Part shown: positions 1-64,000 of the stretch, in pieces
How the letters are laid out: each line of letters begins with the position of its first letter
How positions within the stretch are numbered: position 1 is the first letter of the stretch
Assembly: GCF_024713975.1 (NCBI RefSeq)
Contig: NC_091116.1
Location: 10,880,986 to 10,944,985 of the forward strand
DNA length: 64,000 nucleotides
Reading direction: 5' to 3'
From: Paralichthys olivaceus
Lineage: Eukaryota > Chordata > Actinopteri > Pleuronectiformes > Paralichthyidae
Notes under the pieces: generated by a model
Seen by the model: only the letters and a program-made list of their open reading frames with translations
Databases searched by the model: none
What the model was told of the DNA's origin: nothing
Made by a program: the position numbers and the translations under genes

Positions 1-2019
1 GGGTCTTTACTTACAAGTATGGGTTTTGTAAAAACTGCAGTTTTCTCAGGTTGATGTGAATCAAATGACCCCTTTGATTAATGTTTCGAGGTAGACAGAC
101 CCTCCTCTTTTCATTTTGGACCCTCAGCCTCTGCACCTGCAGTCTTCCTGGTTTGACTGACAAATGCATGTTTTGCACCATCACACTGAGTTCATCCTCC
201 AGGGGTCAGAGAGAATGAGAGGTCAGAGGTCACGAGGTCTCCTTCTGTTGCCCACAGACCCCGGGTCAGTTACAGCGCGTGTAAATCATTCTCAGCATTT
301 GTTTAAACCTCCCTGATGAATCTGATCCAGAAAAGTACAATATTTCATGCTCATTATCAAGCTTCTCAGTCCGAGTCGTGTTGTTTTTGAAATGTCCTCG
401 AACAAGACATTTGAAGGAGTCACACGAGGATCTTCAGTTTGTATTTTCACATATATTCGTCGTGATCGTCCACTCTTGTTCGCTCACTAGCATCCTCTGT
501 TTTTATAGCAAAACAACGTAACATTATGTCGCAATAACAAATAACAACGACCAACACATCAAGCTTAAAGTCGGCACCCTCTGCTCGACCACGAGGAAAA
601 CTATTTCAGACCATCTGAGGGTGATTACAGGTTGAATATGAACTTTTCCCTTGTTTGTAAAATGTCAATTAAAGTTTTACATATTTGATTGTAGTTATAA
701 TCATTCATAATTTGGTTACACTGTAAAATACGAAGGCTCAATTACAAGAGTTCACTAACGATGTCAGATTTTCAAATGTGTATATCAGCTGTTTTTTTGT
801 TAGAGATTTATTTTCCGTGTGTACTCGCCCCCAGAAATCCGGGCTTTAATCAGAACACATGCCGAGCTTTATTTTCATTCTTGCTGGAATCCTCAACAAA
901 TCCTCGCTGCTCGTCTGGCAGAGCTGAACGCCGTCTCTCAGCTCTGTGGAACTCGGTGTTCTCTGCGTCCTCAGAGACAGAGGATCATCCTGCTGCTGCT
1001 GCATCACACACCTGTTTGCTGCGACAGACGGCCGCAGAGCGCTCCTCTGTCTGTGCGTGTTGTTCGATGGCCTGATCTGACTCACGACACATTCTTATTG
1101 ATTCAGGCCGTTGTTTTCCTGCCGAACTAAAACACACTGCTCTACATCACGTGCTGACGTCTTCACTGACGAGATCAATTCTGCTGAATTTTTAGTCTTG
1201 TGCAGAGTTTGGAGGAGGTTATGTTTCCGCCTCTGTCCGCTGGATTTCCGCAGCAGGTTTTATACGTCATGTCCTTCACCGAGGCGCCTCCCCTCCAATG
1301 TTCTGCACTTTTTTCTGTTGTTGCGAAAGCGTCTGACCCGAACAATCTCCTGCTGCGTTCTGCACGTTTTCTGAAGGTCATATCGGGAAAGCAGCTTTTA
1401 AGACACATTTTTAAAAGTGTGCTTTCTCAGGACTTTAGGTCTGAATTAATCTATTAAAAACTTTTCAACCTTTTATTTTACTAAGTATTTTATCTTGGCT
1501 CTGATCCGAGTATTTTAAATAATTTCTGAAAATTATATTATATTATTCTTCTATTTCTGCCCTAATGTTATCAAATGTTTAACTCTATTCTTTGCCTTCA
1601 CTTTTTCATTTTTAACTATTAAAGTGCATTGTAACTGTGTTTTAAAAGGTGCCGTATATATACATTTACAATTTATTATTATTGTATTCCAGTAGGAACA
1701 ATCCTTTTTTTCTTTATTTTGGATCCATTCCCTTATTGTAGCCCATTCTCTGTCCTCTATGTTTTTTAGCATGTGTTAAATCTCAAACATGAACCAGCAT
1801 CGCACTTGGTTCAACAGCTCAAACATTATTGTTTTGGACTTGATATTAATGTGGATTTATTTAGTTCAAATGATTTAAATCATCTATATTTGCACATCGC
1901 CCCATAAAGGACAGAAAGCCAAAGATTTGTGCTTCCGAGTCATCTGCCCGAAGTGTGCCAGAACAAAGAGGAGCAGGTGCCCTCCTCATCCTCATCTGGA
2001 CATAAAACTTTTTGATGTC
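1..2019. other. Upstream region, no supported gene
   Basis: I see no gene, RNA gene or recognisable element here. Open stretches near 761-1,130 and 1,111-1,457 exist in several overlapping frames on both strands, show no family resemblance and lack a convincing splice context. The sequence is AT-rich single-copy DNA, probably distal upstream or intergenic sequence of the gene at 6.6 kb. Confidence 0.5.
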
Positions 2020-2334
2020 CCTCGTCCTTTTCTCTCTTTCAGCCCCGCCACACTCTCCTCTTTCCCCCCTGCACTCTCTTAAAGGCCACGCTGCTCTTTC
2101 AGGCGGCCCCGGCCCTTTCTCTCCACGTTAACCCCCTTCCACCACCCCCATCTGGGACAAAGAGAGGAGTCTGACTGTGGCGCTCTGCAGCCAGGTGTTC
2201 TCTATTGCTGCCCCGGGCCGTAATAGCACCAGCCCTCACACTGCAGCTGCCCTCCCCGGCCTCCCATTGTGTGGCTCCATTGTTCGGCCGTCGTTGATTC
2301 ATAGGCCACACAGGGGAAGCCCTTTGAGACTGAG

Positions 2335-2431
<97 letters not shown>

Positions 2432-2720
2432 GTGCTCGTTAAGTACGCGTGCCTTGGGGAAACTGGGTGTTGCAAAGCATTCGCCCGCAGCCACTCCCCA
2501 CCTCCTCCCCTCCACCGCCTCATTGTGAAGCCGCCGTGCTCTCATTGGCGGAGGAGCAGCCACTCTAAACGAGGAAATGGCAGACATTGTTGCTCCATCT
2601 GTTCTGCAGCTCATTGTGCAACTTTTCCTGCTCTGCTAGGAAAGAAAATTCAGCTCTGACCGACACTCGGACGCAGAGGAGGGAGGCTGGAGTTGCTCTG
2701 TGCTCCTCCTGCAGCTTCAT
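2020..2720 (+). promoter_or_regulatory. GC-rich segment, candidate zc3h12c promoter or 5' exon
   Basis: Base composition rises sharply here compared with the flanks. The segment contains an inverted CCAAT box (attggcgg at 2,544-2,551) and several CATTGT motifs of the SOX-site type (about 2,267, 2,280, 2,521, 2,585 and 2,612). A GA-rich purine stretch that would suit a 5' UTR follows at 2,660-2,700. A long (GT)n tract interrupts it. It lies about 4 kb upstream of the first zc3h12c coding exon in the same orientation. The promoter role is inference; no TATA box or initiator decides a start. Confidence 0.25.
2339..2424. repeat. (GT)43 microsatellite
   Basis: Uninterrupted GT dinucleotides run for 86 bp. 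Long tracts of this kind are common in teleost genomes and are often polymorphic. Apparent Val-Cys or His-Thr proteins across it are artefacts. Confidence 0.97.
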
Positions 2721-3395
2721 CAGCCTTGGATGTAGATGCTGAGGAAATTTGCAACTTATTTCTCACTGATACCTGCACTGTTTTTCTTTTGTTTTAAGGA
2801 TCTAAATATGAGTTAACATCCCTTGCTTGATTCTTTGTTGATCTTTTAAGGCTTGGTAAGTCCTACTTATTTGCTTCTTATCTCACTTTTACACTGAAAT
2901 TCCTCTTTTTGGGGCATTTTAGTGATTGTTTTTGAAATTCCTTGTCTGTGCTGCAGCAGTGTTACTTCATGACAGGTTGCTGCTCCCAAACCAACAGGGT
3001 CCGCGGCATCATAAATCACTGATACACCTCAAATGACTCAAGTCCCCTTGAATTTAAAACTTCAAACAAGGAGGAAAAGAGGCACTTGGTGAGATATTGT
3101 GGATGGGAGCTGCAGAGTTTGGCCGAGTCGAGACCTGAACTGTCAGTTTAACCACAGCATGACGTGCAAAGCAGCGCTGCACCTGCCTGCAGCTGTAGTT
3201 GTTTGAATTTCTGCTAACGGTGTTATCTGTGGTGATAGGGGAGCTTGGTGGGGGTGGGGTTGTGTTGTTGCGGAGGGGGCGGGGGTAACAAAAAGCAAGC
3301 TTGTTTTTTTTTTTTTATCTGGGTCGCATCAGGGTGAAGGATGCAAGAGGTTGTTTGGCTCAGGAGTGTGTGCAGTTCTGTCTGTGCACATCTGA

Positions 3396-3397
<2 letters not shown>
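2721..3397. other. No gene seen
   Basis: Single-copy-looking, mixed-composition DNA without a supported ORF or element. A short G-rich patch lies at 3,240-3,290 and a T12-14 run at about 3,303-3,317. Confidence 0.4.

Positions 3398-3465
<68 letters not shown>
3398..3465. repeat. (GT)34 microsatellite
   Basis: A pure GT tract of about 68 bp, the second of several alternating purine-pyrimidine tracts within 1.7 kb. Confidence 0.97.
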
Positions 3466-3468
<3 letters not shown>

Positions 3469-3710
3469 GCCGCGTCTTTCTTGTTGCTCCATTGGCCGTC
3501 TGGAGGCAGGGGTGCGGTGTGTTGTGTTTGTGTGTGTGCAGGGGGGAGACACCAGTTGCGAGTACAGCTCAGCAGACATCTGTTGCCCTGCTCCTGGCGG
3601 GGAAAGCCTATCTAGACACACACACATAGAAACACACACACACACCCCCCCCCTTTAGTTTTTTTACAGAAAGTTTTGCACAGTGTCCCGCAGTGATGTA
3701 CCGCCAGACA

Positions 3711-3740
3711 CCCCCCCCCCCCCCCCACCCCCCCCCCCCC

Positions 3741-3772
<32 letters not shown>
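3711..3772. repeat. Poly-C run followed by (CA)n
   Basis: About 33 bases of nearly uninterrupted C (one A inside) run directly into about 15 CA dinucleotides. The C-rich strand could form an i-motif and the complement a G-quadruplex. Assemblies are often unreliable in length here. Confidence 0.95.
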
Positions 3773-3773
<1 letters not shown>

Positions 3774-3888
3774 TCAATCCCACCCCCCCACTCTCTTCAG
3801 TTTTACACACTAACACAAAGCTCCCACATACAAAGCTCTGTAAGGACTGTGTTACATATTCATTACTGCCTCCATCAAAGCCTGCAGT

Positions 3889-3948
3889 GGTGTGTGTGTC
3901 TGTGTGTGTGTCTGTGTGTGTGTCTGTGTGTGTGTCTGTGTGTGTGTG
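3889..3948. repeat. 12-bp compound (TG)5TC minisatellite
   Basis: Five consecutive 12-bp units made of five TG dinucleotides and one TC, apart from small edge differences. This higher-order pattern inside a GT tract suggests unit-wise expansion, not simple dinucleotide slippage. Confidence 0.9.
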
Positions 3949-5030
3949 GGAGCTGCTCAGCTGATGTTTGAAAGATGCACCCACTCACCCCGCAGGTCTG
4001 GAGATGGTGCGAGGAGGTCACTTGCTCTGCTGTTGGTCCGTTGAGACTCTTTCTGCTGAATGCATCATTCACCGGAGCCGGGACCACACCAGACGATGTT
4101 TCTTTTCAATTCGAAGCATGAAAAGAGTCACATTTAACAGGATTATGATTAGATGTGGAAAGAATGTGACCAAATAAAATGAGATCGATGTGAAATTGGA
4201 AAAAAAAACTATCCTAAACCATATATAGCTCATTTACAATCGTATGCCACGAGTCAGGATGTGTTGTTTGAGAATATGTAGTCATTTTAGTTGTTAATAT
4301 CCTTGAGACTATTCAATATGTCTTTTTTACCTTTTGTGGGATTGTATCTATAATTTTCGAACCCTTTATAAACAAAAGAAACATTTGAGCAGAATCCATC
4401 CATTATCTGTCAGGGTTAGGGTCACAGGAGGGCGAGAGGCCGGGTTCAAACAGGGAGCCTTCCTGCTCTGGACCACTATGCAAATACAAGTCGGGTTCAG
4501 AAGTATAAAATAATAGAAACTATGCTTAATTTATAAGAATAAAAAAAAAAAAAGATCTGCATTTTAAGATTTAGCCCTAAAAGAGATGCATCAGGGTCTG
4601 TCTGCACGAGGTTAAACCTGAAACTCTGAAGAATCCTTTAAACTTTACTGTTTGAAGTGAATCTTTCCCATCATGCTCTTGTTATCTATTGTATCATCGA
4701 TCGGCCTCTGTCTGTGTGTCAGAAGCATAACTTAAAAAATACTGAGGTTATTACCATTACATTTTGTAGAGCGGTGGTTTATGGCGCAAAAGCGGATCAG
4801 GGATACTTTTTTTTCACTTTCTTTCACATGGTGAGATAAAGCTGTGAAGTTTTGCGATGATGATTTGTAGTTTTTGAAACAAGTTTAATATTATTAATTA
4901 TTAATATTTGAATGAAAGGGCAGTTTGAATGAGGTGGTTTTAATAGAGTGGATGAAATGACTCTCTCTCCAGCAGTAATTTTTGTGTATGTGTGTGTTGT
5001 CATGTGTGCACGGGCACCATTAACGCCCAC
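3949..5030. other. Non-coding stretch with a decayed repeat
   Basis: No gene is supported. At about 4,390-4,500 the sequence resembles a worn copy of a common fish interspersed repeat containing the words tccatccat and gggttagggtcac. An A12 run sits near 4,541-4,553. I cannot assign the repeat to a family with confidence. Confidence 0.35.
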
Positions 5031-5180
5031 GGTGCACGCTCCCAGTCCAATTCCACCTCTATTGTCTTGGGTAGCGGGGTGGGATTCCAGTGAGGGACCC
5101 TCCCTTCAACCCACGACTCGCCGTCTGAACGCCGCAGCCTCTGTCTTGGCATTTGCAAGTGGAGAATGCTTTCGACAGCT

Positions 5181-5220
5181 GTAGCTTAGCAACAGCGGCC
5201 CGGCCGTGTTGCTAGGTAGC
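5181..5220. promoter_or_regulatory. Inverted repeat with X-box-like half sites
   Basis: TAGCAAC at 5,187-5,193 and its exact reverse complement GTTGCTA at 5,208-5,214 flank a GC-rich centre (5,194-5,207). The arms extend imperfectly outwards to 5,181 and 5,220. The half sites resemble the RFX-factor X-box (consensus GTNRCC-N-RGYAAC). It could be a paired transcription-factor site or only a small cruciform-forming repeat. The RFX reading is inference. Confidence 0.3.
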
Positions 5221-5469
5221 CCCTTTTTTGTAAAATGCACACTTGCAACAGCCCCCCCAACCCCCCTCCACCAGCTTTATGTCACTTCCCCTTCCATCGT
5301 GTGTTTGAAAATGTGAGTCTGAGTCGTTTTCAGAACCACAACCAGGAAAGGCCTGGTTGTTTGATGATGTACTAAAAGGATTTCAGCCCAGTAAAACATA
5401 ACCTTGTGTGAGACACTGTTAGAACCTTAAATGGTATCTATAATAATATAATAGAGTCCAGTCAGAATA

Positions 5470-5900
5470 CACCAGGCCTGTAATTTAGCTTCTCCAGATG
5501 AAGATGTTTGTCATGCTCCCAGATTAACTTTCCAAAGAGCTCCCTGTAATTTGCGTGCAGCTAAACCTTTGGCACCAATCACATTAGCCCATGTCTTCAG
5601 TTCCTGAATGCATCACGGCGATTGGCAATGTTTTAATGAGTAACTCCGCCACCCTGGTGGGAAGAAGCATATGGACCCTAATTACCAGGTGAGGGGGGAG
5701 GGACGGTCGCGCTCGTCACTAACGGCTTGCTGTCTTTTTTTTCTCTCAACAGTTCTCCCTCTGTTTTCGTTCAGATTAATGTGCTGTGGCGTGGCCCCCG
5801 TAACAACCCGCTGCAGCCAGACTCCCCCAAAAAAGCGGGGAATCCATTAATTATGGTGAGGGGCCCCTCCGACTCTTTGTGTCTGCCTCAGCCACTGCCC
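5470..5900. promoter_or_regulatory. Candidate conserved non-coding element
   Basis: This stretch has balanced composition and is dense in homeodomain-type cores (attagc, taattac, attaatta) between simple-sequence flanks. Its texture resembles vertebrate conserved non-coding elements. A possible untranslated exon lies inside it at 5,753-5,854, with acceptor ctctcaacag before and donor atg|gtgagg after. Joined to the exon at 6,526 it would be closed by a stop in the relevant frame, so it could only be 5' UTR. I cannot measure conservation here. Confidence 0.25.
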
Positions 5901-6195
5901 CAGACAGAGCCCGTGTGAAAAAGACGACTCGAGAGTTTTATGATGGCCCTGGGGGGAAAAAATTACAGAGGGAAATTAAAGTGAAGAGTAAGAGTCCCCT
6001 AAATTGACACAAGTTGTTGACTTTACATGATCATATGAGCGAAATGCAAATCATTTTTCAGGACTTGTTGCTTTTGTAACAGACTTCATACTTAATGTCT
6101 TCACCGCAATATTTGTCATCTCATATTATCAGATTTGCATTTGAGGACCAGTACCAATGATTAATGAAGAAAATGTCAAAGTGTAAAAATGCCTG

Positions 6196-6290
6196 CAGTA
6201 ATATTAATAATAACTTTATTTATAGAGCATCTTTAACACAAAAGTGCTTGACTACAAGAAAACAAATGGTTAAAATACAGAAGGAAGTAC
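6196..6290. repeat. Short retroelement tail fragment
   Basis: The words aataactttatttatagagc and aaagtgcttgactac match the reverse complement of the 3' tails typical of fish L2/CR1-type LINEs and SINEs sharing that tail. Only about 90 bp remain, with no coding part. Confidence 0.45.
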
Positions 6291-6593
6291 CACCACTTAC
6301 TGATTTTCAAATGGGTAAAATCTTTCTGTAGCAGATCTGTCTATTCTCAGTGACACCGTCTGCATGCTCTGACCTGCTCGAATCAACATTGTTTAGTGAA
6401 ATGAAGTACATGCTTATGTGTATATAGAGCTGGGAAGTGAGATCCGATCACATGTCGTCACGGGAGATGTGAAAATACGTTACTTAAAGCTGTGTTCGGA
6501 TCTCTCACGTTTCTCTTTCTTTTAGACACCGATGACTCAAGCTTTGTGAGAGGGCTTCTATCTTCCGGTGTGCTGGATGTCTGTGACAGATCC

Positions 6594-11610
<5,017 letters not shown>

Positions 11611-12413
11611 AGAATAAGAAAATAAAAACGTGGTTCGCATCAGCGGACAAACATGAATTTGCCTTTGAAACTCTTGAAAGCATGTTGGAATGCTGGAAAA
11701 CTTTTGTCTGCAAGGAGAGCATGATCTCGTCTTATGAAGTTGCTGAAGAGAATCCAAACCCGGCTCGAGTCACTGTGCAACGACTACTTAATCCACTCGT
11801 GTGGAAAAATGGAGTGGAAATCTGTGACTTTTACACCAAGTGCAACTTGAGAAGATTGTTCCACACGTGCTCGATTGTAATCTCTTTTTCTGTGATTTAA
11901 TTCGTAGCTTCCCATGAAGGAATGCATCGACATTTTAAGGCACTTTTTTATTTTACAGCCCCAATCTTAAGGTGTTTGTTTCACATCCAAAGCAAACGAC
12001 ATGAAGGGTTATTTCATTTATGACCCATCGTGTGCACTGTACACTTATACTCAGAGCTGAGTCAAACAGTGTTTGGAAAATGTTTTTCTTGCATGTGTGT
12101 AGCACCAGTCAGATGGGATTTTCTATTTATAACTAAAACAAAAGCATCATAAATATTCAAACTTCCCTTCACATGTTTCCTTTTTTGTTGCAAAATCCCA
12201 TCTGTTTCAAACGACTATTTGACATCTGTGTATCATATTAACCTCTTCCTGTGTGCTGTGCAGCTGTCGTGTGGGGTTTTTTTCATGTCGGTGAAGACGT
12301 TTGTCTTGTTTGGGACGGCGTCAGTATTTCGGTCAGAGCTGTAGAGATGGGTGACCCTGTCGTGTGTACCTTAGTTTTAGTAAGGGACATCTCTCTCTTT
12401 CTTTAACTCTCTC

Positions 12414-12446
<33 letters not shown>

Positions 12447-13990
12447 GGCCCTTTATTCTGGGTCCGCTCTGGTTTCTGCAACAGACAGGGATCAACCTCG
12501 ACACCGGTGAACGGAACTTGCACGTACTGTAAATATATTTAACCAAACCCCCCCCCCCCCCGGCAGTGATTTCGTCGAACAGCGTCTACCGCTGTCTGTA
12601 GCAGATCCCAGCTGAATCCGCGCTAGACAGAGAAAAACCTTGTTTGATACAAATTGTATCATGAACTAAGTCGCTGATGTTCTATACAGTACATGGACTT
12701 GTTGACGTGTATTTATCAAACACTCTCTGTGTATTACGTGATGATGATGAAGTGCATTGCCAACATCTTTTAATCTGAGCTTTGAGACATTTACTTCGAA
12801 TATGTTATGAAGCAGGAGGAGTTGTGTGCCTACTATGTTTAGGTGTTTCAACTTCTCTCTGTGCTTTTGGGTTTGAAGCTGGCTTTTATTTTACAGGAGC
12901 TCCAGTTTAACTACCAGCGAGGACTGTTGTTTTGTTTCACTGGCTGACGGGACAAAACGGCTCATTTGAGAATCAAAGTGAATAAGTTAAAGTTTGTTTA
13001 AGCCTTGATGTGGATAAGTCACATTCTAAAACTGATTTATTATCAGGGGCAAATTATTTCTAGAAATCGTTAATTTAGGGGAAAGACCCCAACAGTGTGT
13101 AATGAGTTCAGTTTTCCATTTGAGTCAATCTCCGATGGCGGCTATTTTGAGTGTCTGCAACACTCATTGGAATTATAAATTAATCCGTAATTAATTGAGT
13201 TGAACCCAAAATCTCCGCCAAGGAACTTACCTCGACGCTGAGCTCGTCGTGCGGTTTATCACAAGCCAGCTACGTAAAGCCCACTGGTTTCTTTCCTGTC
13301 CGACGTGTCACATTGTACAACTGTCGACTGAGTGTACAACAACACGTGCTGTTGATATGAGGGAACCTTTGTGTGTATCGAAGCGCCTCCTCTCTGGCCT
13401 CCTGACACCGTGTGTCAGCGTGGCACCTGAGCGTGGGCCCAAAGTAATGCCTCTTCATGGCATTGTGCTTATGACACATCCAATACTCTGAACTATGTTC
13501 AGCTAACTGTTATGCATGTTTTGATTTGTTTTGATTTCTGCGTGTATTTAATTTGTGTACAAAGCTGTGTGTTTTGCATTTATGACCCATCTGTGGTACT
13601 TGATGCTCGCTGTTGAGAAGCTTCTGGGTTCAATTGTACACAAGCGTGGTTGTTAATGTTTTCTTTGTTAATGTGTCATTTCGTAAAGTGTTAGTGTTTG
13701 GTGAAGCACCCATCTTTATAAATATTTAAGTCAGGGCAGAAAGCTATCTTGTTTTCTGTAGGATCAGGAAGCTTGGTCCAACATTGTTTTTTTTTGAAGT
13801 GCACTCTTCCATAGATGGTGATCGTAAATTATAAATTGACCTGTTTGCTCTAGATGTTTCAAATCTATACAGAATCAAAGTCCTTTATTTCAAACTCGAT
13901 CTACATTTTGCCAGTAGAAATACAGCATAACTGTTTGTAAGATTCTCAACTGTACTTGTGATTGTTCATTAAAGTGAGTACCGCTATACA
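11611..13990 (+). other. Probable zc3h12c 3' UTR
   Basis: AT-rich, ORF-poor sequence follows the stop directly. An AATAAA lies at 11,621-11,626, too close to the stop to be the only site. A better-placed ATTAAA at 13,968-13,973 is followed by a GT/T-rich stretch and would end a 2.4-kb 3' UTR. Long 3' UTRs are usual in this family, whose mRNAs are themselves targets of Regnase-type decay. The exact end is inference. Inside are a (CT)n tract near 12,408-12,446 and a poly-C run near 12,547-12,561. Confidence 0.5.
12408..12446. repeat. (CT)n microsatellite in the 3' UTR
   Basis: CT dinucleotides with one GT interruption. On mRNA this gives a polypyrimidine patch. Confidence 0.9.
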
Positions 13991-14475
13991 AAGCCTTTTG
14001 TTTGAATGACCCTCCACACATGAGAATAGAGTAAGAATCACAATTCGCATCTACGGAATTACAGCTACTCGACCAAACACATGTTTAGTTTTACAAACTT
14101 ACAACCCCATTCAAATTTTTCTAAATTTCTCTCTATTTTTTTTATATTCCTCATTTTGAAGTGTTGCATGTTACTTATAACATGCTGGTTTATTGTTTCT
14201 TCTGTTTCCATCAACAGAGCAGATCATTGAGACACTTCTTTGTGACAAACACAAATGCAGATCAATTATGTGATATACATCTTCACAAAATCTCTAATCA
14301 CCAGAAGATCGAATCAATGGGTTGCTACTTTAGGTGGTACTCACAGAGAAGAGACTCCCAAACCTTTTTTTCATGTAGGTGGTTACAGATGATAATATTA
14401 AATAAATATTTCAGCTTGGATGTTGCAAGAATTGAATTCGTGTCCCACAATCTATAAGTCAACCTTCTAGCCATT
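13991..14475. other. AT-rich spacer, no gene seen
   Basis: No supported ORF, RNA or element between the gene's presumed end and the first L2 copy. Confidence 0.4.
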
Positions 14476-15708
14476 TCAATTCAATTCAATTCAATTTTAT
14501 TTATATAGCGCCAATTCATAATTTACATTATCTCAAGGCACTTTACATTTAAAGGTCAAGACCTTAAAACAATATTAACATAGAGAAACCCAACAGTTCC
14601 CACAATGAGCAAGCACAGGCGACTGTGGAGAGGAAAAACTCCCTCATTAACAGGGAGAAACCTCTGGCAGAACCAGGCTCAATGTGGGCGGTCATCTGCC
14701 TCGACCGGTTGGGGTGAGGAAAGAAAAGTAAGGGGGGAGGAAAGGAGAGATGGGTGAAAAGCGGGGGAGAGAAGAGAGAGATGAGGTGGAGAGAGAGAGA
14801 CCGGGAACAATTGGGCACCATCAGTATCAGGGCTGACTATAACAATAACAATGTAGCGATCTACAACAGGATTAGATATATGAATGAATTACTGAGTTAT
14901 TTTAATTAATGCTAACAATGTCGATGGTAGTCGTTGTTGTCCTGCAGTCCCGGTGCCGGAGTTATCTGAAACGAGATAGAGAGAAGAGCCAGAGGGACTA
15001 TGGGAGGACAAAGTGACACTTTGACATGTTAAAACTAATAAATAAATAAATAAATAAATAGGTGTGGGGGGGCATAGAGACAGAGAGACAGAGGGAAGTG
15101 ATGACACTTGCATGATGGGAGTTCCCCCAGCAGTCTAAACCTATAGCAGCACAACTAAGGGATGGTTCAGGACTCACCTGATCCAGCCCTAACTATAGGC
15201 TTTGTCAAAGAGGAAGGTTTTTAGTTTTACTTTAAATGCTGAGACAGTGTCTGCCTCCCGAACCCAGAGTGGGAGCTGGTTCCACAGGAGAGGAGCCTGG
15301 TAGCTAAATGTTCTACCTCCTGCTCTACTCTTACAGACTCTTGGAACCACTAGAGAGCCTGTGTTTTGGGAACGAAGTGATCTACTTGGATAATAAGGTG
15401 TTATCAGCTCTTTGACATATGAGGGGGCGTGGTTGTTGAGGGCTTTAAAAGTGAGGAGCAGGATCTTGAATTCTATTCTAAATTTTACCGGGAGCCAATG
15501 TAAGGAAGCTAAGACAGGAGTGATATGATCTCTCCTTCTAGTTCCTGTCAGCACTCGTGCTGCAGCATTTTGGACCAACTGGAGACTTTTAACAGTCTTC
15601 ATGGAGCATCCTGCTAATAGAGAGTTGCAGTAATCTAATCTAGAGGTTACAAACGCATGGACTAGTTTTTCAGCATCCTGCTTAGACAGGATGTTTCTAA
15701 TTTTGTTA
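14476..15708 (-). mobile_element. L2-type (CR1 superfamily) LINE, 5'-truncated copy
   Basis: Read on the minus strand, it encodes the last 137 residues of ORF2 (stop near 15,189), from [17 protein letters not shown] to [10 protein letters not shown]. It differs by only one residue there from the long copy at 22,302-25,335. The 3' UTR with its TTTA-rich tract ends in the tail gcgctatataaataaaattg followed by TTGAA repeats at 14,477-14,495. The 5' break lies at about 15,708, where similarity to the long copy stops in the word aattttg(g)taat. High identity suggests recent activity of the family. Confidence 0.88.
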
Positions 15709-16180
15709 ATGCCATCTGAGCCACTGCATCAAACAAGCAATACACCTTTGTCCCCTCAAGTCCCCTTTGCATTCACAAATCTTCTTGTGGGAGAACCTTC
15801 ACCTGAGACACTCTTGGCCATGATGTAACCTGCTGCATCGCATGATGCAGGTGTTTGGGATTGTAGTCGCTGCCCTACACCAACTTTCCAGAAATGTATC
15901 AAGATATATCCATATATAGTACATAGTTATATGTGTCTGAGATGGATGATGGACACATTAAGGAAAAGAAAAAAAGCTCCAGGAAAGAAGATGGTTCTTA
16001 ATTATTTGTACAGAGTTTTAATACATATGAGTTTGCATCATCCTTAAGATTTTATGTTTAAAGGCAGAGGACTGTACTAAAAAGTCTAGTGTGGTTTTAA
16101 TTTGATTTATAAAAACATCTTTAGAAAAACAAATCCCTCATTCAAACTTTAAAAATAGAATTACTAATAAAAACATATAC
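15709..16180. other. Unique-looking spacer, no gene seen
   Basis: No element or ORF I can support. The words at 15,720-15,880 may be the original flank of the L2 insertion. Confidence 0.35.
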
Positions 16181-16560
16181 ACCCCCGGGAGTCGGCCTGA
16201 CTTGGTATATTCCAGGTGTCTCCTCTCTTTCTCCATATATTCCATTGAACTCCACCACTTCCTGTTTGCCAGTCGGTACTTCCGCATGGACCCGGAGCTG
16301 CTTGGACACGGAGCCCGTAGATCTTCACGAGGTGAATTCTGTTTCAAATATCAACAGTTATACACAGTTATTCGATCTGTGTGTGTTTGACGTGTCGCTG
16401 CAGATTTCTCATTGTTCACTCGTGTTTTAGAGCAAAACTCGTCTCATTAGTTTCTCATGTCAATGCTAAGCTAGCACCACAAGCTAACCACACCTGGCAC
16501 CAGTTGCTCAGTGATGGGAAGTAAAAGAGAGAAACTTGTGTTTGGAGCAGAAAGAAGCTG
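16181..16560. repeat. Three-copy conserved repeat, diverged copy 1
   Basis: Shares with 28,440-28,810 and 61,190-61,570 a run from tccacttcctgtttgccagt through the CTCGTGTTTT and gctaagct words to ccaagctaaccacacctg. On the minus strand a short frame is kept in all copies: RKYRLANRKW preceded by REDLRAP and PSSS. This copy is clearly more diverged than the other two, which belong to block S4. Function unknown. It could be a worn promoter-exon fragment or a high-copy fish repeat. Confidence 0.55.
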
Positions 16561-17316
16561 TTTCTAAACGTTTCACCTTTTAAACATGAACCAAGAAAAG
16601 TGAGCGTGTTTGAAATTCTCATGTGAAACACTTGAGCACGTCTTTTGTCCGGAGCTAAACTTGCTTTACCTTTGGAAAAAGAGGATTTCAACTTAATAGA
16701 AATAATAATGTGACTTTTATTGTGATCATCAACTGATGAGAGTAGTTTTTCATGTTGAGGTGATTTTCATACGTGTACATTTATTTCTAAAATTTGATAT
16801 CAACTAACTTGAAAAGTTTCAGACATGTGACTGAACAACTTGACATTGTCTAAAGACTTCAGTGTGTTCATGACAGATAGATTCTATCAAAGAAGTTTAG
16901 TTATTCACAATTTCTCTACATTCAAATAATAATACTATTTTGTTTTTTTGGCTTCTCTAAGAAAAGTATGAACATTTTACTGTAATGACAATAAATTCCA
17001 AATAAAATCCGGTGGCTTTATTTAATATTTGAAATGTTTCAGACAATCCATTTGATTCAAATCACATTAGTTTTAAAGCTGCTGGAAAAAGTAAAGTGAC
17101 CTTAATGACTAAGTTTAATAAATATCGATAAAAATGACTGAGTCATCTGTAGGCTGCTACACTTTCCACCTCAGGTTGTACAACCGAAGTGAAACTAAAT
17201 ATATTATTATATTTAAAAATATCTGTGTGAAGTAGAAAGCAAGAGCAGGACCTCTGTTATATATACAGATATATAAAATATATAAACAAACACACATATT
17301 TTGCTGGTGATGACAA
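16561..17316. other. AT-rich spacer, no gene seen
   Basis: No coding or RNA signal. Mostly AT-rich single-copy-looking sequence. Confidence 0.35.
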
Positions 17317-17610
17317 TTAAAAGTTCAGTGTGTAAGATTTAGGTGAAAGGACCAATTGATATTTAATATGAATTGATCTTTGTGATGTTTTCCCTGTGTG
17401 TTTCTTCTTGTACAAATTGTTGTTTTCTTTACCTTAGAATGGATCGTTTCTATTTAAATACTTTGTATCTCTTTATATTATTATACGAGTTTCCATGACA
17501 ACTGAAGCTACCACAGGTTCTCTCTGTTTGGAAGGAGAGGCTGCAACATGCAGCTTCACCACCAGATGTCACTTAAGTCTACACATTGTATCAGTAGTGT
17601 TGTATCACCC
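17317..17610. mobile_element. MITE-like non-autonomous DNA transposon, copy A
   Basis: Starts with aattaaaagttcagtgtgta and ends near agtctacacattgta. These ends are imperfect inverted versions of each other, and the interior word gcaacatgcagcttcaccac is typical of a short fish repeat family with AGGTTCAGTGTGTA-type termini. There is no coding capacity. The TTAA at the left end suggests a piggyBac-type target, but this is inference. Confidence 0.55.
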
Positions 17611-17646
17611 AGCCCTACCAAACCCCAAATATATATATATATATGG

Positions 17647-17677
<31 letters not shown>

Positions 17678-18245
17678 GTATGTAGCGTGACATCACGAAT
17701 AGGACCTTACAAATGTTTAATTAACATTTATAGGAACTTCTATTCATATATATTATGTTATATTTTTACCTAGCATGTAGTTCTTTTTTTTTCCGACCTT
17801 ATAAGTAGAAGGACATTTAATTTGATATAAAGCTGAAAACAAAATCTCTAATCACCAAATATCCACAGTGAGTTGTAGTTGTACATTTCCCAAACACTAA
17901 GCTGTTGGATTTGATGGAGAACACAACCCTGAGTAACTGTGACTCTTATTTCCTGCAGATCTCCAGCTGTCTGCGTCACGCCGAAGGCCTCTCACAGCAG
18001 CACAAAGCGACGAGATAAACGATGATAGATCCCCAAAAAATGTGACAAACTCTTGCTCCAAATGCACAAGATGGAAGCTTTTGTGTCCTGGGTATGTTGG
18101 TGTAAATTCTGGACAGAGGGAGGAATTCTCCAAGTCCGGGATTCCTGGATTGGGCCCTTTGATAGTTTTACTGTGCGTGTGTGGGCGATCAAGGTAACAT
18201 CTCACAATAGGCCCCTTTAAAAGCGCAACTCACGATATGATACTA
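17529..18245. repeat. Block S1, copy 1
   Basis: Matches 62,767-63,487 with scattered substitutions and a different-length (AT)n tract at 17,627-17,665. It begins inside the MITE-like copy A and ends near cgcaactcacgatatgat. In copy 2 the sequence then jumps to a 1.7-kb array unit, while here it continues into another MITE. A 102-codon minus-strand frame (17,897-18,205) survives in both copies, but most differences change residues, so I do not call it a gene. Confidence 0.85.
17959..18018 (+). other. Candidate terminal exon, unknown gene
   Basis: A good acceptor (tcttatttcctgcag) is followed by 19 open codons, ISSCLRHAEGLSQQHKATR, then TAA. The same segment in the second S1 copy (about 63,199-63,258) keeps the acceptor and frame with one residue changed. 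It could be a fossil or functional last exon, or chance. I recognise no family. Confidence 0.2.
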
Positions 18246-18307
18246 TTAAGATATTTTTTGATCCAATTTGTGGCAACCACCTATTTACTTGTGTGTTATC
18301 TTCTCAC

Positions 18308-18664
18308 TTAAAGGTTCACTGTGTAAAATTTAGGTGAAAGGGATCTATTGGCAGAAATTGAATGTCAGATAATCCTCATGATGTTTTCACTAGTTCACTT
18401 CATCTAAATTATATGAATGTAGTTTTATTTACTGTTGAAAAGGCCATTAATATTTAAATACACCATATTTACATCGAGGGGGTGCTCTCTACGGAGGCTG
18501 CTTGTTTTTTACATTAGTCCAGACCGGACAAACTAAACACCTTTTGAGGTAACTGAAGCTGCCACAGGTTCTTTTCATGATTTAGAAGGAGAGGGTGAGA
18601 GGTGTTCAGCTGCAACATGCAACTTAAACAGTAGATATCACTAAAGTCTACACTCTGTACCTTA
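18308..18664. mobile_element. MITE-like non-autonomous DNA transposon, copy B
   Basis: Begins TTAAAGGTTCACTGTGTA and ends with the near-inverse ctacactctgtacctta. The interior (agctgcaacatgcaactta, gaggtaactgaagctgccac) matches copy A. It has the same family ends but is longer and more complete. No ORF. Confidence 0.65.
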
Positions 18665-18880
18665 TATATTTTAAAAAGGGGGAACTGTGACATCTCTATT
18701 ATGAATAAAAGTAAAGTGAAAGTTCTTCACCTCATGACTGCTACTAAATATAAGTAAGTAATCAGTGTGGTATTCTTAAAACACGTGTGATGTTTCATGT
18801 CATTGTACTAGTTAATGTCTTGAATGTTAATTTGAAGACAACCTGGCAAACAGGAAGTGATTCACTTTCTGTGAAGTCAC
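18665..18880. other. Spacer, no gene seen
   Basis: A short AT-rich stretch between the MITE and the leader-like block. Nothing recognisable. Confidence 0.35.
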
Positions 18881-19030
18881 AAAACAAACGACAGGAAGCT
18901 GAAGGTGTGAACAGTTGTTGATATGTGAGAATGAGTAGAGATGTGAATGAAATCAGAAATAATGTTAGTGTTGAAGGTCACCAAGTAAATTGACTCAACT
19001 GCTGCAGTACTTGTCATCGAAATTGATGTT
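18881..19030. repeat. Leader block S2, copy 1
   Basis: 150 bp nearly identical to 29,251-29,400, starting at aaaacaaacgacaggaagct. In the second copy it is joined directly to the sequence found here at about 20,365, with gtt as microhomology. The 1.3 kb between them is therefore missing there. Confidence 0.9.
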
Positions 19031-19057
19031 TATTGCATTTGTTTTATTTTCTTTCAG

Positions 19058-19150
19058 CGAGAGACATTTGACACGAGGCTCAGAAGCAGAGTCGATGCTA
19101 CAGAGAAACAAGAGGTCACACTGGAGTACAACTTGCAACTCCCAACATGA
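19058..19150 (+). other. Candidate terminal coding exon, unknown gene
   Basis: A strong acceptor (gttttattttctttcag) ends at 19,057. Thirty open codons follow in phase 0, from RETFDTRLRSRVDATEK to EYNLQLPT, then TGA at 19,148. The composition looks protein-like, but I recognise no family and see no upstream partner exon. It lies in the 1.3 kb that is absent from the second leader copy. Confidence 0.25.
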
Positions 19151-20049
19151 CTTTTGTACTGCACCAGGCTCATCACACAGCTTTAGTTAGTCCATTAACA
19201 TCATATAGAGTTAATATACAGTGAAGTTAAAGATAAGATAAAGTTCAAATAAAGTCACTTTTCAGGTAAAGTAAAAAAAGAATATGAATATAACAATATG
19301 GAAGGACTGAGACATGTGAGCTTGTTCCAGTTGTTGGTTATCACTTGTATAGATCTGTTCCAGAGTGGAGGTTCTTCTGTCACAAACTATCTCTGACAAG
19401 TGTTTGAATGAAAAGACAATAAAAATAACAGACGACTTCAAATGATTCAGATGAATTCAGATCATGTGGGACATTAATGAGGGACATCAAAGTTTCGGTC
19501 TGTTTATTTCATGTAGTTAGTGTGGACATCATGATCTGTCGCAGGGCTGACATGGAGGGTCACGCAACCTTCAGCACTCTCACCTTTTGAGCCATGGGTA
19601 CACCTGCTGCGCAAGTTGCACCATGAGGGAGGCAGGAGTGCCGGGGGGGGGGGGACCAACGCGCCTTTGGAAGACCATGCAAATGTACACGTGGAGATTC
19701 CCGGGCTGGATTCAAGCCCATGAGACTGTGCAGCACCCTGAGGCAACTGTTTGTTGTGATACTGTGCTATATAAAGACAATAATGTTATCCCTCTGAGTC
19801 CAAATAGACTGTGTCCACATGAAGCCACTTTGTTTGTGTGTGGCCATGAATTGCATGAGGTAGCAATTTGTTTGGATCAAGTATTGGAGAGCAAAAGAGA
19901 AGCGGCTCGAGTTAAAGTGTTGAAATGTGATTCTAATTGTGTGAAGCTTCAAAATAAAAGCTGCCAATTCAGCACGTGTGAAGTGAAGGAAGTCTGTGTT
20001 GACTCACTCACCTCTCACGTGTCCTTTGATGTCTGTGATCTGTGCTGAG
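19151..20049. other. Non-coding stretch with an L2-like tail fragment
   Basis: At about 19,735-19,785 the words ccctgaggcaactgttt and gtgctatataaa resemble the 3' tail shared by fish L2 LINEs and some SINEs. The 200 bp before it (including a G11 run near 19,643) may be the rest of a worn element. A 153-codon frame across 19,587-20,048 runs through this repeat and is not convincing. Confidence 0.35.
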
Positions 20050-21041
20050 TTTATACAGGTGTTGAGCAGGTGTGTGGAATGAGCAGGAGGCGGGGCCAAG
20101 CAAGGCTGATTAGTGGAGGTGAATGGAAGAGGTGGAGTACAGAAGGTGTCAGTTCCTCCAGCGCTGGCGTCAGCGTCGGTCGTGACACTCCTGTGTCGGG
20201 ACCAGAAGGTAGGTTTCAGTGTGGAGGCTGCTGGGACTCAGCATGGCATTTTAACATTGTGTCGTTTGTTGTTGATGATGATAATAAATCCCATGGTCCT
20301 GCTGTTTTAAAGGCTTTCTGATCGTGATCTCTATCAGTAGCTGTGTATGTGTCTGCTCACGTTTGTTGTGTTGGTGAATGGCAGCAACTTTGTAGGTGGT
20401 GTAATTGTCACTCTTTTGGTTTGGTGGGTGTTGCACTCCACGTTTGTGTTGGTCACCTGTGTGAGTGTTGCGTGAAGGTAGCTTGAGTAACACCTGTTGT
20501 TTGATTTGTCCACCTCATGGTGGCAGCCATTTTGTGTGAAGTGACATTCCCTTGTGGTACAACTTGTGTGTCTGCCGCTCACTTTGAATCCAGCAGCAGT
20601 AATTAGTTGGCAAATGCATTGTAATGAATACACTGATTGTAGTTGTTAGTTAGTGAAATGTGATGTAAGTGTTGAATCATTGTTTTAAGGGTGGGGGTGT
20701 TTCCTGTAGTGTCCCTGTTTGTCTCTCGTCTCTCCTCTAGCTCCACTGTGATTAACTGATCAGTCATCAATGAGGTGCATCTGGACGGTGGACTGAGGTT
20801 CTTGGAAACTCCTGTGTTAGCATCAGAAGGTAGGTTTCCAGTGTGGAGACTGCTGGGCCTCATACATTGTATTGTTCTCATCATGATTTGTATCAATGGT
20901 GTGATTTTACATGTTGTTTGCCTCATAGGGCCACATAATGAGTCCAGTTATCACAGCACATAATAATTGTTAAATGTTGTGTATGGGGGATATGGCAGCT
21001 GTCAATAAATCTAAAAATGAGGCTGTTTTTTTTTTTAAAAA
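20050..21041 (+). other. Leader with splice-like exons, copy 1
   Basis: Plus-strand signals look like a small multi-exon transcript. One exon ends accagaag|gtaggt at 20,208. A second runs 20,741-20,829 (89 nt) after acceptor gtctctcctctag and ends catcagaag|gtaggt. A third starts at 20,929 after gcctcatag and contains AATAAA at 21,004-21,009. The two donor regions are homologous (actcctgtgt... cagaaggtaggttt... gtgtgga), so one exon is a duplicate of the other. A frame at 20,776-20,829 (VHLDGGLRFLETPVLASE) stays open across the splice to a stop in the third exon, but also through the intron. Probably a non-coding transcript or its relic. It lies immediately upstream of an array unit. Confidence 0.4.
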
Positions 21042-22301
21042 AGCAGTGTCTGCATTGTTCTTTACAAAGTCAAACATTTATTGTATGAAGTAAAAAATGC
21101 TAGATGTGTCTTGTCTGTGAATCACTGAACTTGTATTTAGTTGTACAAGCAGTGTGTTTGAGAACTGCTTCACATGTGTGTTGCATGGAGTCGACCAAGT
21201 TGCGTCACCTGTGTACAGGTATTGTAGTCCAGGATGATCGGAGTGGCCACTCCATTATGTTAGTGTTGTTGGATGTTGAAGATGCTGCGTGCTTACTTGT
21301 GTGTTTGGGGTGGTTGTCTTGTTGAAAGACACATTTGAAGGGTGTCTCCTCTTTGGCATAAGTCAACACAATGTCTTGAAGTATTGTGCTTGTGCCACCA
21401 TGCTTCAACAATGGGACTTTGCTTAGGTGTCATTTAGGTTATTGTTTGATTCATCTGAATGGTAGTGTTCTGTTGTCTTCCACGTCTTTGTGGTTTTGGT
21501 TGTTATTTTAAAGGATTTGAGATGATTGTAGTTGAGCGGTTAGTAGTTTTCTGGTTGTCCTGATACTTTTGAATCAAAGTATGCTGTTGTTGTGAACAAT
21601 GACCCATGTTCCAGTGATTTTCAGACAAATGCACTAGAACTATTATGTAGAACATTTGCTGCCTTGGTCCTTAAATGACGGCCAACTGTTTGACTTGAGT
21701 AATAGAACTCCACACTGCTGTTATTTTGAACACAATGACTGTTGTTGAAATTGTGTTAGGGTTGTGTCTTGTCATGCCTCTGTCACAATAGAAAGGTGAT
21801 TGTTCAGCCAGGAAAAGTCCCAGGTGAGTATGTTTCTATTCTTGTTTTATCTCAAAAATCTATTGGGTAAACTTGCTGCACTTGCTAACTAGGTGTGTGT
21901 CCCTCCATGTGAGCCATAACTCCATTTCGTTCATGTGTTTCAGGTGTTATTGTGTCTACCAGGTTGTACTTCATGTGGACCTAAGAAACCTCTAAGCTGT
22001 TCCACCAGTGTTACTGAGGATCAACAGTGGTAAGTGGTTGTACAGTTCAGTGTTTGTTCATTAAATCAAAAGAGACTTTATATGAATGTGTGTTTGTAAA
22101 CCATGTCATGTGTTACAGGTTTGTTGAAGCACCTGGATTGTGTCACTGCTGGAATTGATAGTAGATTTGAACAGTTATGGTTTGAATGTAGTTGATCTAT
22201 TGCTGCTTGTTCCATGTGAGATGTAGAGTTGTGTTGAAAATAATAGTGTGTTTTAAACAAAATAATAAAATAAAATAAAAGATAGTGTCTGCATTGTTCT
22301 T
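21042..22301 (+). repeat. Single short-type 1.7-kb-family unit
   Basis: A lone copy of the array unit in which the segment holding exons B and C, and part of the Tc1-like relic, are missing. Exon A donor (agtcccag|gtgagt, about 21,822), exon D (21,944-22,029) and exon E (from about 22,119) remain. Exon D is base-for-base the same as in the array, while the intron before it is clearly diverged. It is cut off on the right by the L2 element at 22,302. The last unit of the array (57,264-58,623) is of the same type and meets an L2 copy at the same base. Confidence 0.9.
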
Positions 22302-24521
22302 AATTACGTCAATTGTGGACGGAAATTCTATTACAGTCGATGTTTATCCGACAAAACTGTTCACAAATTTAAAGAACTGCTCCCCTCCTCACTTCCCTCT
22401 CAGCCATGTCTCAGTACAATACAAGAAGATTATCAAAACCTTACTCCCACACTAGTTGATAACTTTGTAAATAGTACTGCAGCCTCACTAAAAACAGCAC
22501 TTGAAGCTGTCGCCCCATTCAAAAAGAAGAAACTAAGTCAGAGGAGATTAGCTCCGTGGTATAATTCCCAAACGCGCGTTCTAAAACAGACATCGCGGAA
22601 GCTAGAAAGGAAGTGGCGTTCCACCAATCGCCGAGACTTCCACCTAGCCTGGAAGAGTAGCCTTATAAATTACAAAAAAGCACTTAGAAATGCCCAAACC
22701 TCTTATTATTCATTACTAATAGAAGAAAATAGGAACAACCCCAGGTTCCTCTTCAGCACTGTAGCCAGGCTGACAGAAAGTCACACCTGTACTGACCCAT
22801 CTATTCCTCTAGATGTGAGAAGCAATGACTTCATGAGGTTCTTCACTAATGAAATTACAACCATCAGGGATAAAATCCACCACCTCCTCCCAGTGAATAA
22901 CACTGATACATTGTCTGGTCCTGAAACCATAGCACCAGATTTATGTCTAAACAAATTTTACTCGATTGATCTTCCTGAACTGACCTCGTTAGTTTCATCA
23001 TCTAAACCAACTACTTGTCAGCTGGACTCTGTTCCAACTAGAATTTTTAAAGAAGTCCTCCCCCTAATTGACCGTTCCATTTTAAATCAGATTAATATGT
23101 CTTTGCTAACCGGCTACGTACCACAGGCTTTTAAGGTAGCCGTTATTAAACCTCTGCTTAAAAAGCCTACGCTTGATCCAGAGGTTTTAGCTAACTGTAG
23201 ACCCATATCCAACCTGGCCTTCATTTCCAAAATCCTAGAAAAAGCCGTTGCTAACCAGCTGTGTGGTTCCTTAGATAGTAACGGTTTATTGGAAAAATTT
23301 CAGTCAGGATTTAGAACCTATCACAGCACAGAAACAGCACTATTGAAAGTCACTAATGACCTTCTTATGGCATCAGATGATGGACTTGTCTCTGTCCTCG
23401 TCTTGTTGGAACTTAGTGCAGCCTTTGACACAATAGATCATAAGATTCTGCTACAGAGATTAGAACAACATATAGGAATTAAAGGAACAGCACTACACAG
23501 GTTTAAATCATATTTATCAGATAGATTCCAATTTATTAATGTTAACAATGACTACTCCATGCACATGCAAGTTAATCATGGAGTTCCACAAGGTTCTGTC
23601 CTTGGACCAATCCTCTTCACCTTATATATGCTGCCCTTAGGCAACATTATCAGACAGCACCACATACAATTCCACTGCTATGCAGACGACACCCAATTGT
23701 ATATTTCCATGAAGCACGATGAATCTAATCGCCTAGTTCAACTTCAGGAATGTCTCAAAGATATCAAGGCGTGGATGACCCAAAATGTTCTACTTTTAAA
23801 CTCAGACAAAACTGAGGTTGTTGTAATTGGCCCTAAACATCTCAGAGAAACACTGTCTGAGCAGATAGTCACTTTGGATGGTGTCAGTCTGGCTTCCAGC
23901 TCCACTGTGAGGAACCTTGGAGTGTTGTTCGACCAAGACATGTCATTTGACCCCCATATTAAACTAGTGTCTAGGACGGCTTTCTTCCATCTGCGCAATA
24001 TTACCAAAATTAGAAACATCCTGTCTAAGCAGGATGCTGAAAAACCAGTCCACGCGTTTGTAACCTCTAGATTAGATTACTGTAACTCTCTATTAGCAGG
24101 ATGCTCCATGAAGACTGTTAAAAGTCTCCAGTTGGTCCAAAATGCTGCAGCACGAGTGCTGACAGGAACTAGAAGGAGAGATCATATCACTCCTGTCTTA
24201 GCTTCCTTACATTGGCTCCCGGTAAAATTTAGAATAGAATTCAAGATCCTGCTCCTCACTTTTAAAGCCCTCAACAATCACGCCCCCTCATATATCAAAG
24301 AGCTGATAACACCGTATTATCCAAGTAGATCACTTCGTTCCCAAAACACAGGCTCTCTAGTGGTTCCAAGAGTCTGTAAGAGTAGAGCAGGAGGTAGAAC
24401 ATTTAGCTACCAGGCTCCTCTCCTGTGGAACCAGCTCCCACTCTGGGTTCGGGAGGCAGACACTGTCTCAGCATTTAAAGTAAAACTAAAAACCTTCCTC
24501 TTTGACAAAGCCTATAGTTAG
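22302..24521 (+). CDS. L2 LINE reverse transcriptase (ORF2, N-terminally truncated)
   Basis: One frame stays open for 739 codons to TAG at 24,519-24,521. It contains the whole reverse-transcriptase core: [17 protein letters not shown], the QSGFR and AAFDTIDH region, [16 protein letters not shown], and the catalytic YADD at 23,679-23,690 ([11 protein letters not shown]). The C-terminal [19 protein letters not shown] and [14 protein letters not shown] regions follow. The N-terminal endonuclease is missing because the element is truncated. No stop breaks the retained part, so the insertion is young. Without its 5' end it should not move by itself. Confidence 0.85.
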
Positions 24522-25335
24522 GGCTGGATCAGGTGAGTCCTGAACCATCCCTTAGTTGTGCTGCTATAGGTTTAGACTGCTGGGGGAACTCCCATCATGC
24601 ACTGAGCACTTCTTCACTTCCCTCTGTCTCTCTGTCTCTCTGCCCCCCCACACCTCTTTATTTATTTATTTATTTATTAGTTTTAACATGTCATCATGTC
24701 AAAGTGTCATCACTTCCCTCTGTCTCTCTGTCTCTATGCCCCCCCACACTCATTTATTTATTTATTTATTAGTTTTAACATCTCATCATGTCAAAGTGTC
24801 ACTTTGTCCTCCCATAGTCCCTCTGGCTCTTCTCTCTATCTCGTTTCAGATAACTCCGGCACCGGGACTACAGGACCACAACGACCACCATCACCATTGT
24901 CTGCATTTATTACAAGACCTCAGCAATTCATTAGTATATCTAGTCATGTAGATCTATACATTGTTATTGTTATGGTTAGCCTTGATTTTGATGGTGCCAA
25001 ATTGTTACCGGTCGCTCTCTCTCCACCTCATCCCTCTCTTCTCTCCCCCGCTTTTCACCCATCTCTCCTTTCCTCCCCCCTTACTTTTCTTTCCTCACCC
25101 CAACCGGTCGAGGCAGATGACCGCCCACATTGAGCCTGGTTCTGCCAGAGGTTTCTCCCTGTTAATGAGGGAGTTTTTCCTCTCCACAGTCGCCTGTGCT
25201 TGCTCATTGTGGGAACTGTTGGGTTTCTCTATGTTAATATTGTCTTAAGGTCTTGACCTTTAAATGTAAAGTGCCTTGAGATAATGTAAATTATGAATTG
25301 GCGCTATATAAATAAAATTGAATTGAATTGAATTG
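22302..25335 (+). mobile_element. L2-type (CR1 superfamily) LINE with long open ORF2
   Basis: A non-LTR retrotransposon, 5'-truncated inside ORF2. The 3' UTR carries a tandem duplication of about 100 bp (24,610-24,800, TTTA- and CTGTCT-rich) not present in the copy at 14.5 kb. The tail gcgctatataaataaaattg plus TTGAA repeats ends at 25,335. The left side abuts an array unit and the right side abuts unrelated block S4, so no matching target duplication is visible. The left edge is probably a rearrangement junction. Confidence 0.9.
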
Positions 25336-27679
25336 TCATTTTGCGACACGGATGAGAGCGAAGACGAGCTGGAAATAGCCGCATGGTGACCTTGAAGTCT
25401 GCGAGGAGGAAGAGGAGAAGATGGGAGTGAGAGGTTTAACACTGAAACACACACGTGTATTTATTATCCACAGAGGCAGATTCTGACACATGAATCGAAT
25501 CAAACCAAAAAAACAGCACAAAGCAGTCAATAAAGTTCTCTGATGCTAAAACAAATGTATCTGTCGTCATAATTCCTAATCGATTCAATTGTTGCTAAAT
25601 GTTTGTTTTAATCTGAAACGGCAAAGTAGCTTTTCCTAAAGTTGACAGATAAATGAAATGGGGTGAAAAACATCAAGACAGGAATAAGTGGAACGCACCG
25701 TCAAATACACACGCTGCATTCAGTATGGAGTAGCTTGTGTGTTTTGTACTTAAGTTTTGAGGTACTTTGCTTTAGTTACCTCTGCCAAGGTAGTTATGTT
25801 GTCACCCCTCTGTCTGTTTGTTCGTAAACAGGATTAAGACCCATAAAAAAGAATGTGACTATAGAAATAAACTGTGTTAACTGAGGGATTATGTTAAAAT
25901 GACCAGATGGATTTCTGTGGAGGTGGAGGGATATGGGTCAGTGAGGATCCAATTACATTGTGGTCCTGTTTCAGATCAGGGGCAAATCAAATTATTCAAT
26001 ATTGTGAAATATTTTAACATTATATGTGATTTCTCAGAGAATAATAATTGTATCTTGATAAAAAAAAAACATATTTTCTATTAATGAATGTTTAGTCCAC
26101 ATTGAAATACATTTTGTGCAGTACTGTGTTCTTTACAGTGCATTGTCACAGTTGAAATTCATGCCTTGTTTTCAGGTGGATGAGAAAATTGCAGATGAGC
26201 AAAGTGAAGTGTAGTGCAGGGTTTAAGAGCTGCACTGTGGGGCAGGAGGCAGAAAAAAGGTTGAAAGAAAAATGTAGGGAGCTCCTCGGGTGTTATTTTT
26301 TCTCAATCTCTCCCTGATTTTGCCGTAAGAGAAGGTATCATTCCACTTTTCAGATTTAAAACTGTTCTCCTCGAACCTCCACAGACACGGGGAAAATGCA
26401 AATGCCACACAGAATGGTCCGAAGGTAAACAGTGGGTGCGTAGAGCAAAAGAAGTGGAGCATATTGGCTGAAATACATCTGCTGTCTGCCATTTAATTTA
26501 TCTCCATTCATATGCATATAACCAAAACACGCACATAAAATATCGCTCTTCTTGGTGTTTCATGTTTTTTAAACGTTTACCTCGGACTGTAGACAGGAAG
26601 TGAAAGGAAGACACAGTCTTGGCCTGGATATCTGTTGTCTCCACTAGAACCATTGCCCCAGTGGCCAATACATCTTCAGATGATAACCGATGGGCCCAGA
26701 GATTGTTTTTTACCAACAATGGAAGTGTGAAATCACTCCATAATTATTATATTATTGCTCTCTCTTTATTGTCCTCAAAGTTTACCGCTCACCATGGAGC
26801 GAGCGATATCGCATCTGTTGCACAGGGATTAGCGAGCGAACGAAAAAGACAGATTTCGGACACGGTCCATATCTGCAGCGGTGGCTACATTGCAATGAAT
26901 CCACCCGTGAATTTTGCTGTGGCACTTTCTCGTCCATAACGAACACATTGAGTGCCCACACGGCGGGAGTCCAGTGAGCTCAGTAAACTCTGCTGATACA
27001 GCTTTATGACAAATATTTCTTGTTGGTTGGATGCAATTTATTTTGAATGTAAACCACCGTCACTGGGGACAAAGTACAGAAGAAGAAACAGCCAGAAACC
27101 CATCGCTATAATAAGAACAACCCTCGAGTAATTCTCAGGCACTGACAAATGAATCGATACCCACGATGAACCTTTGAGCTCGTGGTATCTCAATAACTAA
27201 TGAGTGTCATCATCATGATCATTAACTCCATCTTTTCAGCATCAGTAATCATTACAATGACAACACGGAGTGCACCAGTGCTCTCATTTGTGAAATAACC
27301 TTCTGTTTAATTGTTAGTAAATAATCCCTGTGTGCAGGAGTGTGATGTATGTGGCTCCCAAATTCAAATGCAAGCTTTTCAGAGTTATTCGTGGAACTGA
27401 AGCTAATTTCATCCTATTCTGACGTCAAGTCTGTTTTCTGAGCAGGAATTCGCAACTGGGTTGAATAGTTCCTGCAGAGTTCACACTGGGAACACCTGGT
27501 GTCCACAAAATAACCACGATAGAAGGATGCAAATAAATGGCTCAGTGTGAATCATATTGCTAAAACCAAAGATATCGGCAGACCAGATTGATCCAGTAAT
27601 ATTTGGGACCGTGGCACTTTTTGGTGTATGCGTCACCACTGATATGTCTGTTAATGGAAGGTAAAAAAAAACGTGCGAC

Positions 27680-27796
27680 TCAGTCACGCTGCCCGCATTT
27701 CCTCCGCTCTTCGATTTCCTGCTTGCCAAGGCCCAGCACATTGGTGTCCACATTGAGGAGGAGAGAAGAGACATCATCTGCCATCCTTGCTGACAC
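27680..27796 (-). other. Candidate exon (minus strand), unknown gene
   Basis: On the minus strand, acceptor cgttttcctaattag is followed by VSAR and then a 34-codon frame from ATG 27,784 to TGA 27,680. It includes NVDTNVLGLGKQEIEERRKC. The residue composition looks like real soluble protein, unlike nearby frames. A weak donor (cagc|gtgact) would end the exon just before the stop. The same stretch is unchanged in block S4 copy 2 (ORF 60,386-60,490). I cannot name the family. Confidence 0.3.
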
Positions 27797-28439
27797 CTAA
27801 TTAGGAAAACGGTGAATTTGAGGCCACGCCACATGGCACGGACGGCACAAGGCTGCCTGCTGCTGGCTCAGTTCACCAAGCAAGTCTATAAACCAACATG
27901 GGCAGTTAAAGGATATTGCTTCGGCTAAGTAATGTGAGATTGTGTGTGTGTGCGGAAGAAACCAAAAAAAAAGGTAAACATGCTTTTAAGCTACAATGTA
28001 TACACATATAGCAGTACTTAGGCACAGGGGCTGAAAATATATAATTCAGTCCAATGCAGCCCTCTTCCCATCATAGTTCTCTGATAATATATATATAATA
28101 TCATCAAGATGAATTGTATATTAAGGCAAAAGAACGCAAAAAACCCAATCATTGTATAGTAAGGTATACAAATTATATTAAAAAGCCCAAGTGCAGTAAA
28201 TGTACATACTTTTCAGAGTAGTAACAACCCTGAAGATCAATTATAATAACTTTATATCATCCTGTCAATGGATGTGCTCATGAGGGATGAATAACATTTA
28301 AAAATAAATTAAATAAACAGATTGTGATATTTTATTATCATATCATATGATGTGCTATACATTTTTTTTAAATCAGTCGTGCCCAAGAATGTTTGGAAAT
28401 TGTTTACAATATTTATTGTTTGAATTAGATAAAGAAACT

Positions 28440-28810
28440 CCACCCCCGCGAGTCTACGTAACTTGGTCTATTCGAAGTTCCCCTTCTCCATATATCCCAT
28501 TGGAGTCCTCCACTTCCTGTTTGCCAGTCGGTACTTCCGCTTGGATGCGGAACTGCTTGGATCGGGAGCCCGTAGATCTTCACGAGGTGAATACTGTTTT
28601 AAATATCAACACAGTTATACACAGTTATCCACAGTTATTATATCTTCTGTGTGTTTGACGTGTCGCTGCACATTTTTCATTGTTCACTCGTGTTTTCGAG
28701 CAAAACGCGTCTCATTAGTTCCTCGTGTCGATGCTAAGCTAAGCTAGCTATCCCAAGCTAACCACACCTGAGCGCGTGTGAAATTCTCTTGTAAAACACT
28801 CGATCGCTTC
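28440..28810. repeat. Three-copy conserved repeat, copy 2
   Basis: Close to the copy at 61,190 (both lie in block S4) and a diverged relative of 16,181-16,560. CG-containing words such as cactcgtgttttcgagc and aaacgcgtctcatt stand out against the AT-rich flanks, as in a worn promoter or first exon. Confidence 0.6.
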
Positions 28811-28926
28811 TTTTGTCCTAAACTAACTAAAGTACGTCCACTTGAATAATGATCAGCTTTTCATTTCATCAATATCAAAGTAACACAAGTTCAATACGTG
28901 TTGATTTCATAGATTTGTATTGTGTA

Positions 28927-28929
<3 letters not shown>

Positions 28930-28960
<31 letters not shown>
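28930..28960. repeat. (AT)n microsatellite
   Basis: A short TA tract. In S4 copy 2 the corresponding tract (61,668-61,686) is the site where about 480 bp of extra sequence begins. Confidence 0.9.
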
Positions 28961-28961
<1 letters not shown>

Positions 28962-29250
28962 TTCACAATGCATAATCATTACATTGATATATATTGGACA
29001 TCATTATTGATATTCTTTTATCGCTCAGCCCTGATTTGACCTTTATTAAAATGTTAATGTCACCGTTTGAGCTCCCTGCTCCATTTAAATGTATTTTATA
29101 TGAACTAAAGTGTGTTCCTAAGGAAAGCTCGTATCATTTGTTTGCTATGTTTGCTACTGTCATTAGCTAGGGATGGAGGTAGAGGGAGCCAGTACGCTGG
29201 AGATGCCAGGAGCCCACAGACCCATCATTTGGTGACTATTGCTTGAAAAT

Positions 29251-30080
29251 AAAACAAACGACAGGAAGCTGAAGGTGTGAACAGTTGTTGATATGTGAGA
29301 ATGAGTAGAGATGTGAATGAAATCAGAAATAATGTTAGTGTTGAAGGTCACCAAGTAAATTGACTCAACTGCTGCAGTACTTGTCATAGAAATTGATGTT
29401 GTGTTGGTGAATGGCAGCAACTTTGTAGGTGGTGTAATTGTCACTCTTTTGGTTTGGTGGGTGTTGCACTCCACGTTTGTGTTGGTCACCTGTGTGAGTG
29501 TTGCGTGAAGGTAGCTTGAGTAACACCTGTTGTTTGATTTGTCCACCTCATGGTGGCAGCCATTTTGTGTGAAGTGACATTCCCTTGTGGTACAACTTGT
29601 GTGTCTGCCGCTCACTTTGAATCCAGCAGCAGTAATTAGTTGGCAAATGCATTGTAATGAATACACTGATTGTAGTTGTTAGTTAGTGAAATGTGATGCA
29701 AGTGTTGAATCATTGTTTTAAGGGTGGGGGTGTTTCCTGTAGTGTCCCTGTTTGTCTCTCGTCTCTCCTCTAGCTCCACTGTGATTAACTGATCAGTCAT
29801 CAATGAGGTGCATCTGGACGGTGGACTGAGGTTCTTGGAAACTCCTGTGTTAGCGTCAGAAGGTAGGTTTCCAGTGTGGAGACTGCTGGGCCTCATACAT
29901 TGTATTGTTCTCATCATGATTTGTATCAATGGTGTGATTTTACATGTTGTTTGCCTCATAGGGCCACATAATGAGTCCAGTTATCACAGCACATAATTGT
30001 TAAATGTTGTGTATGGGGGATATGGCAGCTGTCAATAAATCTAAAAATGAGGCTGTTTTTTTAAAAAAAAAAGAAAAAAA
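29251..30080 (+). other. Leader, copy 2 (deletion derivative)
   Basis: Formed from the equivalents of 18,881-19,030 and 20,366-21,041 joined directly. The exon after tctcctctag (about 29,774-29,862), its cagaag|gtaggt donor and the exon beginning after gcctcatag (about 29,962) with its AATAAA are all kept. The first exon and its donor are lost. It runs straight into array unit 1 through an A/T-rich bridge (30,055-30,080). Confidence 0.6.
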
Positions 30081-31789
30081 AGCAGTGTCTGCATTGTTCT
30101 TTACAAAGTCAAACATTAATTGTATGAAGTGAAAAATGCTTGAAGATGTGTCTTGTCTGTGAATCACTGAAGTTGTATTTAGTTGTACAAGCAGTGTGTT
30201 TGAGAACTGCTTCACATGTGTGTTGCATGGAGTCGACCAAGTTGCGTCACCTGTGTACAGGTATTGTAGTCCAGGATGATCGGAGTGGCCACTCCATTAT
30301 GTTAGTGTTGTTGGATGTTGAAGATGCTGCGTGCTTACTTGTGTGTTTGGGGTGGTTGTCTTGTTGAAACACACATTTGAAGGGTGTCTCCTCTTTGGCA
30401 TAAGTCAACATGATGTCTTGAAGTATTGTGCTTGTGCCACCATGCTTCACAGTGTTCTGTGGTTTGAACAGTGTTGCCTTCATCACTCCACAAAATGTTG
30501 TGGTATTTTCCTTTAAGGAAAATTGTAACCTTTTCAGCACATGTTGATTTTTCAACAATGGGACTTTGCGTAGGTGTCATTTTGGTTATTGTTTGATTCA
30601 TCTGAATGGTAGTGTACTGTTGTCTTCCACGTCTTTGTGGTTTTGGTTGCTATTTTAAAGGATTTGAGATGATTGTAGTTGAGCGGTTAGTACTTTTCTG
30701 GTTGTCTTGATACTTTTGAATCAAAGTATGCTGTTGTTGTGAACAATGACCCATGTTCCAGTGATTTTCAGACAAATGCACTAGAACTAGCATGTAGAAC
30801 ATTTGCTGCCTTGGTCCTTAAATGAGGGCCAGCTGTTTGACTTGAGTAATAGAACTCCACACTGCTGTTATTTTGAACACAATGACTGTTGTTGAAAGTG
30901 GTGAAATTGTGTTAGGGTTCTGTCTTGTCATGCCTCTGTCAAAATAGAAAGGTGATTGTTCAGCCAGGAAAAGTCCCAGGTGAGTATGTTTCTATTCTTT
31001 TCTCTTCTCAAAAATCTATTGGGTGAACCTGCATGGTTTTCTAAATAGTAATTTAGTTTTGTGTAAGTCCAGTTTTTGTATGAATGCCACACAGTGTTTG
31101 CTAAATGAGACCCTTGATTGTTTTGTCTGTCATACAGGGCCGATGAGGACAGCGGCTCACTCGTTAGGTGGAGCGATGTTGTTTGAGGTAAGTAATGTAT
31201 TAAGAGCAAATAGTCTGAATAATCTGTACACACTGACGTTGTTAAAAATAAAGACGACCACTTCTTTCCTCTTTCAGACATTGTACTGAAAGTCCTTGGT
31301 GGTGGGAGGGAACCACATGGAAAATGGTGAGTTTGATCTAAAATAGATTATCAGCTTTTAAAGATTGTTGTTTAGCAGCAAGTAGGTATGTGTTCCTCCA
31401 GGTGAGCCATAAGTCCTGGTTACTGTATGTCCTTCATGTGTTTCAGGTGTTATTGTGTCTACCAGGTTGTACTTCATGTGGACCTAAGAAACCTCTAAGC
31501 TGTTCCACCAGTGTTACTGAGGATCAACAGTGGTAAGTGGTTGTACAGTTCAGTGTTTGTTCATTAAATCAAAAGAGACTTTATATTAATGTGTGTTTGT
31601 AAACCATGTCATGTGTTACAGGTTTGTTGAAGCACCTGGATTGTGTCACTGCTGGATTTGTGAGTAGATTTGAACAGTTATTGTTTGAATGTAGTTGATC
31701 TATTGCTGCTTGTTCCATGTGAGAAGTAGAGTTGTGTTCAAAGTAATAGCAGTGTGTTTTAAACAATATAATAAAATAAAATAAAAGAT
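30081..31789 (+). repeat. Array unit 1 (1,709 bp)
   Basis: Full type, adjoining the leader. The Tc1-like right terminal repeat is at 30,858-30,882 (cacactgctgttattttgaa). The left terminal repeat of the next element is at 31,732-31,756. All splice signals A to E are intact. Confidence 0.95.
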
Positions 31790-32588
31790 AGCAGTGTCTG
31801 CATTGGTCTTTACAAAGTCAAACATTAATTGTATGAAGGGAAAAATGCTCGAAGATGTGTCTTGTCTGTGAATCACTGAAGTTGTATTTAGTTGTACGAG
31901 CAGTGTGTTTGAGAACTGCTTCACATGTGTGTTGCATGGAGTCGACCAAGTTGCGTCACCTGTGTACAGGTATTGTAGTCCAGGATGATCGGAGTGGCCA
32001 CTCTATAATGTTAGTGTTGTTGGATGTTGAAGATGCTGTGCTTACTTGTGTGTTTGGGGTGGTTGTCTCGTTGAAACACACATTTGAAGGGTGTCTCCTC
32101 TTTGGCATAAGGCAACACAATGTCTTGAAGTATTGTGCCTGTGCCATCATGCTTCACAGTGTTCTGTGGTTTGAACAGTGTTGCCTTCATCACTCCACAA
32201 AATGTTGTGGTATTGTCCTTTAAGGAAAATTGTAACCTCTTCAGCACATGTTGATTTTTCAACAATTAGACTTTGCGTAGGTGTCATTTTGGTTATTGTT
32301 TGATTCATCTGAATGGTAGTGTTCTGTTGTCTTCCACGTCTTTGTGGTTTTGGTTGCTATTTTAAAGGATTTGAGATGATTGAAGTTGAGCGGTTTGTAC
32401 TTTTCTGGTTTTTTGATACTTTTGAATCAAAGTATGCGGTTGTTGTGAACAATGACCCATGTTCCAGTGATTTTCAGACAAATGCACTAGAACTAGCATG
32501 TAGAACATTTGCTGCCTTGGTCCTTAAATGAGGGCCACCTGTTTGACTTGAGTAATAGAACTCCACACTGCTGTTATTTTGAACACAA
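31732..32588 (-). mobile_element. Tc1/mariner-like relic (representative copy)
   Basis: 857 bp between 25-bp inverted terminal repeats (31,732-31,756 and 32,564-32,588, about two mismatches). On the minus strand, transposase remnants are clear: LWSDEGNTVQ (catalytic-domain SDE region), TVKHGGTSTILQDIM and CVFQQDNHPKHTSKH (the QQDNDPKHTSK motif with the second catalytic Asp), then NIMEWP. The reading frame is broken by frameshifts. Most of the N-terminal DNA-binding part and the last third of the enzyme are missing. One such relic sits in every unit, so it was captured before the array expanded. It cannot move by itself. Confidence 0.85.
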
Positions 32589-33489
32589 TGACTGTTGTTG
32601 AAAGTGGTGAAATTGTGTTAGGGTTGTGTCTTGTCATGCCTCTGTCACAATAGAAAGGTGATTGTTCAGCCAGGAAAAGTCCCAGGTGAGTATGTTTCTA
32701 TTCTTTTCTCTTCTCAAAAATCTATTGGGTGAACCTGCATGGTTTTCTAAATAGTAATTTAGTTTTGTGTAAGTCCAGTTTTTGTATGAATGCCACAAAG
32801 TGTTTGCTAAATGAGACCCTTGATTGTTTTGTCTGTCATACAGGGCCGATGAGGACAGCGGCTTGTTAGGTGGAGCGATGTTGTTTGAGGTAAGTAATGT
32901 ATTAAGAGCAAATCGTCTGAATAATCTGTACACACTGACGTTGTTAAAAATAAAGACGACCACTTCTTTCCTCTTTCAGACATTGTACTGAAAGTCCTTG
33001 GTGGTGGGAGGGAACCACATGGAAAATGGTGAGTTTGATCTAAAATAGATTATCAGCTTTTAAAGATTGTTGTTTAGCAGCAAGTAGGTATGTGTTCCTC
33101 CAGGTAAGCCATAAGTCCTGGTTACTGTATGTCCTTCATCCTTTTCAGGTGTTATTGTGTCTACCAGGTTGTACTTCATGTGGACCTAAGAAACCTCTAA
33201 GCTGTTCCACCAGTGTTACTGAGGATCAACAGTGGTAAGTGGTTGTACAGTTCAGTGTTTGTTCATTAAATCAAAAGAGACTTTATATTAATGTGTGTTT
33301 GTAAACCATGTCATGTGTTACAGGTTTGTTGAAGCACCTGGATTGTGTCACTGCTGGATTTGTGAGTAGATTTGAACAGTTATTGTTTGAATGTAGTTGA
33401 TCTATTGCTGCTTGTTCCATGTGAGATGTAGAGTTGTGTTCAAAATAATAGCAGTGTGTTAATAAAAAATAAATAAATAAATAAAAGAT
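31790..33489 (+). repeat. Array unit 2 (1,700 bp)
   Basis: Exon B is 4 nt shorter here (cggcttgttagg instead of cggctcactcgttagg), so its length is 46 nt, and 4 nt are missing in the Tc1-like half at about 32,038. The exon D acceptor is of the cttcatccttttcag form. Confidence 0.95.
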
Positions 33490-35185
33490 AGCAGTGTCTG
33501 CATTGTTCTTTACAAAGTCAAACATTTATTGTATGAAGGGAAAAATGCTTGAAGATGTGTCTTGTCTGTGAATCACTGAAGTTGTATTTAGTTGTACAAG
33601 CAGTGTGTTTGAGAACTGCTTCACATGTGTGTTGCATGGAGTCGACCAAGTTGCGTCACCTGTGTACAGGTATTGTAGTCCAGGATGATTGGAGTGGCCA
33701 CTCCATTATGTTAGTGTTGTTGGATGTTGAAGATGCTGTGTGCTTACTTGTGTGTTTGGGGTGGTTGTCTTGTTGAAACACACATTTGAAGGGTGTCTCC
33801 TCTTTGGCATAAGTCAACATGATGTCTTGAAGTATTGTGCTTGTGCCACCATGCTTCACAGTGTTCTGTGGTTTGAACAGTGTTGCCTTCATCACTCCAT
33901 AAAATGTTGTGGTATTTTCCTTTAAGGAAAATTGTAACCTTTTCAGCAGATGTTGATTTTTCAACAATTGGACTTTGCGTAGGTGTCATTTTGGGTATTG
34001 TTTGATTCATCTGAATGGTAGTGTACTGTTGTCTTCCACGTCTTTGTGGTTTTGGTTGCTATTTTAAAGGATTTGAGATGATTGAAGTTGAGCAGTTTGT
34101 ACTTTTCTGGTTGTGTTGATACTTTTGAATCAAAGTATGCTGTTGTTTTGAACAATGACCCATGTTCCAGTGATTTTCAGACAAATGCACTAGAACTAGC
34201 ATGTAGAACATTTGCTGCCTTGGTCCTTAAATGACGGCCACCTGTTTGACTTGAGTAATAGAACTCCACACTGCTGTTCTTTTGAACACAATGACTGTTG
34301 TTGAAAGTGGTGAAATTGTGTTAGGGTTGTGTCTTGTCATGCCTCTGTCACAATAGAAAGGTGATTGTTCAGCCAGGAAAAGTCCCAGGTGAGTATGTTT
34401 CTATTCTTTTCTCTTCTCAAAAATCTATTGGGTGAACCTGCATGGTTTTCTAAATAGTAATTTAGTTTTGTGTAAGTCCAGTTTTTGTATGAATGCCACA
34501 CAGTGTTTGCTAAATGAGACCCTTGATTGTTTTGTCTGTCATACAGGGCCGATGAGGACAGCGGCTCACTCGTTAGGTGGAGCGATGTTGTTTGAGGTAA
34601 GTAATGTATTAAGAGCAAATAGTCTGAATAATCTGTACACACTGACGTTGTTAAAAATAAAGACGACCACTTCTTTCCTCTTTCAGACATTGTACTGAAA
34701 GTCCTTGGTGGTGGGAGGGAACCACATGGAAAATGGTGAGTTTGATCTAAAATAGATTATCAGCTTTTAAAGATTGTTGTTTAGCAGCAAGTAGGTATGT
34801 GTTCCTCCAGGTGAGCCATAAGTCCTGGTTACTGTATGTCCTTCATCCTTTTCAGGTGTTATTGTGTCTACCAGGTTGTACTTCATGTGGACCTAAGAAA
34901 CCTCTAAGCTGTTCCACCAGTGTTACTGAGGATCAACAGTGGTAAGTGGTTGTACAGTTCAGTGTTTGTTCATTAAATCAAAGGTGACTTTATATTAATG
35001 TGTGTTTGTAAACCATGTCATGTGTTACAGGTTTGTTGAAGCACCTGGATTGTGTCACTGCTGGATTTGTGAGTAGATTTGAACAGTTATTGTTTGAATG
35101 TATTTGATCTATTGCTGCTTGTTCCATGTGAGATGTAGAGTTGTGTTCAGAATAATAGCAGTGTGTTAATAAAAAAATAAAAGAT
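33490..35185 (+). repeat. Array unit 3 (1,696 bp)
   Basis: Full type with all splice signals: B 34,547-34,596, C 34,687-34,735, D 34,856-34,941, E from 35,031. The A-rich tract preceding it is an (AATA)n version. Confidence 0.95.
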
Positions 35186-36869
35186 AGCAGTGTCTGCATT
35201 GGTCTTTACAAAGTCAAACATTTATTGTATGAAGGGAAAAATGCTTGAAGATGTGTCTTGTCTGTGAATCACTGAAGTTGTATTTAGTTGTACAAGCAGT
35301 GTGTTTGAGAACTGCTTCACATGTGTGTTGCATGGAGTCGACCAAGTTGCGTCACCTGTGTACAGGTATTGTAGTCCAGGGTGATCGGAGTGGCCACTCC
35401 ATTATGTTAGTGTTGTTGGATGTTGAAGATGCTGCGTGCTTACTTGTGTGTTTGGGGTGGTTGTCTTGTTGAAACACACATTTGAAGGGTGTCTCCTCTT
35501 TGGCATAAGTCAACATGATGTCTTGAAGTATTGTGCTTGTGCCACCATGCTTCACAGTGTTCTGTGGTTTGAACAGTGTTGCCTTCATCACTCCATAAAA
35601 TGTTGTGGTATTTTCCTTTAAGGAAAATTGTAACCTTTTCAGCAGATGTTGATTTTTCAACAATTGGACTTTGCGTAGGTGTCATTTTGGGTATTGTTTG
35701 ATTCATCTGAATGGTAGTGTACTGTTGTCTTCCACGTCTTTGTGGTTTTGGTTGCTATTTTAAAGGATTTGAGATGATTGAAGTTGAGCAGTTTGTACTT
35801 TTCTGGTTGTGTTGATACTTTTGAATCAAAGTATGCTGTTGTTTTGAACAATGACCCATGTTCCAGTGATTTTCAGACAAATGCACTAGAACTAGCATGT
35901 AGAACATTTGCTGCCTTGGTCCTTAAATGACGGCCACCTGTTTGACTTGAGTAATAGAACTCCACACTGCTGTTCTTTTGAACACAATGACTGTTGTTGA
36001 AAGTGGTGAAATTGTGTTAGGGTTGTGTCTTGTCATGCCTCTGTCACAATAGAAAGGTGATTGTTCAGCCAGGAAAAGTCCCAGGTGAGTATGTTTCTAT
36101 TCTTTTCTCTTCTCAAAAATCTATTGGGTGAACCTGCATGGTTTTCTAATTTGTAATTTAGTTTTGTGTAAGTCCAGTTTTTGTATGAATGCCACACAGT
36201 GTTTGCTAAATGAGACCCTTGATTGTTTTGTCTGTCATACAGGGCCGATGAGGACAGCGGCTCACTCGTTAGGTGGAGCGATGTTGTTTGAGGTAAGTAA
36301 TGTATTAAGAGCAAATAGTCTGAATAATCTGTACACACTGACGTTGTTAAAAATAAAGACGACCACTTCTTTCCTCTTTCAGACATTGTACTGAAAGTCC
36401 TTGGTGGTGGGAGGGAACCACATGGAAAATGGTGAGTGTGATTTAAAATAGGTATTGAGCTTTTAAAGATTGTTGTTTAGCAGCAAGTAGGTATGTGTTC
36501 CTCCAGGTGAGCCATAAGTCCTGGTTACTGTATGTTAATGTGTTATTGTGTCTAGCAGGTTGTACTTCATGTGGACCTAAGAAAACTCTAAGCTGTTCCA
36601 CCAGTGTTACTGAGGATCAACAGTGGTAAGTGGTTGTACAGTTCAGTGTTTGTTCATTAAATCAAAGGTGACTTTATATTAATGTGTGTTTGTGAACCAT
36701 GTCATGTGTTACAGGTTTGTTGAAGCACCTGGATTGTGTCACTGCTGGATTTGTGAGTAGATTTGAACAGTTATTGTTTGAATGTATTTGATCTATTGCT
36801 GCTTGTTCCATGTGAGATGTAGAGTTGTGTTCAGAATAATAGCAGTGTGTTAATAAAAAAATAAAAGAT
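35186..36869 (+). repeat. Array unit 4 (1,684 bp)
   Basis: The cttcat...tttcag acceptor before exon D is lost: the sequence runs tatgttaatgtgttattg. A new tctagcag lies 17 nt into the old exon and could serve instead. The word after exon B differs slightly from its neighbours. Confidence 0.95.
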
Positions 36870-38553
36870 AGCAGTGTCTGCATTGGTCTTTACAAAGTCA
36901 AACATTAATTGTATGAAGGGAAAAATGCTAGAAGATGTGTCTTGTCTGTGAATCACTGAAGTTGTATTTAGTTGTACGAGCAGTGTGTTTGAGAACTGCT
37001 TCACATGTGTGTTGCATGGAGTCGACCAAGTTGCATCACCTGTGTACAGGTATTGTAGTCCAGGATGATCGGAGTGGCCACTCCATTATGTTAGTGTTGT
37101 TGGATGTTGAAGATGCTGCGTGCTTACTTGTGTGTTTGGGGTGGTTGTCTTGTTGAAACACACATTTGAAGGGTGTCTCCTCTTTGGCATAAGTCAACAT
37201 GATGTCTTGAAGTATTGTGCCTGTGCCATCATGCTTCACAGTGTTCTGTGGTTTGAACAGTGTTGCCTTCATCACTCCACAAAATGTTGTGGTATTTTCC
37301 TTTACTGAAAATTGTAACCTCTTCAGCACATGTTGATTTTTCAACAATTGGACTTTGCGTAGGTGTCATTTTGGTTATTGTTTGATTCATCTGAATGGTA
37401 GTGTACTGTTGTCTTCCACGTCTTTGTGGTTTTGGTTGCTATTTTAAAGGATTTGAGATGATTGAAGTTGAGCAGTTTGTACTTTTCTGGTTGTGTTGAT
37501 ACTTTTGAATCAAAGTATGCTGTTGTTTTGAACAATGACCCATGTTCCAGTGATTTTCAGACAAATGCACTAGAACTAGCATGTAGAACATTTGCTGCCT
37601 TGGTCCTTAAATGAGGGCCACCTGTTTGACTTGAGTAATAGAACTCCACACTGCTGTTATTTTGAACACAATGACTGTTGTTGAAAGTGGTGAAATTGTG
37701 TTATGGTTGTGTCTTGTCATGCCTCTGTCACAATAGAAAGGTGATTGTTCAGCCAGGAAAAGTCCCAGGTGAGTATGTTTCTATTCTTTTCTCTTCTCAA
37801 AAATCTATTGGGTGAACCTGCATGGTTTTCTAAATAGTAATTTAGTTTTGTGTAAGTCCAGTTTTTGTATGAATGCCACACAGTGTTTGCTAAATGAGAC
37901 CCTTGATTGTTTTGTCTGTCATACAGGGCCGATGAGGACAGCGGCTCACTCGTTAGGTGGAGCGATGTTGTTTGAGGTAAGTAATGTATTAAGAGCAAAT
38001 AGTCTGAATAATCTGTACACACTGACGTTGTTAAAAATAAAGACGACCACTTCTTTCCTCTTTCAGACATTGTACTGAAAGTCCTTGGTGGTGGGAGGGA
38101 ACCACATGGAAAATGGTGAGTTTGATCTAAAATAGATTATCAGCTTTTAAAGATTGTTGTTTAGCAGCAAGTAGGTATGTGTTCCTCCAGGTGAGCCATA
38201 AGTCCTGGTTACTGTATGTTAATGTGTTATTGTGTCTAGCAGGTTGTACTTCATGTGGACCTAAGAAAACTCTCAGCTGTTCCACCAGTGTTACTGAGGA
38301 TCAACAGTGGTAAGTGGTTGTACAGTTCAGTGTTTGTTCATTAAATCAAAGGTGACTTTATATTAATGTGTGTTTGTGAACCATGTCATGTGTTACAGGT
38401 TTGTTGAAGCACCTGGATTGTGTCACTGCTGGATTTGTGAGTAGATTTGAACAGTTATTGTTTGAATGTATTTGATCTATTGCTGCTTGTTCCATGTGAG
38501 ATGTAGAGTTGTGTTCAGAATAATAGCAGTGTGTTAATAAAAAAATAAAAGAT
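36870..38553 (+). repeat. Array unit 5 (1,684 bp)
   Basis: Has the same exon D acceptor loss as unit 4 and the same length, so the two are direct duplicates. A ctctcagctg variant lies inside exon D. Confidence 0.95.
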
Positions 38554-40249
38554 AGCAGTGTCTGCATTGGTCTTTACAAAGTCAAACATTAATTGTATGA
38601 AGGGAAAAATGCTAGAAGATGTGTCTTGTCTGTGAATCACTGAAGTTGTATTTAGTTGTACGAGCAGTGTGTTTGAGAACTGCTTCACATGTGTGTTGCA
38701 TGGAGTCGACCAAGTTGCGTCACCTGTGTACAGGTATTGTAGTCCAGGATGATCGGAGTGGCCACTCCATTATGTTAGTGTTGTTGGATGTTGAAGATGC
38801 TGCGTGCTTACTTGTGTGTTTGGGGTGGTTGTCTTGTTGAAACACACATTTGAAGGGTGTCTCCTCTTTGGCATAAGTCAACATGATGTCTTGAAGTATT
38901 GTGCCTGTGCCATCATGCTTCACAGTGTTCTGTGGTTTGAACAGTGTTGCCTTCATCACTCCACAAAATGTTGTGGTATTTTCCTTTACTGAAAATTGTA
39001 ACCTCTTCAGCACATGTTGATTTTTCAACAATGGGACTTTGCGTAGGTGTCATTTTGGTTATTGTTTGATTCATCTGAATGGTAGTGTACTGTTGTCTTC
39101 CACGTCTTTGTGGTTTTGGTTGCTATTTTAAAGGATTTGAGATGATTGAAGTTGAGCAGTTTGTACTTTTCTGGTTGTGTTGATACTTTTGAATCAAAGT
39201 ATGCGGTTGTTTTGAACAATGACCCATGTTCCAGTGATTTTCAGACAAATGCACTAGAACTAGCATGTAGAACATTTGCTGCCTTGGTCCTTAAATGACG
39301 GCCACCTGTTTGACTTGAGTAATAGAACTCCACACTGCTGTTATTTTGAACACAATGACTGTTGTTGAAAGTGGTGAAATTGTGTTAGGGTTGTGTCTTG
39401 TCATGCCTCTGTCACAATAGAAAGGTGATTGTTCAGCCAGGAAAAGTCCCAGGTGAGTATGTTTCTATTCTTTTCTCTTCTCAAAAATCTATTGGGTGAA
39501 CCTGCATGGTTTTCTAAATAGTAATTTAGTTTTGTGTAAGTCCAGTTTTTGTATGAATGCCACACAGTGTTTGCTAAATGAGACCCTTGATTGTTTTGTC
39601 TGTCATACAGGGCCGATGAGGACAGCGGCTCACTCGTTAGGTGGAGCGATGTTGTTTGAGGTAAGTAATGTATTAAGAGCAAATAGTCTGAATAATCTGT
39701 ACACACTGACGTTGTTAAAAATAAAGACGACCACTTCTTTCCTCTTTCAGACATTGTACTGAAAGTCCTTGGTGGTGGGAGGGAACCACATGGAAAATGG
39801 TGAGTTTGATCTAAAATAGATTATCAGCTTTTAAAGATTGTTGTTTAGCAGCAAGTAGGTATGTGTTCCTCCAGGTGAGCCATAAGTCCTGGTTACTGTA
39901 TGTCCTTCATCCTTTTCAGGTGTTATTGTGTCTACCAGGTTGTACTTCATGTGGACCTAAGAAACCTCTAAGCTGTTCCACCAGTGTTACTGAGGATCAA
40001 CAGTGGTAAGTGGTTGTACAGTTCAGTGTTTGTTCATTAAATCAAAGGTGACTTTATATTAATGTGTGTTTGTGAACCATGTCATGTGTTACAGGTTTGT
40101 TGAAGCACCTGGATTGTGTCACTGCTGGATTTGTGAGTAGATTTGAACAGTTATTGTTTGAATGTATTTGATCTATTGCTGCTTGTTCCATGTGAGATGT
40201 AGAGTTGTGTTCAGAATAATAGCAGTGTGTTAATAAAAAAATAAAAGAT
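38554..40249 (+). repeat. Array unit 6 (1,696 bp)
   Basis: The exon D acceptor is present again. The first part matches unit 5, so the boundary of the variant block lies inside this unit. Confidence 0.95.
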
Positions 40250-41948
40250 AGCAGTGTCTGCATTGGTCTTTAAAATGTCAAACATTAATTGTATGAAGGG
40301 AAAAATGCTAGAAGATGTGTCTTGTCTGTGAATCACTGAAGTTGTATTTAGTTGTACGAGCAGTGTGTTTGAGAACTGCTTCACATGTGTGTTGCATGGA
40401 GTCGACCAAGTTGCGTCACCTGTGTACAGGTATTGTAGTCCAGGATGATCGGAGTGGCCACTCCATTATGTTAGTGTTGTTGTTGGATGTTGAAGATGCT
40501 GCGTGCTTACTTGTGTGTTTGGGGTGGTTGTCTTGTTGAAACACACATTTGAAGGGTGTCTCCTCTTTGGCATAAGTCAACATGATGTCTTGAAGTATTG
40601 TGCTTGTGCCACCATGCTTCACAGTGTTCTGTGGTTTGAACAGCGTTGCCTTCATCACTCCACAAAATGTTGTGGTATTTTCCTTTAAGGAAAATTGTAA
40701 CCTTTTCAGCAGATGTTGATTTTTCAACAATTGGACTTTGCGTAGGTGTCATTTTGGGTATTGTTTGATTCATCTGAATGGTAGTGTACTGTTGTCTTCC
40801 ACGTCTTTGTGGTTTTGGTTGCTATTTTAAAGGATTTGAGATGATTGAAGTTGAGCAGTTTGTACTTTTCTGGTTGTGTTGATACTTTTGAATCAAAGTA
40901 TGCTGTTGTTTTGAACAATGACCCATGTTCCAGTGATTTTCAGACAAATGCACTAGAACTAGCATGTAGAACATTTGCTGCCTTGGTCCTTAAATGAGGG
41001 CCACCTGTTTGACTTGAGTAATAGAACTCCACACTGCTGTTCTTTTGAACACAATGACTGTTGTTGAAAGTGGTGAAATTGTGTTAGGGTTGTGTCTTGT
41101 CATGCCTCTGTCACAATAGAAAGGTGATTGTTCAGCCAGGAAAAGTCCCAGGTGAGTATGTTTCTATTCTTTTCTCTTCTCAAAAATCTATTGGGTGAAC
41201 CTGCATGGTTTTCTAAATAGTAATTTAGTTTTGTGTAAGTCCAGTTTTTGTATGAATGCCACACAGTGTTTGCTAAATGAGACCCTTGATTGTTTTGTCT
41301 GTCATACAGGGCCGATGAGGACAGCGGCTCACTCGTTAGGTGGAGCGATGTTGTTTGAGGTAAGTAATGTATTAAGAGCAAATAGTCTGAATAATCTGTA
41401 CACACTGACGTTGTTAAAAATAAAGACAACCACTTCTTTCCTCTTTCAGACATTGTACTGAAAGTCCTTGGTGGTGGGAGGGAACCACATGGAAAATGGT
41501 GAGTTTGATCTAAAATAGATTATCAGCTTTTAAAGATTGTAGTTTAGCAGCAAGTAGGTATGTGTTCCTCCAGGTGAGCCATAAGTCCTGGTTACTGTAT
41601 GTCCTTCATGTGTTTCAGGTGTTATTGTGTCTACCAGGTTGTACTTCATGTGGACCTAAGAAACCTCTAAGCTGTTCCACCAGTGTTACTGAGGATCAAC
41701 AGTGGTAAGTGGTTGTACAGTTCAGTGTTTGTTCATTAAATCAAAGGTGACTTTATATTAATGTGTGTTTGTGAACCATGTCATGTGTTACAGGTTTGTT
41801 GAAGCACCTGGATTGTGTCACTGCTGGATTTGTGAGTAGATTTGAACAGTTATTGTTTGAATGTATTTGATCTATTGCTGCTTGTTCCATGTGAGATGTA
41901 GAGTTGTGTTCAGAGTAATAGCAGTGTGTTAATAAAAAAATAAAAGAT
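40250..41948 (+). repeat. Array unit 7 (1,699 bp)
   Basis: Carries two markers shared with units 9 and 11: tctttaaaatgtc for tctttacaaagtc, and an extra GTT in gttgttgttgg. Confidence 0.95.
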
Positions 41949-43644
41949 AGCAGTGTCTGCATTGGTCTTTACAAAGTCAAACATTAATTGTATGAAGGGA
42001 AAAATGCTAGAAGATGTGTCTTGTCTGTGAATCACTGAAGTTGTATTTAGTTGTACGAGCAGTGTGTTTGAGAACTGCTTCACATGTGTGTTGCATGGAG
42101 TCGACCAAGTTGCGTCACCTGTGTACAGGTATTGTAGTCCAGGATGATCGGAGTGGCCACTCCATTATGTTAGTGTTGTTGGATGTTGAAGATGCTGTGT
42201 GCTTACTTGTGTGTTTGGGGTGGTTGTCTTGTTGAAACACACATTTGAAGGGTGTCTCCTCTTTGGCATAAGTCAACATGATGTCTTGAAGTATTGTGCT
42301 TGTGCCACCATGCTTCACAGTGTTCTGTGGTTTGAACAGCGTTGCCTTCATCACTCCACAAAATGTTGTGGTATTTTCCTTTAAGGAAAATTGTAACCTT
42401 TTCAGCAGATGTTGATTTTTCAACAATTGGACTTTGCGTAGGTGTCATTTTGGTTATTGTTTGATTCATCTGAATGGTAGTGTTCTGTTGTCTTCCACGT
42501 CTTTGTGGTTTTGGTTGCTATTTTAAAGGATTTGAGATGATTGAAGTTGAGCAGTTTGTACTTTTCTGGTTGTGTTGATACTTTTGAATCAAAGTATGCT
42601 GTTGTTTTGAACAATGACCCATGTTCCAGTGATTTTCAGACAAATGCACTAGAACTAGCATGTAGAACATTTGCTGCCTTGGTCCTTAAATGAGGGCCAG
42701 CTGTTTGACTTGAGTAATAGAACTCCACACTGCTGTTATTTTGAACACAATGACTGTTGTTGAAAGTGGTGAAATTGTGTTAGGGTTGTGTCTTGTCATG
42801 CCTCTGTCACAATAGAAAGGTGATTGTTCAGCCAGGAAAAGTCCCAGGTGAGTATGTTTCTATTCTTTTCTCTTCTCAAAAATCTATTGGGTGAACCTGC
42901 ATGGTTTTCTAAATAGTAATTTAGTTTTGTGTAAGTCCAGTTTTTGTATGAATGCCACACAGTGTTTGCTAAATGAGACCCTTGATTGTTTTGTCTGTCA
43001 TACAGGGCCGATGAGGACAGCGGCTCACTCGTTAGGTGGAGCGATGTTGTTTGAGGTAAGTAATGTATTAAGAGCAAATAGTCTGAATAATCTGTACACA
43101 CTGACGTTGTTAAAAATAAAGACGACCACTTCTTTCCTCTTTCAGACATTGTACTGAAAGTCCTTGGTGGTGGGAGGGAACCACATGGAAAATGGTGAGT
43201 TTGATCTAAAATAGATTATCAGCTTTTAAAGATTGTTGTTTAGCAGCAAGTAGGTATGTGTTCCTCCAGGTGAGCCATAAGTCCTGGTTACTGTATGTCC
43301 TTCATCCTTTTCAGGTGTTATTGTGTCTACCAGGTTGTACTTCATGTGGACCTAAGAAACCTCTAAGCTGTTCCACCAGTGTTACTGAGGATCAACAGTG
43401 GTAAGTGGTTGTACAGTTCAGTGTTTGTTCATTAAATCAAAGGTGACTTTATATTAATGTGTGTTTGTGAACCATGTCATGTGTTACAGGTTTGTTGAAG
43501 CACCTGGATTGTGTCACTGCTGGATTTGTGAGTAGATTTGAACAGTTATTGTTTGAATGTATTTGATCTATTGCTGCTTGTTCCATGTGAGATGTAGAGT
43601 TGTGTTCAGAATAATAGCAGTGTGTTAATAAAAAAATAAAAGAT
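41949..43644 (+). repeat. Array unit 8 (1,696 bp)
   Basis: Full type without the unit-7 markers. Alternates with units 7 and 9, which implies an older two-unit period of about 3.4 kb. Confidence 0.95.
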
Positions 43645-45356
43645 AGCAGTGTCTGCATTGGTCTTTAAAATGTCAAACATTAATTGTATGAAGGGAAAAA
43701 TGCTAGAAGATGTGTCTTGTCTGTGAATCACTGAAGTTGTATTTAGTTGTACGAGCAGTGTGTTTGAGAACTGCTTCACATGTGTGTTGCATGGAGTCGA
43801 CCAAGTTGCGTCACCTGTGTACAGGTATTGTAGTCCAGGATGATCGGAGTGGCCACTCCATTATGTTAGTGTTGTTGTTGGATGTTGAAGATGCTGCGTG
43901 CTTACTTGTGTGTTTGGGGTGGTTGTCTTGTTGAAACACACATTTGAAGGGTGTCTCCTCTTTGGCATAAGTCAACATGATGTCTTGAAGTATTGTGCTT
44001 GTGCCACCATGCTTCACAGTGTTCTGTGGTTTGAACAGCGTTGCCTTCATCACTCCACAAAATGTTGTGGTATTTTCCTTTAAGGAAAATTGTAACCTTT
44101 TCAGCAGATGCTGATTTTTCAACAATTGGACTTTGCGTAGGTGTCATTTTGGTTATTGTTTGATTCATCTGAATGGTAGTGTACTGTTGTCTTCCACGTC
44201 TTTGTGGTTTTGGTTGCTATTTTAAAGGATTTGAGATGATTGAAGTTGAGCAGTTTGTACTTTTCTGGTTGTGTTGATACTTTTGAATCAAAGTATGCTG
44301 TTGTTTTGAACAATGACCCATGTTCCAGTGATTTTCAGACAAATGCACTAGAACTAGCATGTAGAACATTTGCTGCCTTGGTCCTTAAATGACGGCCACC
44401 TGTTTGACTTGAGTAATAGAACTCCACACTGCTGTTCTTTTGAACACAATGACTGTTGTTGAAAGTGGTGAAATTGTGTTAGGGTTGTGTCTTGTCATGC
44501 CTCTGTCACAATAGAAAGGTGATTGTTCAGCCAGGAAAAGTCCCAGGTGAGTATGTTTCTATTCTTTTCTCTTCTCAAAAATCTATTGGGTGAACCTGCA
44601 TGGTTTTCTAAATAGTAATTTAGTTTTGTGTAAGTCCAGTTTTTGTATGAATGCCACACAGTGTTTGCTAAATGAGACCCTTGATTGTTTTGTCTGTCAT
44701 ACAGGGCCGATGAGGACAGCGGCTCACTCGTTAGGTGGAGCGATGTTGTTTGAGGTAAGTAATGTATTAAGAGCAAATAGTCTGAATAATCTGTACACAC
44801 TGACGTTGTTAAAAATAAAGACGACCACTTCTTTCCTCTTTCAGACATTGTACTGAAAGTCCTTGGTGGTGGGAGGGAACCACATGGAAAATGGTGAGTT
44901 TGATCTAAAATAGATTATCAGCTTTTAAAGATTGTAGTTTAGCAGCAAGTAGGTATGTGTTCCTCCAGGTGAGCCATAAGTCCTGGTTACTGTATGTCCT
45001 TCATGTGTTTCAGGTGTTATTGTGTCTACCAGGTTGTACTTCATGTGGACCTAAGAAACCTCTAAGCTGTTCCACCAGTGTTACTGAGGATCAACAGTGG
45101 TAAGTGGTTGTACAGTTCAGTGTTTGTTCATTAAATCAAAAGAGACTTTATATTAATGTGTGTTTGTAAACCATGTCATGTGTTACAGGTTTGTTGAAGC
45201 ACCTGGATTGTGTCACTGCTGGATTTGTGAGTAGATTTGAACAGTTATTGTTTGAATGTAGTTGATCTATTGCTGCTTGTTCCATGTGAGAAGTAGAGTT
45301 GTGTTCAAAGTAATAGCAGTGTGTTTTAAACAATATAATACAATAAAATAAAAGAT
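43645..45356 (+). repeat. Array unit 9 (1,712 bp)
   Basis: Carries both unit-7 markers. Ends with the longer ttttaaacaatataata A-rich tract. Confidence 0.95.
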
Positions 45357-47051
45357 AGCAGTGTCTGCATTGTTCTTTACAAAGTCAAACATTTATTGTA
45401 TGAAGTAAAAAATGCTAGATGTGTCTTGTCTGTGAATCACTGAAGTTGTATTTAGTTGTACAAGCAGTGTGTTTGAGAACAGCTTCACATGTGTGTTGCA
45501 TGGAGTCGACCAAGTTGCGTCACCTGTGTACAGGTATTGTAGTCCAGGATGATCGGAGTGGCCACTCCATTATGTTAGTGTTGTTGTTGGATGTTGAAGA
45601 TGCTGCGTGCTTACTTGTGTGTTTGGGGTGGTTGTCTTGTTGAAACACACATTTGAAGGGTGTCTCCTCTTTGGCATAAGTCAACATGATGTCTTGAAGT
45701 ATTGTGCTTGTGCCACCATGCTTCACAGTGTTCTGTGGTTTGAACAGTGTTGCCTTCATCACTCCACAAAATGTTGTGGTATTGTCCTTTAAGGAAAATT
45801 GTAACCTCTTCAGCACATGTTGATTTTTCAACAATTGGACTTTGCGTAGGTGTCATTTTGGTTATTGTTTGATTCATCTGAATGGTAGTGTTCTGTTGTC
45901 TTCCACGTCTTTGTGGTTTTGGTTGCTATTTTAAAGGATTTGAGATGATTGTAGTTGAGCGGTTTGTACTTTTCTGGTTTTTTGATACTTTTGAATCAAA
46001 GTATGCTGTTGTTGTGAACAATGACCCATGTTCCAGTGATTTTCAGACAAATGCACTAGAACTAGCATGTAGAACATTTGCTGCCTTGGTCCTTAAATGA
46101 GGGCCACCTGTTTGACTTGAGTAATAGAACTCCACACTGCTGTTATTTTGAACACAATGACTGTTGTTGAAAGTGGTGAAATTGTGTTAGGGTTGTGTCT
46201 TGTCATGCCTCTGTCACAATAGAAAGGTGATTGTTCAGCCAGGAAAAGTCCCAGGTGAGTATGTTTCTATTCTTTTCTCTTCTCAAAAATCTATTGGGTG
46301 AACCTGCATGGTTTTCTAAATAGTAATTTAGTTTTGTGTAAGTCCAGTTTTTGTATGAATGCCACACAGTGTTTGCTAAATGAGACCCTTGATTGTTTTG
46401 TCTGTCATACAGGGCCGATGAGGACAGCGGCTCACTGGTTATGTGGAGCGATGTTGTTTGAGGTAAGTAATGTATTAAGAGCAAATAGTCTGAATAATCT
46501 GTACACACTGACGTTGTTAAAAATAAAGACGACCACTTCTTTCCTCTTTCAGACATTGTACTGAAAGTCCTTGGTGGTGGGAGGGAACCACATGGAAAAT
46601 GGTGAGTTTGATCTAAAATAGATTATCAGCTTTTAAAGATTGTAGTTTAGCAGCAAGTAGGTATGTGTTCCTCCAGGTGAGCCATAAGTCCTGGTTACTG
46701 TATGTCCTTCATGTGTTTCAGGTGTTATTGTGTCTACCAGGTTGTACTTCATGTGGACCTAAGAAACCTCTAAGCTGTTCCACCAGTGTTACTGAGGATC
46801 AACAGTGGTAAGTGGTTGTACAGTTCAGTGTTTGTTCATTAAATCAAAAGAGACTTTATATTAATGTGTGTTTGTAAACCATGTCATGTGTTACAGGTTT
46901 GTTGAAGCACCTGGATTGTGTCACTGCTGGATTTGTGAGTAGATTTGAACAGTTATTGTTTGAATGTAGTTGATCTATTGCTGCTTGTTCCATGTGAGAT
47001 GTAGAGTTGTGTTCAGAATAATAGCAGTGTGTTAATAAAAAAATAAAAGAT
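45357..47051 (+). repeat. Array unit 10 (1,695 bp)
   Basis: Has the extra GTT but the ordinary tctttacaaagtc word. Exon B reads cactggttatgtgg, a private variant. Confidence 0.95.
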
Positions 47052-48763
47052 AGCAGTGTCTGCATTGGTCTTTAAAATGTCAAACATTAATTGTATGAAG
47101 GGAAAAATGCTAGAAGATGTGTCTTGTCTGTGAATCACTGAAGTTGTATTTAGTTGTACGAGCAGTGTGTTTGAGAACTGCTTCACATGTGTGTTGCATG
47201 GAGTCGACCAAGTTGCGTCACCTGTGTACAGGTATTGTAGTCCAGGATGATCGGAGTGGCCACTCCATTATGTTAGTGTTGTTGTTGGATGTTGAAGATG
47301 CTGCGTGCTTACTTGTGTGTTTGGGGTGGTTGTCTTGTTGAAACACACATTTGAAGGGTGTCTCCTCTTTGGCATAAGTCAACATGATGTCTTGAAGTAT
47401 TGTGCTTGTGCCACCATGCTTCACAGTGTTCTGTGGTTTGAACAGCGTTGCCTTCATCACTCCACAAAATGTTGTGGTATTTTCCTTTAAGGAAAATTGT
47501 AACCTTTTCAGCAGATGTTGATTTTTCAACAATTGGACTTTGCGTAGGTGTCATTTTGGGTATTGTTTGATTCATCTGAATGGTAGTGTACTGTTGTCTT
47601 CCACGTCTTTGTGGTTTTGGTTGCTATTTTAAAGGATTTGAGATGATTGAAGTTGAGCAGTTTGTACTTTTCTGGTTGTGTTGATACTTTTGAATCAAAG
47701 TATGCTGTTGTTTTGAACAATGACCCATGTTCCAGTGATTTTCAGACAAATGCACTAGAACTAGCATGTAGAACATTTGCTGCCTTGGTCCTTAAATGAC
47801 GGCCACCTGTTTGACTTGAGTAATAGAACTCCACACTGCTGTTCTTTTGAACACAATGACTGTTGTTGAAAGTGGTGAAATTGTGTTAGGGTTGTGTCTT
47901 GTCATGCCTCTGTCACAATAGAAAGGTGATTGTTCAGCCAGGAAAAGTCCCAGGTGAGTATGTTTCTATTCTTTTCTCTTCTCAAAAATCTATTGGGTGA
48001 ACCTGCATGGTTTTCTAAATAGTAATTTAGTTTTGTGTAAGTCCAGTTTTTGTATGAATGCCACACAGTGTTTGCTAAATGAGACCCTTGATTGTTTTGT
48101 CTGTCATACAGGGCCGATGAGGACAGCGGCTCACTCGTTAGGTGGAGCGATGTTGTTTGAGGTAAGTAATGTATTAAGAGCAAATAGTCTGAATAATCTG
48201 TACACACTGACATTGTTAAAAATAAAGACGACCACTTCTTTCCTCTTTCAGACATTGTACTGAAAGTCCTTGGTGGTGGGAGGGAACCACATGGAAAATG
48301 GTGAGTTTGATCTAAAATAGATTATCAGCTTTTAAAGATTGTTGTTTAGCAGCAAGTAGGTATGTGTTCCTCCAGGTGAGCCATAAGTCCTGGTTACTGT
48401 ATGTCCTTCATGTGTTTCAGGTGTTATTGTGTCTACCAGGTTGTACTTCATGTGGACCTAAGAAACCTCTAAGCTGTTCCACCAGTGTTACTGAGGATCA
48501 ACAGTGGTAAGTGGTTGTACAGTTCAGTGTTTGTTCATTAAATCAAAAGAGACTTTATATTAATGTGTGTTTGTAAACCATGTCATGTGTTACAGGTTTG
48601 TTGAAGCACCTGGATTGTGTCACTGCTGGATTTGTGAGTAGATTTGAACAGTTATTGTTTGAATGTAGTTGATCTATTGCTGCTTGTTCCATGTGAGAAG
48701 TAGAGTTGTGTTCAAAGTAATAGCAGTGTGTTTTAAACAATATAATAAAATAAAATAAAAGAT
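47052..48763 (+). repeat. Array unit 11 (1,712 bp)
   Basis: Carries both unit-7 markers. From about 47,720 onwards it belongs to the first copy of the 5,103-bp higher-order repeat. Confidence 0.95.
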
Positions 48764-50468
48764 AGCAGTGTCTGCATTGTTCTTTACAAAGTCAAACATT
48801 TATTGTATGAAGTAAAAAATGCTAGATGTGTCTTGTCTGTGAATCACTGAAGTTGTATTTAGTTGTACGAGCAGTGTGTTTGAGAACTGCTTCACATGTG
48901 TGTTGCATGGAGTCGACCAAGTTGTGTCACCTGTGTACAGGTATTGTAGTCCAGGATGATCGGAGTGGCCACTCCATTATGTTAGTGTTGTTGGATGTTG
49001 AAGATGCTGTGTGCTTACTTGTGTGTTTGGGGTGGTTGTCTCGTTGAAACACACATTTGAAGGGTGTCTCCTCTTTGGCATAAGGCAACACAATGTCTTG
49101 AAGTATTGTGCCTGTGCCACCATGCTTCACAGTGTTCTGTGGTTTGAACAGTGTTGCCTTCATCACTCCACAAAATGTTGTGGTATTGTCCTTTAAGGAA
49201 AATTGTAACCTCTTCAGCACATGTTGATTTTTCAACAATTGGACTTTGCGTAGGTGTCATTTTGGTTATTGTTTGATTCATCTGAATGGTAGTGTTCTGT
49301 TGTCTTCCACGTCTTTGTGGTTTTGGTTGTTATTTTAAAGGATTTGAGATGATTGAAGTTGAGCGGTTTGTACTTTTCTGGTTTTTTGATACTTTTGAAT
49401 CAAAGTATGCTGTTGTTGTGAACAATGACCCATGTTCCAGTGATTTTCAGAGAAATGCACTAGAACTAGCATGTAGAACATTTGCTGCCTTGGTCCTTAA
49501 ATGAGGGCCACCTGTTTGACTTGAGTAATAGAACTCCACACTGCTGTTATTTTGAACACAATGACTGTTGTTGAAAGTGGTGAAATTGTGTTAGGGTTGT
49601 GTCTTGTCATGCCTCTGTCACAATAGAAAGGTGATTGTTCAGCCAGGAAAAGTCCCAGGTGAGTATGTTTCTATTCTTTTCTCTTCTCAAAAATCTATTG
49701 GGTGAACCTGCATGGTTTTCTAAATAGTAATTTAGTTTTGTGTAAGTCCAGTTTTTGTATGAATGCCACACAGTGTTTGCTAAATGAGACCCTTGATTGT
49801 TTTGTCTGTCATACAGGGCCGATGAGGACAGCGGCTCACTGGTTAGGTGGAGCGATGTTGTTTGAGGTAAGTAATGTATTAAGAGCAAATAGTCTGAATA
49901 ATCTGTACACACTGACGTTGTTAAAAATAAAGACGACCACTTCTTTCCTCTTTCAGACATTGTACTGAAAGTCCTTGGTGGTGGGAGGGAACCACATGGA
50001 AAATGGTGAGTTTGATCTAAAATAGATTATCAGCTTTTAAAGATTGTTGTTTAGCAGCAAGTAGGTATGTGTTCCTCCAGGTGAGCCATAAGTCCTGGTT
50101 ACTGTATGTCCTTCATGTGTTTCAGGTGTTATTGTGTCTACCAGGTTGTACTTCATGTGGACCTAAGAAACCTCTAAGCTGTTCCACCAGTGTTACTGAG
50201 GATCAACAGTGGTAAGTGGTTGTACAGTTCAGTGTTTGTTCATTAAATCAAAAGAGACTTTATATTAATGTGTGTTTGTAAACCATGTCATGTGTTACAG
50301 GTTTGTTGAAGCACCTGGATTGTGTCACTGCTGGATTTGTGAGTAGATTTGAACAGTTATTGTTTGAATGTAGTTGATCTATTGCTGCTTGTTCCATGTG
50401 AGAAGTAGAGTTGTGTTCAAAGTAATAGCAGTGTGTTTTAAACAATATAATAAAATAAAATAAAAGAT
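48764..50468 (+). repeat. Array unit 12 (1,705 bp)
   Basis: Marked by gttgtgtcacc near the start of the Tc1-like half and by cactggttaggtgg in exon B. Repeated as unit 15. Confidence 0.95.
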
Positions 50469-52160
50469 AGCAGTGTCTGCATTGTTCTTTACAAAGTCAA
50501 ACATTTATTGTATGAAGTAAAAAATGCTAGATGTGTCTTGTCTGTGAATCACTGAAGTTGTATTTAGTTGTACAAGCAGTGTGTTTGAGAACAGCTTCAC
50601 ATGTGTGTTGCATGGAGTCGACCAAGTTGCGTCACCTGTGTACAGGTATTGTAGTCCAGGATGATCGGAGTGGCCACTCCATTATGTTAGTGTTGTTGGA
50701 TGTTGAAGATGCTGTGTGCTTACTTGTGTGTTTGGGGTGGTTGTCTCGTTGAAACACACATTTGAAGGGTGTCTCCTCTTTGGCATAAGGCAACACAATG
50801 TCTTGAAGTATTGTGCCTGTGCCACCATGCTTCACAGTGTTCTGTGGTTTGAACAGTGTTGCCTTCATCACTCCACAAAATGTTGTGGTATTGTCCTTTA
50901 AGGAAAATTGTAACCTCTTCAGCACATGTTAATTTTTCAACAATTGGACTTTGCGTAGGTGTCATTTTGGTTATTGTTTGATTCATCTGAATGGTAGTGT
51001 TCTGTTGTCTTCCACGTCTTTGTGGTTTTGGTTGTTATTTTAAAGGATTTGAGATGATTGAAGTTGAGCGGTTTGTACTTTTCTGGTTTTTTGATACTTT
51101 TGAATCAAAGTATGCTGTTGTTGTGAACAATGACCCATGTTCCAGTGATTTTCAGAGAAATGCACTAGAACTAGCATGTAGAACATTTGCTGCCTTGGTC
51201 CTTAAATGAGGGCCACCTGTTTGACTTGAGTAATAGAACTCCACACTGCTGTTATTTTGAACACAATGACTGTTGTTGAAAGTGGTGAAATTGTGTTAGG
51301 GTTGTGTCTTGTCATGCCTCTGTCACAATAGAAAGGTGATTGTTCAGCCAGGAAAAGTCCCAGGTGAGTATGTTTCTATTCTTTTCTCTTCTCAAAAATC
51401 TATTGGGTGAACCTGCATGGTTTTCTAAATAGTAATTTAGTTTTGTGTAAGTCCAGTTTTTGTATGAATGCCACACAGTGTTTGCTAAATGAGACCCTTG
51501 ATTGTTTTGTCTGTCATACAGGGCCGATGAGGACAGCGGCTCACTCGTTAGGTGGAGCGATGTTGTTTGAGGTAAGTAATGTATTAAGAGCAAATAGTCT
51601 GAATAATCTGTACACACTGACGTTGTTAAAAATAAAGACGACCACTTCTTTCCTCTTTCAGACATTGTACTGAAAGTCCTTGGTGGTGGGAGGGAACCAC
51701 ATGGAAAATGGTGAGTTTGATCTAAAATAGATTATCAGCTTTTAAAGATTGTTGTTTAGCAGCAAGTAGGTATGTGTTCCTCCAGGTGAGCCATAAGTCC
51801 TGGTTACTGTATGTCCTTCATGTGTTTCAGGTGTTATTGTGTCTACCAGGTTGTACTTCATGTGGACCTAAGAAACCTCTAAGCTGTTCCACCAGTGTTA
51901 CTGAGGATCAACAGTGGTAAGTGGTTGTACAGTTCAGTGTTTGTTCATTAAATCAAAGGTGACTTTATATTAATGTGTGTTTGTGAACCATGTCATGTGT
52001 TACAGGTTTGTTGAAGCACCTGGATTGTGTCACTGCTGGATTTGTGAGTAGATTTGAACAGTTATTGTTTGAATGTATTTGATCTATTGCTGCTTGTTCC
52101 ATGTGAGATGTAGAGTTGTGTTCAGAATAATAGCAGTGTGTTAATAAAAAAATAAAAGAT
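50469..52160 (+). repeat. Array unit 13 (1,692 bp)
   Basis: Repeated as unit 16 with at least one difference (cacatgttaattt here, cacatgttgattt in unit 16). Confidence 0.95.
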
Positions 52161-53866
52161 AGCAGTGTCTGCATTGGTCTTTAAAATGTCAAACATTAAT
52201 TGTATGAAGGGAAAAATGCTAGAAGATGTGTCTTGTCTGTGAATCACTGAAGTTGTATTTAGTTGTACGAGCAGTGTGTTTGAGAACTGCTTCACATGTG
52301 TGTTGCATGGAGTCGACCAAGTTGCGTCACCTGTGTACAGGTATTGTAGTCCAGGATGATCGGAGTGGCCACTCCATAATGTTAGTGTTGTTGGATGTTG
52401 AAGATGCTGTGTGCTTACTTGTGTGTTTGGGGTGGTTGTCTTGTTGAAACACACATTTGAAGGGTGTCTCCTCTTTGGCATAAGTCAACATGATGTCTTG
52501 AAGTATTGTGCTTGTGTCACCATGCTTCACAGTGTTCTGTGGTTTGAACAGCGTTGCCTTCATCACTCCACAAAAGGTTGTGGTATTTTCCTTTAAGGAA
52601 AATTGTAACCTTTTCAGCAGATGTTGATTTTTCAACAATTGGACTTTGCGTAGGTGTCATTTTGGGTATTGTTTGATTCATCTGAATGGTAGTGTTCTGT
52701 TGTCTTCTACATCTTTGTGGTTTTGGTTGCTATTTTAAAGGATTTGAGATAATTGTAGTTGAGCGGTTTGTACTTTTCTGGTTGTCTTGATACTTTTGAA
52801 TCAAAGTATGCTGTTGTGAACAATGACCCATGTTCCAGTGATTTTCAGACAAATGCACTAGAACTAGCATGTAGAACATTTGCTGCCTTGGTCCTTAAAT
52901 GACGGCCACCTGTTTGACTTGAGTAATAGAACTCCACACTGCTGTTCTTTTGAACACAATGACTGTTGTTGAAAGTGGTGAAATTGTGTTAGGGTTGTGT
53001 CTTGTCATGCCTCTGTCACAATAGAAAGGTGATTGTTCAGCCAGGAAAAGTCCCAGGTGAGTATGTTTCTATTCTTTTCTCTTCTCAAAAATCTATTGGG
53101 TGAACCTGCATGGTTTTCTAAATAGTAATTTAGTTTTGTGTAAGTCCAGTTTTTGTATGAATGCCACACAGTGTTTGCTAAATGAGACCCTTGATTGTTT
53201 TGTCTGTCATACAGGGCCGATGAGGACAGCGGCTCACTCGTTAGGTGGAGCGATGTTGTTTGAGGTAAGTAATGTATTAAGAGCAAATAGTCTGAATAAT
53301 CTGTACACACTGACATTGTTAAAAATAAAGACGACCACTTCTTTCCTCTTTCAGACATTGTACTGAAAGTCCTTGGTGGTGGGAGGGAACCACATGGAAA
53401 ATGGTGAGTTTGATCTAAAATAGATTATCAGCTTTTAAAGATTGTTGTTTAGCAGCAAGTAGGTATGTGTTCCTCCAGGTGAGCCATAAGTCCTGGTTAC
53501 TGTATGTCCTTCATGTGTTTCAGGTGTTATTGTGTCTACCAGGTTGTACTTCATGTGGACCTAAGAAACCTCTAAGCTGTTCCACCAGTGTTACTGAGGA
53601 TCAACAGTGGTAAGTGGTTGTACAGTTCAGTGTTTGTTCATTAAATCAAAAGAGACTTTATATTAATGTGTGTTTGTAAACCATGTCATGTGTTACAGGT
53701 TTGTTGAAGCACCTGGATTGTGTCACTGCTGGATTTGTGAGTAGATTTGAACAGTTATTGTTTGAATGTAGTTGATCTATTGCTGCTTGTTCCATGTGAG
53801 AAGTAGAGTTGTGTTCAAAGTAATAGCAGTGTGTTTTAAACAATATAATAAAATAAAATAAAAGAT
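52161..53866 (+). repeat. Array unit 14 (1,706 bp)
   Basis: Has gagataattg and a shortened gctgttgtgaac in the Tc1-like half. Its first half is repeated in unit 17. Confidence 0.95.
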
Positions 53867-55571
53867 AGCAGTGTCTGCATTGTTCTTTACAAAGTCAAAC
53901 ATTTATTGTATGAAGTAAAAAATGCTAGATGTGTCTTGTCTGTGAATCACTGAAGTTGTATTTAGTTGTACGAGCAGTGTGTTTGAGAACTGCTTCACAT
54001 GTGTGTTGCATGGAGTCGACCAAGTTGTGTCACCTGTGTACAGGTATTGTAGTCCAGGATGATCGGAGTGGCCACTCCATTATGTTAGTGTTGTTGGATG
54101 TTGAAGATGCTGTGTGCTTACTTGTGTGTTTGGGGTGGTTGTCTCGTTGAAACACACATTTGAAGGGTGTCTCCTCTTTGGCATAAGGCAACACAATGTC
54201 TTGAAGTATTGTGCCTGTGCCACCATGCTTCACAGTGTTCTGTGGTTTGAACAGTGTTGCCTTCATCACTCCACAAAATGTTGTGGTATTGTCCTTTAAG
54301 GAAAATTGTAACCTCTTCAGCACATGTTGATTTTTCAACAATTGGACTTTGCGTAGGTGTCATTTTGGTTATTGTTTGATTCATCTGAATGGTAGTGTTC
54401 TGTTGTCTTCCACGTCTTTGTGGTTTTGGTTGTTATTTTAAAGGATTTGAGATGATTGAAGTTGAGCGGTTTGTACTTTTCTGGTTTTTTGATACTTTTG
54501 AATCAAAGTATGCTGTTGTTGTGAACAATGACCCATGTTCCAGTGATTTTCAGAGAAATGCACTAGAACTAGCATGTAGAACATTTGCTGCCTTGGTCCT
54601 TAAATGAGGGCCACCTGTTTGACTTGAGTAATAGAACTCCACACTGCTGTTATTTTGAACACAATGACTGTTGTTGAAAGTGGTGAAATTGTGTTAGGGT
54701 TGTGTCTTGTCATGCCTCTGTCACAATAGAAAGGTGATTGTTCAGCCAGGAAAAGTCCCAGGTGAGTATGTTTCTATTCTTTTCTCTTCTCAAAAATCTA
54801 TTGGGTGAACCTGCATGGTTTTCTAAATAGTAATTTAGTTTTGTGTAAGTCCAGTTTTTGTATGAATGCCACACAGTGTTTGCTAAATGAGACCCTTGAT
54901 TGTTTTGTCTGTCATACAGGGCCGATGAGGACAGCGGCTCACTGGTTAGGTGGAGCGATGTTGTTTGAGGTAAGTAATGTATTAAGAGCAAATAGTCTGA
55001 ATAATCTGTACACACTGACGTTGTTAAAAATAAAGACGACCACTTCTTTCCTCTTTCAGACATTGTACTGAAAGTCCTTGGTGGTGGGAGGGAACCACAT
55101 GGAAAATGGTGAGTTTGATCTAAAATAGATTATCAGCTTTTAAAGATTGTTGTTTAGCAGCAAGTAGGTATGTGTTCCTCCAGGTGAGCCATAAGTCCTG
55201 GTTACTGTATGTCCTTCATGTGTTTCAGGTGTTATTGTGTCTACCAGGTTGTACTTCATGTGGACCTAAGAAACCTCTAAGCTGTTCCACCAGTGTTACT
55301 GAGGATCAACAGTGGTAAGTGGTTGTACAGTTCAGTGTTTGTTCATTAAATCAAAAGAGACTTTATATTAATGTGTGTTTGTAAACCATGTCATGTGTTA
55401 CAGGTTTGTTGAAGCACCTGGATTGTGTCACTGCTGGATTTGTGAGTAGATTTGAACAGTTATTGTTTGAATGTAGTTGATCTATTGCTGCTTGTTCCAT
55501 GTGAGAAGTAGAGTTGTGTTCAAAGTAATAGCAGTGTGTTTTAAACAATATAATAAAATAAAATAAAAGAT
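53867..55571 (+). repeat. Array unit 15 (1,705 bp)
   Basis: Near-exact copy of unit 12, displaced by 5,103 bp. Confidence 0.95.
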
Positions 55572-57263
55572 AGCAGTGTCTGCATTGTTCTTTACAAAGT
55601 CAAACATTTATTGTATGAAGTAAAAAATGCTAGATGTGTCTTGTCTGTGAATCACTGAAGTTGTATTTAGTTGTACAAGCAGTGTGTTTGAGAACAGCTT
55701 CACATGTGTGTTGCATGGAGTCGACCAAGTTGCGTCACCTGTGTACAGGTATTGTAGTCCAGGATGATCGGAGTGGCCACTCCATTATGTTAGTGTTGTT
55801 GGATGTTGAAGATGCTGTGTGCTTACTTGTGTGTTTGGGGTGGTTGTCTCGTTGAAACACACATTTGAAGGGTGTCTCCTCTTTGGCATAAGGCAACACA
55901 ATGTCTTGAAGTATTGTGCCTGTGCCACCATGCTTCACAGTGTTCTGTGGTTTGAACAGTGTTGCCTTCATCACTCCACAAAATGTTGTGGTATTGTCCT
56001 TTAAGGAAAATTGTAACCTCTTCAGCACATGTTGATTTTTCAACAATTGGACTTTGCGTAGGTGTCATTTTGGTTATTGTTTGATTCATCTGAATGGTAG
56101 TGTTCTGTTGTCTTCCACGTCTTTGTGGTTTTGGTTGTTATTTTAAAGGATTTGAGATGATTGAAGTTGAGCGGTTTGTACTTTTCTGGTTTTTTGATAC
56201 TTTTGAATCAAAGTATGCTGTTGTTGTGAACAATGACCCATGTTCCAGTGATTTTCAGAGAAATGCACTAGAACTAGCATGTAGAACATTTGCTGCCTTG
56301 GTCCTTAAATGAGGGCCACCTGTTTGACTTGAGTAATAGAACTCCACACTGCTGTTATTTTGAACACAATGACTGTTGTTGAAAGTGGTGAAATTGTGTT
56401 AGGGTTGTGTCTTGTCATGCCTCTGTCACAATAGAAAGGTGATTGTTCAGCCAGGAAAAGTCCCAGGTGAGTATGTTTCTATTCTTTTCTCTTCTCAAAA
56501 ATCTATTGGGTGAACCTGCATGGTTTTCTAAATAGTAATTTAGTTTTGTGTAAGTCCAGTTTTTGTATGAATGCCACACAGTGTTTGCTAAATGAGACCC
56601 TTGATTGTTTTGTCTGTCATACAGGGCCGATGAGGACAGCGGCTCACTCGTTAGGTGGAGCGATGTTGTTTGAGGTAAGTAATGTATTAAGAGCAAATAG
56701 TCTGAATAATCTGTACACACTGACGTTGTTAAAAATAAAGACGACCACTTCTTTCCTCTTTCAGACATTGTACTGAAAGTCCTTGGTGGTGGGAGGGAAC
56801 CACATGGAAAATGGTGAGTTTGATCTAAAATAGATTATCAGCTTTTAAAGATTGTTGTTTAGCAGCAAGTAGGTATGTGTTCCTCCAGGTGAGCCATAAG
56901 TCCTGGTTACTGTATGTCCTTCATGTGTTTCAGGTGTTATTGTGTCTACCAGGTTGTACTTCATGTGGACCTAAGAAACCTCTAAGCTGTTCCACCAGTG
57001 TTACTGAGGATCAACAGTGGTAAGTGGTTGTACAGTTCAGTGTTTGTTCATTAAATCAAAGGTGACTTTATATTAATGTGTGTTTGTGAACCATGTCATG
57101 TGTTACAGGTTTGTTGAAGCACCTGGATTGTGTCACTGCTGGATTTGTGAGTAGATTTGAACAGTTATTGTTTGAATGTATTTGATCTATTGCTGCTTGT
57201 TCCATGTGAGATGTAGAGTTGTGTTCAGAATAATAGCAGTGTGTTAATAAAAAAATAAAAGAT
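55572..57263 (+). repeat. Array unit 16 (1,692 bp)
   Basis: Near-exact copy of unit 13, displaced by 5,103 bp. Confidence 0.95.
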
Positions 57264-58623
57264 AGCAGTGTCTGCATTGGTCTTTAAAATGTCAAACATT
57301 AATTGTATGAAGGGAAAAATGCTAGAAGATGTGTCTTGTCTGTGAATCACTGAAGTTGTATTTAGTTGTACGAGCAGTGTGTTTGAGAACTGCTTCACAT
57401 GTGTGTTGCATGGAGTCGACCAAGTTGCGTCACCTGTGTACAGGTATTGTAGTCCAGGATGATCGGAGTGGCCACTCCATAATGTTAGTGTTGTTGGATG
57501 TTGAAGATGCTGTGTGCTTACTTGTGTGTTTGGGGTGGTTGTCTTGTTGAAACACACATTTGAAGGGTGTCTCCTCTTTGGCATAAGTCAACATGATGTC
57601 TTGAAGTATTGTGCTTGTGTCACCATGCTTCACAGTGTTCTGTGGTTTGAACAGCGTTGCCTTCATCACTCCACAAAAGGTTGTGGTATTTTCCTTTAAG
57701 GAAAATTGTAACCTTTTCAGCAGATGTTGATTTTTCAACAATTGGACTTTGCGTAGGTGTCATTTAGGTTATTGTTTGTTTCATCTGAATGGTAGTGTTC
57801 TGTTGTCTTCTACATCTTTGTGGTTTTGGTTGCTATTTTAAAGGATTTGAGATAATTGTAGTTGAGCGGTTTGTACTTTTCTGGTTGTCTTGATACTTTT
57901 GAATCAAAGTATGCTGTTGTGAACAATGACCCATGTTCCAGTGATTTTCAGACAAATGCACTAGAACTAGCATGTAGAACATTTGCTGCCTTGGTCCTTA
58001 AATGACGGCCACCTGTTTGACTTGAGTAATAGAACTCCACACTGCTGTTATTTTGAACACAATGACTGTTGTTGAAAGTGGTGAAATTGTGTTAGGGTTG
58101 TGTCTTGTCATGCCTCTGTCACAATAGAAAGGTGAATGTCCAGCCACGAAAAGTCCCAGGTGAGTATGTTTCTATTCTTGTTTTATCTCAAAAATCTATT
58201 GGGTAAACTTGCTGCACTTGCTAACTAGGTGTGTGTCCCTCCATGTGAGCCATAACTCCATTTCCTTCATGTGTTTCAGGTGTTATTGTGTCTACCAGGT
58301 TGTACTTCATGTGGACCTAAGAAACCTCTAAGCTGTTCCACCAGTGTTACTGAGGATCAACAGTGGTAAGTGGTTGTACAGTTCAGTGTTTGTTCATTAA
58401 ATCAAAAGAGACTTTATATGAATGTGTGTTTGTAAACCATGTCATGTGTTACAGGTTTGTTGAAGCACCTGGATTGTGTCACTGCTGGAATTGATAGTAG
58501 ATTTGAACAGTTATTGGTTTGAATGTAGTTGATCTATTGCAGCTTGTTCCATGTGAGATGTAGAGTTGTGTTGAAAATAATAGCAGTGTGTTTTAAACAA
58601 AATAATAAAATAAAATAAAAGAT
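57264..58623 (+). repeat. Array unit 17, terminal short type (1,360 bp)
   Basis: The left part copies unit 14. From about 58,020 it switches to the short type seen at 21,042-22,301: exons B and C are absent and the intron before exon D is the diverged form. Exons A, D (about 58,280-58,365) and E remain. It meets the L2 derivative at about 58,645. Confidence 0.95.
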
Positions 58624-58644
58624 AGCAGTGTCTGCATTGTTCTT

Positions 58645-59053
58645 AATTACGTCAATTGTGGACGGAAATTCTATTACAGTCGATGTTTATCCGACAAAAC
58701 TGTTCACAAATTTAAAGAACTGCTCCCCTCCTCACTTCCCTCTCAGCCATGTCTCAGTACAATACAAGAAGATTATCAAAACCTTACTCCCACACTAGTT
58801 GATAACTTTGTAAATAGTACTGCAGCCTCACTAAAAACAGCACTTGAAGCTGTCGCCCCATTCAAAAAGAAGAAACTAAGTCAGAGGAGATTAGCTCCTC
58901 TCCACAGTCGCCTGTGCTTGCTCATTGTGGGAACTGTTGGGTTTCTCTATGTTAATATTGTTTTAAGGTCTTGACCTTTAAATGTAAAGTGCCTTGAGAT
59001 AATGTAAATTATGAATTGGCGCTATATAAATAAAATTGAATTGAATTGAATTG
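58645..59053 (+). mobile_element. Deletion derivative of the L2 LINE
   Basis: Same left junction with the array unit and same 3' end as the copy at 22,302-25,335, but the equivalent of 22,556-25,180 (about 2.6 kb) is gone. The join reads gctcctctcc, with tcc shared between the two sides. Nearly all of the reverse transcriptase is therefore absent. Because both junctions are shared, it arose by duplication of the region and later deletion, not by a new insertion. Confidence 0.92.
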
Positions 59054-60385
59054 TCATTTTGCGACACGGATGAGAGCGAAGACGAGCTGGAAATAGCCGC
59101 ATGGTGACCTTGAAGTCTGCGAGGAGGAAGAGGAGAAGATGGGAGTGAGAGGTTTAACACTGAAACACACACGTGTATTTATTATCCACAGAGGCAGATT
59201 CTGACACATGAATCGAATCAAACCAAAAAAACAGCACAAAGCAGTCAATAAAGTTCTCTGATGCTAAAACAAATGTATCTGTCGTCATAATTCCTAATCG
59301 ATTCAATTGTTGCTAAATGTTTGTTTTAATCTGAAACGGCAAAGTACCTTTTCCTAAAGTTGACAGATAAATGAAATGGGGTGAAAAACATCAAGACAGG
59401 AATAAGTGGAACGCACCGTCAAATACACACGCTGCATTCAATATGGAGTAGCTTGTGTGTTTTGTACTTAAGTTTTGAGGTACTTTTTTTTAGTTACCTC
59501 TGCCAAGGTAGTTATGTTGTCACCCCTCTGTCTGTTTGTTCGTAAACAGGATTAAGACCCATAAAAAAGAATGTGACTATAGAAATAAACTGTGTTAACT
59601 GAGGGATTATGTTAAAATGACCAGATGGATTTCTGTGGAGGTGGAGGGATATGGGTCAGTGAGGATCCAATTACATTGTGGTCCTGTTTCAGATCAGGGG
59701 CAAATCAAATTATTCAATATTGTGAAATATTTTAACATTATATGTGATTTCTCAGAGAATAATAATTGTATCTTGATAAAAAAAAAACATATTTTCTATT
59801 AATGAATGTTTAGTCCACATTGAAATACATTTTGTGCAGTACTGTGTTCTTTACAGTGCATTGTCACAGTTGAAATTCATGCCTTGTTTTCAGGTGGATG
59901 AGAAAATTGCAGATGAGCAAAGTGAAGTGTAGTGCAGGGTTTAAGAGCTGCACTGTGGGGCAGGAGACAGAAAAAAGGTTGAAAGAAAAATGTAGGGAGC
60001 TCCTCGGGTGTTATTTTTTCTCAATCTCTCCCTGATTTTGCCGTAAGAGAAGGTATCATTCCACTTTTCAGAAATGCAAGCTTTTCAGAGTTATTCGTGG
60101 AACTGAAGCTAATTTCATCCTATTCTGACGTCAAGTCTGTTTTCTGAGCAGGAATTCGCAACTGGGTTGAATAGTTCCTGCAGAGTTCACACTGGGAACA
60201 CCTGGTGTACACAAAATAACCACGATAGAAGGATGCAAATAAATGGATCAGTGTGAATCATATTGCTAAAACCAAAGATATCGGCAGACCAGATTGATCC
60301 AGTAATATTTGGGGCCGTGGCACTTTTTGGTGTATGCGTCACCACTGATATGTCTGTTAATGGAAGGTAAAGAAAAACGTGCGAC

Positions 60386-60502
60386 TCAGTCACGCTGCCC
60401 GCATTTCCTCCGCTCTTCGATTTCCTGCTTGCCAAGGCCCAGCACATTGGTGTCCACATTGAGGAGGAGAGAAGAGACATCATCTGCCATCCTTGCTGAC
60501 AC
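60386..60502 (-). other. Candidate exon in S4 copy 2 (minus strand)
   Basis: Copy of the frame at 27,680-27,796 with acceptor, 34 codons and stop all unchanged. Confidence 0.3.
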
Positions 60503-60790
60503 CTAATTAGGAAAACGGTGAATTTGAGGCCACGCCACATGGCACGGACGGCACAAGGCTGCCTGCTGCTGGCTCAGTTCACCAAGCAAGTCTATAAAGT
60601 ACCATGGGCAGTTAAAGGATATTGCTTCGGCTAAGTAATGTGAGATTGTGTGTGTGTGCGGAAGAAACCAAAAAAAAGGTAAACATGCTTTTAAGCTACA
60701 TATGGTTTTGGCTGCTACCATGTATACGCATACAGCAGTACTTAGGCACAGGGGCTGAAAATATATTATTCAGTCCTATGCAGCCCTCTT

Positions 60791-60829
60791 GAGACTTTCT
60801 TGGTTTGATATAAACCAAGAAAGTGTCTT
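60791..60829. mobile_element. 39-bp palindromic insertion
   Basis: Absent from S4 copy 1. It contains a perfect 13-bp inverted repeat (60,794-60,806 and 60,812-60,824, actttcttggttt) around a 5-base loop. It is flanked by 7-bp direct repeats CCCTCTT (60,784-60,790 and 60,830-60,836), of which copy 1 has only one. This looks like a tiny insertion with target duplication, possibly the fused ends of a DNA transposon. Confidence 0.6.
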
Positions 60830-61189
60830 CCCTCTTCCCATCATAGTTCTCTGATAATATATATATAATATCATCAAGATGAATTGTATATTAAGGCAAA
60901 AGAACGCAAAAAACCCAATCATTGTATAGTAAGGTATACAAATTATATTAAAAAGCCCAAGTGCAGTAAATGTACATACTTTTCAGAGTAGTAACAACCC
61001 TGAAGATCAATTATAATAACTTTATATCATCCTGTCAATGGATGTGCTCATGAGGGATGAATAACATTTAAAAATAAATTAAATAAACAGATTGTGATAT
61101 TTTATTATCATATCATATGATGTGCTATACATCGAATGTTTGGAAATTGTTTACAATATTTATTGTTTGAGTTAGATAAAGAAACTCCA

Positions 61190-61570
61190 CCCCCGCGAGT
61201 CTACGTAACTTGGTTTATTCGAAGTTCCCCTTCTCCATATATCCCATTGGAGTCCTCCACTTCCTGTTTGCCAGTCGGTACTTTCGCTTGGATGCGGAAC
61301 TGCTTGGATCGGGAGCCCGTAGATCTTCACGATCTTTCAAATATCAACACAGTTATACACAGTTATACACAGTTATTATATCTTCTGTGTGTTTGACGTG
61401 TCGCTGCACATTTTTCATTGTTCACTCGTGTTTTCGAGCAAAACGCGTCTCATTAGTTCCTCGTGTCGATGCTAAGCTAAGCTAGCTATCCCAAGCTAAC
61501 CACACCTGAGCGCGTGTGAAATTCTCTTGTAAAACACTCGATCGCTTCTTTTGTCCAAAAGTAACTAAAG
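61190..61570. repeat. Three-copy conserved repeat, copy 3
   Basis: Nearly identical to 28,440-28,810. A short deletion removes the aggtgaatactg word after tcttcacga. Confidence 0.6.
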
Positions 61571-61686
61571 TACGTCCACTTGAATAATGATCAGCTTTTC
61601 ATTTTCATCAATATCAAAGTAACACAAGTTCAATACGTGTTGATTTCATAGATTTGTATTGTGTATTAATATATATATATATATAT

Positions 61687-62170
61687 GAAATAAAAATGCA
61701 AACTGAAAAACTAAATAAAACTAATGACAATCTCAAAACTATAATAACCTTGGTACGTATATGCGTATATATAACCTTTATGATGAATATTAAATTGCAA
61801 TAAGTATTGATAGTGTTTTGCAGCCATGTAAAACATCCAATTATATATAATTTACCATCATAAATCAATATACATAGAAAATAATGATCATGACGATAAA
61901 CAGGGAGGGAGGGAGTTTTTCCTCTCCACAGTCGCCAAAGTGCTGCTCATTGTGGGAACTGTTGGGTTTCTCTATGTTAAATGAGATTTTAAAGTGCCTT
62001 GAGATAATGTATATTATGATTTGGTGCTATACAAATTACATTGAATTGAAACAGGTTTATTGTTTCATCTCTATTTAACAGATTAGATCATTTTAATTGT
62101 TTTAATACTATTGTTCTGTTGAATGAGTAAAGAATTGCACTAGACACGTGGCATCTATTGCATGTGTTCT
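61687..62170. other. Insert in S4 copy 2 with an L2-type tail
   Basis: Extra AT-rich sequence relative to S4 copy 1, placed at the (AT)n tract. 61,905-62,050 is a worn L2 3' end: ctccacagtcgcc, gggaactgttgggtttctct, then gccttgagataatg and a decayed ggtgctatacaaatta tail. Confidence 0.7.
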
Positions 62171-62610
62171 ACTTCATCATTGTTTTCACAATGCATAATC
62201 ATTACATTGATATATATTGGACATCATTATTGATATTCTTTTATCGCTCAGCCCTGATTTGACCTTTATTAAAATGTTAATGTCACCGTTTGAGCTCCCT
62301 GCTCCATTCAAATGTATTTTATATGAACTAAAGTGTGTTCCTAAGGAAAGCTCGTTTCATTTGTTTGCTATGTTTGCTACTGTCATTAGCTAGGGATGGA
62401 GGTAGAGGGAGCCAGTACGCTGGAGATGCCAGGAGCCCACAGACCCATCATTTGGTGACTATTGCTTAAAATATCAACACATTTATTGGATCTTCTGTGT
62501 GTTTGACGTGTTGCTGCAGCTTTTCCATTGTTAACATATTTGTTAATAGTGGAATCTGCTGTGACTTTTGATACATTTAAATTTCAGACGTCATATTATA
62601 CTATGACTTT

Positions 62611-62757
62611 TTCTAGGCTGTCATGTCGTCTAAAATAATAAGAAAAAAAAGTCATAGGTTAGTATGTCGTCTAAAATATGACAAAAAAAGTCATAGGTTA
62701 GTATGTCGTCTAAAATATGACAAAAAAAGTCATAGGTTAGTATGTCGTCTAACGTAT
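62611..62757. repeat. 39-bp minisatellite
   Basis: About three copies of a 39-bp unit (gtcataggttagtatgtcgt, then ctaaaatatgac and A7), with gtcata starting at 62,651, 62,690 and 62,729. Each unit contains the inverted words gtcata and tatgac, so it can fold back. The lysine- and arginine-rich frame across it is an artefact of the repeat. Confidence 0.9.
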
Positions 62758-62766
62758 TCTTTCATG

Positions 62767-62865
62767 TTTGGAAGGAGAAGCTGCAACACACAGCTTCACC
62801 ACCAGATGTCAGCAGAGTCTACACATTTTATCAATAGTGTTGTATCACCCAGCCCTACCAAACCC

Positions 62866-62907
<42 letters not shown>

Positions 62908-63487
62908 TGTGTATGTATGTATGTAGCGTGACATCACGAAAAGGCTCTTCCAAATGTTTAATTAACATTTATAGGAACTTCTATTCATATATATTATGTT
63001 ATATTTTTACCTACCATGTTGTTCAGTTTTTTTTTGACCTTATAAGTAGAAGGACATTTGATTTGATATAAAACTGAAAACAAAATCAGTAATCACCAAA
63101 TATCCACAGTGAGTTGTAGTTGTACATTTCCCAAACACTAAGCTGTTGGATTTGATGGAGAACACAACCCTGAGTAACTGTGACTCTTATTTCCTGCAGA
63201 TCTCCAGCTGTCTGCGTCACACTGAAGGCCTCTCACAGCAGCACAAAGCGACGAGATAAACGATGATAGATCCCCAAAAGATGTGGCAAACTCTTGCTCC
63301 AAATGCACAAGATAGAAGCTTTTGTGTCCTGGGTATGTTGGTGTAAATTCTGGACAGAGGGAGGAATTCTCCAAGTCCAGGATTCCTGGATTGGGCCCTT
63401 TGATAGTTTTACTGTGCGTGTGTGGGCGATCAAGGTAACATCTCACAATAGGCCCCTTTAAAAGCGCAACTCACGATATGATATTAC
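62767..63487. repeat. Block S1, copy 2
   Basis: Corresponds to 17,529-18,245. The (AT)n tract at about 62,872-62,900 differs in length. Ends at acgatatgatattac and joins directly to an array unit. Confidence 0.88.
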
Positions 63488-63504
63488 TATTTTTTGATAA
63501 AATA

Positions 63505-64000
63505 TAGTGTCTGCATTGTTCTTTACAAAGTCAAACATTTATTGTATGAAGTGAAAAATGCTTGAAGATGTGTCTTGTCTGTGAATCACTGAACTTGTAT
63601 TTAGTTGTACAAGCAGTGTGTTTGAGAACTGCTTCACATGTGTGTTGCATGGAGTCGACCAAGTTGCGTCACCTGTGTACAGGTATTGTAGTCCAGGATG
63701 ATCGGAGTGGCCACTCCATTATGTTAGTGTTGTTGTTGGATGTTGAAGATGCTGTGTGCTTACTTGTGTGTTTGGGGTGGTTGTCTAGTTGAAAGACACA
63801 TTTGAAGGGTGTCTCCTCTTTGGCATAAGTCAACATGATGTCTTGAAGTATTGTGCTTGTGCCACCATGCTTCACAGTGTTCTGTGGTTTGAACAGTGTT
63901 GCCTTCATCACTCCACAAAATGTTGTGGTATTTTCCTTTAAGGAAAATTGTAACCTTTTCAGCAGATGTTGATTTTTCAACAATTGGACTTTGCGTAGGT
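63505..64000 (+). repeat. Partial array unit at the window edge
   Basis: Starts at tagtgtctgcattg, the same phase as the other units. It carries the extra-GTT marker and the Tc1-like transposase relic on the minus strand, and runs off the window. Another array may continue beyond 64,000. Confidence 0.93.

Follow-up and report, generated by a model that had tools for sequence, protein, structure and literature searches.

Tandem units of short noncoding exons and introns that are read through from one promoter are known from the imprinted C19MC host and SNORD115/116 host genes, whose introns carry microRNAs or C/D snoRNAs. Ampliconic families on sex chromosomes are mostly protein-coding and testis-expressed. 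According to PMC4820808, the exons of FIRRE/Firre consist largely of one local repeat: the RRD occurs in 7 of 13 exons in human and in 11 of 23 in mouse, and the introns contain other repeats.

We analyzed a window of 64,000 nt (the whole stretch of DNA under study) from Paralichthys olivaceus which contains a tandem array of exon-like cassettes. Tandem units of short noncoding exons and introns are shared with the C19MC and SNORD115/116 hosts, but an Rfam search of the window gave nothing at gathering score, and the plus strand of the unit consensus showed no conspicuous microRNA-like hairpin. Many near-identical copies on one chromosome and in both orientations resemble the ampliconic families, although the family found here is read as noncoding. 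Head-to-tail homogenised units with a decayed transposon piece are also seen in transposon-derived satellite DNA, which has no fixed start and end modules, whereas the arrays here have both. A search of the open-licence PMC literature for a fish satellite of such build gave no match. With FIRRE/Firre the locus shares the noncoding reading, the repeated exons and the other repeats in the introns. However, FIRRE is a single X-linked locus with a demonstrated transcript (PMC4820808), while the family here comprises about 25 copies on one contig, repeats whole five-exon cassettes and is predicted from the DNA sequence.

Based on the sequence we consider it moderately likely that the array forms the main part of a single noncoding RNA gene with many exons, which has about 25 copies on contig C24 with starts, cassettes and donor-less ends. 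The RNA and the model of its spread are deduced. The main features of the array are as follows.

30061-58655, plus strand: tandem cassettes, about 1.7 kb per full unit, containing 17 A, 16 B, 16 C, 17 D and 17 E (unit alignment, segment census)
40207-41050, minus strand: decayed Tc1-like piece in the E-to-A intron of one unit (by eye, borders approximate)
41088-41151, plus strand: candidate exon A of an example cassette (5' border uncertain)
41310-41359, plus strand: candidate exon B of the same cassette
41450-41498, plus strand: candidate exon C
41619-41704, plus strand: candidate exon D
41794-41831, plus strand: candidate exon E with GTGAGT donor
58096-58625, plus strand: terminal unit of the array without B or C, AATAAA downstream; A at 58096-58159, D at 58280-58365, E from 58455 with the broken donor GATAGT

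The array starts with a partial unit, ends with a shortened one and contains 15 full units of 1684-1708 nt, each with approximately 96-99.8% identity to the unit at 40001. The units run head-to-tail and are homogenised, as in satellite DNA. A preliminary description of this DNA had placed the array here and reported plus-strand segments of 50, 49, 86 and about 38 nt with AG acceptors and GT donors, around 65 potential exons and AATAAA motifs downstream in most units. All of this was recovered: segments B, C, D and E measured 50, 49, 86 and 38 nt, respectively, they added up to 66 copies, nearly all with AG/GT, and AATAAA was located within 220 nt of the start of E in 17 of 17 units. Segment A, both ends of the array and the genome context were absent from that description.

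In segment A the AG was present in 16 and the donor in all 17 copies. The 16 copies of B, 15 found by substitution match and one with a 4-nt deletion, were all bounded by AG/GT, as were 16 of 16 copies of C. D carried the donor in 17 and the AG in 15 copies, its acceptor being lost in two units of the window, and E carried the AG in 17 copies and GTGAGT in 16, with GATAGT in the last. The GTGAGT donor of A was strong (12.4 bits) and the E donor only moderate (5.2 bits). The nearest AG, 64 nt from the A donor, was a weak acceptor (1.2 bits) and the 5' border of A is therefore uncertain.

On the plus strand of the unit consensus, scored with splice matrices, seven acceptor-donor pairs were found 25-150 nt apart, compared to a mean of 0.63 in 1000 dinucleotide shuffles, none of which reached seven; the seven real pairs overlap one another. 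A stricter score of non-overlapping pairs gave 2 against a shuffle mean of 0.13 (P 0.006). Additionally, seven distinct donors above 8 bits were present on the plus strand and none on the minus strand (shuffle mean 2.1); the donor listing has eight rows, one donor being counted twice at the circular join of the consensus. In samples from 5.77 and 8.14 Mb all visible exon ends were AG/GT (35 acceptors, 36 donors). D preceded by a TTCAG acceptor occurred in 269 exact copies. Short tandem exons with canonical splice ends on one strand are thus found, as in a repeat-exon lncRNA gene.

We read the joined exons as noncoding because stops are abundant in all three plus frames and each cassette of 287 nt shifts the frame. 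The lack of a long conserved reading frame is likewise as in a repeat-exon lncRNA gene. A protein with repeated domains would draw on two open frames, one of 41 codons through A+B and one of more than 60 codons through C+D+E. These are mutually out of phase, the cassette length of 287 nt is not divisible by three and Pfam gave no match for either peptide, so that we reject a protein-coding gene as far as tested and regard it as close to refuted.

A known small RNA in each unit, as in a microRNA or snoRNA host array, was rejected by the Rfam search and the hairpin scan; unlisted small RNAs are possible. The weak Rfam matches in one unit were all far below gathering score, and the best one to miR-430 (21.8 bits, cut-off 47.3) lies across the transposon end. 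When the unit consensus was scanned in 80-nt windows, the seven of lowest energy shown for each strand had hairpin z values down to -2.51 on plus and -3.38 on minus, the latter within the transposon piece.

Transposase-like frames were present on the minus strand in every unit looked at. The inverted ends and transposase-like motifs of the Tc1-like pieces were recognised by eye only, a Pfam search of two pieces returned no Tc1 match and no TA target duplication was recognised around them by eye. In gynogenetic Paralichthys olivaceus, Tc1/Mariner was the family most targeted by piRNAs (PMC12562241). Together with the antisense frames and start-to-end spans of 1.5-79 kb this would suit a family of germline piRNA precursors, sense RNAs with antisense Tc1-like sequence in every intron that feed piRNAs against Tc1-like transposons. 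However, all pieces copy one insertion, while a trap would hold many different transposons, and the strong splice signals would take the piece out as an intron; we regard this reading as improbable.

Beside the array, a second putative gene copy and part of an orphan cassette were found in the window.

18881-22300, plus strand: gene copy 1 without a full cassette, having A, D and a terminal E after the 5' module; paired on C24 as start 10901726 and end 10903274
18881-19030 and 20364-20862, plus strand: 5' module of gene copy 1
20741-20829, plus strand: 5' exon candidate (U2) of gene copy 1 with CTCTAG acceptor and GTAGGT donor
21760-21823, plus strand: candidate exon A of gene copy 1
21944-22029, plus strand: candidate exon D of gene copy 1
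22119-22280, plus strand: candidate terminal exon E of gene copy 1, donor GATAGT, AATAAA downstream
29251-58660, plus strand: gene copy 2, comprising the array, its 5' module and its 3' end; paired on C24 as start 10910759 and end 10939617
29251-30060, plus strand: 5' module of gene copy 2
29774-29862, plus strand: 5' exon candidate (U2) of gene copy 2
63506-64000, plus strand: left part of an orphan cassette which continues past the window, no 5' module ahead; its A-E lie at 64341-65086 in window numbering (341-1086 beyond the window end)

The 588-Mb assembly contained 25 copies of the 5' module and 26 of the 3' end, all of them on C24. Starts were searched with a 41-nt pattern of the 5' exon allowing two mismatches, and all 25 were exact; ends were searched allowing three, and nine were exact and 17 had one mismatch. 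For 23 of 25 starts an end on the same strand precedes the next start, giving one start and one end per array, and the strands of 5' module, cassettes and end agree. Among the matches listed (140 were counted), 99 of 100 exon-C copies were located inside such start-end pairs and none was on the opposite strand. The cassette matches listed show C24 first, and more distant copies may exist on other contigs.

The E donor was intact in 276 copies and broken in 27, and a broken donor was present within 200 nt of 23 of the 26 ends. Two array ends 6.4 Mb away, which were read directly, again showed the A-D-E terminal unit with the donors GAGAGT and GATAGT, and AATAAA follows the terminal unit wherever this was read. 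Broken E donors and array ends are copies by descent and do not represent independent events. Since the E donor breaks at the ends, starts pair with ends and exon C lies inside the pairs, each array is laid out like a gene, with a start, a number of cassettes and a terminal exon. Such fixed gene-like boundary modules are not expected of satellite DNA.

The preliminary description had left two possibilities, one transcript through the array or a family of 17 small genes. We favour the former because an array has a single 5' module and a single donor-less terminal unit rather than one of each in every unit. In the general form of the latter, in which each cassette is a small gene that starts in the transposon end and has a polyadenylation site of its own, the weak acceptor would allow A to be a first exon and AATAAA does follow E in every unit of the array. 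The E donor, however, is kept in 276 copies and lost almost only at array ends, and the 5' module is shared by a whole array, which makes cassette-wise genes very unlikely.

The exon status of the 5' candidate is doubtful, since it sits in a dispersed repeat, also found on C2, C3, C7, C9, C10, C12, C18, C20 and C21, and a GT donor was present at its position in none of five aligned dispersed copies. A control intron 41-mer adjoining it was almost equally conserved (22 exact and two one-mismatch copies against 25 exact). Four dispersed 5'-module loci on C21, C3, C20 and C18 (2.2-4 kb each) contained no cassette match at E 1e-4.

As a check, the preliminary description had proposed to compare the conservation of splice sites with that of neighbouring intron bases. 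The outcome was divided. Exons varied less than introns in three comparisons, in one of which part of the intron differences lies beside a poorly aligned deletion; one comparison covered 29 full cassettes, one with D doubled and five without B and C. Between the array consensus and the orphan cassette 7 of 287 exon and 13 of 520 intron positions differed, which is no difference. Exon constraint as proof of function was dropped, as neither this comparison nor the control 41-mer favours it.

That exons and introns diverge alike from the orphan cassette points to the main rival, a dead gene that is still amplifying. Its splice signals would be relics of a gene that was once spliced, and its arrays would now spread as silent segmental duplications or as gene-derived satellite. 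Cassettes without the D acceptor were amplified too: among the matches listed, 3 of 25 cassettes of the gene at 4740417 carried D with the TTCAG acceptor. Splice sites would survive without selection because the units are so alike, with a mean identity of 99.1% between window cassettes and 98.8% between the window and a 4.5-Mb gene. CpG in the array is very low (observed/expected approximately 0.2), as in methylated repeats. The lower exon variation in three comparisons, the start-cassette-end order held in 23 of 25 copies and the exact 5' exon in 25 of 25 speak against a dead gene, but a young age could explain each of them. We consider the dead gene possible, yet rather unlikely.

In favour of the gene reading, the sense strand of the array is rich in G and T, with a GC skew of about +0.2 and an AT skew between about -0.15 and -0.2. 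The excess sets in at the 5' modules, near 18.7 kb and 29.1 kb. A minus-strand copy had the same skew on its sense strand. In fish introns sense-strand C-to-T exceeds G-to-A (PMC2927911). Here, mutation polarity was not significant (12 C-to-T, 11 G-to-A, rate ratio 1.73, p 0.2). The skew may have been inherited from one ancestral unit.

Returning to the multi-exon noncoding gene, its copies probably make long repetitive noncoding RNAs. RNA polymerase II would start in the 5' module, and the cassettes would be spliced A-B-C-D-E repeatedly. Splicing would excise the intron with the Tc1-like piece that separates E from the following A, and the transcript would end after the donor-less terminal E. 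The cassettes were probably multiplied by unequal exchange between decayed Tc1-like pieces which flank each A-E block in the same orientation. Segmental duplication in both orientations would then have distributed whole genes over C24. The RNA might act through its many copies of a short spliced module, which would provide a scaffold or a retention signal, a mode reported for Firre; alternatively, it might serve as a precursor of germline small RNAs.

A bolder extension, which we hold to be speculative and improbable, would see cassette-repeat noncoding RNAs as a family confined to one chromosome, with about 25 genes in clusters along about 7 Mb of C24 and a few hundred copies of one spliced module. 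Their RNA would act in cis on its own chromosome, in dosage, pairing or sex-linked regulation, and the number of cassettes would serve as a tunable dose.

If transcribed, the family would form a natural dose series, with zero to many cassettes between the same 5' and 3' ends in about 25 copies within one genome, and would make testable the long-standing question of whether the activity of lncRNAs such as Xist or Firre is set by their number of repeats. It would also mean that an intronic transposon could convert a spliced gene into a growing array of exons. If silent, it would be a clear case of a gene body becoming a satellite with its boundaries kept, and a warning for gene annotation in repeat-rich regions.

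The tandem array spans positions 30061-58655 of the window and comprises 15 full units of 1684-1708 nt each; its first unit is only partial, and its last one is shortened. A segment census within the array bore out the lengths of 50, 49, 86 and 38 nt given in the preliminary description for the exon-like segments of the cassette (here named B, C, D and E). An additional segment, A, had been missed there; it has a weak acceptor and a strong donor at its 3' end. In total, 17 A, 16 B, 16 C, 17 D and 17 E segments were counted, one B carrying a 4-nt deletion. Canonical ends were lacking at a single A acceptor, at two of the D acceptors and at the donor of the last E; every other end was canonical. 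The features of the window are listed below.

Features of the window
6441-11610 (6.4-11.6 kb): exons of a zc3h12-like gene, Pfam matches UBA_6 and Regnase_1_C
18881-22300 (18.88-22.3 kb), plus strand: gene copy 1, cassette-free, left and right flanks the same as in the array copy
22269-24521: LINE reverse-transcriptase frame, 750 residues and uninterrupted, immediately following gene copy 1; shortened relative at 58609, after the array
29251-58660, plus strand: gene copy 2, holding the array
62623-62752: 39-bp tandem repeat (3.3 copies) close to the third block's left edge
63506 (63.5 kb) onwards: orphan cassette without a preceding start region, its left part in the window and the remainder beyond, all five segments intact

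The unit consensus contained 7 acceptor-donor pairs compared to 0.63 in dinucleotide shuffles (0 of 1000 shuffles reached 7), scored with splice-site matrices. A stricter count of non-overlapping pairs gave 2 versus 0.13 (P 0.006), and donors above 8 bits were found on the plus strand only.

The exon pattern of the start region (5' module) matched 25 times in the assembly (588 Mb in 25 contigs). With two mismatches allowed, all matches were exact and located on C24, the 14.74 Mb contig carrying the window.

5' exon pattern on C24
4.41-4.87 Mb: 9
5.73-5.82 Mb: 5
8.11-8.24 Mb: 5
10.48 Mb: 1
window: 2
11.22-11.27 Mb: 3

The 3' junction matched 26 times, likewise only on C24. Starts and ends alternated with agreeing strands, and an end was found for 23 of the 25 starts (spans of 1.5-79 kb), leaving three ends and two starts unpaired; for two starts with more than one end ahead of the following start the nearest end was used. 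Of 140 exon C copies counted, 100 positions were listed and 99 of these lay inside start-end pairs on the correct strand. Within the assembly, E occurred in 276 copies with an intact and 27 with a broken donor, and D preceded by a TTCAG acceptor in 269. Among the matches listed (the first 100 each), exon C, TTCAG-D and intact-donor E were all on C24. A broken-donor E was present within 200 nt of 23 of the 26 ends, and four were internal. Among the matches listed, the intact-donor E copies at C24:4421028 and C24:4574755 did not fall within any start-end pair and so resemble the orphan cassette.

Direct reading of the ends at 4.49 and 4.53 Mb revealed an A-D-E terminal unit as in the window, the donors being GAGAGT and GATAGT, and the gene following the first of them opens with the same 5' module. 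Full ABCDE units were mixed with ADE units at C24:5769001-5775000, and both alternated strictly at C24:8136001-8142500; all visible exon ends in these two samples (35 acceptors, 36 donors) carried AG or GT. In the gene copy at C24:4740417-4819898, TTCAG-D was matched in only 3 of the 25 listed cassettes with an intact-donor E (4742285-4783031), and a cassette form with altered D acceptor therefore seems to have been amplified here. Near 4.648 Mb one cassette had a tandemly duplicated exon D.

Parts of the 5' module matched dispersed sequence on nine other contigs (C2, C3, C7, C9, C10, C12, C18, C20 and C21) at 75-88%, on C21 and C20 partly as short tandem copies. The cassette was not found at four dispersed loci matching the module. 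The GT donor of the 5' exon candidate was missing in all five aligned dispersed copies, while the acceptor AG was present in two, absent in two and cut off in the fifth. Either the C24 family may have gained this donor, or the 5' segment may be no exon.

Comparisons of exons and introns were mixed. Segregating sites among the 15 window units numbered 5/286 in exons, 25/567 in introns and 55/843 in transposon sequence, and among 29 full cassettes 17/287 versus 54/547 (one-sided p 0.033). Array and solo copy differed at 1/188 versus 21/283 positions (p 1.6e-4, a value exaggerated by poor alignment at the edge of a deletion). However, array and orphan cassette (7/287 versus 13/520 differences) and the intron control beside the 5' exon count against exon constraint. 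Splice-site dinucleotide columns also varied no less than introns (3/20 columns). Over all these comparisons, selection is suggested at most.

The sense strand of the array is G- and T-rich (GC skew ~+0.2, AT skew ~-0.15 to -0.2) and CpG-poor (observed/expected ~0.2), in contrast to the window's initial 18 kb. The skew sets in near 18.7 and 29.1 kb, the sites of the 5' modules, and stops at 22.3 kb past copy 1; in a minus-strand copy it sits on that copy's own sense strand. In fish introns, C-to-T changes outnumber G-to-A changes on the sense strand (PMC2927911), so that germline transcription would be a fitting cause. However, the array skew exceeds the intron values of that paper, where GC skew within the gene bodies of primates and rodents stays below 0.06, and it may instead derive from one ancestral unit; recent changes were too few for a mutation-polarity test.

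The product would be non-coding, given stops in each plus frame and a frame shift at each cassette. No array of such build was matched in open-licence PMC papers. Closest to its proposed way of working is Firre, where a local repeat supplies many exons (PMC4820808). Membership in Firre is unsupported by any tested homology, and the C24 family differs in copy number, in its confinement to one contig and in a predicted rather than observed transcript. Each A-E block is flanked by same-orientation pieces, one also following the terminal E, which were read by eye as Tc1-like (no match in Pfam); unequal exchange between them would thus explain cassette expansion. The layout of the family suggests a gene read in the 5'-to-3' direction, with a start module, n cassettes and a donor-less last exon. 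In the array copy of the window, its spliced RNA would contain the 287-nt module as many as ~16 times.
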